Virus record (IMG/VR): IMGVR_UViG_3300020469_003050
Location: 126,001 to 190,000 of that record
Length of the DNA: 64,000 bases
Source of the DNA: a virus
Strand: one strand, 5' to 3'
A program made the position numbers and the translations under genes. The notes under the pieces were generated by a model. It saw only the letters and a program-made list of their open reading frames with translations, ran no database searches and was not told where the DNA came from. The stretch's first letter is position 1; each line of letters begins with the position of its first letter. Positions 1 through 64,000 of this stretch are shown here, in pieces.

Positions 1-1
1 A

Positions 2-103
2 GATAAAGAATTTACGATTACTGCTAAAGTAAAAGGTCATGGTAATGTTTGGAATCAAGAACACATAGCAGAGACAAGGTTGAATTACGTAAAGGCTTTA
101 TGA
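2..103 (+). CDS. C-terminal fragment of an unidentified phage protein
   Basis: An open frame enters from the left edge and ends at TGA 101-103, giving 33 residues (DKEFTITAKVKGHGNVW at the start). The beta-strand-like, Lys-rich tail could be the end of a small nucleic-acid-binding fold, but too little is visible to name it. The stop overlaps the ATG of the next small ORF (ATGA-type junction), as in a translationally coupled phage operon. Confidence 0.55.
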   Translation, partial: DKEFTITAKVKGHGNVWNQEHIAETRLNYVKAL

Positions 104-195
104 TTCCATTACTACTTACTCTTTGTTACTTAGGAGCAATATACGGTTTCGTATGTTTACTATTGTTACTTTGGAACAACGAAAACGTTAAATGA
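100..195 (+). CDS. 31-residue single-span membrane peptide
   Basis: A short ORF starts at ATG 100, overlapping the previous stop, and ends at TGA 193-195, overlapping the next start. Residues 2-26 are almost entirely hydrophobic (MIPLLLTLCYLGAIYGFVCL...), so it would be one membrane helix with a short charged tail (NNENVK). The function is unknown. Support comes from the perfect head-to-tail overlaps on both sides rather than from homology. Confidence 0.45.
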   Translation: MIPLLLTLCYLGAIYGFVCLLLLLWNNENVK

Positions 196-317
196 GAATA
201 ATCTGTTATAAGTCACCAACTGATTACGTCACACACGATTTTCCAAAAGAAGAACTCAATGAAATATTAGACATATGTAAAGAACTTGATATCAAGTGGT
301 ATGTCCTAGTATATTAA
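192..317 (+). CDS. 41-residue hypothetical protein
   Basis: The ORF begins at ATG 192 inside the ATGA overlap with the previous peptide and ends at TAA 315-317. It starts MRIICYKSPTDYV and has a central acidic helix (PKEELNEILDICKELD). I do not recognise the family. It is retained because of the coupled start and because it fills the space up to speD without a gap. Confidence 0.4.
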   Translation: MRIICYKSPTDYVTHDFPKEELNEILDICKELDIKWYVLVY

Positions 318-339
318 TAACGAAAGAATAAATACGACT

Positions 340-723
340 ATGAACAAGTTACTAGTACACAAGCACCTGTTAATTCGTGCCGAGGTTAATGAGCCTCTAC
401 AAAACAAAAACAAAGCAATTAAGTATTTGCGAAAGATGATTAAAGCCATTGGTATGAAACCAATGTATGGACCTACTGCATCTTATTGTAAGATGGAAGG
501 CAATAGAGGTCTAACTGCTTTTGCAATTATAGAAACATCACATATTGCTATGCACATATGGGACGAAGTAAGTCCTGCACTATGTCAGTTAGATGTATAC
601 ACTTGTTCAGAAATGGATCCTAATCAGGTTCTACCTTTCTTAGAAGTTATGGAACCTGCTAAAGTAGAATATAAATTCCTAGACAGAGAAAGTAAGTTTG
701 AAGAAATATACTCAAGTAAATAA
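340..723 (+). CDS. speD: S-adenosylmethionine decarboxylase-like protein (SpeD)
   Basis: 127 residues, the size of the short prokaryotic AdoMet decarboxylase proenzyme. That enzyme cleaves itself to make a pyruvoyl cofactor and supplies decarboxylated AdoMet for spermidine synthesis. Visible hallmarks are Ser67-His68 (the self-cleavage and pyruvoyl serine), His72 five residues later, and Cys89 in LDVYTC, with spacing close to the bacterial enzyme. The usual Glu before the serine is Thr (ETSH). Relatives are known in marine T4-like phages as auxiliary genes. An ATAAATAC string lies 5 nt before the ATG, too close to be an ordinary late promoter. Polyamines may help neutralise packaged DNA (inference). 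Confidence 0.75.
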   Translation: MNKLLVHKHLLIRAEVNEPLQNKNKAIKYLRKMIKAIGMKPMYGPTASYCKMEGNRGLTAFAIIETSHIAMHIWDEVSPALCQLDVYTCSEMDPNQVLPFLEVMEPAKVEYKFLDRESKFEEIYSSK

Positions 724-769
724 TTCAAACGTATACAGATTACTAAATCCCCAAAAGATAAGTATTAAT

Positions 770-1543
770 ATGAAAGAAGTAGTTTTAGTAACAGGTGGTT
801 TCGACCCATTACATTCTGGTCATATAGAATACTTCAAGTCTGCCAAAGCACTAGGCGATGAACTAGTTGTAGGCATAAACTCAGATGAATGGTTAACTCG
901 TAAGAAAGGCAGAGCATTTATGAACTTTGCTGAACGTAAAGCAATCATCGAGGCATTAGAAGTAGTTGACAAAGTTATAGACTTTGATGATAGTGATGAT
1001 ACTGCCAGTTACGCATTATATAAGATACAATCTATGTATCCAATCGGTACTAAGTTTACATTTGCAAATGGTGGAGATAGAGGTAATACTACAACACCTG
1101 AATACAAACAGTATGCAGAAATGCCATGGGTTAGATTTGAATTTGGTGTAGGTGGTACAAACAAAAGAAACTCTAGTAGTTGGATACTAAATGATTGGAA
1201 GACACAAAGAACTCATCGTACATGGGGATATTGGCGAGTACTTGATGATAAACAACCTAAGGTTGGGCAGAAGATAAAAGAACTAGTTATCAACCCACGC
1301 AAGAGTTTATCAAATCAAAAACATAGATATAGAAACGAATATTGGTATGTCCTAGAAGGAGATATCATGATTGAACTAGAATTTAACAAGAAAAAAGAAG
1401 CAATCTATCTGCGTCCACATGACACATTCTTAATACCTAAGGAATGTTGGCATAAAACAACGAATATTGGTGATGAACCAGCACATATTATTGAAGTACA
1501 ATATGGTGAAAGTTGTGAAGAATCAGACATTTTAAGAAAATAA
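770..1543 (+). CDS. Cytidylyltransferase-like / cupin fusion protein
   Basis: 257 residues from ATG 770; an upstream in-frame start at 698 would overlap speD and add an unlike N-terminus. Residues 1-130 form a nucleotidyltransferase of the glycerol-3-phosphate cytidylyltransferase/RfaE class. It has the HxGH-type motif in GGFDPLHSGHIEYF and an FANGGDRGN segment where the family's RTEG-like signature sits. Residues 170-250 form a cupin barrel (EYWYVLEGDIMIEL, PHDTFLIPKECWH) like those of ManC and sugar isomerases. It probably activates a sugar or polyol as a CDP derivative, or makes its precursor. It belongs with the nucleotide-sugar genes downstream. Substrate unknown. Confidence 0.72.
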   Translation: MKEVVLVTGGFDPLHSGHIEYFKSAKALGDELVVGINSDEWLTRKKGRAFMNFAERKAIIEALEVVDKVIDFDDSDDTASYALYKIQSMYPIGTKFTFANGGDRGNTTTPEYKQYAEMPWVRFEFGVGGTNKRNSSSWILNDWKTQRTHRTWGYWRVLDDKQPKVGQKIKELVINPRKSLSNQKHRYRNEYWYVLEGDIMIELEFNKKKEAIYLRPHDTFLIPKECWHKTTNIGDEPAHIIEVQYGESCEESDILRK

Positions 1544-1557
1544 ATCACTCCAAAAAC

Positions 1558-1585
1558 TTGACAATATAACGATTCGTGTTATATT
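1558..1585 (+). promoter_or_regulatory. sigma70 promoter with GANTC in the spacer (P1)
   Basis: TTGACA (1558-1563), a 16-bp spacer and TATATT (1580-1585). The spacer holds CGATTCGT at 1570-1577, the same element at the same position as in promoters at 41640, 42652 and 43063. It lies directly upstream of the FG-GAP gene, whose RBS is GAGAGG. Confidence 0.8.
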
Positions 1586-1617
1586 ATATACATAATAAAC
1601 AAATAGAGAGGTTAATT

Positions 1618-3204
1618 ATGAATATGAAAACACTAATTGCTACAGTATCAATGATTGTAGCATTGACTACTTCATCGAATGCGATGGATGAAAGTCAATT
1701 TAATCAAATGAAAAAGGAAGGTATGATTACCACGTTTGGTAATTACGTTTCTACTAATAATAAAATAGATACTCCTTGGGGTTCTCATTATTATTTACCT
1801 AGTGATACATTCATGAAGAAAACACAAAGCGAATATAGTGAAGTGTTTTGGACTAATGGATTTGCTTGGGGTAACTTTAATGGTGATAATACTCCAGACT
1901 TGTTAATGGCATGGGAATTGCATACACAATGTCAAGGACAGATGTATGAAGATAAACATACTGGTACTTACTTTTGTCTTGCTGAATCATTAGACGACAA
2001 GAGAGGTATGTTACCATTCTCTATCTTTGAAGTTGATGCTAATGGTAGAGAAAGTTTAGACCATTTACTTATTAACGATGTTAGCATAGGTGCTAGAAAT
2101 TGTATGAGACCTATCGTAGCTGATTTCAATAGTGACGGTATAGATGATATCTATTGTGGAAGTGCATTCGGTGTTAAACATAATGGTAAGAGAACACATG
2201 GTGGTGCAGACTTTGTTTTCATTTCTAATGGAAAAGGTCAATGGATTAGAACTAAAGAAAAAGGTGATAACGTAAATAAAGAGCATGGCATTTACATGGG
2301 CTTCTCTCATGGTATTACAGCCGCTGATATTGATAACGATGGTGACATCGATGTTATTACTCCTCATATTAAATGGGAAAGTGTAAGAGGTGGAGGTAAA
2401 ATTTATTGTCATATAAATGATGGTAAAGGTAACTTCACTGTTAAGTGGTGTGCTGACCAGTTTGCTCATGCAGTTACAACAGGTGACTATAACGGTGACG
2501 GTCATGTAGACTTGATGGCTTCACATGGGTGGCATCAAAGTCCTGCTTACAAGCATAACAATTCTAAAAAGCATAACCAAACTGTAATCTTGTTTGGTGA
2601 TAGTTCAGGTAAGTTTGGTAAATCTAAATCAACTAAGAAGTGGTTATACCCAGAACCAGCATATGACATCTACGGTTCAGGTTACATGTTAACTGATGTT
2701 ATCGGTCCAGTATCATGGGACTTTGATAACGATGGTGATGTAGATATCGCAGGTTCATCAATTGGTCCTCTTTATGTCGGTGGTACTCATACAGTATGGG
2801 CTAACGATGGTAAAGGTAACTTCACTGTTGCAGACCAAGTTCCAATGATCCCTTCTCCTGACTTTGTTAAAACAAGAAAAGGATTTAAGAAGAACATCAA
2901 AATGGAAAGCAATCAATGGAATTCATTTTGTACTAGAAGTACGTTGATTGATGTTAATGAAGATGGTCTAATGGATATCTTATGTGATGCTTCTCCTCAA
3001 GACAAGCATGGTGGTTGGTTCTTTGTTAACAAAGGCGAACTTAAGTTTGAAAAAGTTTCTCCATACAAAGCATGGGAAAACGGTTGGGTTGACTACTACA
3101 CAAGTATATATGGTGGTCAAAACAAAAAGTTTGAAGGCTTCTCTGACCCTGATATGATGGCTCCTGGAGCAGGTTGGTACGTATATAAGTCAGACTTCAA
3201 ATAA
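1618..3204 (+). CDS. Secreted FG-GAP/VCBS beta-propeller protein
   Basis: 528 residues from ATG 1618, chosen because GAGAGG lies just upstream and the product then begins with a clean Sec signal (MNMKTLIATVSMIVALTTSSNA, cleaved after about residue 21). At least six calcium-binding FG-GAP-type loops are visible: NFNGDNTPD, DFNSDGIDD, DIDNDGDID, DYNGDGHVD, DFDNDGDVD and DVNEDGLMD. This is enough for a six- or seven-bladed integrin-like propeller. Such folds bind proteins or glycans at cell surfaces. A monocistronic unit with its own promoter and terminator, encoding a protein exported from the infected cell, is unusual for a phage. It has no obvious catalytic domain. Confidence 0.82.
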   Translation: MNMKTLIATVSMIVALTTSSNAMDESQFNQMKKEGMITTFGNYVSTNNKIDTPWGSHYYLPSDTFMKKTQSEYSEVFWTNGFAWGNFNGDNTPDLLMAWELHTQCQGQMYEDKHTGTYFCLAESLDDKRGMLPFSIFEVDANGRESLDHLLINDVSIGARNCMRPIVADFNSDGIDDIYCGSAFGVKHNGKRTHGGADFVFISNGKGQWIRTKEKGDNVNKEHGIYMGFSHGITAADIDNDGDIDVITPHIKWESVRGGGKIYCHINDGKGNFTVKWCADQFAHAVTTGDYNGDGHVDLMASHGWHQSPAYKHNNSKKHNQTVILFGDSSGKFGKSKSTKKWLYPEPAYDIYGSGYMLTDVIGPVSWDFDNDGDVDIAGSSIGPLYVGGTHTVWANDGKGNFTVADQVPMIPSPDFVKTRKGFKKNIKMESNQWNSFCTRSTLIDVNEDGLMDILCDASPQDKHGGWFFVNKGELKFEKVSPYKAWENGWVDYYTSIYGGQNKKFEGFSDPDMMAPGAGWYVYKSDFK

Positions 3205-3230
3205 GAATTAACTCTCTATTAAACTAAATT

Positions 3231-3257
3231 AGCCCGGCTTTATGTCGGGCTTTTTTA
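3231..3257 (+). terminator. Rho-independent terminator after the FG-GAP gene
   Basis: AGCCCG and CGGGCT form a GC-rich stem around a short loop, followed by TTTTTT. It ends the FG-GAP transcript 27 nt after its stop codon. Confidence 0.9.
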
Positions 3258-3259
3258 TT

Positions 3260-3268
3260 GATAAATAA
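3260..3268 (+). promoter_or_regulatory. Candidate T4-like late promoter
   Basis: GATAAATAA immediately after the terminator and 25 nt before the cupin ATG. It matches the T4 late -10 element (TATAAATA) and the GATAAATAC strings before other late genes here. Confidence 0.5.
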
Positions 3269-3293
3269 AGTATGTAGTTAATAGAGAATTAAA

Positions 3294-3680
3294 ATGAAAA
3301 GAATTATTAAACTAGACCCAGATATAAATCCAATAACAGTTAAAGACGGTAGAGGTATAATAAGTACATTCTATCCACAAACAACTGATATCAAAGAGTG
3401 GAGTTATATAGTAACTCTCAAAGGGTCTGTAAGAGGACATCATCTACACAAAGAGTTTGACGAATATATTATGTTTGTAGAAGGCAGTGGCGTATATACT
3501 GAATTAACAGACGGAGAAGAACTCGTTACTCCTGTAGCAACTGGTGATTGTATCTTTATTCCTAGACTAACACCTCATACGTTTTACCCAACTTCTGATT
3601 CAAAAGCAATCGCTCTTATAACAAAGAAATGGAATGATTGTGATGAACCTTTGACAAGAGTAAACAATGAAGAAACGTAA
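3294..3680 (+). CDS. Cupin protein, sugar epimerase/isomerase-like
   Basis: 128 residues forming one cupin barrel. The metal- or substrate-site motif HHLHKEFDEYIMFVEGSG (residues about 58-75) and the second cupin motif with PHTFYP are clear. Small cupins of this sort include dTDP-sugar 3,5-epimerases, 3,4-ketoisomerases and WxcM-like proteins, and the flanking C-methyltransferase and epimerase favour a deoxysugar role. RBS AGAGAA lies upstream of ATG 3294. Its 3' end overlaps the next gene by 14 nt. The exact reaction cannot be read from the sequence. Confidence 0.65.
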   Translation: MKRIIKLDPDINPITVKDGRGIISTFYPQTTDIKEWSYIVTLKGSVRGHHLHKEFDEYIMFVEGSGVYTELTDGEELVTPVATGDCIFIPRLTPHTFYPTSDSKAIALITKKWNDCDEPLTRVNNEET

Positions 3681-4893
3681 AAAGAATATCAGAATGATTT
3701 TAAATGAACGTACTACTTGTAGAGTATGTGGAAGTCCTGTAAAAGAATTACATGACTTTGGTAGAATACATATCAATGATTTCCCTACAACACCCGATGA
3801 TACTCCTGGCGAGGCACCAATGGTATTAGACCAATGTGAGGAATGTGAGTTAGTTCAACTTAGACATACAGTTAATCCAAAGATATTATATGGTGAACAC
3901 TATTGGTATGAGAGTGGATTGAATTCTAAACTAATGAATAACTTATTTGATATTGCAGGATACGTAAATGAGTATACTGATAAAGGCGATGTAGTATTAG
4001 ATATCGGTGCGAATGATGGTACGTTGTTAAGTGCGGTTAAGTCAGACAGATATAGAATAGGTTGCGAACCAGCACCTAATCTAATTAAGAAGTTAATGAA
4101 AAACTGTGAAGCAACTATAAACGATATGTGGCATTATAAACTAATGCAAGGAAAGAAAGCAAAAGTTATTACTGCTATTGGTATGTTCTATGATATGGAT
4201 AACCCAAATGATTTTATCTATAGTGTGAATGAAGCATTAACAGATGATGGCATATTCATTGCACAGTTAATGACACTTGCTCCTATGCTTAAAATGAAAG
4301 ACTTAGGCAATGTATGTCATGAGCATTTAGAATACTATAGTTATAAAAGTCTTGTAGAACTATATGAAACTAACGGTCTTGAAATCTATAAAGTAGTAGA
4401 GAACGATATACAAGGTGGAAGTTATCAACTATGGGCTAGAAAAAAGAACGAAGGCAGTATAGAATATTTTGAAGACTTATCTTCTTTAGAAACATTCTTT
4501 AAAGATGTAGAACGTAATGGTATGTTGTTAAGAACTGTATTACAAGATTCAAAATCAAATGGTAAAAAGAATTATGTATATGGTGCTAGTACAAAAGGAA
4601 ATACAATGTTACAGTTTTGGAAACTACATGATTTATTCGAAGGTGCCGCAGAAATACATCCAGATAAAGTAGGAAGATATACAGTTGGAACAGGCATACC
4701 TATTGTACATGAAGATGATGCAAAGAAAGATGCAGACTTATTCTTTGTCCCTAATTTTGGTTTCAAAGATATGTTTGTTGAAAAAGAAAGTGAATGGCTT
4801 GAACAAGGAGGAAGAATGCTCTTTGCAATGCCAGATGTTAATGTAGTAGAACACAAAGGAAAAAATGGAACAAAAGATAGTATACGTGACTAA
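3667..4893 (+). CDS. NDP-sugar C-methyltransferase-like enzyme
   Basis: 408 residues with the three-part layout of sugar C-methyltransferases (NovU/TylC3 class). An N-terminal zinc site (CRVCG at 19-23 and a second CEECEL pair) is followed by a central Rossmann SAM domain with VLDIGANDGTLL (glycine-rich motif I) and a C-terminal domain carrying YGASTKGNT and a Gly/Phe-rich end. They transfer methyl from AdoMet to the carbon of a keto-sugar nucleotide. The start at 3667 has AAGAG upstream; an alternative start is 3697. Probably translationally coupled to the cupin before it. Confidence 0.78.
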   Translation: MKKRKKNIRMILNERTTCRVCGSPVKELHDFGRIHINDFPTTPDDTPGEAPMVLDQCEECELVQLRHTVNPKILYGEHYWYESGLNSKLMNNLFDIAGYVNEYTDKGDVVLDIGANDGTLLSAVKSDRYRIGCEPAPNLIKKLMKNCEATINDMWHYKLMQGKKAKVITAIGMFYDMDNPNDFIYSVNEALTDDGIFIAQLMTLAPMLKMKDLGNVCHEHLEYYSYKSLVELYETNGLEIYKVVENDIQGGSYQLWARKKNEGSIEYFEDLSSLETFFKDVERNGMLLRTVLQDSKSNGKKNYVYGASTKGNTMLQFWKLHDLFEGAAEIHPDKVGRYTVGTGIPIVHEDDAKKDADLFFVPNFGFKDMFVEKESEWLEQGGRMLFAMPDVNVVEHKGKNGTKDSIRD

Positions 4894-5020
4894 AGAACAG
4901 ATAACTTGTATGGGAGAAGATGGAGACCACCCTAAAGTTTATTATACTCTTAAAAAAGGTGAAGCAGTTTGCGGATATTGTAATATCAAATACGTACTAG
5001 TTAAGGAGAAAGAAAAATGA
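4865..5020 (+). CDS. 51-residue CHCC-type zinc-finger protein
   Basis: A small ORF from ATG 4865 to TGA 5018-5020, overlapping both neighbours (ATGA at 5017). Cys15, His22, Cys36 and Cys39, in the context CMGEDGDHPKVYYTL and CGYCNIKYVL, match the zf-CHCC family found in a mitochondrial complex I accessory subunit and in small bacterial proteins. The family binds one zinc ion. Its job in a phage is unknown. Its position between two sugar-nucleotide enzymes suggests it belongs to that operon. Confidence 0.7.
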   Translation: MEQKIVYVTKEQITCMGEDGDHPKVYYTLKKGEAVCGYCNIKYVLVKEKEK

Positions 5021-5910
5021 AAATCGCAATAACAGGTGGGGCAGGATATGTTGGTTGTAGATTAAGTGAACAACTATTAAACAACGGACATGAAGTTATT
5101 TGTATAGATTGGTTAAAGTATGGAGTACAACCCATATTAAACATATTAGATAGAAAAGGATTTCATTTACACAAGATAGATATTTGTAGTCCAGAAGTAG
5201 AACCTATTCTAAAAAGTGCAGATGCAGTAATTCATCTAGCAGGTATTGTAGGCTATCCGTCATGTGAACGTGAGCCTGACTTAGCATATAGAGTTAACGT
5301 AGAAGGAACTAATAGAGTTATAGATGCTTCTGTAGGTAAACCTTTTGTATATGCAAGTACAGGAAGTGTATACGGTGAACTTGGTAAGACATGTGATGAA
5401 ACATGTGAGACTAATCCAATTAGTACATACAGTGTTTATAAACTTGATGGTGAAAAGAAATTAAAAGGAACTGATGCAGTTATACTAAGACCAGCAACTG
5501 CATTTGGTGTGAGTAATAGATTAAGACAAGACTTACTTGTTAATGACTTTACTTACAAAGCAATAGCTGAAAAGAAATTGGTCTTATTTGAAAAGCACTT
5601 CAAACGTACTTTCTTAAGCATTAACGACTTGGCACGTTCATTCAGATGGGCGTTAGAGAAATACGATATTATGAAAGGCGAGATATGGAATGTCGGTGAT
5701 GAAACTTTAAATCATACTAAGTTAGACATTGCACAGATTATTAAAAGCAAAGTCGATTATGAATTAATTATTAACGATGAATTATCTCACGATAAAGATG
5801 GCAGAGACTATTTTGTTGACTATACAAAAATTAGAAACATCGGGTTCACTGCTACCGAAACTCTTGAAGATGGTATTGATAGTTTAGTTAAGTTGTATCA
5901 CGCCGCGTGA
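5017..5910 (+). CDS. NAD-dependent sugar-nucleotide epimerase/dehydratase (extended SDR)
   Basis: 297 residues. GGAGYVG (7-13) is the Rossmann nucleotide-binding motif, with Asp31 after strand 2 favouring NAD. AGIVG follows, then Ser/Thr in ASTGSVYG (113-120) and the catalytic pair Tyr138 and Lys142 (YSVYK). These are hallmarks of GalE/RmlB-type enzymes acting on NDP-sugars. The RBS AAGGAGA is strong. The last codons fold into a terminator hairpin, and the gene runs tail to tail into the DegT aminotransferase on the other strand with a 13-nt overlap. Confidence 0.85.
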   Translation: MKIAITGGAGYVGCRLSEQLLNNGHEVICIDWLKYGVQPILNILDRKGFHLHKIDICSPEVEPILKSADAVIHLAGIVGYPSCEREPDLAYRVNVEGTNRVIDASVGKPFVYASTGSVYGELGKTCDETCETNPISTYSVYKLDGEKKLKGTDAVILRPATAFGVSNRLRQDLLVNDFTYKAIAEKKLVLFEKHFKRTFLSINDLARSFRWALEKYDIMKGEIWNVGDETLNHTKLDIAQIIKSKVDYELIINDELSHDKDGRDYFVDYTKIRNIGFTATETLEDGIDSLVKLYHAA

Positions 5911-5915
5911 TTTTT
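5897..5915 (+). terminator. Hairpin terminator embedded in the stop codon region
   Basis: ATCACG-CCG-CGTGAT followed by TTTTT; the stem contains the TGA stop of the epimerase gene. On the opposite strand the same hairpin has no T-run, so it should end only the plus-strand transcript. Confidence 0.65.
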
Positions 5916-6971
5916 AACAACACTTGCAATCTTTTTTACGTCTTCTTCACGTAAATTAAACTGACCAGGTAAATGCAAACCTCTACTTGCTAGTTCGTCT
6001 GCTATTGGTGTAGGCGTTCTGTACTTTCTATGAAAAGGTTGATTACAAAGACTATCGTATACTGCACGACAACCTATACCTTCTGCACGTAGTTCTTCTA
6101 CGAGATTATCTCTTTTGCTTACTAGTATCTCTGGATACGTAGGTGTCTGATGTTCTAAATCTGTAGGGATAAAGTCTACTACTTTCTTTAAATGTTTACG
6201 ATACCATTTGAATAATTGTTTCTTGTGTTGTACGATGAATGGTAACTTCTTCATTTGTGGCACACCGAATGATGCTTGTAAGTCTGTGAATTTAAAATTC
6301 AATCCCATTACGTTATATACTTCTCCGACTTTAACTGTTCTGCCAAAGTTTTTTATAGCATGAATTTGTTTACTAATATTCTCATCATTAGTAACTATGC
6401 AACCACCTTGTCCTGTAGTAATAATCTTTGGTGCACCGAAACTAAATATTCCCATGTCACCCATAGTACCACAGTGTACATCATTGACTGTTTTACTTCC
6501 TAATGCTTGTGCAGAGTCTTCGATTACAATCTTACCACTCTCTCTTAGAGATTTAATTTTTTCTTCAACGTCTTTAGGATATCTACCATTGATTGCTGAT
6601 ACAAATATAACTCTACAATCTGTTGGTATCTTATCAAAGTTTATACAGTAATTGAATGGGTCAACATCTACTATTACAGGAACACCGCCCATTAATATTG
6701 CACCATTACATGTAGCCGCTTGAGTATATGCACTTACGGCAAACTTCTCTCCTGGCTTGATATTAGCTATCATAGAAGCACACAGGAGACCCGTAGTAGC
6801 ACTTGTTACCATGTGTGCATACTTGGCACCTGTATAGTCACATATAAGAGATTCTAATTCTCTGGTTTTATCGTGTTCCATAATCCACCCACCAGAGTTG
6901 ACGTAGTTATAAACACTCTCAATTTCTTCTTTCCCGTATACGGGATTCATGTGACTATTCTTTGTGAGCAT
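5898..6971 (-). CDS. DegT/DnrJ/EryC1 PLP-dependent sugar aminotransferase
   Basis: 357 residues, normal length for the family, which aminates keto-sugar nucleotides. Visible features are TSATTGL (phosphate-binding region), EDSAQA with Asp152 (pyridine nitrogen partner) and SFGAPKIITTGQGG with Lys182 as the PLP Schiff-base lysine. The start at 6971 overlaps the upstream gene by 17 nt; ATG 6950 (MNPVYGKEE) is an equally plausible start. It is the last gene of the minus-strand glycan operon. The product is probably an amino-deoxysugar nucleotide (inference). Confidence 0.85.
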   Translation of the reverse strand: MLTKNSHMNPVYGKEEIESVYNYVNSGGWIMEHDKTRELESLICDYTGAKYAHMVTSATTGLLCASMIANIKPGEKFAVSAYTQAATCNGAILMGGVPVIVDVDPFNYCINFDKIPTDCRVIFVSAINGRYPKDVEEKIKSLRESGKIVIEDSAQALGSKTVNDVHCGTMGDMGIFSFGAPKIITTGQGGCIVTNDENISKQIHAIKNFGRTVKVGEVYNVMGLNFKFTDLQASFGVPQMKKLPFIVQHKKQLFKWYRKHLKKVVDFIPTDLEHQTPTYPEILVSKRDNLVEELRAEGIGCRAVYDSLCNQPFHRKYRTPTPIADELASRGLHLPGQFNLREEDVKKIASVVKNHAA

Positions 6972-7920
6972 TTACAAAATTCTCCATCTTATGTTTTACG
7001 TGTTCGTAGAAAATCATATTTCCTTCGATACTTGGATGAACCCAATTAAATAAGCCTTTATCTTCTAATTGCTTCCAGACATCATATTGCTCATGTATGT
7101 AATCAATAATGCTTGGCTCAATGTTATTTTTCTTTATCGTTGAACCTTTCCACGACATTATTGGATTCATAATCAAAGACATAAGTTGTCTAGTACTTTC
7201 ACCAGGTCTCCAAGTGTATTTATCTAAATTGTGAGCCTGCATATGTTTTTCTATGTCTGCTTGTTTGATATAAATCTTCAATGTTTGATGTAAGAAGTCT
7301 GCACCTAAATTTGGATTCATACCTTTGATGCCTGCATGTTCACATAGTATATTCTGCCAACTAGGTTCTAATACTGTAAGATTTTCATATGGTTTAACAT
7401 CTTCATATGTTATATCTGTATGAGCGCCTAATATTCCAATCGGTACTTCTAAACTATTCATTGCCTCTAAATCTAAATGTAAAAGTTCGTTTCGTTGTTC
7501 TAACCAATCTGGGTTCTTAAAAAATCTATCAACCCATGATCCTACATTGATGCCCTTAGTTATTATTTCTGATTCTTGATAAGAGGGCCAACACATCTTT
7601 CTTGTTTCTTTTTCGTAATACAATCTTGCTATCGGGTCACACATAACCCAAATCACAGGTTTCTTCTTTACTTGATTAGAAATGTTTCCAGATGATAAAC
7701 ATCGTTGTACACAAGTTAAATTACCTATACCGTGAGTAGGTAACCATGCATGTCTCTTTTTGCCAAACGTATGATTAAATTCTTCTGCAAACATATCTCC
7801 TATGTTTATATCTTTTCCTTCACCGTCATTTCCTAAAGGTGTAGAATAACTTTGTACAGCCCAACTAGGACCTATGTAAATAATGTCGTTGTCGTATAGG
7901 ACATTATCTGATACAAACAT
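6955..7920 (-). CDS. SGNH-hydrolase-like protein of the glycan operon
   Basis: About 321 residues from ATG 7920, which sits just past the stop of the upstream gene; an in-frame start at 7977 would overlap it by 56 nt. The first strand IIYIGPSWAVQSY ends in a Ser where SGNH/GDSL hydrolases keep their nucleophile. Near the C-terminus WVHPSIEGNMIFYEHV resembles the final His block, although Asn replaces the usual Asp. SGNH enzymes remove or add O-acetyl groups on glycans. It is one of three SGNH-like genes in the window. Assignment is by motif only. Confidence 0.45.
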   Translation of the reverse strand: MFVSDNVLYDNDIIYIGPSWAVQSYSTPLGNDGEGKDINIGDMFAEEFNHTFGKKRHAWLPTHGIGNLTCVQRCLSSGNISNQVKKKPVIWVMCDPIARLYYEKETRKMCWPSYQESEIITKGINVGSWVDRFFKNPDWLEQRNELLHLDLEAMNSLEVPIGILGAHTDITYEDVKPYENLTVLEPSWQNILCEHAGIKGMNPNLGADFLHQTLKIYIKQADIEKHMQAHNLDKYTWRPGESTRQLMSLIMNPIMSWKGSTIKKNNIEPSIIDYIHEQYDVWKQLEDKGLFNWVHPSIEGNMIFYEHVKHKMENFVNAHKE

Positions 7921-7921
7921 G

Positions 7922-8827
7922 TCATGCTTCTTGTGTTCCATTATCATAATACCACTTATATGTTTTGGCGAATGCATCTTCCATAGAGTATTTAGGAACC
8001 CACCCTAACTCTTTTAAACGTGAGTTGTCTATCGCTCTGTTTTTAATTCCTTCAGGTCTATCAGTATTGAACCAAAGTTTGCCTTTGTACCCACTGACTT
8101 TAATTAATAGTTCAGCTATTTCTCTAATAGAAATCTCAAAACCACTTGCTACGTTAACTGTATCATACTTGTCGTTGTTTAGAATTATATCCATTGCCTC
8201 AACTGCATCTTCAATATAAAGTATATCTCTGCTTTGATTACCGGAACCCCATATCTCAATACTGTCTGAATTGTTTTTACATGCATCGACAAACTTTTGC
8301 ATTAATGCACCTATGACATGTGCATGTTCTCCTACTCTATCGTGTGGTCCAAACATGTTTGTATTGATTGCAGTACGCCAATGTGTATCATACTTTTCAT
8401 TACTTGCTCTACATTGATACATACCCATTAGCTTAGGCAAAGCAGTTGGGAAGTAAGTAGAGTACGGTTCGCCTTGTAGTAACTGAGTTTCTTTATATGG
8501 TTGTTCGCCAATCTCAGGATAACTACATGTGCTTCCTTGTAGTAATACTCTATCTGTTCTTGCAAAACGACACGCCTCAAATATATTATTTTGAATTGTT
8601 AAGTTCTTAATCATTAACTCAAAACTCTTATCTAAGTCTTCTTGTAAGCCACCTACAGTAGCCGCATTTATAACTACGTGTGTGGGCTTCTTTATATGTA
8701 TGTCTTGTTTAGTTGAGATACGTGACGTATAGTTTGCATTTTGAGTATTGCCTCCTTCTGCATCAGGTATTAGTTTCTTATACCACGTTCCTACTAGTCC
8801 TCTATCTCCTGCTATATAGTATTTCAT
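7922..8827 (-). CDS. GDP-L-fucose synthase-like SDR enzyme, catalytic Tyr absent
   Basis: 301 residues matching GDP-fucose synthase from end to end. It has the GDRGLVG dinucleotide motif (7-13), INAATVGG, LQGSTCSYP, an EQPYKETQLLQGE segment, NMFGPHD, HVIGALMQKF and RDILYIEDAVEAM. The family makes GDP-fucose from GDP-4-keto-6-deoxymannose by epimerisation and NADPH reduction. Lys132 of the YxxxK pair is present, but the position four before it is Thr128; the nearest Tyr is 125. The reaction may therefore be changed or weakened. The start overlaps the upstream stop by ATGA. Confidence 0.8.
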   Translation of the reverse strand: MKYYIAGDRGLVGTWYKKLIPDAEGGNTQNANYTSRISTKQDIHIKKPTHVVINAATVGGLQEDLDKSFELMIKNLTIQNNIFEACRFARTDRVLLQGSTCSYPEIGEQPYKETQLLQGEPYSTYFPTALPKLMGMYQCRASNEKYDTHWRTAINTNMFGPHDRVGEHAHVIGALMQKFVDACKNNSDSIEIWGSGNQSRDILYIEDAVEAMDIILNNDKYDTVNVASGFEISIREIAELLIKVSGYKGKLWFNTDRPEGIKNRAIDNSRLKELGWVPKYSMEDAFAKTYKWYYDNGTQEA

Positions 8828-11439
8828 TCATTCTTTTCCTTATGAATAATAAAGTAATTATTCATTTCTAAAGTTGGACAATGTTTAGTTGACTGAGGCT
8901 TCTGATGTCCTCTATGTTCGCTTTGCCATGTCGCAACGGTGCCTTGTTCATTTCTAAATCCATCAAACGATGAGTAAGCATATGGGAACGGTTGTATGAC
9001 TGCACTGCCGCCAACATTGAGTTGACTCATAATACACTTTGTAAAATAATGTATGTCATTAACATCATACGGTGCAAAGAATGTATTAGTATCTTTATTC
9101 TTGTCTACTACTTGCCATGCCTGTGATATGTTTCCATTTAGTAGTCTTACAATTTTATCTGTTTTCCAGAATACGTTTGACATATTCATAAGTATTATAT
9201 CATATCTTTCCGCAGAATCAAAGTCTTTTCCGTACATATTGTCGCTATTGTCTAACAAATCAAAAGGAGTCTGAGGCTCAATATGTATATCTGCTGGTTC
9301 TGTTATACCTAATGTCTTCCAAATAAGTTTAAGTTCATCAAGCGAATCACCTGCTTCTTTGTATGAGTTAGTAGAATGTACATTTGTAAATCCTTGACTT
9401 TTTAAGAAGTGAGGCATAAATCCAAAGTGTGTTCCTATATCAAGTATCTTAATATCTTTAGGTGCATAGTTTAATCCTAAGTTATCAAGTATCATACTAT
9501 GATTAACCCAATATGCAGACTCTAAAGATGACTCTAGGTATTGTGAATGTCTTTTTAGTTTCTTAGTTAATACTTTGTATTCTTTTTTATAAACGTCTTT
9601 GAATGTATCAAAGTATTGTTCAAACCCTACACCTATCTTTGCGATGTTGTGTGGTTTTCTAAATCTCCAAGAACCATATTCATTATACATTGTCCAATCC
9701 CATTTATAGTTTTCATCTACGAATAAAATTTCTTCTGGAGTTAATTGACGTGGAGTATGTATTTCTTCTTCGTATAATATATCTGCGATGCGCCTTCCTG
9801 AATCTCTGTGACCAAAATCATCGTTCCAATCTTTGCATCTTGCATAATAACCTTCACGATGTATGTCGTCCATATCAATAGTATAACAAACATTTAGGTC
9901 ATACATGTAACCAGTCTGTTCTAACAAGTCATTATTAACATCATCATTGTTTTCTAAGTAACTTGCGTATCTTTTATGAGGGTGTCTTGTAATCGCAATA
10001 GCTGGTATTTTAGATACGTTATCTAAATTATTTTTATCAACTAATCTATATGCAAGTCTAGGTGCAACTTTGTTTTTTATTGCACCGTCTAAATTTCCTG
10101 CTATAGGTATAATTATTGTATTTGTGTTTTCACTATACCATACATATTTTGTCTTTTCTCTTTTAACTTCTTCATCATCTGCTTTGTCTTCTAATTGAGG
10201 TTTGTAGTCTAATAAACTCAAAGACTTGAATGCATCTTTGTATACACTAGGTGTATATACATTTTTATAATGATTGTAGTTGTGTTCTAATATTTCTTGT
10301 AATTCTTTACTGTATGTTATTCCATTCTTTACGTCAACTGTATCTACAATTTCTTTTACAACATCAGTTATAGCATCTATTCTTTCTTCGTAAGCTAATT
10401 CATCATAGCTTTCATCCCAAAATTTATCAAACGTTTTGAACCCTAAGTTTTTTATATTTCTTAAATACTTTCTATCACCTACTATAATGAAAGGTTTCTT
10501 ACATAGTATTGCTTGTGAAAGTTTTTCACTTATCGAAACATACTCATCACTGTGCGTAAACTCTGTAATTAGTTCTACGTATGTTCTCTTTCTATATGGA
10601 AGTAATTCTTCTATTCTGTTTAAAGATGAACTTGCTAACCATTCGTCCCTCTGACAATTCATACTATATGGCAATTCTGTTTTATAATAATCCCATAATA
10701 TTTTATTAGCCATATCTTTATTATATACATCTGGTACTCTGCCGTATATTGCATTTACATCACTATCATATAGAGGATCACCTTCTCCTCTATTATTTGT
10801 ACCAAGAAAACTAAAGTAGAAATTATCTTTTATATTAACTTTCTTTTCTAACAACTTACTTAAAGTGTCAAGTCGATGTGGTCTAATTCTTTTATTAAGA
10901 AATAGAACGTGTTTGTTTGTTAACTCATCTTCTGAAAATTCCCATTTTTCGTGATACTCATTTGATACTTTGTTTTCTTCGTAATCTGAAAATCTTAAAG
11001 TACTAGATGAAACAGTCAAGTAATCTATTGATCCTTTTGGTTTTAGATGTTCATACATAGACCAATACTTTACATTCTTTGCATATGATTTAGTAGAATA
11101 AAACTTATCTATCTTCTCATAGTAACTAAATGGTATAAGTTCTGCACCCATATCGAATACAATACAAGTATTACCTTGCTCTAAATCTTTTGTGATAGAC
11201 TTGTCGTTCAATACTTCATCGATTAGTTTATCAGTAAGAGTTAAGTAATCATACCCATCAAATTCATCTTCATCAAAATACTTACATGCTATCCAAGGAG
11301 AAACAAAATAATATTTTTCAAACCTAACAGTAGGGTGTAACTCATCAACAAAGTTTTGATATAAGTCATAATGCTGAGGTTCGCCATGTATAGTTTTGAT
11401 TAAAGGTGAACGATTTATTATCCATTTATTATAGTACAT
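8824..11439 (-). CDS. Three-module glycosyltransferase / sulfotransferase-like / methyltransferase protein
   Basis: 871 residues. Residues 1-420 resemble phage glycosyltransferase-like proteins, with VLFLNKRIRPHR and SEKLSQAILCKKPFIIVGD followed by LGFKTFDKFWDESYD. Residues about 440-630 resemble a sulfotransferase-type domain (AITRHPHKRYASYL, then VDENYKWDWTMYNEYG). Residues about 650-871 form a SAM methyltransferase Rossmann fold (ILDIGTHFGFMPHFL; YDIILMNMS). It may carry out consecutive steps on one glycan. It overlaps its neighbours by 4 and 1 nt. The module order is seen; the individual activities are inferred. Confidence 0.6.
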   Translation of the reverse strand: MYYNKWIINRSPLIKTIHGEPQHYDLYQNFVDELHPTVRFEKYYFVSPWIACKYFDEDEFDGYDYLTLTDKLIDEVLNDKSITKDLEQGNTCIVFDMGAELIPFSYYEKIDKFYSTKSYAKNVKYWSMYEHLKPKGSIDYLTVSSSTLRFSDYEENKVSNEYHEKWEFSEDELTNKHVLFLNKRIRPHRLDTLSKLLEKKVNIKDNFYFSFLGTNNRGEGDPLYDSDVNAIYGRVPDVYNKDMANKILWDYYKTELPYSMNCQRDEWLASSSLNRIEELLPYRKRTYVELITEFTHSDEYVSISEKLSQAILCKKPFIIVGDRKYLRNIKNLGFKTFDKFWDESYDELAYEERIDAITDVVKEIVDTVDVKNGITYSKELQEILEHNYNHYKNVYTPSVYKDAFKSLSLLDYKPQLEDKADDEEVKREKTKYVWYSENTNTIIIPIAGNLDGAIKNKVAPRLAYRLVDKNNLDNVSKIPAIAITRHPHKRYASYLENNDDVNNDLLEQTGYMYDLNVCYTIDMDDIHREGYYARCKDWNDDFGHRDSGRRIADILYEEEIHTPRQLTPEEILFVDENYKWDWTMYNEYGSWRFRKPHNIAKIGVGFEQYFDTFKDVYKKEYKVLTKKLKRHSQYLESSLESAYWVNHSMILDNLGLNYAPKDIKILDIGTHFGFMPHFLKSQGFTNVHSTNSYKEAGDSLDELKLIWKTLGITEPADIHIEPQTPFDLLDNSDNMYGKDFDSAERYDIILMNMSNVFWKTDKIVRLLNGNISQAWQVVDKNKDTNTFFAPYDVNDIHYFTKCIMSQLNVGGSAVIQPFPYAYSSFDGFRNEQGTVATWQSEHRGHQKPQSTKHCPTLEMNNYFIIHKEKNE

Positions 11440-12686
11440 TAAATCAGACTCCTTTCTGCTTTAATACTATCTTTAGTTTTCTTAAATTCATGATTAGTTT
11501 TCTTTCCACAAAATATTGAACATGTTATTAATCGTTTATCTCTGATATCACGACTTTTAAAATTATCTGGCCATCTGCCTTGAAACATTGGACCGTTTAT
11601 TATATCTTTCAAACTATTATATTCCAAACTTATATTTCTTGTACCATATGAGTTAATGAAATCTTGCAACTGTGAAACTTCATATGAACTAGGATTAGCA
11701 TAGTATTTACTTGCAGTAAAACAACAAGGAAAAACTAAACCATCGTGACCTATAAAAATACCCTTTCTAGGTATAGCAACACAATGAATATCTGTTTGAC
11801 CTAATTCTATTTCATGAGGAGATAATGTTCTTTTGTTATCTATAATTTGTTTATCCATTCTGGGTTTCCAGAATGCTTTTGGATCATTAAATTTTTTAGC
11901 TAACTCATCTGGTTCAATCGATTGTTCTTCTGACTTAGTAAAGCCTGCATCTTTTAAGTATAGTTTAATTTCATTAGTATTTAAACTCTTATCTTGTTGT
12001 TCTATAAAGTAATCTAATTGACCATCATCTTTTAATACTTTCATCCAACTATTATATTTTCTACCATCTTCTGTAATAGGTTGATTAACAAATCCTAATG
12101 CCTCTTTAGCAAAGAACTGTAGCAACCCTATATCTACTGCTAGTTGTTTTGCTTCTTCGACTTGATGTTGGTTGTGCTTAAATACAAGAAACTCCCATTT
12201 GCCTCTGCCACCCGCTTTAACAAACCACTTCATTGCATTCATTATCTTTTTCCAGTGAGTTCCTCTTCTGTAAATATGATTTGTATCTTCAAGACCATCT
12301 ACACTAAAAGTTAAAATACATCCTTCATCACTAAACAACTTTCCTAATTCAGTCCAAAATTCTTCATTTCTACCACTAGCATTAGTATTCATTGTTACGT
12401 ATATTTTAGGATTTATACTTTTTATATATTTTAATATATTAACTAATTCTGGATTAGTCATTGCATCGCCGTAGTTTCCGCATAATTGTAAACCATATAA
12501 CTGAGCGATAAATTCATTTGGCAACCAAGATTTTAATCTATCTAGTGTTAGATATGTTTCTTTATAAGAAGTATTCTTTGGTCCTCCTTGTTGTCTACGA
12601 TTGCATATAGGACATTTGGCATTACAAAGACTGCTCATTTCTAAGTCTAAGTGTAGTATATCTTTGTAAAGATAAAGTAAAGACAT
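11439..12686 (-). CDS. Radical SAM enzyme with SPASM-like C-terminus
   Basis: 415 residues. Cys21, Cys25 and Cys28 (CNAKCPIC) form the CxxxCxxC motif that binds the [4Fe-4S] cluster and cleaves AdoMet. LCGNYGDAM resembles the glycine-rich SAM-binding strand. Further cysteines in the last third (CVAIPRKG, FPCCF, CSIFC) fit an auxiliary-cluster (SPASM) domain, typical of enzymes that modify peptides, proteins or sugars. TAATG overlap upstream and downstream indicates translational coupling. The substrate is unknown. Confidence 0.8.
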   Translation of the reverse strand: MSLLYLYKDILHLDLEMSSLCNAKCPICNRRQQGGPKNTSYKETYLTLDRLKSWLPNEFIAQLYGLQLCGNYGDAMTNPELVNILKYIKSINPKIYVTMNTNASGRNEEFWTELGKLFSDEGCILTFSVDGLEDTNHIYRRGTHWKKIMNAMKWFVKAGGRGKWEFLVFKHNQHQVEEAKQLAVDIGLLQFFAKEALGFVNQPITEDGRKYNSWMKVLKDDGQLDYFIEQQDKSLNTNEIKLYLKDAGFTKSEEQSIEPDELAKKFNDPKAFWKPRMDKQIIDNKRTLSPHEIELGQTDIHCVAIPRKGIFIGHDGLVFPCCFTASKYYANPSSYEVSQLQDFINSYGTRNISLEYNSLKDIINGPMFQGRWPDNFKSRDIRDKRLITCSIFCGKKTNHEFKKTKDSIKAERSLI

Positions 12687-13873
12687 TAGAAATACTCCCT
12701 AAACTCAGGTAAATAATCTTTTATGTCCTGCTTTCTTATTTCATCTAAGTTCTTAGTATACTCAATCGCTTTTTGCCATTTATCTTTTCTATCAGGACCA
12801 CTAAACATTTTTTCAAATTCTCTTAGCTTCCAACTTTCAAACACGTTAGAAAATTTCTTATGTATTCTATCTCTCATTTCTTTTGGTAATACTGCTGGAG
12901 ATAATATATCTGGGTCGTATACATAATTGTGATGTACCCATACTCCATGTTGTCTATGAAAGAAATTATAAAAATCACCTAGTGTAGAGTAGTTCATCCA
13001 TGATACAGTCTGTGTTACATCAATCTCAAAGCCTTCTTCTTTCAGTCTTAAGAAGTTTTTAATAACTGAATCCCATTGTGTGGGATATCTTATGTAATGA
13101 TTTCTATCTTCTAAATCATCTATGCTACAACTTACTTTCACATGGTCAAACTTTTTCCACAGGTCTATAACTTTGTCATTCATGTTTGTCATGTTAATAT
13201 TATACCAAAGTTTTATATCTGTTTTTCCTAAATCTACTAGTCTTTCTAAAAATCTAAAGTGTTCTTTAATGAGTGTTGGTTCACCACCATTAATATAAAA
13301 TGTTTTTACTCTGTCACAATGTTGTAATAAGTCTTCCCAAAATCCATCACGCTCAGGCCATCTAAAGCCTTCCATCGTATCGTATGTTGTTAACTTAAAT
13401 GTAGTTTTCTTTTGTAGAGCATCGTAATCATTTCTCCACTTACTTGAACTTGCTGGATTACATGTACGACATGCTACATTGCATACATTACCTAATCTTA
13501 ATTCAACAAACTCTAGCTGAACATCTTTCATGAAGCCATCGCTATCAGTGGCTTCCCTAGCAACTTCTACAGTGTACTCAGAATAGTTTTTGATTTCTTC
13601 TGTTCTTTTAGAAGACATGCCTTTAGCTTCTTCGGCATAACAACGAATACATGCTTTAGGTTTTTTACCCTCTAACACTTCTAGTCTTGCTTTCTTATAG
13701 CTTTTGCTATTCATTGTATCAAACACGGTGTCACGGTTTAGATTATAAAATCTATCACCATCACGTGAACTACTCAACGAATTACGATGGTCAGCAACAC
13801 AACAATGTGTTACCCCACCATGCGGGTGCGTTGCAAGGTGTTGAAATAATAATGGACAAAAAGTATCGCTCAC
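12686..13873 (-). CDS. Twitch-domain radical SAM enzyme
   Basis: 395 residues. The core motif is Cys131-Cys135-Cys138 (CNVACRTC, followed by NPASSSKW). The N-terminal region before the barrel carries paired cysteines (THCC at 22-25, CIRC at 75-78), as in the twitch-containing radical SAM proteins common in marine phages. NGGEPTLI is the glycine-rich SAM motif. It is one of four such paralogues in this operon, and their differing lengths suggest sequential or alternative substrates. The product is unknown. Confidence 0.8.
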   Translation of the reverse strand: MSDTFCPLLFQHLATHPHGGVTHCCVADHRNSLSSSRDGDRFYNLNRDTVFDTMNSKSYKKARLEVLEGKKPKACIRCYAEEAKGMSSKRTEEIKNYSEYTVEVAREATDSDGFMKDVQLEFVELRLGNVCNVACRTCNPASSSKWRNDYDALQKKTTFKLTTYDTMEGFRWPERDGFWEDLLQHCDRVKTFYINGGEPTLIKEHFRFLERLVDLGKTDIKLWYNINMTNMNDKVIDLWKKFDHVKVSCSIDDLEDRNHYIRYPTQWDSVIKNFLRLKEEGFEIDVTQTVSWMNYSTLGDFYNFFHRQHGVWVHHNYVYDPDILSPAVLPKEMRDRIHKKFSNVFESWKLREFEKMFSGPDRKDKWQKAIEYTKNLDEIRKQDIKDYLPEFREYF

Positions 13874-13874
13874 G

Positions 13875-14684
13875 TTATAGCCATCCTAGTTGTTCTAATT
13901 TTGGTTTTAATTTTTCTTTTGTAAACATTTCATAACCTTTAATACTAGGATGATGACTTTCTTCAAACTTATCACCTCTACTTTCTGCATATTCTAGTAT
14001 ACTATCTTCTATATATTCTATTCCTAGTTGTTTAAACGCATCACATAATCTTTCTTTTGAATTCATTAAAGCCGTATCCCAACCAAATACTACTAAAAGT
14101 TTTGCATTGCTTAGTTTTATACCATGCAATACTGCTACTAAACTATACATTGTCCAAGGATTAATCCGTCTTCCTTCACCTAATAATGTATAAATCTCTT
14201 TTGGTTCACGTTTCATTCCAGACTTAATCCATTCATTACACGATGGATCAAATCCAAATGATGTGATATCACCATCGAATTTGTTTTTTATGTTTGTCAC
14301 AGAACCGGGTAGTTTCTTCAATTCTCTTTTCTTATACCCTTTACTAATATTGTCTCCCCACAAATCTTTATTAACATTGTTAATAGGTATAGTAAGTCTT
14401 CCAGGATTAGTTACTTGAAAAATTACTATGTCATTGCTTTTTATTTCTCCATCAAGTAAAGCACATGTATATTTTGCTATTGCACTATGAACACCTGAGC
14501 CTGGTATAGCCCAACTTTTCATTTCAATATTATTTGAATCCCATATGCATGGGTCAAAGTTTTCTATTGCTCCATTTCTTCTCCATACATGACCTGGTTT
14601 GATATCATGGGATAGATGGGTCCAATGATGTTGTGCAGTTAAGCTACAACCAAATGCTCTAATTCTTGTTTTCTTTTTAGCCAT
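13875..14684 (-). CDS. SGNH/GDSL hydrolase-like protein
   Basis: 269 residues from ATG 14684 (a TTG one codon earlier is possible). RAFGCSLT (about 9-16) places a Ser in block I, IPGSGVHSAIAKY gives the block II Gly, QVTNPGR supplies an Asn, and ESHHPSIKGYEMF near the C-terminus gives the catalytic His in an HHPS context. Enzymes of this type act as esterases or O-acetyltransferases on glycans. It lies between radical SAM genes, so it probably acts on the same substrate. It is not secreted: no signal peptide is visible. Confidence 0.62.
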   Translation of the reverse strand: MAKKKTRIRAFGCSLTAQHHWTHLSHDIKPGHVWRRNGAIENFDPCIWDSNNIEMKSWAIPGSGVHSAIAKYTCALLDGEIKSNDIVIFQVTNPGRLTIPINNVNKDLWGDNISKGYKKRELKKLPGSVTNIKNKFDGDITSFGFDPSCNEWIKSGMKREPKEIYTLLGEGRRINPWTMYSLVAVLHGIKLSNAKLLVVFGWDTALMNSKERLCDAFKQLGIEYIEDSILEYAESRGDKFEESHHPSIKGYEMFTKEKLKPKLEQLGWL

Positions 14685-15666
14685 CAATTAATTCTATGTG
14701 ATATATACCTGTACATTTCATAAGTTCAGACATCACTCCTTCTTTTGTTTTGCCTTCCATATTTAATTTTCCTAATTTAACTCTACCACTAGTAAACTCA
14801 GGTTTACTAAAGTCATAATACTGGTCAAGATTATTATTCTTAACCCACTTCGCTAACTCATCTATAGGATAATAAGGTTCTCCTTCATGTCCCCACCTCT
14901 TAAATCTCATTTCAAAACAAGTGTGAACTGTGTTTTGTTGAGAAAGTTTCTTTGTTGTTACTAAAGGTAAATCATTTGAGGCGTAACATGCCATTAAGTC
15001 TTTGCCAACTCTAAAGTAGTCAAGAGTCAAATCACCCCAATCATGATACACTGTAAAATTTTTGTAATCAGCTTCTTCTAGCGGTTCTTGTTGTACTGCT
15101 CCCATGCCGTCACCTCTAGTGACAACACGACACGTTCCAAAAAATTCTAGTTCAGGATCTTCGCCCATATGATATTCAAGGCCTTCCATAGAGTGAACTA
15201 GTTGATTAATTTCTTCTAACCAAACATAGATATCTCCATGCTCAATATATTCAAGAACTTCATTATCTTGTAAATGATTTGACTCATCTTCAAAGTATTC
15301 ATGCAATGCATTCAATTTATCTAATTCTGGATTAACTGAATTTACATCTAATACAAGTTTAGGGTCAACGTTGTTCACTATGTCAACTGTTTTCATTTTT
15401 TCAATTATCCAATTCATTCTATTCTTCATTTGAACAAATCTTCTTTTATCGATAGTTGGATAGAAGTTCCATGATGTTGACCATTCTCCATATGATTGAG
15501 TTTTCTTCATCAATCTAATAAATTTGTTTGTAGTACTACATCGTCTTGTTAAATCATAATCCATGACATAACGTTTGCTTTCGGGTATCTCTTTGACTGG
15601 TAAATACTTATCTCCTCTTAAAGGAGGTATCATCTTTTCCTGAGACATTGTTACTCTGAGTTTCAT
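14677..15666 (-). CDS. Conserved-looking protein of unknown function
   Basis: 329 residues from ATG 15666, preceded by AAGGAAAG and overlapping the upstream stop by ATGA; an in-frame GTG at 15690 is less likely. I do not recognise a domain. It is acidic and rich in Trp and Tyr, with a paired HDWGDLTLDYFRVGKD segment and a Cys-containing CFEMRFKRWGHEGEP region that could form a beta-rich ligand-binding fold. Its place inside the radical SAM operon suggests that it is a substrate, a scaffold or an accessory protein. Confidence 0.6.
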   Translation of the reverse strand: MKLRVTMSQEKMIPPLRGDKYLPVKEIPESKRYVMDYDLTRRCSTTNKFIRLMKKTQSYGEWSTSWNFYPTIDKRRFVQMKNRMNWIIEKMKTVDIVNNVDPKLVLDVNSVNPELDKLNALHEYFEDESNHLQDNEVLEYIEHGDIYVWLEEINQLVHSMEGLEYHMGEDPELEFFGTCRVVTRGDGMGAVQQEPLEEADYKNFTVYHDWGDLTLDYFRVGKDLMACYASNDLPLVTTKKLSQQNTVHTCFEMRFKRWGHEGEPYYPIDELAKWVKNNNLDQYYDFSKPEFTSGRVKLGKLNMEGKTKEGVMSELMKCTGIYHIELIDG

Positions 15667-17087
15667 TTTCTTTCCTTTCTTGTCCACCACTCGTATAGTT
15701 CTGGATCTCGTTTGTAAATATCTTCCAAACGATATTGCTCTTGTCTAATTCTATCAAGTTGTTCCTGATAGTTTCTTCCATTGAAAAACTGTTGCTCATG
15801 TGTCTCAGGCCACTGTTCTTCAAATGTTTGCCTATCTTTCATACCTACTAATGTATTTACTAGAGTTTGTTGCTTAGGAGTTGCCCTTGGCTTAATATAG
15901 GCTAGTAAATCGTCTAAATGCCTATTCAATATATGCTTAGGCCATGCAAAAGGACTAAACACAATATCAGCATGAAAGGCGAACATAATCTTTGTTTCTA
16001 TTCTTACGTCTAATTCTAAACTTAAATCAAATAAATCTTTAATACTAAACATGCCGGGACCTGTAATAGTTAAGTCGAATAGCATCTTATCTTTACCACC
16101 TGGTGCCGCTAGTCCTTTCTTAAAGTTAGCTAACCACTCGTCCCATACAATACCTTTACGAATGAACTCTACGATATCACCTGTACCATCGATACTTGCA
16201 CACATTAACCAGTCTTTGAACTGAGGTAGATAATCAAATAATTCCATACCCTTAAATGTTGTACGAGACAAATTAGAGTTATATCTTAAGTGACAATTCT
16301 TTGCAGAACCATTAGCGACCATTTCTTTTAATGCCCACCAATGTATATCATACATAAGTGGCTCTCCGCCTACCCAATATATTTCTTCTACAATACCATC
16401 ACTAATTGCTTTCTTAAATTCTGGTTCAACAACTGTACGCTGAAACTTTACCATCTTCTGTTTTACAGTTGGTTGCATAAATGGTTGATGTTCAATCGAC
16501 CACATGTTGTGTTTCTTCTTTTCTGCTTCCCACGAACTTGATAATTGTTCACCACACATACGACATTTAAAGTTACATAAGTTAGAGTAACGATAGTCAA
16601 ATGATATAGCAGGCATTGTTGTATGACCGTCATCATCTGTCTTATCGAATGCTTCTTGTATCTTGTCTCTGAATAGTACACCAGTAAACCATTTACGATA
16701 AGATGATAGACTTAGAATATCGTCATTACAAACATCACATTGTGGAATACGTTCTCCAGACATTAGTTTCTTTCTAATATCTTTCATGTATTGAGAGTTC
16801 CAATGTTCATCTAATGATGTAGGATTAAAGTCATCTGCATCTGTTTTAGAATCTTTTACTTCACCATATCTTTCATCATTAGATGCATCGATATATTGTT
16901 TCTGAAACGAATGTTCTTCACGTGATGCACAACATAGTCTACGTTCACCTTGAGGAGATATATAGGTATGAGACCACGGAGCCATACAGAAAGTTTTGTT
17001 TTTACTTTCTTCTGCACAACTTCCGTCGCTTTTCCAGATAGGTATTATCTTCTTATTCAAGTGTATAGACTCCAGTTGATTCGTCAT
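15663..17087 (-). CDS. Twitch-domain radical SAM enzyme
   Basis: 474 residues from ATG 17087 (GTG two codons earlier is possible). FCMAPWSHTYISPQGERRLCC near residue 34 is the cysteine-rich N-terminal block typical of this group. CDVC follows at about 117-120, and the radical SAM motif is at Cys171-175-178 (CNFKCRMC). YWVGGEPLMYD gives the glycine-rich SAM-binding strand. The C-terminal 60 residues are rich in Gln, Arg and Glu. It overlaps the sulfotransferase gene upstream by about 35 nt, an unusually long overlap. Substrate unknown. Confidence 0.82.
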   Translation of the reverse strand: MTNQLESIHLNKKIIPIWKSDGSCAEESKNKTFCMAPWSHTYISPQGERRLCCASREEHSFQKQYIDASNDERYGEVKDSKTDADDFNPTSLDEHWNSQYMKDIRKKLMSGERIPQCDVCNDDILSLSSYRKWFTGVLFRDKIQEAFDKTDDDGHTTMPAISFDYRYSNLCNFKCRMCGEQLSSSWEAEKKKHNMWSIEHQPFMQPTVKQKMVKFQRTVVEPEFKKAISDGIVEEIYWVGGEPLMYDIHWWALKEMVANGSAKNCHLRYNSNLSRTTFKGMELFDYLPQFKDWLMCASIDGTGDIVEFIRKGIVWDEWLANFKKGLAAPGGKDKMLFDLTITGPGMFSIKDLFDLSLELDVRIETKIMFAFHADIVFSPFAWPKHILNRHLDDLLAYIKPRATPKQQTLVNTLVGMKDRQTFEEQWPETHEQQFFNGRNYQEQLDRIRQEQYRLEDIYKRDPELYEWWTRKERK

Positions 17088-17784
17088 ATTCACGATTCCA
17101 TATTCTCGATTCCTTGATAGCTTTTTCTATGTCATCATAGTTTGTAATAATTTTAGTTTTGTCATCTTTAGATAGTTGTTTTGTAAGCCCATGTGGGTCG
17201 TTATCAATATCTATTATGTCACCTAAAGTTTCATAAGGATAAAAATGACATGTATACTTGTCTTTCATTTCTTCAACGACTCTGCTATAAGCCTGATGTG
17301 ATAAGTCAAATGTTTTTATATAATGTTCAATAAGTCCTTTATCTACTTCGAAAGGTTCGTATATTGCTTTCTTACGCTTTCTTACAACCCAATTACCTGA
17401 TTGTTCTGCGATAATAAAACTACAAATTGTATCTATCATATCATGTCTGAAACTAAAATGTAAATCAGTTACACCTGTTATCTTAAAGAAATTATGTACT
17501 TTAGCAAAATCAAATTCATAAAGTGCATACCTAGATTTTTGTTTCATGCCATCACGTAATCCACACATGATGTTCCACTTCATGCACCATTCTATTTCAG
17601 GATATTTTTTGTTTATATCAATCATCAAACCTAGGTACCAGTCATATTCATCATCATGAATTTCTGTTGACTCTAACCCATGCTCATAAAAATTAAATGG
17701 AGGTGTACATAAATTCTCTGCTATATGGTTACCAACAACGGTACTCCCAGTCCTTGCATTGTACATTACTAAGTGTCGTTTCAT
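17053..17784 (-). CDS. Sulfotransferase-like protein
   Basis: 243 residues. RTGSTVVGNH (11-20) matches the 5'-phosphosulfate loop of PAPS-dependent sulfotransferases, and FRHDMIDTICSFIIAEQSG resembles the 3'-phosphate segment with its conserved Arg and Ser. These enzymes transfer sulfate from PAPS to a hydroxyl or amino group of a glycan. Together with the sulfotransferase-like module at 8824-11439 this suggests a sulfated product, a common trait of marine polysaccharides. The start overlaps the upstream stop by 4 nt. Confidence 0.65.
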   Translation of the reverse strand: MKRHLVMYNARTGSTVVGNHIAENLCTPPFNFYEHGLESTEIHDDEYDWYLGLMIDINKKYPEIEWCMKWNIMCGLRDGMKQKSRYALYEFDFAKVHNFFKITGVTDLHFSFRHDMIDTICSFIIAEQSGNWVVRKRKKAIYEPFEVDKGLIEHYIKTFDLSHQAYSRVVEEMKDKYTCHFYPYETLGDIIDIDNDPHGLTKQLSKDDKTKIITNYDDIEKAIKESRIWNREYDESTGVYTLE

Positions 17785-19328
17785 TCAACTTTTACTCCTC
17801 CTAGTGCATCGTTTTCAGTATCCCAACCACCAACTTTTTCGTGAGCATCATCACCGCCTTCATAATCTTTTGTAGTAGCAGGGTCGCCTGCTCTGTCACT
17901 TACTTTGAATATTAATTCTTTATTTAAGATTTGCTCTCTGTTTGGTGCATCTGCCTTTAATGTTTCATACCAATCTGCGATAGGTCCTTTAAATACTTCT
18001 CTGAAATCATGTCCTCTTCGTACATCAAACTGAGAAAAGAATGCTTTAAAATCATTGTATAGTTTCGGAGTTTCTGCTGTATTCTTATGAGGTGTTTTAA
18101 CAATATCAAGATAATCAATTAATCTTTGGATACTTGCTTTCTCGCCTTCTGATAGTTTTTGTTGTGGTCTTTCTGTTCTAAACCATGCTTCTAGTTTATC
18201 TTTGTAAAATGTTTTTACAGTTTCTGGAAGTATTGCCGCACTTTGAAAAGATGGGAAACGCAAAATGTTAAGTGTCATAGTAGGCGCACGTTGTCCGTAT
18301 TCGTCACGCAAGTCTAACATTTCATCCATGAAATCTGTAATTGTAACTAAGCATAATGAGTTGATAGTCATCATCATGTGTAGCTTTTTTACATTTGATT
18401 CTTTTAATACACGATGAATATTTGATTTCCATAAATCGTAATCAAGTCCATCACGAATATATTCTGCTTGAGACTTAGTTGCTTCCATTGATGTATAGAT
18501 TTCAAAATTAGGAACGAACCAAGATTTCTCAATAAGTTTATCTAGTACTTTTGGTTTCTCAGGAGATAGATTAGAATTGATAGCGAAACGCATATTTCGT
18601 CCTCTATCAGGGTTTTGTTCAAACCAATCAAACAATCTCCATGTACCTCTATGCATAATAGGCTCACCACCTGTTATACGAATTTCTTCTAAGCAATCTG
18701 CTAAATCACTTTCCCACCATTTGTGGAATGCTTGAATATATGGATTGTCTTCTTCTTTCTTTGATACTGGTGCCGCCCATGGTGCATTATCAACAAAGTG
18801 ACCACGCCCATCTGATTGTATATTCTGATACGAACCAAACGTATTAATATCTTTAACCCATGCAGTTGAGAATGCAGGATTGCAATATGAACATTTTAGA
18901 TTACATGCTCTATCGAATGATATTTCAAGTGTACGTAAATTTACATTATCGTCCCATGGCATTTCCATGCTCTTATCAATATCCTCATCTTTGAAGATTT
19001 CAGTTTTGAATACACGGTCTGATATGTGGTCTTTGCCCATATCTTCAACTTTCCAACAGTATTCACATTCAGCAGGACGTTTGCCTTCTTGCATATGTTT
19101 ACGCATAAGTTTTTTATGCTTTGTGTTATGAATAGCACTTGGGTTATCTTTAATTTCTTCTAATGGGATCCAGTGACCAGGTGGGTGGTGACAACTAGCA
19201 GTCTGACCATGTCCTAGCCAGATTGTAGCATTGTACCACTTAGCCGCACAATAACTAGCACTCTTGCTATCTATCATACGTTCTTTATATTGATGGAGAG
19301 TTTCACCCTCCCAATGTTTACGACCCAT
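17781..19328 (-). CDS. Twitch-domain radical SAM enzyme
   Basis: 515 residues. The CxxxCxxC motif is Cys142-146-149 (CNLKCSYC, then NPAFSTAW). ITGGEPIMH is the SAM-binding glycine motif, and CEYCW at about 88-92 is the N-terminal paired-cysteine block. The N-terminal HHPPGHWIPLEEIKDNPSAI segment is shared with the next gene (YHPPTHPIPLAELKKDPNAL), so the two are close paralogues from a tandem duplication. They overlap by 11 nt. The substrate is unknown. Confidence 0.83.
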   Translation of the reverse strand: MGRKHWEGETLHQYKERMIDSKSASYCAAKWYNATIWLGHGQTASCHHPPGHWIPLEEIKDNPSAIHNTKHKKLMRKHMQEGKRPAECEYCWKVEDMGKDHISDRVFKTEIFKDEDIDKSMEMPWDDNVNLRTLEISFDRACNLKCSYCNPAFSTAWVKDINTFGSYQNIQSDGRGHFVDNAPWAAPVSKKEEDNPYIQAFHKWWESDLADCLEEIRITGGEPIMHRGTWRLFDWFEQNPDRGRNMRFAINSNLSPEKPKVLDKLIEKSWFVPNFEIYTSMEATKSQAEYIRDGLDYDLWKSNIHRVLKESNVKKLHMMMTINSLCLVTITDFMDEMLDLRDEYGQRAPTMTLNILRFPSFQSAAILPETVKTFYKDKLEAWFRTERPQQKLSEGEKASIQRLIDYLDIVKTPHKNTAETPKLYNDFKAFFSQFDVRRGHDFREVFKGPIADWYETLKADAPNREQILNKELIFKVSDRAGDPATTKDYEGGDDAHEKVGGWDTENDALGGVKVE

Positions 19329-20886
19329 ATTTACTCTCGTATTCTTCCTTAGCTTCGTTCCAGAAAGCAGTCATTTCGGGGAATGTTTCTAAGAAGTTTA
19401 ATCCCCTACGTTCATCATATTGTGAAAAATATTCATGAAAACGAATTAAATGATTACTTAAATCTTCATCACTCATATTTAGCCCTTGTTTGGCCCACGC
19501 CAAATCACGCTCAAGTTTTAATACTTCGTAATTCTTAAATCCTGTATACTTTCTGCCATATAAATCATTCTCTAATACATTGGCTTTCATAAAATCAATG
19601 TTATCTTGTATCATGTCTAGTAATTCTTGGTCAGCTAATTGAATGGTCATCCAGTCAGGATATCTTAGATAAGGAATGTCAAACCAAACTCTTTGTCTTT
19701 TCTTTCTTACAAATGGTGGGTGTTTAAATCCATCATGGTCAGGCGGTTGAATTATTTTATCTTCTTGATTTTCATATCCAAATTCTTCACGTAAGTCTAA
19801 TATCATTTGTAAGAACCCACGTAGATTTGGTATACTCAATAACTGAAACGTATTAATAAAAGAAATTTCTGTACCGTCAGTCTCACTTAACACTCTACGA
19901 CAATTCTCATATAGTGTATCAAAGTTTAAACCGTCACGCATATATTCTGCTTGTTTACCTACACCATCAACACTAACATACAAACTAAAATGCTTACATG
20001 CTGGTGCAACGTACCAATGATTTCCACTATCAGGATTAAATCTTTTTGGATCTTCCCATACACGAATTTCTTCTAGTGCTTTAATCTTATCAATAAACTT
20101 ATCCATTAACTTAGGACTTGGTGGAGACATGTTTGATGTAATACTCAAATCAAGAAAAGGATTTGGATTTTCATTTACGTAATCAAATACTTTAAATGTA
20201 TTGTTATCCATTAATGGTTCACCGCCTGTCATACGAAAAACTTTTAAGTCTCTGTATATCATTGGAAACCATTTCCAGAATGCTTCGATATAAGGATTGT
20301 CTTTACGTGCTACTTCAAGTGGCATAAGACCAGTCTTACGTAAGTAGTCTATATCATTATGACCTGTACCATTACTAAAACGAAATCCACCATGCTTCTT
20401 AACATCATCTTCCCATGCGGTACTTAGATGAGGTGAGCAATAACTACACTTTAGATTACATGCTTGATTGAAGTTTACTTCTACATAACGTGGTGTGATG
20501 TTATGATCCCATGGGTTGTTTACGACTTCGTCCCATGCATCTTTTACCCACCATTCACTTGAACGATAATGTCTATCACTCAGTCTACCACCCTTTGGGG
20601 CATCAGGTGCATCTTCAACATTCCAGCAATATTGACAACCTTCAGGACGGTCGCCGCATTTCATTTGCTTTCTTTCTTCTAACTTGAAGACTGTGTTGTG
20701 TAATGCATTTGGATCCTTTTTAAGTTCAGCTAAAGGAATCGGATGCGTTGGAGGGTGATAGCAACTGTGTGTTCTACCTTGTGGCAAATGCAAACTGACT
20801 TGTAACCACTTAGCCATACACATTGATGGCGAAAGAGAATTTAGTTTGTCTCTTGTTAATTGGGCATCATCGTCATAATTTGCCAT
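19318..20886 (-). CDS. Twitch-domain radical SAM enzyme, paralogue of its neighbour
   Basis: 522 residues. The radical SAM cysteines are Cys143-147-150 (CNLKCSYC, then SPHLSTAW). MTGGEPLMD is the SAM motif and CQYCW (about 84-88) the upstream cysteine pair. It has the same architecture as the 515-residue protein encoded downstream. It differs by a larger insert (about 370-410) with a lysine/arginine-rich RKKRQRVWFD stretch. ATG 20886 lies 6 nt after the stop of the glycosyltransferase-like gene. Confidence 0.83.
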   Translation of the reverse strand: MANYDDDAQLTRDKLNSLSPSMCMAKWLQVSLHLPQGRTHSCYHPPTHPIPLAELKKDPNALHNTVFKLEERKQMKCGDRPEGCQYCWNVEDAPDAPKGGRLSDRHYRSSEWWVKDAWDEVVNNPWDHNITPRYVEVNFNQACNLKCSYCSPHLSTAWEDDVKKHGGFRFSNGTGHNDIDYLRKTGLMPLEVARKDNPYIEAFWKWFPMIYRDLKVFRMTGGEPLMDNNTFKVFDYVNENPNPFLDLSITSNMSPPSPKLMDKFIDKIKALEEIRVWEDPKRFNPDSGNHWYVAPACKHFSLYVSVDGVGKQAEYMRDGLNFDTLYENCRRVLSETDGTEISFINTFQLLSIPNLRGFLQMILDLREEFGYENQEDKIIQPPDHDGFKHPPFVRKKRQRVWFDIPYLRYPDWMTIQLADQELLDMIQDNIDFMKANVLENDLYGRKYTGFKNYEVLKLERDLAWAKQGLNMSDEDLSNHLIRFHEYFSQYDERRGLNFLETFPEMTAFWNEAKEEYESKYGS

Positions 20887-20892
20887 TAGAAT

Positions 20893-21873
20893 CTATTTGT
20901 CCCAACCGGTTTGCTTCTCTGTTGCTAATGGGTTGTTAACTCTTGGTGGGTTAGTGTAAACACGTTTAAAAAAAGATGCTACTTCTGGTGTTGGGTCACA
21001 TAATTCCATATCCATTTTATCTACTAAGATATCACCGATTTCTAAACATGCATCAAATAGTTTTTCATAATTCCATTCTACTTTTGTCTTTTCGCACTTC
21101 TGGTCTCCGCCTTGAAATTTAGGAAGCACTGTGTTATCAAAGTATTCTTTAAACCAGTCAAAGCTAGAAATGTTTGCTAGAATAAAATCAGGGTTAAGAT
21201 TTGTATCGTAACAACCTAATCTTGCACCGTAACATGCCCATATACCATTCTCTACATTTGCACCAATGTTCATCCATGTAATTAGACGTTCATAGTTCTT
21301 AGGCCATATACGTTTTTTAAATTCGTCTACTGGTACTTTCTTGCCTTCATCAAGTGACATTTTAGAACCTTCACGATAACCTGCACGAAAGGCTTGAAAC
21401 GGTGAGCCTGCATTATGTACTGTTGAATAAATGTTATTCATCTGAATATAATTTAAGTCCCAACAAAAATCTACTTTCTTTGTTTCGTCTACTGCGTTTT
21501 CATGTGTCTTCATATCTAATACAAGTTTCACTGGCCAGCATTTAATACCACCATTACCATATACTAGACCGTTTACTACATTCTTTGCAGACCAACTAAT
21601 AACTGAATTTTCTAAATCAGTACCAGCTGGAAATGTTAGTTCGATATCGAAAAACTTCTCATCTACGATATTATCACCATCAATAGTAACAAATCTTTCT
21701 GTATCACTTTGTCTTGCACATTCTTTGTGTGCGTTGTCAAATCCTTTGACACCATCTACTCTTTTTGCAAATGGAAATTTACTTATAATATCTGCCCAAT
21801 GTTCTTCTTTATTAGGCTCATCGTAACTTAGATAAAAAACATCTAATTCACCGATTTCTAGTTTGCTCATCAT
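20893..21873 (-). CDS. GT-A-like glycosyltransferase
   Basis: 326 residues. The N-terminal 90 residues look like a GT-A nucleotide-sugar fold: a first strand LDVFYLSYDEP, a basic KRVDGVKG loop and a DxD-type metal motif in FVTIDGDNIVDEKFF. GNGGIKCWP follows the acceptor-side pattern of family 2-like enzymes. The C-terminal half is not recognised. RBS AGGAGA precedes the ATGATG start, which overlaps the upstream TGA. It probably adds one residue to the glycan made by this operon. Confidence 0.55.
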   Translation of the reverse strand: MMSKLEIGELDVFYLSYDEPNKEEHWADIISKFPFAKRVDGVKGFDNAHKECARQSDTERFVTIDGDNIVDEKFFDIELTFPAGTDLENSVISWSAKNVVNGLVYGNGGIKCWPVKLVLDMKTHENAVDETKKVDFCWDLNYIQMNNIYSTVHNAGSPFQAFRAGYREGSKMSLDEGKKVPVDEFKKRIWPKNYERLITWMNIGANVENGIWACYGARLGCYDTNLNPDFILANISSFDWFKEYFDNTVLPKFQGGDQKCEKTKVEWNYEKLFDACLEIGDILVDKMDMELCDPTPEVASFFKRVYTNPPRVNNPLATEKQTGWDK

Positions 21874-22454
21874 GTTCTCCTGAATGAATATGTTTCCAGA
21901 AACTTCTGGGTATATAAACTTATACTGTATTTATTATATTCGAATTTAACTCTAGTTTCAGAACTCAATAACTTTGCGAACGGAATAGAGACTGTTTGTA
22001 TAATAAAATCTGGTCTGTTTTCATATGTTATGAAAAATGGGTGATGAGTTTTACCTGCAACTGTAACATTTTGATGTTCATCTACGTTTGCATTCTTTAT
22101 TACTTCTTTACTAGGAGAAAAGCAAAGTTCTGAACCATCCCATGTTACTGATATGTCACAATACTTTGTATCTGGCAAATTGTATAACTGAGTATCTTTG
22201 CTTCTTTGTTTTATATCTACCTTAGACTTAATAATCTCGTAAACAAATATATCATCTGTGCTTACAACTTTATAGTCTGAGAACTTAAAATCTCCAGTAA
22301 GAAAAGGTAATATAGCTTCCATAGAAAACCATGCACTCTTAAGTAATGGGTTATCTTCTGTTTGATTAGATGAAATACTAAGTATATCACCTGCATCATT
22401 GAAGTATACTACTCTTGCCTTTTCAGTTTCATGTGTGAACCCGGTGCTTCTCAT
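21870..22454 (-). CDS. Hypothetical protein, beta-rich
   Basis: 194 residues with no recognised domain. The pattern of short hydrophobic strands (KARVVYFNDAGDILSISS, KYCDISVTWDGSELCFSP, VKFEYNKYSISLYTQ) suggests an all-beta structure, perhaps a small virion or fibre-associated protein rather than an enzyme. Its start overlaps the upstream glycosyltransferase stop, and its stop overlaps the next gene, so it is embedded in the operon. Confidence 0.55.
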   Translation of the reverse strand: MRSTGFTHETEKARVVYFNDAGDILSISSNQTEDNPLLKSAWFSMEAILPFLTGDFKFSDYKVVSTDDIFVYEIIKSKVDIKQRSKDTQLYNLPDTKYCDISVTWDGSELCFSPSKEVIKNANVDEHQNVTVAGKTHHPFFITYENRPDFIIQTVSIPFAKLLSSETRVKFEYNKYSISLYTQKFLETYSFRRT

Positions 22455-23308
22455 ATATTCAGTGCCTTTTCATACATATTAATTTTTTCTTCTGTTAGCC
22501 ATTTCTTTTCAACGTAATGAAAAGGAAGTGACTGTTCGTAATTAGCTACACGAATTTTTAAGTCATGTGTCAACGTACTTGGTATACTATCTGTCCAAAT
22601 ACCTGATATCTTATTGTTAGGAATATTTTGAATATAACTTTTCATATGTACGAATGTAGGTACATCTTTAATATCATTATCAATAACTTCCTCTTCTAAA
22701 TCTAATAAACGTATAGCCAATGCATATGCCAAGTCTGCACTCATCCAGTCTTGACCTGTTCCTTTAAGAAATTTATCATAGTACACATTCCAATGAACCA
22801 TAATCAATTCAATCATTTTAAACAATTCGAATGCAGTATCAGATTCTTTAAAATACGTGAAGTTACTATATATGTTTGGTAAGTCTAATTGTGTAAATTT
22901 CTTACGATAATAATCGTCTGTTATTTGTTCATTTCTAAATGTCTTAACATGTGTACATGCCCAAACATCTTTCTTAGATAAATGTTCCCACCAATGGTCA
23001 ACAGGGTGTGTGAACAAAACATCTGTATCAAGAATGATAGTTTCTTTGAATGGTGTCATGTGTGGATACTTCCACTTGTTATGAATTTTCCATTTGTCTG
23101 CACCAGCATCATCATTCCATGGGATATCAACTATATGGTCAAACACTTCTTTGTGCTTACCAGTAAGTTGTGTTTTAGTATACTCATCAACGCATACACA
23201 AATTGCATTTTCTTTTTGTGTTGCTTTGAGTGATAAGGCTAAACCATATGCTTGAGTAAGATAATCATATGTACTATTCTGTGCTATGCAAATATATCCT
23301 CTACTCAT
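22451..23308 (-). CDS. Glycosyltransferase-like protein (GT8-like fold)
   Basis: 285 residues. The N-terminus GYICIAQNSTYDYLTQAYGLALSL is typical of nucleotide-sugar transferases that begin with a Rossmann strand and the 'activity/attention' segment. TIILDTDVLFTHP holds the DxD metal motif (about residue 95). The enzyme is similar in layout to the next gene upstream, so the two look like diverged duplicates. It is probably an alpha-retaining GT-A enzyme of the family 8 type; the donor sugar is unknown. Confidence 0.6.
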   Translation of the reverse strand: MSRGYICIAQNSTYDYLTQAYGLALSLKATQKENAICVCVDEYTKTQLTGKHKEVFDHIVDIPWNDDAGADKWKIHNKWKYPHMTPFKETIILDTDVLFTHPVDHWWEHLSKKDVWACTHVKTFRNEQITDDYYRKKFTQLDLPNIYSNFTYFKESDTAFELFKMIELIMVHWNVYYDKFLKGTGQDWMSADLAYALAIRLLDLEEEVIDNDIKDVPTFVHMKSYIQNIPNNKISGIWTDSIPSTLTHDLKIRVANYEQSLPFHYVEKKWLTEEKINMYEKALNI

Positions 23309-24174
23309 AGAGTATCTCCTTGAGCCAATAGTTTATCTATATTACGTTCTATTGCAGACTTATTCATAATGTGTATATCTGTGTTAGTGAATCTAGCTAA
23401 TACATGTTCAGTTGTTTTCTCAGGCTTAGCACAATACATTATAATATCGTTGCTACTATTTACTCTAAAAATATCATCTAAATCGAAACTATTGTTTAGA
23501 TAGTCCATAGGTAGCGATGGTACGTTAGATGCTACTTGTCCATTTAAGATATGAACAGCCATTGAAAATGCAAAATCATTTCTGAATAATGTACCCGAAC
23601 AATTATACAAGTAGTAATAATACTTATAGTTTTCTTTTATGTGACTAACTAAAGTAAATAAGTTTTCAGTGTATTCAGATTTTCTAAAATAGAACACTGT
23701 TGCCCAATACATTGGTATGGAGAAATCATCAATATAGGATATGTTACCGCCATGTCTACCAGCAACATCCCTATATTGACAATTAATCATGAAGTCGTTT
23801 TCACTACCCCATACTTGGTCAAGTGTGTTACTCATTACAAAGTAATCACAATCGATAACCAAACTTTCTTCGTAAGGTGAGAGGTCATATATGTCGCTAC
23901 GTGACATATTGACAAAAGGTGCATACTGCGATTGGTTTGCAGTATCCTTAAATAGTCTTATATTACTATCTTGTTTTGATGCGGAAATAATAGTTCTATC
24001 GAAATACTTGTTTACTAATTCTTCATTATCTAATAATGACTCGTTGTTTGTAACTAAAGCAATTTCATCAAAACCTGATAAGTTCTTTCTAACATAACCT
24101 GCACATGTACATGCAATTTTTATGTAATCTAGTAACCCATTATTTGTCGCAAAGATTATAATTCCTTTGCTCAT
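23305..24174 (-). CDS. Glycosyltransferase-like protein, paralogue
   Basis: 289 residues with the same plan as the neighbouring 285-residue gene: an N-terminal strand (KGIIIFATNNGLLDYIKIACTCAGYV), LVTNNESLL, and a DxD-type motif in SLVIDCDYFVM (about residue 105). The C-terminal part is Tyr/Asn-rich (YKYYYYLYN). Start and stop overlap the neighbours by 4 and 1 nt. Function is by motif and context. Confidence 0.55.
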   Translation of the reverse strand: MSKGIIIFATNNGLLDYIKIACTCAGYVRKNLSGFDEIALVTNNESLLDNEELVNKYFDRTIISASKQDSNIRLFKDTANQSQYAPFVNMSRSDIYDLSPYEESLVIDCDYFVMSNTLDQVWGSENDFMINCQYRDVAGRHGGNISYIDDFSIPMYWATVFYFRKSEYTENLFTLVSHIKENYKYYYYLYNCSGTLFRNDFAFSMAVHILNGQVASNVPSLPMDYLNNSFDLDDIFRVNSSNDIIMYCAKPEKTTEHVLARFTNTDIHIMNKSAIERNIDKLLAQGDTL

Positions 24175-24557
24175 TAGATTTCCAAGACCTTCTCAATCTT
24201 ACGTGAACTACGTAACTTTTGATAGTCATTATAGTATTCATTGATAACTTCAAAATACAAACTAGAAATATCTTCTAGGAACTTAGTAGTATCTTCAATT
24301 TTAACTGGAATATCATTCTTATCAAGCAAGATTACTTCTGTCTTGCCTGCACTAACAATAGTACTCATAAATCCAATTAACTCTTGCGATACTTTAAATG
24401 TACCACCATAACTACTGTAACTCAGTAAATTCTGTGTTTTAACTTTTAGGTTGTTTTTATTAAGGTTGAAAGTCTGCATAGTGTTCGAAAACTCTAATGC
24501 TCTTTCTAGCCGTTCAAGTTCGGTACTTGAAGGCGTAATATTCTCTTTTTTTGACAT
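24174..24557 (-). CDS. Hypothetical protein, first gene of the glycan operon
   Basis: 127 residues from ATG 24557, chosen because AAGGAG lies at the right distance and a consensus promoter stands just upstream. A longer frame to 24590 would read through the promoter -10. The protein is helical and charged (TELERLERALEFSNTMQTFN, then a C-terminal KKIEKV-like tail) with no recognised domain. As the first gene behind its own promoter it may set operon expression or chaperone fibre modification; both are guesses. Confidence 0.6.
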   Translation of the reverse strand: MSKKENITPSSTELERLERALEFSNTMQTFNLNKNNLKVKTQNLLSYSSYGGTFKVSQELIGFMSTIVSAGKTEVILLDKNDIPVKIEDTTKFLEDISSLYFEVINEYYNDYQKLRSSRKIEKVLEI

Positions 24558-24581
24558 GGTTATACTCCTTGTATTCTTATA

Positions 24582-24610
24582 ATAATACAAGAAAATAGGG
24601 CGTTTGTCAA
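24582..24610 (-). promoter_or_regulatory. Consensus sigma70 promoter of the glycan operon
   Basis: On the minus strand TTGACA (24605-24610), exactly 17 bp, then TATTAT (24582-24587). It sits 25 nt before the ATG at 24557. It reads into about 18 kb of overlapping minus-strand genes with no other clear promoter noticed. It lacks the GANTC spacer element. Confidence 0.8.
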
Positions 24611-24613
24611 GCC

Positions 24614-25567
24614 TTAAAGTTGTGAAATGTGCGAAAATGTTGGGGAAGTGATTACTACACCATTACCTGATGCATCTTGGTCGTCTGCACGTAGCAAATC
24701 TAGTTGTACTGTTAGAGTTCCTGCTACGTAATCTGTCAAATTGAACGTACTTGTAGTGTAAGCATCAATAAAATCTAGCTTAAAATCTATAGCATTATTG
24801 CCATTTAGTCTAGCATATACTTCAAATTGGTTATTTGTATAGTATCCACTGCTACCATCACCGCCTGATTTTTCGTAGATTTTAGCATATGTTGATGTTA
24901 AAGATGTAAATCCTCCAGCTGGAGTACCTACACCGCCTGTCGCTTCTGTAAGATTATGACTTAGTTTTAATATACCGATATTAGAAAACATCGTTTGCCA
25001 ATCTACACTTTGCTTGTGTGATGCATCAACACCTGTTAATGATGTATCTATTCTTAAGTCACTGCCTGTATTAAAGAAATGTCTACGTGCATCTTCATCT
25101 GCAAATATAACAGATACTTCATAGTTTACGTTTGAACTCCAAGTGTGTACTGCGCCAGCACCTGGAACATCGAATGTTTTTGATGATGATATTTTGTTTG
25201 ACTCTGCCGTCATTTGTGCTATGTCAAAGTTTAATTTATTTGCACGAACATTGGTGATATCTACTTCTAAGTTCGGTAGCAATTTAATTATTTGTCCTGC
25301 AGAAGGAAACTCAGGGTCATTAGTATCTTCCGGTGAGTTGATAGTAGTGCCCTGATGTCTTCCTGCAAATTTTAAGGCAGTTAGGAGTAACTGCATATGA
25401 GAAGCATTAATTTTTGTGCCACTTGCTACGTGAGGGATAACGAGTTGGTCTTGACCATAACCTGAGTCGCCCGCACCAATTCCAACAATTTCGTTTATAT
25501 CATCTGCGAAACCGTTATAATCGGATGCTCGTATCTTTCCTCCTAAGTAGTAACTTTGTGGTGCCAT
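24614..25567 (-). CDS. Fibre-like virion structural protein, paralogue A
   Basis: 317 residues rich in Ser, Thr, Gly and Asn. The N-terminal part (DYNGFADDINEIVGIGAG, YGQDQLVIPHVASGTKINASH) resembles a module seen in marine phage structural proteins that flank tail fibres. The C-terminal half (RRHFFNTGSDLRIDTSLTG, SVDWQTMFSNIGILKLS) is shared in pattern with the next gene (DAWFSAGGEIRVTAS, TSWEQLTAELGTYRIS). It is probably a small fibre or tip protein, possibly a target of the adjacent glycan operon (inference). Confidence 0.55.
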   Translation of the reverse strand: MAPQSYYLGGKIRASDYNGFADDINEIVGIGAGDSGYGQDQLVIPHVASGTKINASHMQLLLTALKFAGRHQGTTINSPEDTNDPEFPSAGQIIKLLPNLEVDITNVRANKLNFDIAQMTAESNKISSSKTFDVPGAGAVHTWSSNVNYEVSVIFADEDARRHFFNTGSDLRIDTSLTGVDASHKQSVDWQTMFSNIGILKLSHNLTEATGGVGTPAGGFTSLTSTYAKIYEKSGGDGSSGYYTNNQFEVYARLNGNNAIDFKLDFIDAYTTSTFNLTDYVAGTLTVQLDLLRADDQDASGNGVVITSPTFSHISQL

Positions 25568-25601
25568 CTTATTAACCTATCTCTTTTCATTAGAAAATCT
25601 A

Positions 25602-26513
25602 TTAAGCTAGATTGTCTATTACCGTAAAACTTGGGTTCGAAATATTTACAGAACCCGCATCGGAGTTAGCTAACTTCAATGAATTGACTGTTACTGTAGA
25701 TGTGCCTACCACTTGGTCTGCACCTGTCCATGACCATGCTCCGCCATATCCTGAACCAGAATCTGACCTCGCTGTATGGGCATCTACCAATTTAATTTTA
25801 ACAAAAACTTGATTGGTATCTTTGTATGCTTCGATGCATATATAGTTTGAACTATAATCACTATCGTCTGCATATTCTTTTTTAATTTCTGTATAAGAAC
25901 CAGTTAAGTCTGAATATTTTTTACGTGTTGAAGAATCAACGTTAGTTGAGTCTGTTGGACGTACTGAAATTCTGTATGTTCCTAATTCTGCTGTTAATTG
26001 CTCCCATGAAGTTCCTTGCTGATTGTTAGTTGTATCATTGTGTGATGCAGTAACTCGGATTTCTCCGCCAGCTGAGAACCATGCATCCATATTGTTTGCA
26101 TCTGAGAATGTAACTCTTACGATTTGTATTTTCTCACCGTTCCAGTCACTCACTGTTTGTGAAGTTTCCTGTGTTACACTCATGTCCCAACCACTTGAAT
26201 TGTTCCAAGGATTATCAAAGTGGTCACTGATAGTTGAAGTAAAAGACGTTGCATCGTTAAAAAATTGCTCATCTTCAATTACATCACCAGCATTAACCGC
26301 CGTAAAAGGATTTGTAATGTTATAATAATTTGCTACCTTACTTGCCGCAGAAAAAATAGAATCTTGATATGCATCATCGATTGTATCACCTGCCGCAGGG
26401 TTGGCCGCTACCGTGTGACTTTGGTTATAGCCACCGTGAACACCTGTTCCGTTTAGTATCGAATTCAAGGTGTCTCTTAGTGTACTTAAGTCACTGTTTG
26501 ATATCACCGCCAT
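25602..26513 (-). CDS. Fibre-like virion structural protein, paralogue B
   Basis: 303 residues, again Ser/Thr/Asn-rich. It aligns by eye with the downstream 317-residue protein: an N-terminal block with paired ISNSDLSTLRDTLNSIL helices and HTVAANPAAGDTI, then the motif 'W-F-x-aGGeIRVTaS...W..L......YRIS', then beta-strands that end ITNPSFTV-like. Two adjacent diverged copies suggest duplication followed by specialisation, as for receptor-binding tips. RBS AGGAG precedes the ATG. Confidence 0.55.
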   Translation of the reverse strand: MAVISNSDLSTLRDTLNSILNGTGVHGGYNQSHTVAANPAAGDTIDDAYQDSIFSAASKVANYYNITNPFTAVNAGDVIEDEQFFNDATSFTSTISDHFDNPWNNSSGWDMSVTQETSQTVSDWNGEKIQIVRVTFSDANNMDAWFSAGGEIRVTASHNDTTNNQQGTSWEQLTAELGTYRISVRPTDSTNVDSSTRKKYSDLTGSYTEIKKEYADDSDYSSNYICIEAYKDTNQVFVKIKLVDAHTARSDSGSGYGGAWSWTGADQVVGTSTVTVNSLKLANSDAGSVNISNPSFTVIDNLA

Positions 26514-26576
26514 GTTTTTACTCCTAAATTTGACTAGTCATTAAATTCTTAATCAAGAGATATTTCCGGATTTCTC

Positions 26577-27248
26577 TTAACTAAGTTGAATAGTTATCGT
26601 ATAATCTATTTCGATAGTCCTATTCGCTGACAATAACACAGGATGAAATGTTACATGTGTTAGCATCAGGGTCTTTGTTTCGTCTAATACGCCAGCATCT
26701 GTTACGCCAGCTAATAGACCAATTTCGTCAAATGTAAACGCCGCGACACTTTGGCTATGGGTATTGCTATCCGTTATTGGTAAATCAACACTTGGATCGC
26801 TTGTTTTGACCATTGCTTCGTATTTGTCGTGATCCAGCTTTACATTAAAATTAATCTTTGATGTGTTTTCTGGAATTGTAATTCCAGCTTCATCTTGTCC
26901 AGGATGAAATACTGTATTAGTAGTCTCCTGTTGATACGTCTTAGAATATAACTTTGAATTACTCGCAGTCATATCTAACTTGTCGTATGTTGTGAAAACT
27001 CTTGGAGAACGGTATGATAGTGTAGTAGTTGAATTACTACCGCCATTACCGAACGCCATCCAATTGATAAACGGTGATGTACCAGTACCATTGACACTTG
27101 TTGGTTGACCAGCAAGCCCACAGGCTAGTACATATGCCATATTACCTGGATGAATAGCATTTTTCTTGTCAACAAGTACTTTTCCTGTCTCAACATCTGA
27201 TATTTTGAGCATTCCCACTACTTGTGCTTGTATATTATCTTTAAACAT
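26577..27248 (-). CDS. Fibre/connector-like structural protein
   Basis: 223 residues. The start VVGMLKISDVETGKVLVDK and the following HPGNMAYVLACGLAG...MAFGNGG are a pattern I associate with marine T4-like phage fibre-attachment or collar-like structural proteins. The remainder is Thr/Ser-rich beta structure ending DYTITIQLS. A GATAAATAG late-promoter candidate lies 25 nt upstream. It is the first gene of a three-gene fibre block downstream of the giant baseplate protein. Confidence 0.5.
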   Translation of the reverse strand: MFKDNIQAQVVGMLKISDVETGKVLVDKKNAIHPGNMAYVLACGLAGQPTSVNGTGTSPFINWMAFGNGGSNSTTTLSYRSPRVFTTYDKLDMTASNSKLYSKTYQQETTNTVFHPGQDEAGITIPENTSKINFNVKLDHDKYEAMVKTSDPSVDLPITDSNTHSQSVAAFTFDEIGLLAGVTDAGVLDETKTLMLTHVTFHPVLLSANRTIEIDYTITIQLS

Positions 27249-27272
27249 TTTTATCTCTCTTAGTAATCTTAA

Positions 27273-27281
27273 CTATTTATC
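27273..27281 (-). promoter_or_regulatory. Candidate T4-like late promoter
   Basis: GATAAATAG on the minus strand, 25 nt before ATG 27248, matching the GATAAATAC strings before gp25, the tube-cap gene and the tape measure. Confidence 0.6.
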
Positions 27282-27301
27282 AAAATACCTTCCATATCAT
27301 T

Positions 27302-30300
27302 TTATATCCACTCTGGCTTCAATTTACCGTGCAACGTCATTTCAAGTGGCGTATCTAACGCATAAATTTTATTAGCAGTGCCAGGAGATATGTGTAATCC
27401 TGTATATAGACCTCTTTCGTCAATAGTAAGGTTTTGTGATGCTTTCTTGTTGTATGTCATAAATTCTATGATACCTGTTGTCTCATTCTCAAAAGCAATC
27501 AATTTCTTGTTCTTCTTAGATGCAGTTGTGAAGGATGCCGGAGTATTTACTACTAATGTCGTTCCATCGAATGTTGTAGCAGTCGATTCGGCTTTCACTT
27601 CTATTTTCCACCCACGACCAAACATATCATACACAAACATATAAGTCTTGTCATGTGTAGTTCTGGTATCGTCAGTGTATCTCTTGACTTTCACAGTTGA
27701 GGAATCTAAAAACTTAGGAAGAACTAAGCCAGTATCGAACCCACCTTCGTCATTTGTATTCTGATATCTTGTTCTTAATAGTCTTCCTTGCTCCCAAGTT
27801 CCATCTTCTATGTCTGGATAGTTATCTGCATCAATGATATTTTCATTTCCGCCTTCTAGTATGTCATCACTATAACGTGAATGATTACCAAAGTCAAGTT
27901 TAATTTTGTGTAATTCTTCTATATCTACATTTGTGTTTGCAACTTCGTTTTGATTGTAGTGTCTTCTCTTAGTTCTTATCTTAGTGTGATAAGGTTTAGC
28001 TTCATTAATATACTCTACAATATCTTCTTCACTATCACGTTGGTATATTGCATATTGTCTAAACTCTCTGTGGAATAATCTTATATCTATGTAACTTGAT
28101 TTGAATAACCAATCTGGATGTGACTTTTCAGTATACAAATAATTAATCATACCGAATATCATATTATTAAGAAGATAAGGTACAGGATAACCTCTCAATA
28201 AAGAAAATAGTTCTTGTATCTGAACACCCAATGCGTTTTCGTAATACTGTTCTGATGCTACGTCATTTTCTGGTTTGACAACATCTACATAAGATAAATT
28301 CAATGAACTATTAGACCTATTAACTAATCGTAGAACACCTTCATGTTCTGCATAGAATTCATTATGAGTTGGTAATTCTAATTTAAATGATTTGATTCCT
28401 TCTCTATATAATTTTAACATGTCAAATGTTCTTGTTTTAGATAGATAACCAAATCTTTTAATTTCTTTGTATTCGTCTTTTAGATACCAATCTTTCATAG
28501 ACATAGCTAATTCATCTGGGTGTATAAAATCTTTATAGAATGGGAAGTCACCTTTTAAAAATCTGTTACTCATTTCTTTATTCATAAGTGAAGAAAAGTT
28601 TTCTCTAGCACTTTGTAGATTTGTAAACCAACTGTTTGCTACAGGCTGTACTCTGTATACTCTAACTACATCATCAACTAATACAGTAACAGATGAAGCA
28701 ATTTTTAATTTTGCGTTGTTGGCATTTACTGAATCAATATCAAAACTAATATCTTTAGCATCAATTATTTTAGAATTCAATGTAGCAACTATATCGTTTA
28801 TCGTTGCATCATCGGTTCCTTCACCATATAATCCTGATAAAATTGGGAAAGGTATACTAGCAAAGTTAGGATCACCTAACATAGACTGTTCGACTAATTT
28901 TTGGTCATATTGTTGGAACGTTATACCTGCCAGGCTATCTACAAGTTGATTTAATATTTCTCCATCAACTGGTGAACTTGGTGCACCAAGGTCTCCGCCT
29001 TCCCTAATAAATTTCCAGTCAACATGTTTAGTATCTATATCTGGTGTTACTCTGTATTCAACTGTTGCTGATATCTTTTCATTTTCAAACACGTAAGCAT
29101 TATTGCTTATAATAATTTTATTAGCTGAGACTGGAATAAATTTATTATTAATGTCACCAGATTCAATTAGCATTTTTATTTCTGCGATACTTAGAGATTT
29201 GTTTCCAACAGGCTCATTACCAACTTCACTCCAATAAAAGTATTCAGTAATAGATTTATTTTTAATCGTATCAAAATAAACTTTAGTTGTGAATGTTGTA
29301 ATTCCTTCTGGGAGTTCCTGACTCTTTGTCCATTGTTTGATATTAATTTCTGAACCTGGAACTAACTTGCCCCAATATTTTGACACGTGTGCTTCTACTA
29401 AGTTTTTGTTCAAGTCACCGTAATCGTTGTATCTATAATAACGTGCAAGACTTGTATCCCACCAAATCTTTCCTAAATTCTCATCAAGCCACAATTCATT
29501 AGAACTTGTTTCATCATATCCTGCAGGATCTTCCCAAGTTATATAATCAATGTCTTTAACTGCTGTTCCTGGGAACTTTAAGTTTAGTGGATCGAATAAC
29601 TGATAGTTAAAGAAGTTTTCACCATCACGTAAAATCATACGTTTCATATAATCTACTTCAAGTGTATTTGCTTGTCTGTTTCTTATTAATAATGTTCCTG
29701 TACTATTTCTAGTTAAAATAGCCCAGCCTTCACCATCATAATCGTCTGCCCAAATTAATGCTTCTGAATTTAATCCTAAGTCAGTATAGAATTCATCAAA
29801 CTTTTCAAACCTAAAGAATGGAGTAAATCTCATAGACTTCCAACGCATTGCTTTGAAATTAGCATTACTTGTTACACTAGTATATTCTCTATACAATCCT
29901 AATTTATTTAACATAGCTTCTGTTGTTCCGCTAAATGTTAAACTAACATTACTTGATGTAAATACCATTCTGCCATCACTAGTGATGTTTGCAGATACGT
30001 CTGTTGATTGTGAGTTTATTTGGTCTTTGAATTCTGTTGCACTACTGCTAGTAGTTATAGCATTTGAATATGTTCCTACTGGTATACCTATGTCATTAAG
30101 TGGGTTACCAATTACATTTGTTAGAACAATACTAGATTGTGTACTTGTAATTTGTAATTGTCTTCCAGAAGTTCCTTTCGTAACTGTTACACCCGTAACG
30201 CCTGATAGTGCTTGATTTTCTATATCTTCTTTTATGTTTGTTAGAGAATCTACTGTAACTGTTGTAGATGAAAATCCTAATCTACTCATTGCTCCAGCAG

Positions 30301-33300
30301 TTACTTCTACGATTTCTAAAGTTGGATTAGAACTTGTAATCGATATTGCACCACCTGTTGCTGTTGCTGTCACTCCAGATAAAGCAGGAATAGAATTTAT
30401 TTGATTTACTACTGATGTTGATGTTGGTTCAGATGTTGCGTTGTATGTACCAGCACTCATTCCTAATGTCGTTAATGCAGTACCACCTAAGACCATTGTA
30501 TTGTTTGAACTTGCTATTGTTAGTATGCCACCTACTGATACAGTGGCTGTTATACCAGCGATTGTTGACAATTCTGTAGCAATGTTTTCAAACTTACTTG
30601 CTCTATAAGAAGTGCCTGTAGATAGACCTAAATCTTGTAATGCTGATCCTGATAATTCTAAAACACCAGAACTAGTTGTCAATACTAATTCATCATCAAC
30701 TGTTTTACTTGCAACAACATCTATACTATTTGTATTAATATTTGTTATAACTGCATCAACATCATCTCCTGATATTAATGATAACAGTGTTCCATTAATC
30801 TGTAGTGGTTTGTTTTGTGGTATCGTTGGTGCTAGTACTGTTCCTGTGACTGTTAAATCTGCGAAAGATTTTGTTACACTATCTACTATTACAGTTTCTC
30901 CAGCAGATATTGCCGTAGTTTCTGTTGCAGTAGAACTTTCACTGATACTAGATACGGCACTAAAATCAACTGTAAGTGTTGTGCCATTGATTGTGACTTC
31001 ATCATCTTTTTGAGAAGTTAAACCAGATGTTGCTGTTGCAGTTGTACCTCTAAATGTAACAAGTGTATTTGAGTTTTCTATTGTTCCGTTTGCCCCATAT
31101 ACAATCATCTGCATTCTTTCATTTGAAGAAACAACTGGATCAACTGTTGCTGATTCACCACCAATGTTTATTCCACTAGATGATGTTCCACTTCCTGGTA
31201 CATATGAGAATGTTGTTCCATCTATAACGAGACTGTCACCAGTAGATATAACTGGATTACTTACTGAGCCGATAGCTTCAACGCCTTGTTGTGATGAAGT
31301 TGGTACAAATAAACTATTACTTGTAGAACTATCAATCTCAACAATAAGAGGTTCGTAGTTTAATTCAAATACTAAGTATTCATAAATTAATATACCATCA
31401 ACTGTTTTTGTTCCGTTACTTACTAGATAATAATAATCAGCAACTTCGGGATCAATGGTTGAGTTTTTAATTTTTAAATATACAGTTTCAACTGTATCGA
31501 TTTCATTTGTTAAACCAATGTATAATTGGTTATCATCTGTTTCACCTATGTAGGCAATTTCTGCAACTTCACTTAATCTTCTTACGTCCCATTCTCTGTT
31601 AGGATCAAATTGAATCCATGCAGTATCGCCTTCATATAATGTTTCATTATTTAAATTTACTAAATCATATTCTGTTTTTACTGTGTGATTTACATCACTG
31701 CCGTCAACATATCCTGTAGTCTTTACAGGGTAATACTTTGGTATCTCTCTGAATACGAATGGTTGTGGAAGATTATCATATGAAATCGTATGTGGATCAC
31801 TTAAGATTTCAATAGTATTGACATCTTGTGATACTTTATATCCGTTGTTTAATTTTCCATATTCATTAATTTTTACTGCCCAAACATCTTGGTGTGTAAC
31901 ATCTTTATAGTTACTATTGTTGTTAATAATTCTATTGATAGCAGACTCAGTTCCTTTATGAGATAAGAATCCTTTATAAAACTCTAATGAACTTTCTCTT
32001 TCTATTCCATGATTTGAAAGATATGCTCTTTTGCTATAACCAATCTGTGAACCTTTAAGAGTGTTAGTTGAATCTAAACTTTGGTCAATAAGTGTATCTC
32101 TATAATATTTTGATTCTTCTGCGATAGTTTCAAAGTTTGGAATCAGTTCATCGCCGTATGTTAAATAACCATCTACTGTTAATGTACCGTCCCAATCGAT
32201 ATTTCTATTACAATCAATTTGCATACGTAAGTTTCTATTATGATTGTGAGGATCATATATAACATCGTTATAACTATCTACTCTGTCTACAACAAATGCG
32301 TGTTCAACATCTTTAATATCAATTTTCATTCCGTAAATCGGAACATCACTTCTAAAGTTTATTGTTTTGCCATCTGTCGTAAAGTTAATTGAAGTATTTG
32401 GAATTAATCTACCTGATGCATCGACTACACGATAAAAGTTTTTATGTGTTTCTTTTCTTACTGTTGCTACACCGTACGGTGCTGTAAAATTACCTGATAG
32501 TAACATAGGAGACAATGTAATAAAGTCACCTGGTTCATGTGTTTCTGAACTCCACTCTAAAAACTTTAATAGTAACTGTTCATAATTTATTGTGTTACCT
32601 TGTTCGTCTATATCTGTGAAACCCCAACCTATTAATTCTAAATATTTCTGATAGCCTACCATTAAGTGTGCAACATCATCTATTGAAGTTACTATGTCTC
32701 CATAGTTAAAAGATTTAATTGCATCATTTTGAAATTCTTTATACCCATATGCAGTGATAACATTAGTTGTAGGCCATTCTACTAATTGTTTCCAATCTTC
32801 AATGTTATCATCTAATAATGTTGTTGATGTATGTTCACGTAAACAAACATAAGCCTGACCTTGATATTTCATGTAACTGTCTTGTCTATAGAAATATCCT
32901 TCTTGCCATTCATTAAGATTCATTCTATCGCCTTTAGTACTGAATGCTTTTTCTCCAGAACTTCTGTCCCAATCCATAGCAAAGAATGTAGGATTTACTT
33001 CATCGTATCCTTGAACTCTATAACCAAAAGATTGTGTCTTAGGCTGTGAAATCATTACCCATGCTTGATAATCAAAATTTATAGCACCAGTAAATTCTGC
33101 CGTTGTTTGTCCGTCTAACTTTCTTTTATAATATTTTTTATCAGATTCGTTATATACAATATCGCCTGGTTTATATGAAGCAGTATTTCCTAATGCGTAT
33201 ATTGGATGTGCAGAATCCATTGAAACTTTTTCAATTACTATTGCACTGAAAAATTCACTTCTATTTGGTTCTCCTGAATGTATTACTAACTCATAATTGT

Positions 33301-36160
33301 CTTTAGGTATCTCTGTATACTTACTGTTAGACATAGAAGTGTTCTCTGCAAACAATCTAAAGTTGTTTACAAAACCACCCAATTTAGAACCTAATTTAAA
33401 TTCGTATTCTCTTTTTTGTAAAAGAATTTGAGAAGTGTTATGTCCTTCTCTGCTATTATTAATTTCGATTGTTCTATTAACTTCATCTTTGTATGTATGA
33501 AGAATTTTAAAAGGCTTAGTTAACATCATTAAAATAAACTGAGCAAAAGGATATTCACTTGAACGTCTCCACGCCATTTCAACTGGAGAACCGTCACCGA
33601 ATTCCCAATCTTCACTTAATCTACCTATATCATTGTTGCTAATCTGACCATTAAAAAATAAACTATTGATTGGACGCAACTGATTATTAGAACCAACTGG
33701 TACTGGAATATTTGAAATATTATAAGCTGTAAATAAACTATTCCAAAAAGTAGGGTCTGTAAAATCTGAACCATATGTTGTTCTAAAATTCTCAGGCTCT
33801 TGTGATAGTCCTACTACTTTCCAAGGTTCTTCAAGTGGATTATCTGTATTATAAGCAAACTCAAATATACCACGCCAGTTTCCCGGAGATGTTGCATCGT
33901 AATTTCTATAGTTCCATGACTTCCAATCACTGACATCATATGTAGTATTTTTTAAATCATCTATGTTGTTTCTAATCATCCACTTTTTAAAGAAAGGATA
34001 CATTGTGTAGTTCTTCTCAGAATTGCTCCACTCTCCGCTATTTGCAGATTGATAAACTCCGTAATTAACATAGTCTAGTGTTGTTCTTTCAATATTCTTA
34101 TCTAAGTTATTCCAAATAAAAGTTTCGAACATCAACATAATTGAATCTGTTCTATCACCGTATGCCGCCATTAATGATCCGTCATGACCTCTAAGAAAGT
34201 TTACATTGCTAGAGTAGTTTTCGTCTACTACTATTTCAGGCTTATACGCAGGATTTAGTTTTAAATAAGTTGAACTTGGTGGAATGAATGCTTCTTTAAT
34301 ACTGTCGTATCTTCTTACTATAATTGTACTAGTGCTTGGTATATCTTCTTTAAATGTTATTTCATTACCTGTATCAGATATTGTATAATCAACATCTAAT
34401 CTTTGTAATACATTATCTTTAAATACTGATACTGCCCTGTCTTCTCCGAAAGGTAATATTTCTGATGGGACAACTTGTTCTTTAGCATTAGGTGTAATAG
34501 TCATTTCTGCTTCTTGGAAATGAGAAAATATTTCACCATGATTAATCATGTCAAGTTTGTCAAATATACTGATGCTATCTCTCTTAGATAAAGAAATAGT
34601 ATTAAGTGCTTCTTCAAGTATTAATAAATCTGATTTAGATGTACTGCCTGCGCCATCTAAGATTTCTCTTATTGTAGTTACTAGTTTATTTTTGTAACCT
34701 TGATATGTTGTAGATAAAAACTCAACTGCTTTGATTGGGTCATAGTCGTCCCTAGTCAATGCAAAGAAGGCATCTTTTACATCAACTGAGTTTGTAACTA
34801 ATACACTTCCTCTGTTATTAAATGTAGTTGTAATACCTGTTGCTGTTAATTTTCTAAAATTGTTAAAACCGTTTGCATCTCCCGTAAGACCAGGTGTAGT
34901 TTCTACTATTCTTAAAAAGTGTTCGTAAACTAATGAATAAGATAAATTTGTGTTTGTGTAAGTTTTATTATCAACGTTAAATTCTAATGAATGATGCAGT
35001 CTTTGAAAACCAGTGTCACCGTCGTTTACTACAGGACTGTTTGTACAGTAGTCAACGTATACAAAACCTTCTGGTGCATTGTTCAAAGTTATAATATTAT
35101 TAGTAACATCAACTGTGTAGTTAGTTGGATTATTTGTATCTGAGTTAAGTCTTTGTAATTTTATACCATCAATATATACATCTATTGCATTTTCACTTTG
35201 AGGTGCTTGTGATAATGTTAATGATGTTCCTGCTTCTCTTCCAAACTCTTGTCTAAAATTTCTATAAGGAAATATAGTATCAATATAGATTGGTTGTACT
35301 TGACCATCTACATCAAACTGTTGGTCGTCTGCCATGTCGATATTGAATTGAAACTCACTGATATAATCACCAGCAACCATTAACGGGACAAACCCTAATT
35401 CTTGGTCTGCATTATATAGTGTACTGTCGCCTAATACATATGAAAATATTTTTGCATTTGTATCAGTCACTATACCATCTTTGTCGTATACTTTAAATGT
35501 AGGAAATTCCCAATCTGTACCAGCTACTTTGGCTAAACTATCATTACTAAGTTCAAGTCTACTATCAAATTCAATGATAGGTCTTTTTGCTTGTTCCATG
35601 TATTCACTACTATCTTCTGTGATAAGATTTTTAATATCGTCATAGTGATACCATTGATTTTCGTTTGCCCACCAGTTGTCTACTGCGAATAAATTTAATT
35701 GGTCTCTGCCAATAGTAACGTAATGTTTTTTAGTACTACCAGTTATAGATGTGTCGAACCCTGGCTTAATCCAATAATACATTTCAAAGTTAATAAACTT
35801 ATCTAAATGAATTGGAATATTAATTGTTTTCTTTTTTGTATCGAATAATCTTCTGTGGTCGTTTGTTAATGCACCTTTATTGAATAATGCATTAAGCATA
35901 TCTTCATAGAATACTTTATCATATGTACTAGCATAGACTGGTTCTAATCCGTAATTTTCACGATTGAATGCATGTGGAGGGAAAGTTAGATAGATATCGT
36001 TTTCTCTGTTTATTCCCTTTTCTTTTCTACCTACAAATGCTCTAGTTTTCTCAACTGAGCCTTTAGAGAATGCTCGTTCCAGTGTACCTTCAAAGATAGT
36101 TTCTAATTCACTATTCTTTAAATGTCCTGGAAGAAAGTCATAAATTTTATTCTTAGCCAT
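27302..36160 (-). CDS. 2952-residue baseplate/tail structural protein
   Basis: The largest gene in the window. Its position directly after gp6 suggests a giant baseplate-wedge or fibre-base protein, in the place where T4 has gp7-gp10. Residues 1-60 (FLPGHLKNSELETIFEGTLERAF) form a distinct start. Around 1000-1110 are two modules with the pattern 'W..g..Y..gd.V.....Y.c...H.s' (SYKPGDIVYNESDKKYYK, MKYQGQAYVCLREHTS), like small carbohydrate-binding modules. Residues about 1800-2095 hold five tandem flagellin-IN-like repeats. The last 300 residues form another structured end. It overlaps gp6 by 8 nt. Identity with a specific T4 protein is not established. Confidence 0.7.
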   Translation of the reverse strand: MAKNKIYDFLPGHLKNSELETIFEGTLERAFSKGSVEKTRAFVGRKEKGINRENDIYLTFPPHAFNRENYGLEPVYASTYDKVFYEDMLNALFNKGALTNDHRRLFDTKKKTINIPIHLDKFINFEMYYWIKPGFDTSITGSTKKHYVTIGRDQLNLFAVDNWWANENQWYHYDDIKNLITEDSSEYMEQAKRPIIEFDSRLELSNDSLAKVAGTDWEFPTFKVYDKDGIVTDTNAKIFSYVLGDSTLYNADQELGFVPLMVAGDYISEFQFNIDMADDQQFDVDGQVQPIYIDTIFPYRNFRQEFGREAGTSLTLSQAPQSENAIDVYIDGIKLQRLNSDTNNPTNYTVDVTNNIITLNNAPEGFVYVDYCTNSPVVNDGDTGFQRLHHSLEFNVDNKTYTNTNLSYSLVYEHFLRIVETTPGLTGDANGFNNFRKLTATGITTTFNNRGSVLVTNSVDVKDAFFALTRDDYDPIKAVEFLSTTYQGYKNKLVTTIREILDGAGSTSKSDLLILEEALNTISLSKRDSISIFDKLDMINHGEIFSHFQEAEMTITPNAKEQVVPSEILPFGEDRAVSVFKDNVLQRLDVDYTISDTGNEITFKEDIPSTSTIIVRRYDSIKEAFIPPSSTYLKLNPAYKPEIVVDENYSSNVNFLRGHDGSLMAAYGDRTDSIMLMFETFIWNNLDKNIERTTLDYVNYGVYQSANSGEWSNSEKNYTMYPFFKKWMIRNNIDDLKNTTYDVSDWKSWNYRNYDATSPGNWRGIFEFAYNTDNPLEEPWKVVGLSQEPENFRTTYGSDFTDPTFWNSLFTAYNISNIPVPVGSNNQLRPINSLFFNGQISNNDIGRLSEDWEFGDGSPVEMAWRRSSEYPFAQFILMMLTKPFKILHTYKDEVNRTIEINNSREGHNTSQILLQKREYEFKLGSKLGGFVNNFRLFAENTSMSNSKYTEIPKDNYELVIHSGEPNRSEFFSAIVIEKVSMDSAHPIYALGNTASYKPGDIVYNESDKKYYKRKLDGQTTAEFTGAINFDYQAWVMISQPKTQSFGYRVQGYDEVNPTFFAMDWDRSSGEKAFSTKGDRMNLNEWQEGYFYRQDSYMKYQGQAYVCLREHTSTTLLDDNIEDWKQLVEWPTTNVITAYGYKEFQNDAIKSFNYGDIVTSIDDVAHLMVGYQKYLELIGWGFTDIDEQGNTINYEQLLLKFLEWSSETHEPGDFITLSPMLLSGNFTAPYGVATVRKETHKNFYRVVDASGRLIPNTSINFTTDGKTINFRSDVPIYGMKIDIKDVEHAFVVDRVDSYNDVIYDPHNHNRNLRMQIDCNRNIDWDGTLTVDGYLTYGDELIPNFETIAEESKYYRDTLIDQSLDSTNTLKGSQIGYSKRAYLSNHGIERESSLEFYKGFLSHKGTESAINRIINNNSNYKDVTHQDVWAVKINEYGKLNNGYKVSQDVNTIEILSDPHTISYDNLPQPFVFREIPKYYPVKTTGYVDGSDVNHTVKTEYDLVNLNNETLYEGDTAWIQFDPNREWDVRRLSEVAEIAYIGETDDNQLYIGLTNEIDTVETVYLKIKNSTIDPEVADYYYLVSNGTKTVDGILIYEYLVFELNYEPLIVEIDSSTSNSLFVPTSSQQGVEAIGSVSNPVISTGDSLVIDGTTFSYVPGSGTSSSGINIGGESATVDPVVSSNERMQMIVYGANGTIENSNTLVTFRGTTATATSGLTSQKDDEVTINGTTLTVDFSAVSSISESSTATETTAISAGETVIVDSVTKSFADLTVTGTVLAPTIPQNKPLQINGTLLSLISGDDVDAVITNINTNSIDVVASKTVDDELVLTTSSGVLELSGSALQDLGLSTGTSYRASKFENIATELSTIAGITATVSVGGILTIASSNNTMVLGGTALTTLGMSAGTYNATSEPTSTSVVNQINSIPALSGVTATATGGAISITSSNPTLEIVEVTAGAMSRLGFSSTTVTVDSLTNIKEDIENQALSGVTGVTVTKGTSGRQLQITSTQSSIVLTNVIGNPLNDIGIPVGTYSNAITTSSSATEFKDQINSQSTDVSANITSDGRMVFTSSNVSLTFSGTTEAMLNKLGLYREYTSVTSNANFKAMRWKSMRFTPFFRFEKFDEFYTDLGLNSEALIWADDYDGEGWAILTRNSTGTLLIRNRQANTLEVDYMKRMILRDGENFFNYQLFDPLNLKFPGTAVKDIDYITWEDPAGYDETSSNELWLDENLGKIWWDTSLARYYRYNDYGDLNKNLVEAHVSKYWGKLVPGSEINIKQWTKSQELPEGITTFTTKVYFDTIKNKSITEYFYWSEVGNEPVGNKSLSIAEIKMLIESGDINNKFIPVSANKIIISNNAYVFENEKISATVEYRVTPDIDTKHVDWKFIREGGDLGAPSSPVDGEILNQLVDSLAGITFQQYDQKLVEQSMLGDPNFASIPFPILSGLYGEGTDDATINDIVATLNSKIIDAKDISFDIDSVNANNAKLKIASSVTVLVDDVVRVYRVQPVANSWFTNLQSARENFSSLMNKEMSNRFLKGDFPFYKDFIHPDELAMSMKDWYLKDEYKEIKRFGYLSKTRTFDMLKLYREGIKSFKLELPTHNEFYAEHEGVLRLVNRSNSSLNLSYVDVVKPENDVASEQYYENALGVQIQELFSLLRGYPVPYLLNNMIFGMINYLYTEKSHPDWLFKSSYIDIRLFHREFRQYAIYQRDSEEDIVEYINEAKPYHTKIRTKRRHYNQNEVANTNVDIEELHKIKLDFGNHSRYSDDILEGGNENIIDADNYPDIEDGTWEQGRLLRTRYQNTNDEGGFDTGLVLPKFLDSSTVKVKRYTDDTRTTHDKTYMFVYDMFGRGWKIEVKAESTATTFDGTTLVVNTPASFTTASKKNKKLIAFENETTGIIEFMTYNKKASQNLTIDERGLYTGLHISPGTANKIYALDTPLEMTLHGKLKPEWI
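29875..30770 (-). repeat. Five tandem ~57-residue flagellin-IN-like protein repeats
   Basis: Within the 2952-residue protein, five consecutive units share the plan 'IN......GVTAt...G.l.Itss...l.l......l..LG...GTY'. Examples are the segments SIPALSGVTATATGGAISI, STIAGITATVSVGGILTIAS and SGVTGVTVTKGTSGRQLQIT. The units are diverged, so this is an old protein-level duplication, not a recent DNA repeat. Confidence 0.7.
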
Positions 36161-39100
36161 TGCTTGTTACATCCTCGCCTTGAAGTTCTGATGTTGAAAT
36201 TGCTGAAATGCATTTGACATTTTCTGATGTAGTAACACTTAAGAAAATTTCATTTGGTTCACTAGTAATACTTAGTAAGTCTGTAAACTCACTAGTAGAA
36301 AATTTAGGTGTTATAACGACACTTGCAATATAATCTCCAAGTTGTTGATGTAAGTATGATGCTAATTCTGAGAAGTAGAACGTATCGCCAAACTCCCAAT
36401 TATCAAGTGCAAAGTATTCATTTACTTTAGATGATACGGCTGTTTTAACTTCACTGTCTGTGTACGCAGTTCCTGATTTTTTAACAACTTTAAAAGATGC
36501 TTGATTTTCAGGAGTAGCATATGCACCAAACAAGTATTTAAACTTAACTGGTATGTATGATATATGGTCTGCGATTGCTGACTTGGGTTCAATACCACCC
36601 ATTAGAGATTTCAATTCAAAATTATTAGGCGCTACTGGAATTTCTGTTTTAAATCCACCAGCTATCCATTGATTGACTCGTCTTACATAATCACTTGTAA
36701 GAACATACATATCAACAATATTACTTGTACTAGGATCAATTCTTTTGTCTATGTCTGCATAATGATCCCATCTGTAACTCATAAACTTATCTTCAACAAA
36801 ACTTTTTCCATCTACAACTGCATACTCTGAGTCACCATAGTACATTACACTATTAGGACCAGTTACTACTTCATTATAAACAAATGATGTTGTCCATATA
36901 CCTGCTTGATATAGATACCATGAATTATTATCAGTGTTAAACCATAAAGTATAATCTGGACTTTGTACTGCGGGTGCTATAGTATTATTTGATGCCGGGC
37001 CAGCTGTTGCTGTTTTTGCCGCTCGGTGTAATGTTATGTTAAGAGTTGGTTCGATATATGACTCTTGTACGAATTTAGAAATTAATATATTATTTTGTGC
37101 ATCTGTAGAGTTAAATATATTTAATATTCCGTATGGATTTCCTTTTGTATCAAGTGTAAGTAGTTTAACTTTACGTGCATCATCATAACCAGTATTGATT
37201 CTAAAATCATCATAAACATATGCACCAGTAGTTGCATAAGATGATGTTTGTGTTTCAACACCTTTTGCTACTTCGATTTCTGCAATAACTTTTACACTAA
37301 AGTCATCTAAGTCTGTAGTTGCACTTCCGTCACCAATGAATATATTATATAAACTTCCTACGCCTGGATCTATAGTCCAGAAAATAATTTTATATGCATT
37401 GCCTGAACCAGCTACTAATTCTAAATGTTCGTTATCAATTATATTATCATTAGCATCTTTGATAATCATATTGAATTGCGTTATAGATTCTGTAGTTGAG
37501 AAATTAAGTTCACCATATGCAAGTTGTCTAAACCTAACATCATTAGGTATATTGTCTGCACTAGTTATACCGTCACCGCCTGTTCCGTCTGCTAATACTC
37601 CCCAATTTTTGAAAGGATATGTAAACGTAAACAAATTAGTGTTTGTATCAAAGCCAGTAATAAAATCTTTTTGTACACCTGTCATACCAAACGTAGCACT
37701 TGTTGAAGTTTCTCCTGTTGGTAATGCACTAATATCAATCCATAAGAAATTGTTTGTCGTAGGTGCTGTACCAAAATATGCCAATGAAGGCAGACCTTTA
37801 AATCCGTATGTGTTTTCTAAGTTAGTACTTGTTACAGTACTAAACGATGCTTCTGCGTTTGCTACTGCGGCCGCTGATGTGTCAGTTACGATAGGTATAG
37901 TATCTGATGAAATAAATGTTTCAGTTGATGAATTCACTGATGAACCAGTTTCGATACTTGTAACGTTTGCAATAAATTGTGATATATCTGCAACTTCAAG
38001 TGTTATAGTATACTGTGGATCTGCACCGATAATATTCTCATTAGCGGCTGTCGGACTTGTGACCGAACCATCAGGTAAATCATATGTAATACCTACTGGA
38101 GATACTAATTGATGTGTATATTTTGTTGGAGTAAGTGGGTTATCTATATTAACAGAAGTAGGATCTATAAGTTCAAGGTTGTCTTTTGCACCTGTGTGTC
38201 TGTATACTGCATTAAATGTTCCACCACCTGTTCCATTGCTTTGGAAACCAGTAACTGGTGCGTAACCGATTGTTACGATATCATTATATTTTGTATCTGG
38301 TAGAACATTTAAAGAACCACCATCATAATAGTTAATTAGAATTTTATCTCTTTCAGCAAGATTTGTTTCATTGTCTACGATAATATTTTTGTTACCATAA
38401 TAAAATTTAACTTGGTCATAGCTTTCGAACACTACTCGCTTTCCAGTAAATTTAGCAGTGTACATGGCTTCACTTGCACGTATACCTGCATTATATTTAA
38501 ATTCTAAACTAATCTTAGATGATATATCAACTACACCATCCCAAATTTTCCACGTCCATAAATCTGTTGCGTTATCTCTTAAATCATAATATAAAGTGAA
38601 TGTTGAAGCATCATCAACAATCTTTTGTTTGACATCTGAAATTTCTGTAATTCCTAAACCTGCATCTTCGATAAACTTAGTTCTATATCCTCTTATAGCA
38701 GTTTTTACAGTACCATCTTCTGGTATAATTTTATCTAATACAACTGAACTTGGATCTACTGATAGTCCTGATGTATCTGGACTTACTACTCTAACAACAC
38801 GTGCATGATACTCAGTACCCGATGTGCCTACTAAATGTAAGTAGTCTCCTTGTGCTACACCCCATGGTGCACCTGAGGCACCGTCAATTTGTAAATTATT
38901 TAAGTCACTTTTAGTATAAGATTCATTTATAACTCTATTTGCACTAACATCATTTTTATATAAGAAGTGATACTTGTTAAACAATGATGCGTGTCCTAAT
39001 GCTCTTGACATTTCGTTTCTAACAAAGTCATCTGCATCACCACTGTTTCTATTGAAGAACAAAGCAACACTCATTGGTTCATCTTCGACAAATACAGAAC

Positions 39101-40550
39101 CGTCCGTACCTGTAATACTTAGATTTGAATGATGTCCTGTAACATCGTCCATTTCAAAGTAACGAGAATTACCTGCAAAACTTGTGTTAACTGATTTTAA
39201 TTTTTTTACAATGTTATTACCTAGTGTTAAAGGATAAACATTATAGTCTTGTGCGTTAACCATTCTATCTTGTGAATAGTATGCCTTCTGTGCAATTCTT
39301 CTTACACTTGTAAATGTTTCACCTGCAAAGTTTTCACCAAAGTCTTTGGTGCTTGCCATAGTAATTGATAGTCTGTATGTTTTATCATCTGCGCCTACAT
39401 ATGGAATAGATATAGCAACGTTATCAATATCGCCTGATTGAATAGAAAAGTTTTCATTTGAAACTGTTCTGAACCATGCTCTATAATCTCCAAATGCCGC
39501 ATTACCAAATATCCCATCTGGATATCTTAATTCTATTGTATTGTTTGTACCTGTTGTTATGTGTACAATATCACCTGAACCTGTTCTTAAAGAATTATAT
39601 ATTGCAGTTTCACGTGTATCATTATCAACTTTAGTAACATCTGATTTGTATAATAAATTTGAATCTAACTTGTGTAACCAAACATCTGTGTTAGAAACAT
39701 TTTCATTTGTAATTGCTTCTACTCTGTTAGACATTTTCACGCCATAAGAAAAGTTTTCAAATTCTAATGTTCCTGCTTTTGCTAAAACAAAGAAACCTGT
39801 TCTGTCTGATGCGGGACCTAGATTATCATTTCTATTAATAAGTGTGAAATTTTTATCATTCAGTGGAGCACCTTCTATGATTTTATCATTCTCAAAACTT
39901 GCTCTTACTGCCTCAAATCTTCTATTCGCTCCTGCTACATTTGTTGTAAATGCATACGCAATAGATTTTGATGAAAGTGATTCATTTATTTCGTACAGAT
40001 AATTTTCTACATTACCAACTGTTAAACTTGCACTAGGATCTTGAATTTTTGTATTTTTATTGAAAGAAGAATTTAGAATTGTAGTGAATTTTTCATACCA
40101 ATCTACATCGTTAGAGTCGTTCCAGTTTACAACGACACCGGCGAGAGAATTACCTTCGTTGTCTGCAACATCTTCTGTAGTAGTTACGCTTGTGATTTTC
40201 ATCATACCACTTGCATTGATTGGTCTTGTTTTTATATAACCAAGTGTTCTTGCCATACGCAAAATACTTTCACGGCGTTCAGCCGTATCCATAAAGTTTT
40301 CACGTGTGTTCATGTCATTTCTAAATGCTAGTGAATGACCTAAGTATGCTACAAGGTCTAAAATCGCAATGAATTCAGAACTTGCTATAAAATCATTAAA
40401 TTTTTCTGGATATGTCTTATTGATGTACGCAAGTAAACTTTCACGTATTGTATCGAAATCATAAGACTTCAAACTCACGTTACTGAAAGCAGTATATACA
40501 CTGGTCCAGCTTTCACTTGCAAATAAGTTATCTACTCTTTCTTGACTCAT
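36153..40550 (-). CDS. gp6: Baseplate wedge protein gp6-like, enlarged
   Basis: 1465 residues. The N-terminus (YDFDTIRESLLAYINKTYPE, then ILDLVAYLGHSLAFRNDMNT and RRESILRMARTLGYI, about 30-110) and the C-terminus (YTDSEVKTAVSSKVNEYF, NWEFGDTFYFSELASYLHQQ) match T4 gp6 and its J-like relatives. gp6 forms the inner ring of the baseplate that holds the wedges together. T4 gp6 has about 660 residues, so this version has about 800 extra, mostly a central Ser/Thr/Asp-rich beta region (about 500-1150). It lies next to gp25, as expected for wedge partners. Confidence 0.85.
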   Translation of the reverse strand: MSQERVDNLFASESWTSVYTAFSNVSLKSYDFDTIRESLLAYINKTYPEKFNDFIASSEFIAILDLVAYLGHSLAFRNDMNTRENFMDTAERRESILRMARTLGYIKTRPINASGMMKITSVTTTEDVADNEGNSLAGVVVNWNDSNDVDWYEKFTTILNSSFNKNTKIQDPSASLTVGNVENYLYEINESLSSKSIAYAFTTNVAGANRRFEAVRASFENDKIIEGAPLNDKNFTLINRNDNLGPASDRTGFFVLAKAGTLEFENFSYGVKMSNRVEAITNENVSNTDVWLHKLDSNLLYKSDVTKVDNDTRETAIYNSLRTGSGDIVHITTGTNNTIELRYPDGIFGNAAFGDYRAWFRTVSNENFSIQSGDIDNVAISIPYVGADDKTYRLSITMASTKDFGENFAGETFTSVRRIAQKAYYSQDRMVNAQDYNVYPLTLGNNIVKKLKSVNTSFAGNSRYFEMDDVTGHHSNLSITGTDGSVFVEDEPMSVALFFNRNSGDADDFVRNEMSRALGHASLFNKYHFLYKNDVSANRVINESYTKSDLNNLQIDGASGAPWGVAQGDYLHLVGTSGTEYHARVVRVVSPDTSGLSVDPSSVVLDKIIPEDGTVKTAIRGYRTKFIEDAGLGITEISDVKQKIVDDASTFTLYYDLRDNATDLWTWKIWDGVVDISSKISLEFKYNAGIRASEAMYTAKFTGKRVVFESYDQVKFYYGNKNIIVDNETNLAERDKILINYYDGGSLNVLPDTKYNDIVTIGYAPVTGFQSNGTGGGTFNAVYRHTGAKDNLELIDPTSVNIDNPLTPTKYTHQLVSPVGITYDLPDGSVTSPTAANENIIGADPQYTITLEVADISQFIANVTSIETGSSVNSSTETFISSDTIPIVTDTSAAAVANAEASFSTVTSTNLENTYGFKGLPSLAYFGTAPTTNNFLWIDISALPTGETSTSATFGMTGVQKDFITGFDTNTNLFTFTYPFKNWGVLADGTGGDGITSADNIPNDVRFRQLAYGELNFSTTESITQFNMIIKDANDNIIDNEHLELVAGSGNAYKIIFWTIDPGVGSLYNIFIGDGSATTDLDDFSVKVIAEIEVAKGVETQTSSYATTGAYVYDDFRINTGYDDARKVKLLTLDTKGNPYGILNIFNSTDAQNNILISKFVQESYIEPTLNITLHRAAKTATAGPASNNTIAPAVQSPDYTLWFNTDNNSWYLYQAGIWTTSFVYNEVVTGPNSVMYYGDSEYAVVDGKSFVEDKFMSYRWDHYADIDKRIDPSTSNIVDMYVLTSDYVRRVNQWIAGGFKTEIPVAPNNFELKSLMGGIEPKSAIADHISYIPVKFKYLFGAYATPENQASFKVVKKSGTAYTDSEVKTAVSSKVNEYFALDNWEFGDTFYFSELASYLHQQLGDYIASVVITPKFSTSEFTDLLSITSEPNEIFLSVTTSENVKCISAISTSELQGEDVTSNG

Positions 40551-40553
40551 TTT

Positions 40554-40910
40554 TTATTCTCTCTTTAAATCTATCGTAAGTGTGATAGGCTCTTTTTCAG
40601 GTAAAACCGCTACACTGATAGAGGCTGTGACTGTATGTTCACCTTCAGTTAAGTTGATGTTCTCTAAATTCACTCTAGGCTCATCACTGATGATGTTTGT
40701 TAAATCTTCTTCAATAAGTATTCTTGTGTTAGGAGTCAATGGTTCGAATATCATATCATGTATGATAGACCCATAAGTAGGCATCATCACTCTTTCACCT
40801 TTACGGGTCATGATATGATTCATTAAATCTTCGACAACTAACTCTTTTCCAGTTAGTGTGTGATTGATTGCCTGTTTATTTTTAGTACTAAAACCTATAA
40901 ATCTTGCCAT
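40554..40910 (-). CDS. gp25: Baseplate wedge protein gp25
   Basis: 118 residues, typical of the gp25/GPW family. The conserved core GERVMMPTYGSIIHDMIFEPLTP (about 38-60, given in part) contains the family's R-P-G pattern, followed by an amphipathic helix and a strand. gp25 joins gp6 and gp53 in the wedge core and helps nucleate the sheath. A GATAAATAC late promoter candidate is 25 nt upstream. It is the first gene of the block gp25-gp6-giant protein. Confidence 0.88.
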   Translation of the reverse strand: MARFIGFSTKNKQAINHTLTGKELVVEDLMNHIMTRKGERVMMPTYGSIIHDMIFEPLTPNTRILIEEDLTNIISDEPRVNLENINLTEGEHTVTASISVAVLPEKEPITLTIDLKRE

Positions 40911-40935
40911 TATATACTCTCTTTACTTATTAAGA

Positions 40936-40944
40936 GTATTTATC
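40936..40944 (-). promoter_or_regulatory. Candidate T4-like late promoter of gp25
   Basis: GATAAATAC on the minus strand 25 nt before ATG 40910. Identical 9-mers precede the tube-cap gene and the tape measure. Confidence 0.7.
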
Positions 40945-40970
40945 ATTGTATAAACTTCGAACTTTTAGTA

Positions 40971-40999
40971 TTGACTTTTTATTTCATTTACTATATAAT
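40971..40999 (+). promoter_or_regulatory. sigma70 promoter of clpP
   Basis: TTGACT (40971-40976), 17 bp, TATAAT (40994-40999), 39 nt before the clpP ATG. No GANTC in the spacer. Confidence 0.75.
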
Positions 41000-41038
41000 C
41001 TATCATAATCATAATAAAAACGGAGAATAAATAAAAGT

Positions 41039-41635
41039 ATGCCTAATTTAGTACCAATGGTCGTAGACCAAACTGCAAATGGAGAACGTAGCTTTGATAT
41101 ATTCTCTCGTTTGCTTAAAGAAAGAGTTATATTCTTAACAGGTGAAGTAAATGACTATCAGTCAGACTTAATCTGTGCCCAATTTCTATTCTTAGAAGCA
41201 GAAAATCCAACAAAAGATATACATTTTTATATCAATTCACCAGGTGGGGCTGTCACAGCCGGCATGGCGATATATGATACAATGCAATTTATCAAACCAG
41301 ATGTTTCAACAATGGTTTTAGGTCAGGCATGTTCTATGGGTTCTCTCTTAGCAAATGCTGGAGCTCCAGGTAAAAGATTTATGCTACCTCATGCAAGACA
41401 TATGATACATCAACCAAGTGGTGGCGCAGGCGGTCAAGCAACTGATATGGAAATCCAAGTAAAAGAAATTCTAAAAGTTAAAGAAAGTCTGACTAATATC
41501 TATGTAAAACACAATTCAAAAGGTAAGACTTTTGATGAATTACATGCTGATATGGAGAGAGATAAATTCATGGGTCCAGAAGAGTCACTAGAATATGGCT
41601 TAATTGACGAAATTCTTAACGAAAGACCGGCGTAA
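41039..41635 (+). CDS. clpP: ATP-dependent Clp protease proteolytic subunit
   Basis: 198 residues, full length for ClpP. The catalytic triad is Ser99 ([10 protein letters not shown]), His124 (MIHQPSGG) and Asp175 (ERDKF). INSPGG and YGLIDEI are the other family signatures. Phage ClpP could form the 14-mer itself or co-assemble with host ClpP and dock to host ClpA or ClpX; no ATPase partner is seen here. Possible roles are scaffold processing or host regulator turnover. RBS CGGAGA. It has its own promoter, divergent from the gp25 late promoter. Confidence 0.93.
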
Positions 41636-41639
41636 AAAC

Positions 41640-41667
41640 TTGACAAAATAGCGATTCGTGTTATATT
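41640..41667 (+). promoter_or_regulatory. sigma70 promoter with GANTC in the spacer (P2)
   Basis: TTGACA (41640-41645), 16 bp, TATATT (41662-41667). CGATTCGT occupies spacer positions 7-14, as in P1. Confidence 0.8.
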
Positions 41668-41691
41668 ATTATCTTAACTGAGAGATAATAA

Positions 41692-42663
41692 ATGATAAAA
41701 AAATTAGTAATTGCTAGTCTATTTCTGTCTTCATCTGCATTCGCAGATAGCTATGGATATAGCTACAAAAATCTTACACATATAATGGATAGTAAAACTG
41801 CAAACATGATGCAGTTTTCAGATAACTCTAAACACATGCCACGTGAACGATTACAGTTTGGTAACTTTCACGGTCGTGATGCATTAGAAATTACATTAAA
41901 ACAATCTGATATAGGTAGCATCGGTGATGCTGGTCGTGATATGGGTTGGGGTAATGCTCAACGTATTCAAATACGTGAAAAAGAATATAAACGTGAAATG
42001 TGGGACGGAAAAGAATACTGGTATAAGTTATCAATGTTCATGCCTAAGAATTTAGGAAGTAATAATCATACAGTTAGTTTGTTTGATTTGAAATTAAGAA
42101 AAAATAAACAAGAAGGTACACAAGTATTTTCATGGAATATCACTAATGGTGAATTAGGTTTTCAACTTGAAACTGGTGACTGGTTATGTTGGACACGTAA
42201 AATAGACGGTGGGGCAAATCGTAAACAATGCTCTTTTAAAGATAATTTTATTTCAATACCAAAAGACAACTATCGAAACAAATGGGTCGATGTTGTTATG
42301 CAAATCAATATGATTAAAGGAAAAGAAATATTTCGTGTGTGGGCAAACGATGAACTAATATTATCATTTGCAGGCGATATCAATCCTTTTGGTCGTGAAT
42401 TGGGATTTAAGTTTGGATTATATAGACATCATATGACTACTAAATTAGAAGATGATGTTGCATATTATTCTGATATCAAACGAGGCAAATCTTGTTCTGA
42501 TTTGAATGTAAATTGTGATAAGTTTATGAATGATTTTTCTGGTCTAGGTGCATTTAATATGCAGAAAGTATTACATGTAGAGAAATATGTAGAAAAAAAT
42601 GGACCTAAACTAAGATTTAATGATATTTGTTATAAAAAAGAGTGCGAAAACTTGACAGAATAG
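41692..42663 (+). CDS. Secreted polysaccharide-lyase-like protein
   Basis: 323 residues with a Sec signal (MIKKLVIASLFLSSSAFA, cleaved about residue 18). The rest resembles the heparin-lyase-I-like jelly-roll family. It has KEYWYKLSMFMPKNL, VSLFDLKLRKN, FSWNITNGELGFQL, a Trp-rich NKWVDVVMQINMIKGKEIF strand, WANDELILSF and FKFGLYRHH near the end. Such enzymes cleave uronic-acid polysaccharides by beta-elimination. Exported from the infected cell, it might degrade capsule or matrix to free progeny, or supply the host with sugars (inference). Catalytic residues cannot be placed with certainty. Confidence 0.7.
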   Translation: MIKKLVIASLFLSSSAFADSYGYSYKNLTHIMDSKTANMMQFSDNSKHMPRERLQFGNFHGRDALEITLKQSDIGSIGDAGRDMGWGNAQRIQIREKEYKREMWDGKEYWYKLSMFMPKNLGSNNHTVSLFDLKLRKNKQEGTQVFSWNITNGELGFQLETGDWLCWTRKIDGGANRKQCSFKDNFISIPKDNYRNKWVDVVMQINMIKGKEIFRVWANDELILSFAGDINPFGRELGFKFGLYRHHMTTKLEDDVAYYSDIKRGKSCSDLNVNCDKFMNDFSGLGAFNMQKVLHVEKYVEKNGPKLRFNDICYKKECENLTE

Positions 42664-42679
42664 CGAATCGTAGTATAAT
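42652..42679 (+). promoter_or_regulatory. sigma70 promoter with GANTC in the spacer (P3)
   Basis: TTGACA (42652-42657) inside the end of the lyase gene, 16 bp, TATAAT (42674-42679). The spacer element is CGAATCGT. Confidence 0.8.
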
Positions 42680-42709
42680 ATACTTATATTGAATGAAAGA
42701 GAGGACTAA

Positions 42710-43057
42710 ATGACTACATATCAAGAAGTTGCAAACGAGGCAAAAACACAGGCTGTACAAGCAGTTGATACATTTTTCAATGATGTTTTAAAAGGCGAAG
42801 ACCAATATGCATGTGGTTTTGCATGGGTTACTGTTTATCCTGAAAACAAAGGTAACACTAAACTTGGTAAAGCAGAACGTAGGGGTTTAGAATCTATTGG
42901 ATTTAGTAAAGACTGGACAGGCAAGGCTTGGCAGTTGTGGAATCCAGGTGAGTATCGAGGTCAAAACATTGACGCCAAAGAAAAAGGTGCAGAAGTTTAT
43001 GCTCAAGTAATGAAATCATATGGTTTCAAAGCATATGCTGGTTCAAGGTTAGACTAA
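42710..43057 (+). CDS. Small conserved phage protein
   Basis: 115 residues. The pattern GFAWVTVYPENKGNTKLGKAE, the later GKAWQLWNP, YRGQNIDAKEKGAEVYA and the C-terminal RLD remind me of a small conserved protein of marine T4-like phages whose function is unknown. It has the strong RBS GAGAGG and its own GANTC-type promoter, so it is probably an early gene. No catalytic or binding motif is evident. Confidence 0.65.
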   Translation: MTTYQEVANEAKTQAVQAVDTFFNDVLKGEDQYACGFAWVTVYPENKGNTKLGKAERRGLESIGFSKDWTGKAWQLWNPGEYRGQNIDAKEKGAEVYAQVMKSYGFKAYAGSRLD

Positions 43058-43062
43058 AAAAC

Positions 43063-43090
43063 TTGACAGATTCGAGAATCGTGTTATTAT
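43063..43090 (+). promoter_or_regulatory. sigma70 promoter with double GANTC in the spacer (P4)
   Basis: TTGACA (43063-43068), 16 bp, TATTAT (43085-43090). The spacer carries GATTC-GA-GAATC (43069-43080), an inverted repeat with two GANTC sites, the second in the same place as in P1-P3. Confidence 0.8.
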
Positions 43091-43116
43091 AATTACATAA
43101 TCAAAGAGAGGGAACT

Positions 43117-43464
43117 ATGAAATTTAAACTATATCAAATTCATCTTACAGATGCAGAAGTTGACAAAGTTAATGCTGAAGGACATAATAGTGTTCCTAAG
43201 CATCTAACTAAGTTGGATATGTCTTTCGCTAAAGACGAAGTAGGTTCATTAGCTAAAAAGGCAATGGATAATAATTGGTACACTCATGTATCAAACATTA
43301 CTGCTGACGGTTTAGAAAACGTGTTTGAAATAGGTAACATTGGTCCAGAAGAAAACATTGAGCGATTGGCTCCTATGTATTCTGTTAGTGTTAGTGACGT
43401 AGTTGAAAATGAAGATGGCGAACAATTTGTTTGTGCATCAATTGGTTGGAAGGAGGTAGCATAA
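43117..43464 (+). CDS. Hypothetical small protein
   Basis: 115 residues behind the fourth GANTC promoter, with RBS GAGAGGG. It begins MKFKLYQIHLTDAEVDKVN and has an acidic middle and a beta-rich end (YSVSVSDVVENEDGEQFVCASIGW). No recognised domain. Its stop overlaps the next ATG by one base, so the two genes form a pair. Probably an early protein of host takeover (inference from promoter class). Confidence 0.6.
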   Translation: MKFKLYQIHLTDAEVDKVNAEGHNSVPKHLTKLDMSFAKDEVGSLAKKAMDNNWYTHVSNITADGLENVFEIGNIGPEENIERLAPMYSVSVSDVVENEDGEQFVCASIGWKEVA

Positions 43465-43712
43465 TGGCTGTAGTTCAAAAAAGTAATGTTCGTAATTTCG
43501 TAATTGATTTAGATGGCTCGGCTGGCAATGCCTTCTATCTATTAGGTTCTGCACAAGGATTGTGTAACGACCTCGGTCTTGATGGTAATCAAGTTATTGA
43601 AGAAATGAAATCTGGAGATTATATAAATCTCATAAAAACATTTGACAAATATTTTGGAAGTGTTGTTACTTTAGAAACAAACAATAAAGAATATTTAGAG
43701 GCTTTTAACTAA
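43464..43712 (+). CDS. Hypothetical small protein
   Basis: 82 residues from ATG 43464, chosen over an upstream in-frame start because GGAGG lies 8 nt before it and the TAATG overlap couples it to the preceding gene. It reads NFVIDLDGSAGNAFYLLGSAQGLCNDLGLD, then an alpha-helical acidic part. The pattern resembles small phage proteins of unknown function. It converges with the baseplate block on the other strand, overlapping it by 8 nt. Confidence 0.6.
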   Translation: MAVVQKSNVRNFVIDLDGSAGNAFYLLGSAQGLCNDLGLDGNQVIEEMKSGDYINLIKTFDKYFGSVVTLETNNKEYLEAFN

Positions 43713-43716
43713 AGCC
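43700..43716. terminator. Hairpin at a convergent gene junction
   Basis: GGCTTT-TAACT-AAAGCC spans the overlapping stops of the plus- and minus-strand genes. No T-run follows on either strand, so termination would be weak or factor-assisted. Confidence 0.35.
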
Positions 43717-44343
43717 AGGAACAAAACTCCACATCTTAGAAGTTTTAATTTTCATGGCGGCTAGTTTTTCATCGAACTGGCCGTTATTCTTTTTTATATT
43801 AGTCTGAATTTCATCCGTAATATCATACCACTTTTCATTATTGATTAATGCAATAATAGGATGTTTTTCAATTTTGTCAACACCTTCATTGTAAAAGTAA
43901 TATAACAATGCATCGAATTGTGGTTGAGATAATTCTTTCTTAACAAACTTTTCTAAAACATTTCCTACATTACGTAATTGCTTTTCTAATATAAAGTTTG
44001 CCATTTGTTTAGTAATCTTTTTTGTAGATATATCTATTCTTTGTGATGCAACTGTTATAAACCCATAACGTAATTCTGTATTCGTTACTTGATATCCATA
44101 ACCTAATATATTATCTTTCATGTCTAATGTTGGTGTGCTTGTATCTATAATTGCATTCTTGCTCATTTCACTGAATACTAAATCAACTACAGGAAATACA
44201 GTTAATCTAACATGAGATAAGATATAAGTTGGTTCACCAGTTGCTTTATATCCTGTGCCTAAGTAGGTACCATTAGGAGTTACAACATTCAACGGAAGCT
44301 GAATATAATTTAATAACGAACCTTTTCTCTTATCAAATAACAT
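43705..44343 (-). CDS. Baseplate-block protein with degenerate lysozyme-like C-terminus
   Basis: 212 residues. Residues about 130-205 (LSQPQFDALLYYFYNEGVD, then IIALINN and a Trp near the end) resemble the C-terminal lobe of phage GH24 lysozymes. The N-terminal half does not show the Glu-Asp-Thr catalytic signature; it is a beta-rich unknown domain. It directly follows the gp5-like gene (TAATG overlap), which here lacks a lysozyme domain. It may be a structural relic or a partner of the hub. Function uncertain. Confidence 0.5.
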   Translation of the reverse strand: MLFDKRKGSLLNYIQLPLNVVTPNGTYLGTGYKATGEPTYILSHVRLTVFPVVDLVFSEMSKNAIIDTSTPTLDMKDNILGYGYQVTNTELRYGFITVASQRIDISTKKITKQMANFILEKQLRNVGNVLEKFVKKELSQPQFDALLYYFYNEGVDKIEKHPIIALINNEKWYDITDEIQTNIKKNNGQFDEKLAAMKIKTSKMWSFVPGFS

Positions 44344-46190
44344 TATGATAACCTCACTGCGGTTGTTCCTGTTACAGAAGAAGTATCTGCTACATTGTAT
44401 GAACGTTTTAATATGTATGCACCACGTTCTACACTAGCGGCTGAGAAGTGCATCGGATCCCATGGCGCACTCCAGTTACCACCCCAACCTAAACCATGTC
44501 GAGCGGCTATTTCACCTACATTTAATGGGAAGTCACAACCTTTGTCAACGCCTCTAGTTACTCCAGGATTCCAACCTGATGGTCTAGTTTTTGCATATCC
44601 ATTTGGTGCATATGCATTAATATCTATAGCGGCTCCCATTGCATGGAAGCTAGGTCTTGAACCACCTCTTTGATTTCTATTACAGTATCCACCTAATGTT
44701 CTTATCACATATCCTGTTGCTTCTAAATCATCAATCAGTCCTTGGAAGTTAGCTTGGAATATTTCTGCAACTTCACAACCAACACCATTACTTGAACGTA
44801 TAGTTGCTAGACCTTCTCCAGGCGGTAGACCAGGAACATTTTCAGTTGATTGGTTGCCCTGATTTGCGGCATTAACTTGCCCTTCTGCACTAGTAGGGTC
44901 TTTAGCAATTTCGTTTCCTGCTTTTTGTGAATCAGTTGTTGCACCTGGGGTAGACCCATCTGCGGCTTTTTGTACTGTTTCTGTTCCACGTAAAAACGGT
45001 TCGTGTGTTGGTATCTTAGGTATGATACTTTCGTCTATTTGTGTATTTTCTAAATTCTGTATATCTGGTTGTGCGGCTAATGGTATATCAAAAGCGATAG
45101 AAGCCATAGGACCGTTAAGATGTAGTTTTCCATTTACTGTACTAACATACATATTTGTTTCTACTTTTTGATGCAATGCTCCTCCACTTTCTAAAAACGT
45201 AGAGCCTTTTGTTTTTGTATGATATTGATTTCCTACATTCAAGTTGTAGTTGTCACCAGTTCTTACATTAATCTTTTCACCTGCTTCAAGGTTTATATTT
45301 TTATCTGCACGTAGATTGAAATCTTTTTCAGTACGAACAGACATACTACCTTCAGCATAAACCATTACTTCACCGTCAGCACCTATCTCTACCCAACCAG
45401 AACCTGAACTATTAATTGCATATACAAAATCATTTGTACCGTCAACAATAACTTGTGCTCCTGAACCAGTAGAAATTCTTATCTGATTAGGGTGAATAGT
45501 TCCATCGTCTCCAACAGACCCATCGTCCATTGTAATACCATTGCCACCCGGTGTTGTCCAGCCGTATACTTTTGATGATTGTGTTGTATCATAGTTTGCA
45601 TCACGTAATGGACTTGCAGTAGATTGGCCTCTTTTATTATCTGAGAATATACCTTGATTTGCAGTGTTAACATTTCTATTTGAATTTGCTTGGTCTTGTT
45701 CGTCTATGCTTTGTAAATCTTCTAATTTAGTTGGTGTTACTTTCGCAACTTTGACATCTTTTGCTATGCCTTCTCCCATACCAGAACCGTCTGCATTGGC
45801 AACTCCTGCCGCTCCACCCGATACTGTTCCAGGAATTTCTTGTGCTACTGCGAACCAGTAACCTTCGTTTAGAACTCCGTTGTCCGCAAAGAATACTAAT
45901 ATAGTAACTCCACCATCAGGCGGAACAGAAAACATTCCGTATGAACCTTGCTTATTAGAACCACCAAAAGGACTTGCATACATAAAGTACATTGGTTCTT
46001 CTGGGTCTCCTCCAAGTTTAGGTACATAGGCCGCTATACGTCCTCTGCCTTCAGGATCAGGCTTATCTGCTACAGTAATGGCTTTATATATACCACTTTT
46101 AATATTCTGTAAAATAGGATTCTGCTGGTCTTTTACGTTCTTTAAAAGAGACTTAGCAAGACTGTTACCTATCATAGTTTCTTTAGCCAT
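44343..46190 (-). CDS. gp5: Baseplate hub spike gp5-like, with M15 peptidase domain
   Basis: 615 residues. Residues 30-130 form the OB-fold of gp5/VgrG proteins (GIYKAITVADKPDPEGRGRI, YGMFSVPPDGGVTILVFF). Residues about 210-370 are the spike repeat region with Asp/Asn-rich turns (MSVRTEKDFNLRADKNINL). A Gly/Gln linker leads to a C-terminal D-Ala-D-Ala-type M15 peptidase with zinc ligands His516 (SFHAMG), Asp523 (AIDIN) and His581 (DPMHF). In T4 gp5 the muralytic domain is a lysozyme; here a peptidase takes that role. It would pierce and digest the peptidoglycan during infection. Confidence 0.8.
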   Translation of the reverse strand: MAKETMIGNSLAKSLLKNVKDQQNPILQNIKSGIYKAITVADKPDPEGRGRIAAYVPKLGGDPEEPMYFMYASPFGGSNKQGSYGMFSVPPDGGVTILVFFADNGVLNEGYWFAVAQEIPGTVSGGAAGVANADGSGMGEGIAKDVKVAKVTPTKLEDLQSIDEQDQANSNRNVNTANQGIFSDNKRGQSTASPLRDANYDTTQSSKVYGWTTPGGNGITMDDGSVGDDGTIHPNQIRISTGSGAQVIVDGTNDFVYAINSSGSGWVEIGADGEVMVYAEGSMSVRTEKDFNLRADKNINLEAGEKINVRTGDNYNLNVGNQYHTKTKGSTFLESGGALHQKVETNMYVSTVNGKLHLNGPMASIAFDIPLAAQPDIQNLENTQIDESIIPKIPTHEPFLRGTETVQKAADGSTPGATTDSQKAGNEIAKDPTSAEGQVNAANQGNQSTENVPGLPPGEGLATIRSSNGVGCEVAEIFQANFQGLIDDLEATGYVIRTLGGYCNRNQRGGSRPSFHAMGAAIDINAYAPNGYAKTRPSGWNPGVTRGVDKGCDFPLNVGEIAARHGLGWGGNWSAPWDPMHFSAASVERGAYILKRSYNVADTSSVTGTTAVRLS

Positions 46191-47196
46191 TGTTTATTTT
46201 CCCATTTGCCTCAGCTATTTTGTTTGCTAATAGTTTCATACTATTATGATCCCAATGCCCACATTCTAATCTTCCTGACATTCCAGCTTCATGTGTTGCC
46301 TTAATATGAACTACTTTTCTATCTGGTTGATTCATTTCTTCTAGGTATTTATATACTATATCCCAATCAGATTCATGGTCGTTCAGTTGTTGAAAAAATC
46401 CAATAGTGACAAAAATAATATTCCAGTTTTTAGCAAGTGTTAACCAATTTAGTCTTCTTATAATTATTTCTACATTTTTTATAAAAGCATTTGCAGGAAC
46501 ATTAAGATGTAAATTGTGTGAAGAATATGCTTGTTGTAATGCCTCATTGGACTTTCTCTCAAAGTTTTTATAATTATTTTGAAAAATATATAATTCTTCT
46601 GAAAGTTTATCCCACGTTTCACTATCGTTGGGCAATGGAGACATACCTAAATCCGGTGGTTCATTGACTTTAAAATCCCATCCTCTTAATGTATCACCAT
46701 AAGCAGGGTAGGAAGGCTTTGCTAAAGAAGGCTGTATTAGATTCATATACCATGCATGTCTATATATAGAAGATAAACTTATAACAATAGTTTTTGTTTG
46801 ACTAGACTTTTCTTCATTAGTCCATTGTTCAAGTCTTCTCATTATTGATTCATTTCCTGAACCTGGTTTAGCTAAGTTTATATAATAGATACCATCGTAA
46901 TTATATTTTCTATTCAAAATATGAGACAGACACCATTTCTTTGGCAACCCATCACCGAACATAAAACTGTCACCAAATATAGGAAGTATTTCACCTGTAT
47001 ATGTCTTAAATCTGTTTAAATCAGTTCTAGTAGGCCATGCGTTTTCCCATTGCTCTCCTTTTCCTTCAGGATCATATTGAGGGTCTACTTTATAAGGAGA
47101 CAGATATGTTTTCTTGTCCCAAGGTAATTCAGGCCACTCTCGTATTAGTTTACTAAAGCAAGAATATTCAGATGTGTCTTGTGATTTAACTGTCAT
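46183..47196 (-). CDS. SGNH-hydrolase-like protein inside the baseplate block
   Basis: 337 residues. IFGDSFMFGDGL (about 73-84) is a GDSL-type block I with Ser, AKPGSGNESI carries the block II Gly and an Asn, and CGHWDHNSMKLLA near the end gives an Asp-His pair. It is longer and unlike the other two SGNH-like proteins here. Lying between gp5 and a hub gene, it could be a virion esterase acting on acetylated surface glycans. It overlaps gp5 by 8 nt. Confidence 0.6.
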   Translation of the reverse strand: MTVKSQDTSEYSCFSKLIREWPELPWDKKTYLSPYKVDPQYDPEGKGEQWENAWPTRTDLNRFKTYTGEILPIFGDSFMFGDGLPKKWCLSHILNRKYNYDGIYYINLAKPGSGNESIMRRLEQWTNEEKSSQTKTIVISLSSIYRHAWYMNLIQPSLAKPSYPAYGDTLRGWDFKVNEPPDLGMSPLPNDSETWDKLSEELYIFQNNYKNFERKSNEALQQAYSSHNLHLNVPANAFIKNVEIIIRRLNWLTLAKNWNIIFVTIGFFQQLNDHESDWDIVYKYLEEMNQPDRKVVHIKATHEAGMSGRLECGHWDHNSMKLLANKIAEANGKINNG

Positions 47197-47204
47197 ATCA
47201 TATC

Positions 47205-50200
47205 CTATGGCGTTGGTGGGTTAACAACTACAAAATCACCTTCATTATATTTGACGGTCATTTTTAGTGGTCCACCTTCTTCATCATTACTAATATCGTT
47301 AACGTCTCCGACACCTCTATTTGGAGATATAGCAACGTCTGGATATTCGTTTGATATTGTTTGTTTAATATTTTTACTGTTTAATCCTGGTTTATAATAA
47401 TCAAATGAATTAGGTGCCGCAGTACCGTCTACTAATCCAAAGTGTGTAGCAGGGTCTGTGACTGTTACTTCTTGTCCACTTGAGTTTGTATAAGTTATAG
47501 GACCTATAGCACTAAAGTCTAATACTTCCTCAGTCATTGTTACCCCTCCGACTGTTTCAGTTATTGTTGCTCTTGGTGCCGCTTCGGCTTTTTCTATTAA
47601 TTCATTGTATACAGAAGTAGCACTGTTATATTGATTGACTTGTGTTTGTGATATTTGCCCATTTGCTACTGCACCTTCTACATTGTTAATAGCAGTTCCA
47701 CCACTATCGCCTAATGTTTCTACTACAGGAATAGGTGCATTCTTATTTGGTGCTTTAATAGGTTTAGTTACTTTTTCGTATGTAACATCTCCGCTGGCAT
47801 CTTCTACTGCAATTACACCTGTTGTTACACCTTCACTAGTATCAAGGTCACTTCTTAATTGATTTACTTCTGCTTGTAATACTTCTGCTTTTGCTCTATC
47901 TTTATTTCTTCCATAGTTTCCTGTAAAGTAAAAACCATTATCAATATCGTCATTAAGTTCATCTAACTCTGACTCTTTAGATGTTAGTACTTCTAATTTT
48001 TTCTGGTCTTTTACACCTTGAATTGCATCGCCTCTAATACCAGATGTTGCATTTTCTGTTATAGTGTCTATAGATTTTTCTATAGTTTTAACTTCTGCAT
48101 ATTCTTGGTCTGTTAAATCATGTAACCCTCTGCCATCAATTATATCTTGTGCTTCTTGATTCAATGCAGAAACTTTATCAGCCTCGTTGGCAGTCAATGT
48201 TCCGCCTTCGACATTAACATTATAACTTCTAGGCATTCTTCCGGAAGCATATGCATCATGACTTGAAGAAAATCCTAAGTTATTAAGTTCAACGTCACCA
48301 TCAAGAATTGCATTTGGTCCGTCGACACTATTTGCTTTTTCGGTATTTGTTGCCGTCCCGTCTGCATCAACTACCTCTAAGTTATCCATAATTGATAACG
48401 GTTCTTTTTTGATATCATCGTTGCCTTTAACATATCTTTCTGATTCAATTCTATTTGCATCATTGATTGCATCTAATTCATTTTGGTCTACTCCAGTAAC
48501 GTTTGTTCCTATTGTTGCATTACCTGATGCCTCAAGAGCATGGTCTATCTCTGCCATAGTTTGTGCAGAAACAATGTAACCATTATCTATTGACTCATTG
48601 TATGCATTACGTGTTGACTCTGCTACTGAATTGTTTCCTGTTTGATAATCATCTGCTAATCTTTTTGCGATATCATTTGCAGATTGTTGTACTGCAACAC
48701 AAGATTGTTGATGTCCTAATGCACATAGACCCTCTGCCTGTTGTCTAGCAAGTGCTAACTGTTTTGCAACTGATTCATTTGGTACTGCATAATCGTTTTG
48801 GTTTGAAGGTTCAAGAAAGTTGGTTGTTGCATTTTGTAATGCCATGACCGCATGCGGACCTGTTGCTGATACATCGACTATATATCTATCGCCTTCTGGA
48901 GTAACTCCTGTACCTGCTCCCGCTGGTGCGACTATATCATCTGCAAATTCTTTTGCTTCTATGTCTGCTTTTTCATTTGGATTTTCTAATCCGTTCCCAG
49001 GATCATTAACTCCTAGTAACGGTTGAATTTCCATTTGTGCTACATCTAAATTTACTAACTCTGGTTCTGGTGCATCTAATGTTGCATCTATTTTTACAAA
49101 TTCTTCTGCGGCTGGTAATTTAACTAAACCTAATGTTTGTGTAAATAATCCACCACTAAAAGAACTAATAACAGATTGTACAGAATACACACTAGTTATT
49201 AATCTTGTCTTTTTTATACCATCATAATTTTCTGAATCTTGTCCTACACGATTTGGATCATTTAAAAATACATCTTCTGCTTTATCAGAAACTAACATAA
49301 GATAGTTACAACCATTAATTTTAGAAAGATGCATCTTATAATCTTCAAGGGAATTCTTATTACCAAACTTTGCTTTCTCCATAGAAGGAGACAGAATACT
49401 ATCTACCCAATATGGGTCACCCTTAATTGTCATATTAACATTCAACATACTTAAGTTATTATTTCTGCCTTCATAATATTTTTCCATTGCAACTTCAATG
49501 TTTTCTTGGTCTGGTGATTTAATAACATTTAAGTTAGTAGGTTGTGACAACATAGACTTTGTAATACGTGAAAAGTTAATTGGGTTTTCTACAAGTGCTT
49601 TTAGTAAACTAGAAAACTGGTCTTTGCTTAACTTATTAATCATTTCTTTATCTAGGTCTTCTGAAAGTATAAGTTCTTGTCCTTCACTGCCAGGGAATAA
49701 ACCAAGTTCATTCCAATTATCGCCTATCATATTTGTACTCTCAATAATTTTAGTTGAGTACAAATGTCCTAATGCTTCACGCATAACTTCATTTTGGGTT
49801 ACTTCGTTTTCTTTTTGGTCTACTAATGTTTGATTAAGGTCTGTTCTTGTCTCTTGAATTTGATTGTGAAGTTTGTTGTAGTTTTCACGTACTTCGCCTT
49901 TGAAAATTTCATTAATGATTTCGTATTCTTCTGAATCCTCATCAAACATTTCTAACATTTGATTTGCATCTGCGTTTTCAATAGCATTTAATATATCTGC
50001 TACGTTTGAATCAACTGCATTGTCTGGACCAGTAATTCTTCTTTTAACTCTTTCTTTGAATTCGTTTTTTATTTCGTTATTCAAATCATCAAATCTTTTT
50101 TGATATTGATTTGATGCAGTTTTCAGCATCTTAATGCCATCTTTTAATCCAGTTGCTTGACCTTCTAATTCTGTTAATTTTTGTTCTGCCCTTGAATCAA

Positions 50201-52082
50201 TTTCATTTCTCCAATCACCAACAGTTTCTAAAAAACTATTTGCCATATAAGCATCACTAGGAAGCACATATGCTTTTTGTAATTGATTTGATAGACTAAT
50301 AGTTAAATCTAAAATATGTTCGTTTCTGCCTGTATATTGATAATAATATCTTTTATTACAATGACCTTCTAAAAATACTGAACTTAATATCTTTGCCGTT
50401 TGTTCTGTTAGTTTTGCACTGTGTAATTGATTTTGAACAATTAATGCTTTTTGTACAGTAAGAAAATATGTAACTTCATATGTTTGTTTGCTAGTTAAAA
50501 CATTATAACCGCCTAACTTAGGTCTTGCGTGTGGTAAAATTCTAAACAAGTTACTCAACTTTGGTTTTTCGTCTGTCAATGCTTCTCTTATTTCTTTAGA
50601 GTTTAAACATATGCTTTCTATTGCATTATATATAGATGAGCCGGGTGTTATGACACCTGTTTGTTGTCCTATTTTTACTGAATTCTTTTTTGATGTTTCA
50701 TTATTGCCTGAGGCTTTATTAGCCTCATCTGGTGAAGTCATTTGTCCTTGTGCAAACATTTGTTTGAAGTTATCATCCATTTCAAACTTATAATCGTTTA
50801 TAAATTCTGAGTCTCCAACTATTGACCTTTCGACTACTTTTTCATTTAATTTTTTGAAAAAGTTTTCTAATGTTTCTTGTAATGTATCAGCAACATCAAA
50901 CTCAAAGTTGTATTCCATTTGTGATAAATCTGAATCTGCAATAACTTTATCATTTACTATTGTTCCATCGATAACAAGATTTGTTCCTTTTGATTCTGTG
51001 ACAGATTGTAATTCATTATATTTTGTAATTACGAATGGGAATATTTTTGTTGCTGGTAAATTCTTTACTACGTTTCCATCATTATCATATCCTTTAAAAC
51101 GCACCTTCATAAAGAATGTTGCATTTTGTAAATCAGGATATCCACAAATTAAAATACTATTGTTTAGCATATCAGGAAGTGATGTTCCGCCAACTTGTGA
51201 AATTGTAAATTGTAGATTAGTGGCAGTGCCTGCCATCTTTGATGCAGTAGATGTGCCTTGTCCGACACTGGTTACTGTTAAGTCTGTAATGTTTAATTCT
51301 GTTGTTATTCCTGTTCTTGCAATCGTAACCACGTTCATATCATTTGTAGGCCAAGCATCATTTACAATGTCGTCCATCATTTGTGGTGTTTGCTCGTATG
51401 CAAGAAATTTATTTGCTTCTTGTTGATTAACAATAAACAAATCTAAATTATAAGTATAATGTTCAAATGCATCTAATTCGTTTTCCCAAAACAAATTTTG
51501 TGCTTCCATGTTTTGAATTAGTTCAGCTAGACTGGCAGATGATTTAATTGCATTTCGTTTTTTATCTTCAATATCTGATATGCCTTCTACTTCTGGTTCT
51601 TGTATTACTTCTCCATTAGATATTAGTTCTCGTTGGTCATCATCGTCAATAACAGGAACGCCGTCTGGTTGAGTACCGTACGCCATACCTAATCCGCCTT
51701 CAATACTGTCTCCGAAATAATCTAATGCTTCTTGTCCGCCTTCTTTTTGGATCATAGCCGAAACCATTTTTTCTGCTAGTTCTGGATTAGCAGATAAATC
51801 AATGGAAGCATCTTTATCTATTCCCATTTTTGATGCAACGAAGTCTACATAACCAGTAGTATCATTTTCGTTAGGTGGAGCCCAACGTTGAATTATTCCT
51901 TCAACTGTGTTTAGTCCGTGTTTGTCTTGATAAGTTTCTAGTGTTCTACCTAATGCTCTAACACCATGTTCTGGTGTGGCAAAAGAAACAAATGCGCCAT
52001 CGTCACCTGTCTTACCTTTCCAAGCAGTAGAGTTTGTTCTAATATTGCCTGGGTTATTATTTCTTACACTTCTAACTGCCAT
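47205..52082 (-). CDS. 1625-residue tail hub protein with muralytic-like N-terminus
   Basis: Residues 1-110 (RNNNPGNIRTNSTAWKGKTG, then FATPEHGVRALGRTLETYQ and TVEGIIQRWAPPNE) match the small phage peptidoglycan-hydrolase-like domain of some virion and endolysin proteins. Residues about 180-560 are beta-rich and resemble no family I know. Residues about 630-780 form long charged coiled coils. The last 600 residues are low-complexity Asp/Asn/Ala-rich helical stretches. Its place between gp5 and gp53 suggests that it takes the part of gp27/gp29-like hub components (inference). Confidence 0.55.
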   Translation of the reverse strand: MAVRSVRNNNPGNIRTNSTAWKGKTGDDGAFVSFATPEHGVRALGRTLETYQDKHGLNTVEGIIQRWAPPNENDTTGYVDFVASKMGIDKDASIDLSANPELAEKMVSAMIQKEGGQEALDYFGDSIEGGLGMAYGTQPDGVPVIDDDDQRELISNGEVIQEPEVEGISDIEDKKRNAIKSSASLAELIQNMEAQNLFWENELDAFEHYTYNLDLFIVNQQEANKFLAYEQTPQMMDDIVNDAWPTNDMNVVTIARTGITTELNITDLTVTSVGQGTSTASKMAGTATNLQFTISQVGGTSLPDMLNNSILICGYPDLQNATFFMKVRFKGYDNDGNVVKNLPATKIFPFVITKYNELQSVTESKGTNLVIDGTIVNDKVIADSDLSQMEYNFEFDVADTLQETLENFFKKLNEKVVERSIVGDSEFINDYKFEMDDNFKQMFAQGQMTSPDEANKASGNNETSKKNSVKIGQQTGVITPGSSIYNAIESICLNSKEIREALTDEKPKLSNLFRILPHARPKLGGYNVLTSKQTYEVTYFLTVQKALIVQNQLHSAKLTEQTAKILSSVFLEGHCNKRYYYQYTGRNEHILDLTISLSNQLQKAYVLPSDAYMANSFLETVGDWRNEIDSRAEQKLTELEGQATGLKDGIKMLKTASNQYQKRFDDLNNEIKNEFKERVKRRITGPDNAVDSNVADILNAIENADANQMLEMFDEDSEEYEIINEIFKGEVRENYNKLHNQIQETRTDLNQTLVDQKENEVTQNEVMREALGHLYSTKIIESTNMIGDNWNELGLFPGSEGQELILSEDLDKEMINKLSKDQFSSLLKALVENPINFSRITKSMLSQPTNLNVIKSPDQENIEVAMEKYYEGRNNNLSMLNVNMTIKGDPYWVDSILSPSMEKAKFGNKNSLEDYKMHLSKINGCNYLMLVSDKAEDVFLNDPNRVGQDSENYDGIKKTRLITSVYSVQSVISSFSGGLFTQTLGLVKLPAAEEFVKIDATLDAPEPELVNLDVAQMEIQPLLGVNDPGNGLENPNEKADIEAKEFADDIVAPAGAGTGVTPEGDRYIVDVSATGPHAVMALQNATTNFLEPSNQNDYAVPNESVAKQLALARQQAEGLCALGHQQSCVAVQQSANDIAKRLADDYQTGNNSVAESTRNAYNESIDNGYIVSAQTMAEIDHALEASGNATIGTNVTGVDQNELDAINDANRIESERYVKGNDDIKKEPLSIMDNLEVVDADGTATNTEKANSVDGPNAILDGDVELNNLGFSSSHDAYASGRMPRSYNVNVEGGTLTANEADKVSALNQEAQDIIDGRGLHDLTDQEYAEVKTIEKSIDTITENATSGIRGDAIQGVKDQKKLEVLTSKESELDELNDDIDNGFYFTGNYGRNKDRAKAEVLQAEVNQLRSDLDTSEGVTTGVIAVEDASGDVTYEKVTKPIKAPNKNAPIPVVETLGDSGGTAINNVEGAVANGQISQTQVNQYNSATSVYNELIEKAEAAPRATITETVGGVTMTEEVLDFSAIGPITYTNSSGQEVTVTDPATHFGLVDGTAAPNSFDYYKPGLNSKNIKQTISNEYPDVAISPNRGVGDVNDISNDEEGGPLKMTVKYNEGDFVVVNPPTP

Positions 52083-52088
52083 TATATA

Positions 52089-52382
52089 CTACTTCATGTT
52101 ATCTAACTGGTTCTTGCTAGGTATTTTTATTTTTGTTCCTGCCGTAAAATCATTTATTGGGTCCTGTATAATATCAGGATTTCTTTTAGCAAAAATCCAC
52201 CAGTATTTTGAAGTACCATATAATTCGTAACTGCATAAGTCAGGTCTGAGATTATAAGTTTGTGGTATTGTGTAAGTTTCGTCTAATGCACTTCTTTGTA
52301 AAAATACGGGATTTTGTATATCCAATACTTTATTTTTTAGAACAGTAGTCTTCTTCCACGGAGAAGTTGGATCATAAGCCAT
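52089..52382 (-). CDS. gp53: Baseplate wedge protein gp53-like
   Basis: 97 residues. The core RPDLCSYELYGTSKYWWIFAKRN (given in part), then PIND and GTKIKIP, is the gp53/LysM-like signature in which 'YG...yWw.....N' and 'P...i.iP' are conserved. gp53 links wedges to the hub. T4 gp53 has 196 residues, so this is a short form with only the core. Starts and stops overlap neighbours by 1 nt or lie within 6 nt. Confidence 0.7.
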   Translation of the reverse strand: MAYDPTSPWKKTTVLKNKVLDIQNPVFLQRSALDETYTIPQTYNLRPDLCSYELYGTSKYWWIFAKRNPDIIQDPINDFTAGTKIKIPSKNQLDNMK

Positions 52383-52948
52383 TATACATACCCCTTATTA
52401 GCTAAATTTCCACTTAAATAATCTTGCATATTAAAGTTTTTTCTAACATTCTTTGGAGAATATGTAGTTGTTAATGACATAACAAACATATTCTGTACTG
52501 GAACTCTTGCACCATTTGTTTCAACATAGTCGATATCTGAGTCTAAGTTCCATGTAAAATCTCTTATTAAAACAGGAACATTTTTATAGATGCCATGTGC
52601 ATCTAATCTCAATATTGGTGGGGGAAGACCAGCATTATCTGATTGCATTCCAAAGTCCATTTTCAATGCGCCTCTTAAGAAGTTAGCCATTTGCAATACA
52701 GTTTGTGCCTCACTTGTACTACGAACAATAACTGGAGCAGTCATGTTAAATTCAGTATTTGAAGACATATCGAATGCTCTTTGTTGAAAATTAGTGTGAG
52801 ATAAGTCATAGGAACTGTATCCAGTACTCGTTAATACTGTGATTGTTGGTGTATATGGGAACTGAATAGTGTTCAATCCAGATGCACTTAATCGTCCACT
52901 AGGGTCTCTTAGTGATACTGGTTGTTGTGTTGCATACATATTGTCCAT
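52382..52948 (-). CDS. Baseplate tail-tube cap/initiator-like protein
   Basis: 188 residues. The sequence PPPILRLDAHGIYKNVPVLIRDF followed by DIDYVE (about 110-145, given in part) is the pattern seen in gp48/gp54-like tube-cap proteins of contractile tails, which are related to the tube subunit. The N-terminal part with QFPYTPTITVLTSTGYSS fits the same fold. It begins the minus-strand hub block and has RBS AAGGAG and a GATAAATAC late promoter. T4 gp48 and gp54 are larger, so the match is partial. Confidence 0.5.
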   Translation of the reverse strand: MDNMYATQQPVSLRDPSGRLSASGLNTIQFPYTPTITVLTSTGYSSYDLSHTNFQQRAFDMSSNTEFNMTAPVIVRSTSEAQTVLQMANFLRGALKMDFGMQSDNAGLPPPILRLDAHGIYKNVPVLIRDFTWNLDSDIDYVETNGARVPVQNMFVMSLTTTYSPKNVRKNFNMQDYLSGNLANKGYV

Positions 52949-52967
52949 GTTTAACTCCTTCTTTGTT

Positions 52968-52976
52968 GTATTTATC
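52968..52976 (-). promoter_or_regulatory. Candidate T4-like late promoter
   Basis: GATAAATAC on the minus strand, 19 nt before ATG 52948, identical to the one before gp25. Confidence 0.7.
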
Positions 52977-52981
52977 GTTAC

Positions 52982-52999
52982 TTAAACTACGAAGTTTAA
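52982..52999. repeat. Inverted repeat TTAAACT-ACGA-AGTTTAA
   Basis: An 18-bp operator-like palindrome in a divergent intergenic region. Sixteen of its bases (AAACTACGAAGTTTAA) recur exactly at 61295-61310, in the other divergent region between gp26 and the tape measure. Confidence 0.65.
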
Positions 53000-53017
53000 A
53001 AATAAGTATTTTAGCAC

Positions 53018-53046
53018 TTGACATTGGGTTTCAGATGTATTATAAT
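53018..53046 (+). promoter_or_regulatory. sigma70 promoter of the gp55-gp47-gp46 operon
   Basis: TTGACA (53018-53023), 17 bp, TATAAT (53041-53046), a full consensus match, 25 nt before ATG 53072. Confidence 0.85.
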
Positions 53047-53071
53047 TAATAATATTAATAGGAGCAAAACC

Positions 53072-53944
53072 ATGGCACGTAGAGGTCAAAATTATTTAAA
53101 CAATAAAGATATGCTTAAAGAAATTCATATCTCTAAATCAAACTTTTGTTGGTTTGAAGACAGAGAAACACATCATCAATATGATGTTATCTTAGACGAT
53201 GTAAGTGAAATTCATAAAGCAGAAGAACAAGCAAGAACCAATCGAGCAAATAGATTACAAAAAGCCGCTTGGGACTTAAATGAAGATAAAAAGAAAAGAC
53301 AAGTAGACTTTGCAGTAGATCCAGCATCTTTCGATAAAGAATTGTTGGTTTTCAGAGTTATGACTTTCGACCATATTCCAGATGAACCTGGTCGTAAAGC
53401 AAACCCAAAGTCTGTCGCAGACCACAAAGTAAAGCTACATTTCCCACCATATAAACATTATGTTATTGATGGCAAAAAGACAAGAGAAGTAGCATGGTCA
53501 CATTACAACAAAGACAAAGAATTTGATTTACGAGGCGGTAAGATTACGGCAACGTTAGCCAATATGTACATCAAATTAGTTGAGCGTTATTCTCAAAGAA
53601 GTAACTGGAGAGGCTATACGTATATCGATGAAATGCGTGGACAAGCACTTTTACAACTTGCACAAATTGGATTACAATTCAATGAAGCAAAAAGTGATAA
53701 CCCATTTGCATATTATACGGCGGCTGTAAACAATTCATTTACACGTGTTCTAAACACTGAAAAGAAAAATCAAGGTATTCGTGATGACCTATTAGAGAAA
53801 TCAGGTCAGATGCCAAGTTGGACTAGACAATTAGAACATGAAATGAAATCTCAGGAAAGATGGCAAAAAGTAATTAAAACAAGAATTACTGATGAACAAA
53901 TTCCAACAGAAACTATCAAAGAGATTTACGCCGACAATGACTAA
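53072..53944 (+). CDS. gp55: Late-transcription sigma factor gp55
   Basis: 290 residues from ATG 53072 (RBS AGGAG; an earlier in-frame codon at 53018 lies inside the promoter). Residues about 180-250 match sigma region 2 of T4 gp55: ERYSQRSNWRGYTYIDEMRG, then NPFAYYTAAVNNSFTRVLN and a Lys-rich IRDDLLE. gp55 directs host RNA polymerase to TATAAATA-type late promoters. T4 gp55 has 185 residues; this one carries an extra N-terminal 120 or so of unknown function, rich in Lys, Asp and Glu. First gene of an operon with gp47 and gp46. Confidence 0.85.
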   Translation: MARRGQNYLNNKDMLKEIHISKSNFCWFEDRETHHQYDVILDDVSEIHKAEEQARTNRANRLQKAAWDLNEDKKKRQVDFAVDPASFDKELLVFRVMTFDHIPDEPGRKANPKSVADHKVKLHFPPYKHYVIDGKKTREVAWSHYNKDKEFDLRGGKITATLANMYIKLVERYSQRSNWRGYTYIDEMRGQALLQLAQIGLQFNEAKSDNPFAYYTAAVNNSFTRVLNTEKKNQGIRDDLLEKSGQMPSWTRQLEHEMKSQERWQKVIKTRITDEQIPTETIKEIYADND

Positions 53945-54953
53945 TCTATTTAAAAAAGCCGCTTGGTTCACTGATATACATTATGGTATGCGTAACAACG
54001 CACGCCAACATAATATCGATTGTGATGAATTCATAGACTGGTTTATTCAAGAAGCTAAAGCTAAAGGTTGCGAGACTTGTATCTTTGGTGGTGACTGGCA
54101 TCATAATCGTGCTAGTTTGAATATCTCAACTATGAAGTATAGCCTTGCAGGTTTACGAAAACTTAATAATTCGTTTGAAAAAGTTTACTTTATTTTAGGT
54201 AATCATGATTTGTTTTATCGTGAAACACGTGATGTAAACTCAGTAGAGTTTGCAAAAGAATTACCTAATATAGTTCTAATCGATGATAAACTAGTTGAAG
54301 GCGATGTAGCATTGACTAGTTGGTTAGTTGGGGATGAATGGAAAAAGATACCAAAGATAAAAACAAAATATATGTTCGGACACTTTGAACTTCCAACGTT
54401 CAAATTAAATGCGATGGTAGAAATGCCAGACCATGGTGGACTAAAAAGTGAAATGTTTGAACATCAAGATTTTGTTTTCTCAGGACACTTTCATCATCGT
54501 CAAGTAAAAGGCAACGTGATATATACAGGTAATGCATTTCCACACAACTTCTCAGATGCAGGAGATGATGAACGTGGTTGGATGTTCTTAGAATGGGACA
54601 AAGAACCGGAATTCTTTGCATGGCCTGATGCTCCTAAATATAAAAATATCACGTTGTCTACACTACTTGAAAATCCATCGAAGTACTTGTTACCTAAAAC
54701 AAGTGCAAGAATAACACTTGATATAGACATTACATATGAAGAAGCTACGTTCATTAAAGATACGTTTGTTGAAGCATATGACTTACGAGACATTGCATTA
54801 CAGCCAATGAAGAACAGTGAGCATGAAAGCGACACTGGTGCTGAAATTCATTTTGAAACAATCGATGAAATTGTAATTTCACAATTAAACTCTATTGATG
54901 ATAATGGTAGCTTTAATAAAAAAGTTCTTGTTGAACTATATCAGAATTTATAA
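53937..54953 (+). CDS. gp47: Recombination nuclease subunit gp47 (Mre11/SbcD-like)
   Basis: 338 residues from ATG 53937, overlapping the gp55 stop by 8 nt. All metallophosphatase motifs are visible: DIHYG, GGDWHHNR, LGNHDLF, FGHFELP and SGHFHHRQ. With gp46 it forms the nuclease that resects DNA ends for recombination-dependent replication and helps degrade host DNA. Length and motif order are as in T4. Coupled to gp55, which links replication and late transcription. Confidence 0.93.
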   Translation: MTNLFKKAAWFTDIHYGMRNNARQHNIDCDEFIDWFIQEAKAKGCETCIFGGDWHHNRASLNISTMKYSLAGLRKLNNSFEKVYFILGNHDLFYRETRDVNSVEFAKELPNIVLIDDKLVEGDVALTSWLVGDEWKKIPKIKTKYMFGHFELPTFKLNAMVEMPDHGGLKSEMFEHQDFVFSGHFHHRQVKGNVIYTGNAFPHNFSDAGDDERGWMFLEWDKEPEFFAWPDAPKYKNITLSTLLENPSKYLLPKTSARITLDIDITYEEATFIKDTFVEAYDLRDIALQPMKNSEHESDTGAEIHFETIDEIVISQLNSIDDNGSFNKKVLVELYQNL

Positions 54954-54954
54954 T

Positions 54955-55560
54955 ATGAAAAAAGATTTATATGTATTAATCACAGGGAACAAGTACTATG
55001 GGCTTTGCAAAGCGATATGCAATCTTTTTGATAGTGTGGATAATATTAGTTATCGCACTGCTAGTCGTACAAATGATTGGTCGTTAGATAAGAATTCTGA
55101 ACAAGAAAGATTGGCTGAGTATTTTGTCAATGAAGGGTTTGATATCTTCATTAACAATTCAGCATTATGGAAATTTCACCAGATAATGATTGCAGAACAT
55201 GTTTATAATAAATGTGTAGAAAAAGAAAGGTCTGCACATATTATTAATATAGGTTCTACTGCCGATACAGGTGTAAAAGGTAGAACATGGAGATATCCAA
55301 CAGAAAAGAAAGCACTAAAAGATTATAATCGTGATTTAACATACATGACAATGGGAGGTTCTAATATCAAATCAACACTGATATCACCGGGTAGTTTAAC
55401 AACACCAAGTGTAATGAAGAAACATCCTGATAGAAAGTTCTTAGATACAGAGTATGTAGCTGAGTTGATTTTATGGTTGATTAATCAACCAGATTATGTT
55501 AATATTAATGAAATTTCTGTAGATCCAATACAGACAGGAATATACGCAAGAGAGAGGTAG
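54955..55560 (+). CDS. SDR-like protein between gp47 and gp46
   Basis: 201 residues from ATG 54955, 1 nt after the gp47 stop. The protein looks like a short-chain dehydrogenase: a start strand LYVLITGNKYYGLCKAI (the glycine motif is imperfect), IFINNSALW (like the NNAG motif), INIGSTAD with Ser, and a Tyr-x3-Lys in RYPTEKKALKDYN, then LISPGSLTTPS after it. The nucleotide-binding loop has Lys-Tyr-Tyr where glycines are normal. Its insertion between the two nuclease subunits is unusual. Substrate unknown; perhaps sugar- or nucleotide-related. Confidence 0.6.
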   Translation: MKKDLYVLITGNKYYGLCKAICNLFDSVDNISYRTASRTNDWSLDKNSEQERLAEYFVNEGFDIFINNSALWKFHQIMIAEHVYNKCVEKERSAHIINIGSTADTGVKGRTWRYPTEKKALKDYNRDLTYMTMGGSNIKSTLISPGSLTTPSVMKKHPDRKFLDTEYVAELILWLINQPDYVNINEISVDPIQTGIYARER

Positions 55561-55564
55561 ACGT

Positions 55565-57382
55565 TTGTTAAAAATTAAGAATATAACGGTCCGTAACTTT
55601 ATGAGTGTTGGGAACGTAACACAGGCAGTAGACCTGGAACGTGACAACTTAACACTTGTATTAGGTAACAACCTAGACTTAGGTGGTGATGGTTCTCGTA
55701 ACGGTACGGGTAAAACTACACTCATCAATGCATTATCATATGGTATGTATGGTAACGCACTTACCAATATTAGAAAAGATAATCTAATTAATAAGACAAA
55801 TGGTAAGAACATGATTGTTACTATTGACTTTGAATTTAACGGAAGTCAATACAGGATTGAACGTGGACGTAGACCTAATGTATTTCGTTTTATCAGAGAC
55901 GGTATCGATTTAAACGATGGCGGTGGTGATGAAGCACAAGGTGAAATGAGACAAACTCAAACAGAAGTTGATTCTATTATTGGTATTTCTCATTCAATGT
56001 TCAAACACATTGTTGCACTTAATACGTACACAGAACCATTTCTTTCAATGAGAGCAAATGACCAACGTGAACTAATCGAAGAACTATTAGGTATTACTGA
56101 ATTGTCTCGTAAAGCAGAGGCACTTAAAGAAGTAATCAAAGAAACAAAAGACCAGATGAAAGACGAAGAATACAGTCTTAAAGCAAAAGAAGATGCAAAC
56201 ACTCGTATTCTAAAAAGTATTTCAGACATTGAACGTAGACAACGTATCTGGAAAGATAAACACGAAACAGAATTAAAAGAATTAGAGTCAGCCTTAGAGG
56301 CGTTATCTCATGTAGACATCAAACAAGAGATTGCTAATCATCAACTATTAAATGAATTTACCGAAAAGAAATCTAAGTTAGATGAAGCACAACGATGGGT
56401 TGATAGTATCAATACTGATAATCAAAAATTTTCCGATTTAGAAACAAGAGTTATTAGTGATATAGAAAAGATTAAAGACCATAAATGCTTTGCATGTGGA
56501 CAAGAAGTACACGATAGCAAACAAGAAGAAATTCTAAAAGAAAAAGAAGAACTATTAGGTGAAACTAAATCTCATTTAATGGAAAATGCAACTAAGTTAG
56601 AAACACATACATCAGTAATTAGTGAAGTAGGTGAACTTGGTAATAAGCCTACAGTATTTTATGATGATTTAAATGATGCATACGAACATCAAAACTCAGT
56701 TAGTATGTTGAAAGAACAAATCGAAACTAAAAAGAAACAAGAAGATCCTTATACTGAACAGATTAAAGAAATGCGTGAAAGTAGTTTAGAAGAACTAAAT
56801 TACAATACAATGAATGCACTTGTTTCTTATCGTGAACACCAAGACTTCTTAATGAAACTATTAACAAATAAAGATAGTTTTATTCGTAAAAAGATTATTG
56901 ACCAAAACTTATCTTATCTAAACACACGTTTAGAAAAGTATCTTGATAGACTAGGTTTACCTCATGAAGTTAAATTTATGAGTGACTTAACTGTAGAAAT
57001 TACAGAGTTAGGTCGTGAACTAGACTTTGACAATCTATCAAGAGGTGAACGTAATAGACTTATTTTAGGTCTATCATGGGCTTTCCGTGATATATACGAG
57101 TCACTATATAGCACTATTAATGTTCTATTTGTTGATGAACTTATTGATAGTGGAATGGATACGAACGGTGTCGAATCATCACTAGCAGTTCTTAAGAAAA
57201 TGCAACGTGATAGAAATCGCTCTATCTTTTTAGTATCTCATAGGGACGAATTATATGGTCGTGTGACTAATGTTCTTAATGTGATTAAAGAAAACGGCTT
57301 TACTACTTTCTCACAAGAGGATGCAATAGAGGCGGAAACAAATGAAATGACTAAACCACAAGAAGGAGTACCAAATGTCTGA
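55565..57382 (+). CDS. gp46: Recombination nuclease ATPase subunit gp46 (Rad50/SbcC-like)
   Basis: 605 residues starting at TTG 55565 with a strong GAGAGAGG RBS. The Walker A is SRNGTGKTT (Lys50), preceded by an insertion. Two long coiled coils flank the zinc hook CFAC (HKCFACGQE). The ABC signature LSRGERNRLILG and the Walker B VLFVDELIDSG lie near the end. gp46 holds and tethers DNA ends for gp47. The length is close to T4 gp46 (560). The TTG start may lower expression. Confidence 0.92.
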   Translation: MLKIKNITVRNFMSVGNVTQAVDLERDNLTLVLGNNLDLGGDGSRNGTGKTTLINALSYGMYGNALTNIRKDNLINKTNGKNMIVTIDFEFNGSQYRIERGRRPNVFRFIRDGIDLNDGGGDEAQGEMRQTQTEVDSIIGISHSMFKHIVALNTYTEPFLSMRANDQRELIEELLGITELSRKAEALKEVIKETKDQMKDEEYSLKAKEDANTRILKSISDIERRQRIWKDKHETELKELESALEALSHVDIKQEIANHQLLNEFTEKKSKLDEAQRWVDSINTDNQKFSDLETRVISDIEKIKDHKCFACGQEVHDSKQEEILKEKEELLGETKSHLMENATKLETHTSVISEVGELGNKPTVFYDDLNDAYEHQNSVSMLKEQIETKKKQEDPYTEQIKEMRESSLEELNYNTMNALVSYREHQDFLMKLLTNKDSFIRKKIIDQNLSYLNTRLEKYLDRLGLPHEVKFMSDLTVEITELGRELDFDNLSRGERNRLILGLSWAFRDIYESLYSTINVLFVDELIDSGMDTNGVESSLAVLKKMQRDRNRSIFLVSHRDELYGRVTNVLNVIKENGFTTFSQEDAIEAETNEMTKPQEGVPNV

Positions 57383-57632
57383 TTTTAAAATGGTTCATAA
57401 GCCACATAAAATGTTAGAATGGCTTGAAGGTGAATGCACTGAATGGGCTCATGGCATAATCAAAGAACATTTTCAAGTAGAAGATACTGATACATTATCT
57501 AAGGAACAAATCGAAGAAGTTATTGCTGAATGGGAATTACTAGCCGATAGTCCAAGTTATGATTTCTTGTCAATGGGTTTCAGAAACATAATTAGTTCGT
57601 GGGAAAATGAACACGATGATTATTTAATTTAA
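57375..57632 (+). CDS. Small acidic hypothetical protein
   Basis: 85 residues, overlapping gp46 by 8 nt and preceded by AAGGAG. It is Glu/Asp/Trp-rich (EWLEGECTEWAHGIIKEH, EVIAEWELL, SWENEHDDYL), wholly helical in pattern. The family is not recognised. An acidic protein next to recombination genes could be a DNA-mimic or a regulator, but there is no direct evidence. Confidence 0.6.
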   Translation: MSDFKMVHKPHKMLEWLEGECTEWAHGIIKEHFQVEDTDTLSKEQIEEVIAEWELLADSPSYDFLSMGFRNIISSWENEHDDYLI

Positions 57633-57644
57633 AAGGAGTATAAC

Positions 57645-57821
57645 ATGAGTATACATGAACAAATCGTACAACAATACGAAAACTATTTAAGTGAACATGC
57701 CGCATGGGAAGACAAGGGCGTTAAAGCCGCGGCCGCTAGAGCAAGAAAGGCTTTAGGTGAAATTGGAAAACTTACAAAAGAAAGACGTAAAGAAATCCAA
57801 GAAAAGAAAAATAATATGTAA
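57645..57821 (+). CDS. 58-residue basic helical protein
   Basis: Starts at ATG 57645 with RBS AAGGAG, stop TAA 57819-57821. Residues 25-55 (KGVKAAAARARKALGEIGKL, then TKERRKEIQEKKN) are Ala/Lys/Arg-rich and helical, like small histone-H1-like or nucleoid-associated phage proteins. I recall similar small proteins in marine T4-like phages. It probably binds DNA or RNA polymerase (inference). It ends 8 nt before the sRNA promoter. Confidence 0.6.
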   Translation: MSIHEQIVQQYENYLSEHAAWEDKGVKAAAARARKALGEIGKLTKERRKEIQEKKNNM

Positions 57822-57828
57822 AAAGGTG

Positions 57829-57857
57829 TTGACAAGGCTTTCTGATAATGTTATTAT
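57829..57857 (+). promoter_or_regulatory. sigma70 promoter for the small RNA
   Basis: TTGACA (57829-57834), 17 bp, TATTAT (57852-57857). No protein starts for 138 nt downstream; two hairpins lie in that space. Confidence 0.8.
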
Positions 57858-57863
57858 AGAGTC

Positions 57864-57924
57864 ATAATAAAAGATGCAAAGTGTCTCCTCTCAACCTCTC
57901 TCATCTAACTGAGCATCTTTTTTT
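57864..57924 (+). ncRNA. Candidate trans-acting small RNA with anti-Shine-Dalgarno loop
   Basis: Expected transcript start near 57864. AAGATGC (57871-57877) pairs with GCATCTT (57913-57919), followed by TTTTTTT, a rho-independent end. The 35-nt loop holds TCTCCTCTC (57884-57892) and CCTCTCT (57895-57901). Both are complementary to GAGAGG, the RBS of the FG-GAP gene, two small early genes and gp46. The loop resembles the pyrimidine-rich CCUCC-type anti-SD loops of alphaproteobacterial small RNAs. No ORF fits. Length about 60 nt, or about 110 nt if it continues to the next hairpin. Confidence 0.6.
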
Positions 57925-57947
57925 ATTCTCACACAGAGAGCAACACA

Positions 57948-57977
57948 AACCCGGCACTTCTGTGTCGGGTTTTTTTA
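57948..57977 (+). terminator. Rho-independent terminator
   Basis: AACCCG-GCAC-TTCT-GTG-TCGGGTT (one mismatch) followed by a T-run. It backs up the sRNA hairpin and isolates the small-gene cluster downstream. Confidence 0.85.
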
Positions 57978-57995
57978 TTTAGAAAGAGTCCGAAA

Positions 57996-58187
57996 ATGCA
58001 TAAGCCCGTTGATAAAAATAAAATTAAAGAAGAAGAAAAAGAAAAACTAAATAAACAAGTACAAGAATTTTTAAACAAAGGTGGAAAGATTTCCATCATG
58101 CCTGAAGGCGCAATCACAGAAGAAGGCCAACTGAATTATAAATTCAGACGTGGAAAGAAAAAGAACACAACTAATGAAAAAACGTAA
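57996..58187 (+). CDS. 63-residue basic protein with FLxxGGKI motif
   Basis: Starts at ATG 57996, 19 nt after the terminator. The helical start (KNKIKEEEKEKLNKQVQEF) leads to FLNKGGKISIMPEGA and a Lys/Arg-rich tail. A similar 'FL..GG.I' pattern occurs in short RNA-polymerase-associated regulators such as SutA; this is only a resemblance. Overlaps the next gene by 14 nt. Confidence 0.5.
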   Translation: MHKPVDKNKIKEEEKEKLNKQVQEFLNKGGKISIMPEGAITEEGQLNYKFRRGKKKNTTNEKT

Positions 58188-58371
58188 ATTACTTAGTGGA
58201 GAAGAAGTAATTGAATTAGAACGTGCAACTACGTTAAAAGTTTACACAAAATGTCCTAACAAATACAAACTTATCGATATGGAAACAGGCGAAGAATATA
58301 TCGGTATTGATTCAGAAAACTCTCATTGGGACAAGATAGAAAAGAAAGTTTCAAAGGATGGCGAAACCTAA
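58174..58371 (+). CDS. 65-residue hypothetical protein
   Basis: Starts at ATG 58174 (MKKRKLLSGEEVIELERAT), overlapping the previous gene by 14 nt and the next by 14 nt. It contains YKLIDMETGEEYIG, a small beta-hairpin pattern. No family recognised. The chain of overlaps suggests real translation. Confidence 0.5.
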   Translation: MKKRKLLSGEEVIELERATTLKVYTKCPNKYKLIDMETGEEYIGIDSENSHWDKIEKKVSKDGET

Positions 58372-58591
58372 AGTACAAGGATGGGAATTCGATGTAGATG
58401 ATATACATTGGATTGAACATTCCCTTTCATATAGATTAGGAAGACTAATCAAACGTGAAGGCTTAGTTGAAAAAGAAACCAGTCGTTTAGCAATACAATC
58501 AGAAATAAAAGTCATAAGAGACTTGCAAGGTAAAATACATCATCAAAAGAATTTCTATAGACCCACTAAAGGGGTTTATGTTAGCGGTTAA
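58358..58591 (+). CDS. 77-residue hypothetical protein
   Basis: Starts at ATG 58358. HWIEHSLSYRLGRLIKREG and RLAIQSEIKVIRDLQGKIHHQ are amphipathic helices, so a small helical protein. No family recognised. Its TAA stop is the first codon of a perfect 24-bp palindrome. Confidence 0.55.
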   Translation: MAKPKVQGWEFDVDDIHWIEHSLSYRLGRLIKREGLVEKETSRLAIQSEIKVIRDLQGKIHHQKNFYRPTKGVYVSG

Positions 58592-58612
58592 CTTAACAAC
58601 GTTGTTAAGTTA
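58589..58612 (+). repeat. Perfect 24-bp palindrome over a stop codon
   Basis: TAACTTAACAAC followed directly by its exact reverse complement. As RNA it is a 12-bp stem with no room for a loop unless the centre opens. A weak T-run (ATTTTT) begins 7 nt later. It could be a terminator-like RNA or a protein-binding site. Confidence 0.7.
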
Positions 58613-58637
58613 GAGACATTTTTCCATAAATATTTGT

Positions 58638-58868
58638 ATGAAAGTGATTATGATTATTGTCTTTATCCTTGCCTCCGGAGAGCAGATTGTGCCTCAAGGT
58701 TGGGAGCCAAGACAAATGACTTCAATAGAAGAATGCCAACGCAAAAAATCTGCGGCTGTAGAATTTATCGAATACGGTATTTCTAATGGTCAGTTACCTA
58801 AACAATATATTGGGTACAAAGTTAGTTGTGTTGTACAAGAGATAGATATATTATCTCCGGAGAAATAA
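58638..58868 (+). CDS. Small exported or membrane-anchored hypothetical protein
   Basis: 76 residues. MKVIMIIVFILASGEQI is a hydrophobic N-terminus that could be a signal or an anchor, although it has few positive charges before it. Two cysteines (Cys34 and Cys64 approximately, IEECQRK and KVSCVVQ) might form a disulfide in the periplasm. Preceded by CATAAATAT. Function unknown. Confidence 0.5.
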   Translation: MKVIMIIVFILASGEQIVPQGWEPRQMTSIEECQRKKSAAVEFIEYGISNGQLPKQYIGYKVSCVVQEIDILSPEK

Positions 58869-58869
58869 A

Positions 58870-58998
58870 ATGTTTAAGTGGCATAAAAAACAAACAGAAT
58901 ATTGGCAAAATAAATTTAATGTAGATTCATATACTATGATGTGGATAGCCTATGTTAAAGGCCTAATTATGGGTTTACTTATTGCTTGGTTTATTTAA
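58870..58998 (+). CDS. 42-residue single-span membrane protein
   Basis: ATG 58870 follows the previous stop by 1 nt; stop TAA 58996-58998. A charged N-terminus (MFKWHKKQTEYWQNKF) precedes one hydrophobic helix (MMWIAYVKGLIMGLLIAWFI). It could be a small inner-membrane protein, possibly related to lysis, but nothing proves that. It overlaps the convergent nuclease gene by 8 nt. Confidence 0.45.
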   Translation: MFKWHKKQTEYWQNKFNVDSYTMMWIAYVKGLIMGLLIAWFI

Positions 58999-59521
58999 TA
59001 CCTTCAATGCAGTGACGTTCAAATACGTCTGAATTGTACTTCCAAAATTCTTCTGCACTTGTTAGTATCCAACAACCATTCTTCTCAGACTTGTAAGTTA
59101 CACTAATCGGTGAACGCCATCCGAGTCCATTCATACGGTCTTGAAACGCAACATAAGTTCCTATACGATTAAATTTCATAAAGATAATGTTAACATCACT
59201 ATCTTCTGCAATCTCCATAGTTTGTACAATCCAGTCCTCCAAAAGAGGAATTTTTTTATCATACAATAAATGGTGCCAAGGGAATTCTTTATAAAACTTA
59301 CACTCACAGTTAAAGTACTTCCAGTTATCAGGAGGTATAATATCTCCTTTAAAACCTCGTACTTGTCCTTCGCTTAAGTTAGTTGCTCTATGGAAATTAC
59401 TTCCACCTATAAATGCTCCAGAATTAGGGACACGTACAAAACTACCATTATATTTTTCACTTAGAAATTTTGCTTGTTCTCTTTCATATCCAGAACCCTT
59501 AGATTTGCTTTTACTTGGCAT
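58991..59521 (-). CDS. PD-(D/E)XK nuclease, resolvase- or homing-like
   Basis: 176 residues. GYEREQAKFL (11-20) gives the first-helix Glu, RGFKGDI has Asp60, and NCECKF has Glu73-x-Lys75: the PD-(D/E)XK active site in normal spacing. The fold matches Holliday-junction-resolvase-like and phage PD-(D/E)XK homing enzymes. The N-terminal MPSKSKSKGSG is basic. It lies alone on the minus strand beside a 470-nt structured non-coding stretch, as free-standing homing nucleases often do. No ordinary partner gene is present. Confidence 0.7.
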   Translation of the reverse strand: MPSKSKSKGSGYEREQAKFLSEKYNGSFVRVPNSGAFIGGSNFHRATNLSEGQVRGFKGDIIPPDNWKYFNCECKFYKEFPWHHLLYDKKIPLLEDWIVQTMEIAEDSDVNIIFMKFNRIGTYVAFQDRMNGLGWRSPISVTYKSEKNGCWILTSAEEFWKYNSDVFERHCIEGIK

Positions 59522-59546
59522 ATGTTTAATCTCTTTTCATTATAAA

Positions 59547-59560
59547 AGGTCTAAAGACCT
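59547..59560 (-). terminator. Short inverted repeat before the nuclease gene
   Basis: AGGTCT-TT-AGACCT on the minus strand followed by TTTTATAATG. It could end the RNA transcribed from the structured region or reduce read-through into the nuclease gene. Confidence 0.4.
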
Positions 59561-59689
59561 AATCCCAATTAATATTCATTCGTTAGCACTCATTCATATT
59601 AATCGGTATTTCTATTTCTTTATTATATAACATTAATTGGTATAAGTCAAATGATATTATATTATGAGTCTCTGTCCCGTGAAGAAGCC

Positions 59690-60160
59690 ATAATTGCCCT
59701 GTTGCCAGGACAATTAAAAAATGGCTGTACAGAAAATCTTGTCTTATCTGTCCCTTGCTCATCGCCTCTATGTCTAAGTTAGTCGCTAGTTACGACGGAG
59801 TCGGTTGACGATCCCTCCTTAACTTAGTATTGCATCTTTCGATTCAACGGCACCCTTTATAATCCACATAGATAGAAACTATAAAAAGCAGATAGTGTTA
59901 TAAAAACCTATCATCGGTAATATTATACTAGTCAACCATGTTCTTTAGGAACCATGGCTGTTTTATGATTATGAATACTCTTTGTGGTTTACGAGAAGAA
60001 TGTCAGAATTCATCCTGACTAGTCCGACGGCAAACACTACGTTTGCAGTCTCAATCCCGTGTCGGCAACCCGACAAACGATTCCACTATGTATGCTGAGA
60101 TATTAGTCATTCCCTTTTCCTATTCGCCGAGATATATATTAGATTGTATTAGTTTTATTA
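59690..60160 (-). ncRNA. Candidate large structured non-coding RNA
   Basis: About 470 nt with no convincing ORF on either strand. On the minus strand several helices are visible. TGTCGG-GTTG-CCGACA lies at 60060-60075 and GCAAAC-GTAGT-GTTTGC at 60030-60046. GTCAG/CTGAC is at 60002-60019, and CCATG(G)TTC/GAACATGG at 59936-59957. The long-range pair CTAAGTTA/TAACTTAG closes 59774-59827. An 11-bp stem capped by GCAA lies at 59691-59716. In the last, a G-U pair and a GNRA tetraloop exist only on the minus strand, which fixes the polarity. Not tmRNA, RNase P or tRNA. It could be a group I-type intron remnant or a new large phage RNA. Confidence 0.45.
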
Positions 60161-60161
60161 G

Positions 60162-60401
60162 TTATAGTATTGGCATTCCTGCCTTTTTACTCATTTCAAA
60201 ATTCTGGTCAATAATCTCATTCAGATGTTTGATATGATTCACTGGCATTTCATGAAGTTCTGAGATAGAAACCCCACCCCTCATGTACCAAGATAATTGT
60301 AACAGATTCTTATGTACCTTGTCAAGTTCTTTTTCAAACTTTTTTTGTTTTTCTGCAATTTCTTCACCGCTGGCGGTTGCTAGCCAGCCTAGGAAAAATT
60401 T
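60162..60401 (-). CDS. -1 frame C-terminal extension of gp26 (gp51-like)
   Basis: In the -1 frame at the end of gp26 a 77-residue extension runs to TAA 60162-60164: it begins FLGWLATASGEEIAEKQ and includes LSWYMRGGVSISELHEM and KKAGMPIL. The extension's frame has a TAA (60408-60410) just upstream of the slippery site and no start codon before YMRGG, so it can only be reached by frameshift. The YMRGG...GMP pattern resembles the small gp51/hub proteins encoded after gp26 in marine T4-like phages. The predicted fusion has about 350 residues. Confidence 0.65.
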   Translation of the reverse strand, partial: KFFLGWLATASGEEIAEKQKKFEKELDKVHKNLLQLSWYMRGGVSISELHEMPVNHIKHLNEIIDQNFEMSKKAGMPIL

Positions 60402-61222
60402 GCAGGATTAATCTCTATATTAACTTTTTGTACATGGTCGCATTCTGGACATTTAAATTCAAAATTGTTTAACGCTTCTGGCTTTTTAGCTATGTCTTTA
60501 ACTCTTTTATCCATATTTGTAACTACTGATGTAGGAACATTAGCAAGAAATTCAATAATTTGTTTCTTGTCAGTGACCTCACCTTCTGGTGTTTCTATCT
60601 TATCGATAGTCTCTGAAATCAAATCAACATTGTATTCAGCTACACGTTTGAAACTTTTGTAAAACTTTTTCGCAAGTTCCAACTCATCCTTATCATTAGT
60701 AATATCATTTTTGACATTATTAACGATTCGCTGTTCTTCAAGCTGGATAAGAGCAACCCGTGTAACACTTTCTAGTGTTGGTGGTCTCATATGGATTGTT
60801 AAATTTTCATATACTACAGGCTCAACCTTATTAATTTCAGGGAACTTGTTTAGTACAAAATCGATATCAATATTGAAATCATTCTTATTCTCACACTCTT
60901 TACATGTATGAGTATATGTGAGATTACTACCGTTTGTTGCGTATTGAATAGCCATATAAAGTGCTTCTGCATCAATGTTGCATAATTTTCTTGCATCTTT
61001 GATACTAGGAACACAACTTTCTATTAAAGAAATCATTGCCTCACCATTAAGAAGTGCATCTGGATTACGCATTGTAATCTCATCGATAGCAGTCATAGGC
61101 ATAACGCCCACTTCTTCAATAATAGTTTGGTCTATTTCTGGGTTAAATTTACCTTTAGTTGGTAAACTAACATATATAGCTGGCTTTCTAAAGTACTTAG
61201 TTAGCGGGTTATCGGTCATCAT
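60389..61222 (-). CDS. gp26: Baseplate hub protein gp26-like
   Basis: 277 residues of the T4-baseplate (gp26) family: KPAIYVSLPTKGKFN, then VMPMTAIDEITMRNPDALLNGEAM (given in part) and LIESCVPSIKDARKL in the first 80 residues. Two CxxC pairs (Cys107-110, CKEC; Cys258-261, CPEC) suggest a zinc ribbon, which T4 gp26 lacks as far as I can tell. It starts at ATG 61222 behind a perfect consensus promoter. Its end is a slippery sequence giving the -1 product. It probably acts as a hub assembly factor. Confidence 0.78.
   Translation of the reverse strand: MMTDNPLTKYFRKPAIYVSLPTKGKFNPEIDQTIIEEVGVMPMTAIDEITMRNPDALLNGEAMISLIESCVPSIKDARKLCNIDAEALYMAIQYATNGSNLTYTHTCKECENKNDFNIDIDFVLNKFPEINKVEPVVYENLTIHMRPPTLESVTRVALIQLEEQRIVNNVKNDITNDKDELELAKKFYKSFKRVAEYNVDLISETIDKIETPEGEVTDKKQIIEFLANVPTSVVTNMDKRVKDIAKKPEALNNFEFKCPECDHVQKVNIEINPANFS
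60395..60401 (-). promoter_or_regulatory. Slippery heptamer A-AAT-TTT for -1 frameshift
   Basis: AAATTTT, the canonical XXXYYYZ slippery form, in register with gp26 codons AAT-TTT and only two codons before the TAG stop. A GC-rich inverted segment (CTGGCTAGC...GCCAG) lies 5-30 nt downstream and could pause ribosomes. Confidence 0.65.
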
Positions 61223-61236
61223 TAATTCCTTGGATT

Positions 61237-61245
61237 GATAAATAC
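61237..61245 (+). promoter_or_regulatory. Candidate T4-like late promoter of the tape measure
   Basis: GATAAATAC on the plus strand, 86 nt before ATG 61332. Confidence 0.6.
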
Positions 61246-61289
61246 ACTTATAATAAACTTTAAGTGGTTATATACGTATATTTAGATGT

Positions 61290-61318
61290 ATTATAAACTA
61301 CGAAGTTTAACTTGTCAA
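61290..61318 (-). promoter_or_regulatory. Perfect consensus sigma70 promoter of gp26
   Basis: On the minus strand TTGACA (61313-61318), 17 bp, TATAAT (61290-61295). The operator-like AAACTTCGTAGTTT fills most of the spacer. Confidence 0.85.
61295..61310. repeat. Second copy of the AAACTACGAAGTTTAA palindrome
   Basis: Identical over 16 bp to 52984-52999, and placed between -35 and -10 of the gp26 promoter, which suggests a repressor or activator site. Confidence 0.65.
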
Positions 61319-61331
61319 GAGGTATTTTGTA

Positions 61332-63569
61332 ATGGCTGAAGGAAATGTGTATATTGAAGGTATTGATCCTTCGATCCCTGGTTGGGCAACCGAAACTACG
61401 ATGTCCCAAATACGCCAAATACTGGCTGGTTTAGCCGCAGACCAAGGCGCAACTAATAAAGCATTAGACCAAATGAAAAATAGTGAAGGTGGGGATGCCC
61501 AAAAAGCATATAAAGTTTTACATGATACATTGGGAGAAGTTAGACAACAAGGTGCTAAAGAACAAAAAGCTAACCAAGAAGAAAAGAATGATAGAACAAG
61601 GTTAGCTGGACAAAATACTAAAATAGCAGGATACTTTGAACAACTTATAAAACAAAGCGAAATATCAAATGAAATTGCCAGAAGTTCAGCCGAAAGAGAT
61701 AGAGAACAATTTATAAAGAAAACAACTGGTCAAAATCCAAATATCACAGAAGAAATGGCAGGTATGGAATTTGATAAAGAAAAACTTAAGAAAAACTTTG
61801 AAGATGTTAGTGCCGCAGTAGGAAAATCTGCAATCGGTATTTTAGCAAGTACAGGCATGATTAATAGTTTTATGGGCCAACAAACAGAAGACAGATTTAA
61901 TATGGCCCAAGAAATTAGACAGTCAGGTTTAATGGCAGGTTTTGATTCTGTGACTGCTAGTCTTTCAGAAATGTCTGGAATGATTAATGAAAATAACTTT
62001 ACTTTGGGTGAAGCGGCAGAATTTACAAAAAGATTTTCAAGGTCTGTTGGTATGGTAGGGGTAGAGGCTTCATTAAAGTTTGCTAACTCACTAACAAAAT
62101 CTCAGGAAGCAGGTGGTCTTGATTTAATGGGAAGATTTGGTCTTGAATTTGGTGAAGTAACATCAATGGCAGGAGAATACCTAGACTCATTAAGAAACAT
62201 GGGCATGCTTGATAGAATGAGTCAGCAACAATTACGTGACGGCATGGACGATTTTATGTCAGGTGTTTCTTCAACTGCAAACGTTTTAAAGATAAACATG
62301 GAAGATGCGGCTAAGATGATTTCACAAACTCTACAACGTGACGATGTAACATCAAGATTAGTTACTATGGATCCTAATAGAGCGGATGCTATTAGAGAAA
62401 CTATTGGCTCAGCAGGAATGTTAGAAGGTACATTAGGTCAAGCAGTTATCGAAAGAATGGCATCAGGAAGCCAAGGCGCATTTGTACGTGAACAAACATT
62501 CCAACAATTAAGTGGTACCGGTATTGGTAAAGAATTACTTCCAATAGTAGAACGACTTGCATTGGCAGGCGAACAAGGACCAGAAGCATTTCAAACTGCT
62601 ATTGCTGATTTATCTCCTGACATTGAGTCTATCATTGCAAGTGCAAGTACAGAAGGCAATCGTGCAGTTTTACAAACAGACCAATTTTTACAGTCAATGG
62701 TTGCAGACTTGTCTCGTCTTAGAGCAACAGTGGAAGATGCAGATGCAGGACCGGTAGCACCATCACAAGAAGATAAGGCTGTTTTACAAGGAATAGAAAA
62801 TAGAAGACAGGCTATTATTGGATTAGAAGATATATTCAATACACAAGTTAAAGGTTTTACGGATATATTAGGAGAAATGAACGCCGCCAACGCAGAATCA
62901 ATTAAAGAATTTAGAAGATTAGGAAATGAATTAGGACCAGTAGCAACTGTTATTACAGATTTATCTGGAACATTTGAGGTAATAAAAACAGATTTCTTTA
63001 CATCATTGGCAGGTATGGCCGCAGATATAAGTGCATGGTCTACAGAAAATCTTGGGATAAGGGATGAAAATCAAGACCAAAAAAATCTTGAAAACGAAAT
63101 TACATCCTCAGAAGCAACAAAGAATTTAACCGAAGGTAAAGGAAAACTCAGGGACGAGGATTCAGGTGTAATCACAGATAATAATAATCAAAATATATTC
63201 GACCAAATTATGAAAGGCTTAGAGGCAACTGGATCAAACCGGGACGAAAAAATTGCTAAAAGTACAGAAAAAATGGTTGAGTTGATGGGAATGTTTGATA
63301 ATGGTGATAGCATAGCAGACAGAGAGGCGCAGATGGTAGAATTCGCAAAAGTACTAGAGGTACTTTCGAAAACTGATGCGGCTCAAACTGAGGATGGAAA
63401 GAAAAATCTTGAAGCAATATATGAGGCTTTAACTAACATGGATACGAATATGGCTTCTTGGTTTAAGCCAAAATCTGTAGATGACCGTAATACGGCAGAA
63501 AACCAAGCAGAACAAAACGCTATACTGGTAGAATTACAAAAGCTAATAAATGCGTTAAATAACATATAA
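61332..63569 (+). CDS. Tape-measure-like tail protein
   Basis: 745 residues. It is almost wholly alpha-helical with coiled-coil stretches (about 30-150), Met/Gly-rich segments (IGILASTGMINSFMGQQ) and 'FTKRFSRSVGMVGVEASLKF'-type repeats resembling the N-terminal halves of tape measure proteins. At about 1.5 A per residue it would span a tail of roughly 110 nm, as in T4-sized phages. Neighbours gp26 with a frameshift extension and gp20 support the role. A scaffold or prohead-core function is the main alternative. RBS AAGAGG. Confidence 0.5.
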   Translation: MAEGNVYIEGIDPSIPGWATETTMSQIRQILAGLAADQGATNKALDQMKNSEGGDAQKAYKVLHDTLGEVRQQGAKEQKANQEEKNDRTRLAGQNTKIAGYFEQLIKQSEISNEIARSSAERDREQFIKKTTGQNPNITEEMAGMEFDKEKLKKNFEDVSAAVGKSAIGILASTGMINSFMGQQTEDRFNMAQEIRQSGLMAGFDSVTASLSEMSGMINENNFTLGEAAEFTKRFSRSVGMVGVEASLKFANSLTKSQEAGGLDLMGRFGLEFGEVTSMAGEYLDSLRNMGMLDRMSQQQLRDGMDDFMSGVSSTANVLKINMEDAAKMISQTLQRDDVTSRLVTMDPNRADAIRETIGSAGMLEGTLGQAVIERMASGSQGAFVREQTFQQLSGTGIGKELLPIVERLALAGEQGPEAFQTAIADLSPDIESIIASASTEGNRAVLQTDQFLQSMVADLSRLRATVEDADAGPVAPSQEDKAVLQGIENRRQAIIGLEDIFNTQVKGFTDILGEMNAANAESIKEFRRLGNELGPVATVITDLSGTFEVIKTDFFTSLAGMAADISAWSTENLGIRDENQDQKNLENEITSSEATKNLTEGKGKLRDEDSGVITDNNNQNIFDQIMKGLEATGSNRDEKIAKSTEKMVELMGMFDNGDSIADREAQMVEFAKVLEVLSKTDAAQTEDGKKNLEAIYEALTNMDTNMASWFKPKSVDDRNTAENQAEQNAILVELQKLINALNNI

Positions 63570-63579
63570 GGAAAGAGTA

Positions 63580-63608
63580 TTGACAACGATATCAAATTAT
63601 GATAGAAT
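63580..63608 (+). promoter_or_regulatory. sigma70-like promoter of gp20
   Basis: TTGACA (63580-63585), 17 bp, TAGAAT (63603-63608), 20 nt before the portal ATG. Confidence 0.7.
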
Positions 63609-63627
63609 TAACTCTAAGGATTAAAAA

Positions 63628-64000
63628 ATGAGCTGGAAAAAATATTTTAAAACATACGACGGAATGCCAGAGAAAATGCCTGCATCGACAGGTACTGGTT
63701 ATGCCGGAGATGCAGACACAAAACGATATAGTAGTTGGTTACCTGAGGTTTATCAGGGACAACCTAATCGTGTTCAACGATATGGTCAATATGACCAAAT
63801 GGATTTAGATAGTGAAGTAAACACTGCGTTAGATACTATTGCAGAATTTTCTACACTAAAAAACGAACAATCTAAACTTCCATTTCATGTCGAATATAAT
63901 GAAGACCAAACTGAAACTGAAAATGACGTTATTCAAAAGTCATTAAGACAGTGGTGTGCAGTAAATAAACTTTCTAAAAGAATGTTTCGTATTTTCAGAA
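63628..64000 (+). CDS. gp20: Portal vertex protein gp20 (5' part)
   Basis: Starts at ATG 63628 (RBS AAGGA) and runs off the right edge after 124 codons. SSWLPEVYQGQPNRVQRYGQ followed by YDQMDLDSEVNTALDTIAEF is the conserved N-terminal region of T4-like portal proteins. The portal forms a dodecameric ring at one capsid vertex, through which DNA is packed and to which the tail joins. T4 gp20 has 524 residues, so about three quarters lie outside the window. Confidence 0.92.
   Translation, partial: MSWKKYFKTYDGMPEKMPASTGTGYAGDADTKRYSSWLPEVYQGQPNRVQRYGQYDQMDLDSEVNTALDTIAEFSTLKNEQSKLPFHVEYNEDQTETENDVIQKSLRQWCAVNKLSKRMFRIFR

Follow-up and report, generated by a model that had tools for sequence, protein, structure and literature searches.

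A radical SAM-rich enzyme operon behind the fibre genes of a large ocean phage: a candidate tail-fibre decoration module

Why would a phage carry five radical SAM (rSAM) enzymes, in the company of glycosyltransferase- and sulfotransferase-like proteins, directly behind its putative tail-fibre genes? The question is raised by the window analysed in this study, i.e. the whole stretch of 64,000 nucleotides corresponding to positions 126001-190000 of a 342,607-base virus record. The nearest isolates of this 342-kb ocean phage are PA5oct/GAP32/SCTP-2-like; its tail sheath shares 40% identity with that of PA5oct, and its baseplate wedge and a 2952-aa protein show 25-33% identity to those of SCTP-2, PA5oct and Munch-like giants. 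An earlier note had described an operon of overlapping genes under one promoter at 5898-24557 and proposed that it serves glycan modification of the fibres or of the host surface. The operon was confirmed: 17 minus-strand ORFs run from 24557 to 5898, starting with the ATG of U138 at 24557, and their junctions range from 56-nt overlaps to gaps of 6 nt at most. The region upstream of it comprises:

36153..40550, minus strand: baseplate wedge protein, 1465 aa (phrog_10646, E 1.4e-229)
27302..36160, minus strand: virion structural protein, 2952 aa, counterpart of PA5oct gp355 (phrog_10938, tblastn, synteny)
27274..27281, minus strand: late-type promoter motif GATAAATA, 33 nt upstream of the f223 start
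26577..27248, minus strand: f223 (35% identity to PA5oct gp357)
25602..26513, minus strand: fib303, putative tail-fibre protein (by position only; conserved in the block described below)
24614..25567, minus strand: fib317, putative tail-fibre protein (by position only; conserved in the same block)

The same stretch of PA5oct holds the baseplate wedge, the giant virion protein (gp355, detected in virions by mass spectrometry, MS), the f223 counterpart (gp357, also MS-detected), a long tail fibre and further MS-found virion proteins, and has no enzyme operon at the equivalent position. Since the PA5oct stretch ends after the virion and fibre proteins, the operon is regarded as having been added after the fibre genes. 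fib317 did not match the fibre of PA5oct, and fib303 matched no family profile. The operon itself consists of:

24174..24557, minus strand: U138, conserved first gene (kept in the block)
23305..24174, minus strand: GTc, glycosyltransferase-like, weak assignment (invariant DxD and position only)
22451..23308, minus strand: GTb, GT8/glycogenin-like glycosyltransferase (weak glycogenin match)
21870..22454, minus strand: U194, fast-evolving, conserved (kept in the block)
20893..21873, minus strand: GTa, GT-A-fold glycosyltransferase-like protein (predicted model against GT-A folds)
19318..20886, minus strand: rS1, N-terminal-twitch rSAM (NF033640 above cut-off)
17781..19328, minus strand: rS2, N-terminal-twitch rSAM (NF033640 above cut-off)
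17053..17784, minus strand: ST, Stf0-like sulfotransferase candidate, variable cassette (motifs and Foldseek)
15663..17093, minus strand: rS3, N-terminal-twitch rSAM (NF033640 above cut-off)
14677..15690, minus strand: U337, variable cassette (gene clustering behind rS1)
13875..14687, minus strand: SGNH-like protein 2 (motif level only)
12686..13873, minus strand: rS4, N-terminal-twitch rSAM (NF033640 above cut-off)
11439..12686, minus strand: rS5, rSAM with C-terminal SPASM (profile matches)
8824..11439, minus strand: three-part 871-aa protein with glycosyltransferase-like N-terminus, sulfotransferase-like middle and methyltransferase-like C-terminus (motifs)
7922..8827, minus strand: GDP-fucose-synthase-like SDR (profile matches)
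6955..7977, minus strand: SGNH-like protein 1 (motif level only)
5898..6971, minus strand: DegT aminotransferase (PF01041, E 3e-65)

The enzyme content claimed earlier was recovered with unequal certainty. The DegT aminotransferase is clear, and the ORF at 7922..8827, judging by its profile matches, clearly belongs to the SDR family and is of the fucose-synthase type, although its 223 bits against NF047922 (GDP-L-fucose synthase) stay under the 500-bit equivalog cut-off. For the three or more glycosyltransferase-like proteins, the case is weak but consistent for GTb (glycogenin, GT8, E 0.0018; no Pfam match) and GTa (best E 1.4e-3, weak, for its predicted model), GTc being a candidate on its DxD and position. 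Of the two sulfotransferase-like domains, ST resembles Stf0 (Foldseek 1tex, prob 0.97, E 4.8e-3, a weak match; no Pfam match) and its relatives share invariant PAPS-type motifs, RxGST and RxDxxDTxxS; the second, in the middle of the 871-aa protein, is recognised by motif. To judge from its relative at locus L049, which has the first and last parts and lacks the sulfotransferase-like middle, the 871-aa protein is modular. The methyltransferase-like C-terminus of that protein and the two SGNH-like proteins (GxS and HP motifs, judged by eye) stand at the motif level, with no Pfam or NCBIfam match. A sulfated, methylated, amino-sugar-bearing product is best read as a plausible list of candidate tailoring steps.

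Facing the operon on the other strand lies a further group of genes with sugar-nucleotide and methyl functions, which the earlier note had overlooked:

340..5910, plus strand: convergent glycan/methyl set (AdoMet decarboxylase, cytidylyltransferase-cupin, FG-GAP protein, FdtA-like cupin, C-methyltransferase, epimerase)

At loci L080-L089, relatives of the cupin gene sit within the rSAM operon itself.

Operons that combine many rSAM proteins with tailoring enzymes are reminiscent of natural-product clusters, and the present one could accordingly make a free small molecule or a RiPP. This seems very unlikely, as no gap in the operon exceeds the 6 nt given above, no membrane transporter was found in it and it is linked to fibres; a RiPP was rejected, there being no room for a precursor peptide.

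The presence of five rSAM proteins, four of them twitch-type, was borne out. All five carry CX3CX2C, and rS1-rS4 match NF033640 (N_Twi_rSAM) over their full length with 298-365 bits (curated cut-off, 170 bits), whereas rS5 fails this profile (47.8 bits) and has a C-terminal SPASM instead. Four invariant N-terminal Cys, CNxKCxYC and TGGEP are kept in the relatives of rS1. The whole record contains 17 PF04055 matches and 11 NF033640 matches above cut-off, an rSAM count that exceeds chance, and up to 21 N_Twi matches were found in the records of relatives. The density that had been called remarkable is thus real, but similar richness is already in print, namely rSAM-rich T4-like ocean viruses in the available text of PMC5332604 and rSAM cassettes in a fibre/glycosyltransferase island in that of PMC7029224. 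The record holds a second rSAM cluster, overlooked earlier, between 93.5 and 115 kb. Among isolate phages, the best N_Twi matches (22-25% identity) are in Vibrio phages.

The substrate of these enzymes need not be a glycan: they might modify virion proteins directly by peptide chemistry, the same proteins being glycosylated separately. SPASM/twitch enzymes frequently act on peptides, and the operon rSAMs show weak NCBIfam similarities to peptide-modifying rSAMs. Moreover, the bacterial relatives point in no way towards glycans: bacterial N_Twi_rSAM genes often stand alone or adjoin further rSAM genes, and the 25 Pfam families most frequent in their neighbourhood include none of glycosyltransferases, which leaves the idea that these neighbourhoods are polysaccharide loci unsupported. 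No functional characterisation of the NF033640 family was found in the literature. Against direct protein modification, rS2 and rS4 are common to fibre alleles only 25-35% identical to each other, and because they span such divergent fibres a common small substrate suits better than a protein-specific one; we consider direct modification rather improbable.

The co-occurrence of the enzyme island with fibre genes across phages was followed in two separate searches. The search of IMG/VR with rS1 gave 74 loci, 58 of them with enough upstream sequence; U138-GTc-GTb-GTa precedes rS1 in 55 of the 58, together with a fibre-region gene in 54. A search with GTa only (no rSAM in the query) gave at least 589 loci, and among the best 77 with enough upstream sequence the full fibre-U138-GTc-GTb-GTa block was present in 70. 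The gene order is fibre-fibre-U138-GTc-GTb-U194-GTa. Hundreds of uncultured phages of aquatic origin share this block, and it is also present on contigs that were binned under Pelagibacter, Verrucomicrobia and other groups and look like phage DNA; the isolate phage collection, searched with GTa, GTb and rS1, gave no relatives of any of the three. The possibility, raised by the earlier note, that homologues occur solely in unrelated metabolic contexts does not hold for the fibre-adjacent block and holds in part for the bacterial rSAM family.

The block is more constant than what follows it. rSAM genes come after it in 51 of 64 GTa-found loci (from the best of at least 589), and of the 58 GTa-found contigs that extend 6 kb or more beyond GTa, 8 lack rSAM genes in that part, so fibre and glycosyltransferase genes can stand alone. 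They are therefore regarded as the core, and the rSAM, sulfo- and SGNH cassettes as variable add-ons. The genes behind rS1 vary: those without an rSAM motif were clustered into 61 families, many of single occurrence. No sugar-nucleotide genes were recognised adjoining the minimal (rSAM-free) blocks.

Phage DNA hypermodification (a modified base carrying a sugar) was also considered, this being a T4-like phage with several glycosyltransferases, and rSAM steps being part of some such pathways. However, the block adjoins fibres rather than replication genes, and the one thymidylate synthase of the record, which carries the canonical PFN motif, is the only match to its family there. With no supporting gene, this reading was rejected as extremely unlikely.

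Phylogenies of the block genes tie the glycosyltransferases to the fibres. fib317, f223, U138, GTb, GTc and GTa all show one and the same division into two allele classes (branch support, 100%), while this fibre/glycosyltransferase split is rejected by rS2 (AU p 0.0016) and rS4 (p 0.015) and not by rS1 (p 0.495) and rS3 (p 0.18). Two loci (L053, L059) have class II fibres and glycosyltransferases beside an rS1 about 80% identical to that of the window, and in L078 rS2-rS4 are 75-80% identical to those of the window, with a tail sheath of merely 41-51% identity. It follows that the glycosyltransferases travel with the fibres and that at least some rSAM genes cross lineages. As proof of function this co-segregation is weak, because adjacent genes are linked and the two classes diverge in the backbone too (tail sheath, 41-51%).

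Two overlapping elements lie at the fibre-operon junction:

24582..24610, minus strand: operon promoter of sigma70 type, TTGACA-N17-TATTAT (conservation in relatives)
24565..24594, minus strand: predicted 11-bp hairpin, its 5' arm overlapping the -10 element and its 3' arm covering the U138 Shine-Dalgarno sequence

By score alone the promoter, also part of the earlier description, had to be rejected (90 promoter-like matches in the region vs 97 expected); it is accepted as real because of its conservation, TTGACA-N17-TATTAT being found at the operon start in 41 of 44 distinct relatives vs 2.8% of random windows, and in 43 of 73 vs 3.8% of controls in a wider set. Baseplate, sheath and tube genes have the late-type motif GATAAATA 28-68 nt upstream; overall the motif is no more frequent than expected by chance, and only its positions are informative. 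ATAAATA stands before the first fibre gene in 36 of 67 relatives vs 1.5% of control windows. The T4-type TATAAATA was discarded as the late motif, being under-represented in the window (1 occurrence against 11.8 expected), and GATAAATA fits instead.

The hairpin (z -2.65) encloses the operon promoter in its inverted repeat. Across 83 distinct relatives the U138 Shine-Dalgarno sequence is less exposed than when the sequence upstream of it is shuffled (p 3.8e-6), and the same comparison showed no such hiding for the fibre genes (p > 0.6); the hairpin over the Shine-Dalgarno sequence is specific to this junction. Only these comparisons were relied on, since the pairing gain between promoter-started and read-through RNA is partly a truncation effect. 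In late RNA reading through from the fibre genes, the hairpin would hide the Shine-Dalgarno sequence and leave U138 untranslated, whereas RNA begun at the operon promoter would lack the 5' arm and allow its translation. T4 has a comparable hairpin control, with early and late exchanged relative to the arrangement predicted here.

The reading we favour, at about even confidence, is that of a tail-fibre decoration module, in which the phage glycosylates its own fibres in the cytosol and elaborates the glycan with rSAM and other tailoring enzymes. The enzymes would be made early, from the operon's own promoter; the glycosyltransferases would link a short glycan to new fibre (or neighbouring virion) proteins in the cytosol and lengthen it; the rSAM enzymes, aided by the phage A-type Fe-S carrier (PF01521, one in the record), and likewise the sulfo-, methyl-, amino- and SGNH-type enzymes, would tailor the glycan or the sugar donors, and the fibre surface would thereby vary from phage to phage. 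Fibre-coupled glycan chemistry is supported because (i) fibre adjacency is conserved in both searches, (ii) fibre and glycosyltransferase alleles segregate identically and (iii) the proteins look cytosolic (none of the 17 has a membrane segment) and no Wzx-type flippase (PF01943) was matched in the record.

The main rival is rewriting of the host surface, early enzymes altering LPS or capsule and so excluding rival phages or preventing re-adsorption of progeny to debris. It is what the available text of PMC7029224 proposes for the analogous pelagimyophage island, whose glycosyltransferases are read as host-surface modifiers. The early-type promoter suits such host-directed functions equally well, and sugar-nucleotide genes lie on both strands. 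It is made less likely by the missing flippase match, by the absence of a membrane-bound transferase from the operon, by the binding of the glycosyltransferase core to fibres through gene block and alleles, and by the minimal blocks lacking recognised sugar-nucleotide genes alongside. The conserved coupling to fibres thus supports in part the glycan modification proposed earlier, of which either the fibres or the host surface may be the target. More tentatively, and at less than even confidence, fibre decoration may be peculiar to uncultured phages of aquatic habitats, with several N-terminal-twitch rSAM enzymes, as exchangeable cassettes, chemically diversifying the fibre glycan; virions would then carry a post-translational modification of a new class.

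So far, the glycosyltransferases of marine phages have mostly been taken to modify the host surface or DNA, and a block tying them to fibre genes allows the idea of glycosylated and chemically diversified fibres to be tested. It also gives a large unexplored set of rSAM enzymes a defined partner context, and would bear on phage escape from receptor change and on host competition in the ocean.

Mycobacteriophage glycosyltransferases are known to modify the phage's own virion proteins, as is proposed here; the likeness lies in the described function, other phages and enzymes being involved there, without rSAM. For one of them, Maravista, virion glycosylation is suggested in the available text of PMC11256854. 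NF033640 is represented by four full-length operon members above cut-off and 11 in the record, its bacterial members sitting in other contexts. The T4-like ocean virus TARA_ERS488813_N000010 resembles our phage in combining many rSAM genes (12) with an A-type Fe-S carrier, and differs in that the available text of PMC5332604 describes it for Fe-S metabolism, without a fibre-glycosyltransferase linkage. For the fixed block, its own promoter and hairpin, and the rSAM-free form, no prior description was found in a literature whose coverage is incomplete. The closest system is the host recognition cluster (HRC) of pelagimyophages and cyanomyophages, as given in the available text of PMC7029224: a variable island of fibres and glycosyltransferases in the structural region, between VrlC and gp14, with GT8 as the most represented glycosyltransferase family and rSAM cassettes in some genomes. 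Here, too, tail fibres (assigned by position) and glycosyltransferases share a variable island, which follows a large structural protein of the baseplate region. Unlike the HRC of that description, the block belongs to a 342-kb PA5oct/GAP32/SCTP-2-like phage and is distinguished by its fixed gene order, own promoter, Shine-Dalgarno hairpin and rSAM count.

Radical SAM genes of the record are not confined to the operon, as a second cluster with six or seven of them was found elsewhere in the same record. This cluster and two further features are:

record 93549-115180 (L024:7549 to L025:9180), second radical SAM cluster
window 340-5910, + strand, sugar/methyl gene set convergent with the operon
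G000:33777-34079, phage-encoded A-type Fe-S carrier (PF01521)

The second cluster also encodes a GTa-like protein of 925 aa, a carbamoyltransferase (PF02543/PF16861), an Asp/Asn hydroxylase (PF05118), an SGNH-like DUF6071 protein and an RpiB-like protein, and thymidylate synthase/DHFR genes are convergent with it. One gene of the sugar/methyl set encodes an AdoMet decarboxylase, and another an FG-GAP repeat protein that looks secreted. The Fe-S carrier, found in record G000, could aid the maturation of the radical SAM enzymes.

Upstream of U138, the promoter is located inside a hairpin predicted to hide the Shine-Dalgarno sequence, and this nested arrangement (window 24565-24610) is kept in relatives, with differing sequences. 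Seven related loci (L211, L220, L229, L235, L246, L247 and L250) have no (or no visible) radical SAM gene after GTa; in their fibre-U138 interval the sigma70 match is mostly absent, and a AGATAATTAC-like motif is shared within the inverted repeat. The octamer TATAAATA, of the T4-type late-promoter motif, is strongly under-represented in the whole window (1 found vs 11.8 expected).

Fusions and split forms of radical SAM proteins were observed in related locus L078 and in records G001-G003 and G010, among them a double frame of 1037 aa and frames of 583-606 aa matching the N-terminal-twitch profile (NF033640) in two pieces.

The phage fibre-glycosyltransferase-radical SAM block is present on six contigs (L121, L124, L125, L126, L154 and L155) with the MAG labels Pelagibacter, Verrucomicrobia, Betaproteobacteria and Rickettsiales, which are probably phage DNA misbinned into bacterial MAGs. 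Many consecutive radical SAM genes, including one for a 1106-aa protein with a double N-terminal-twitch radical SAM (N_Twi) match, also occur on bacterial contigs L119 and L134 (bacterium FK5.bin95 and Elusimicrobia bin-0981).
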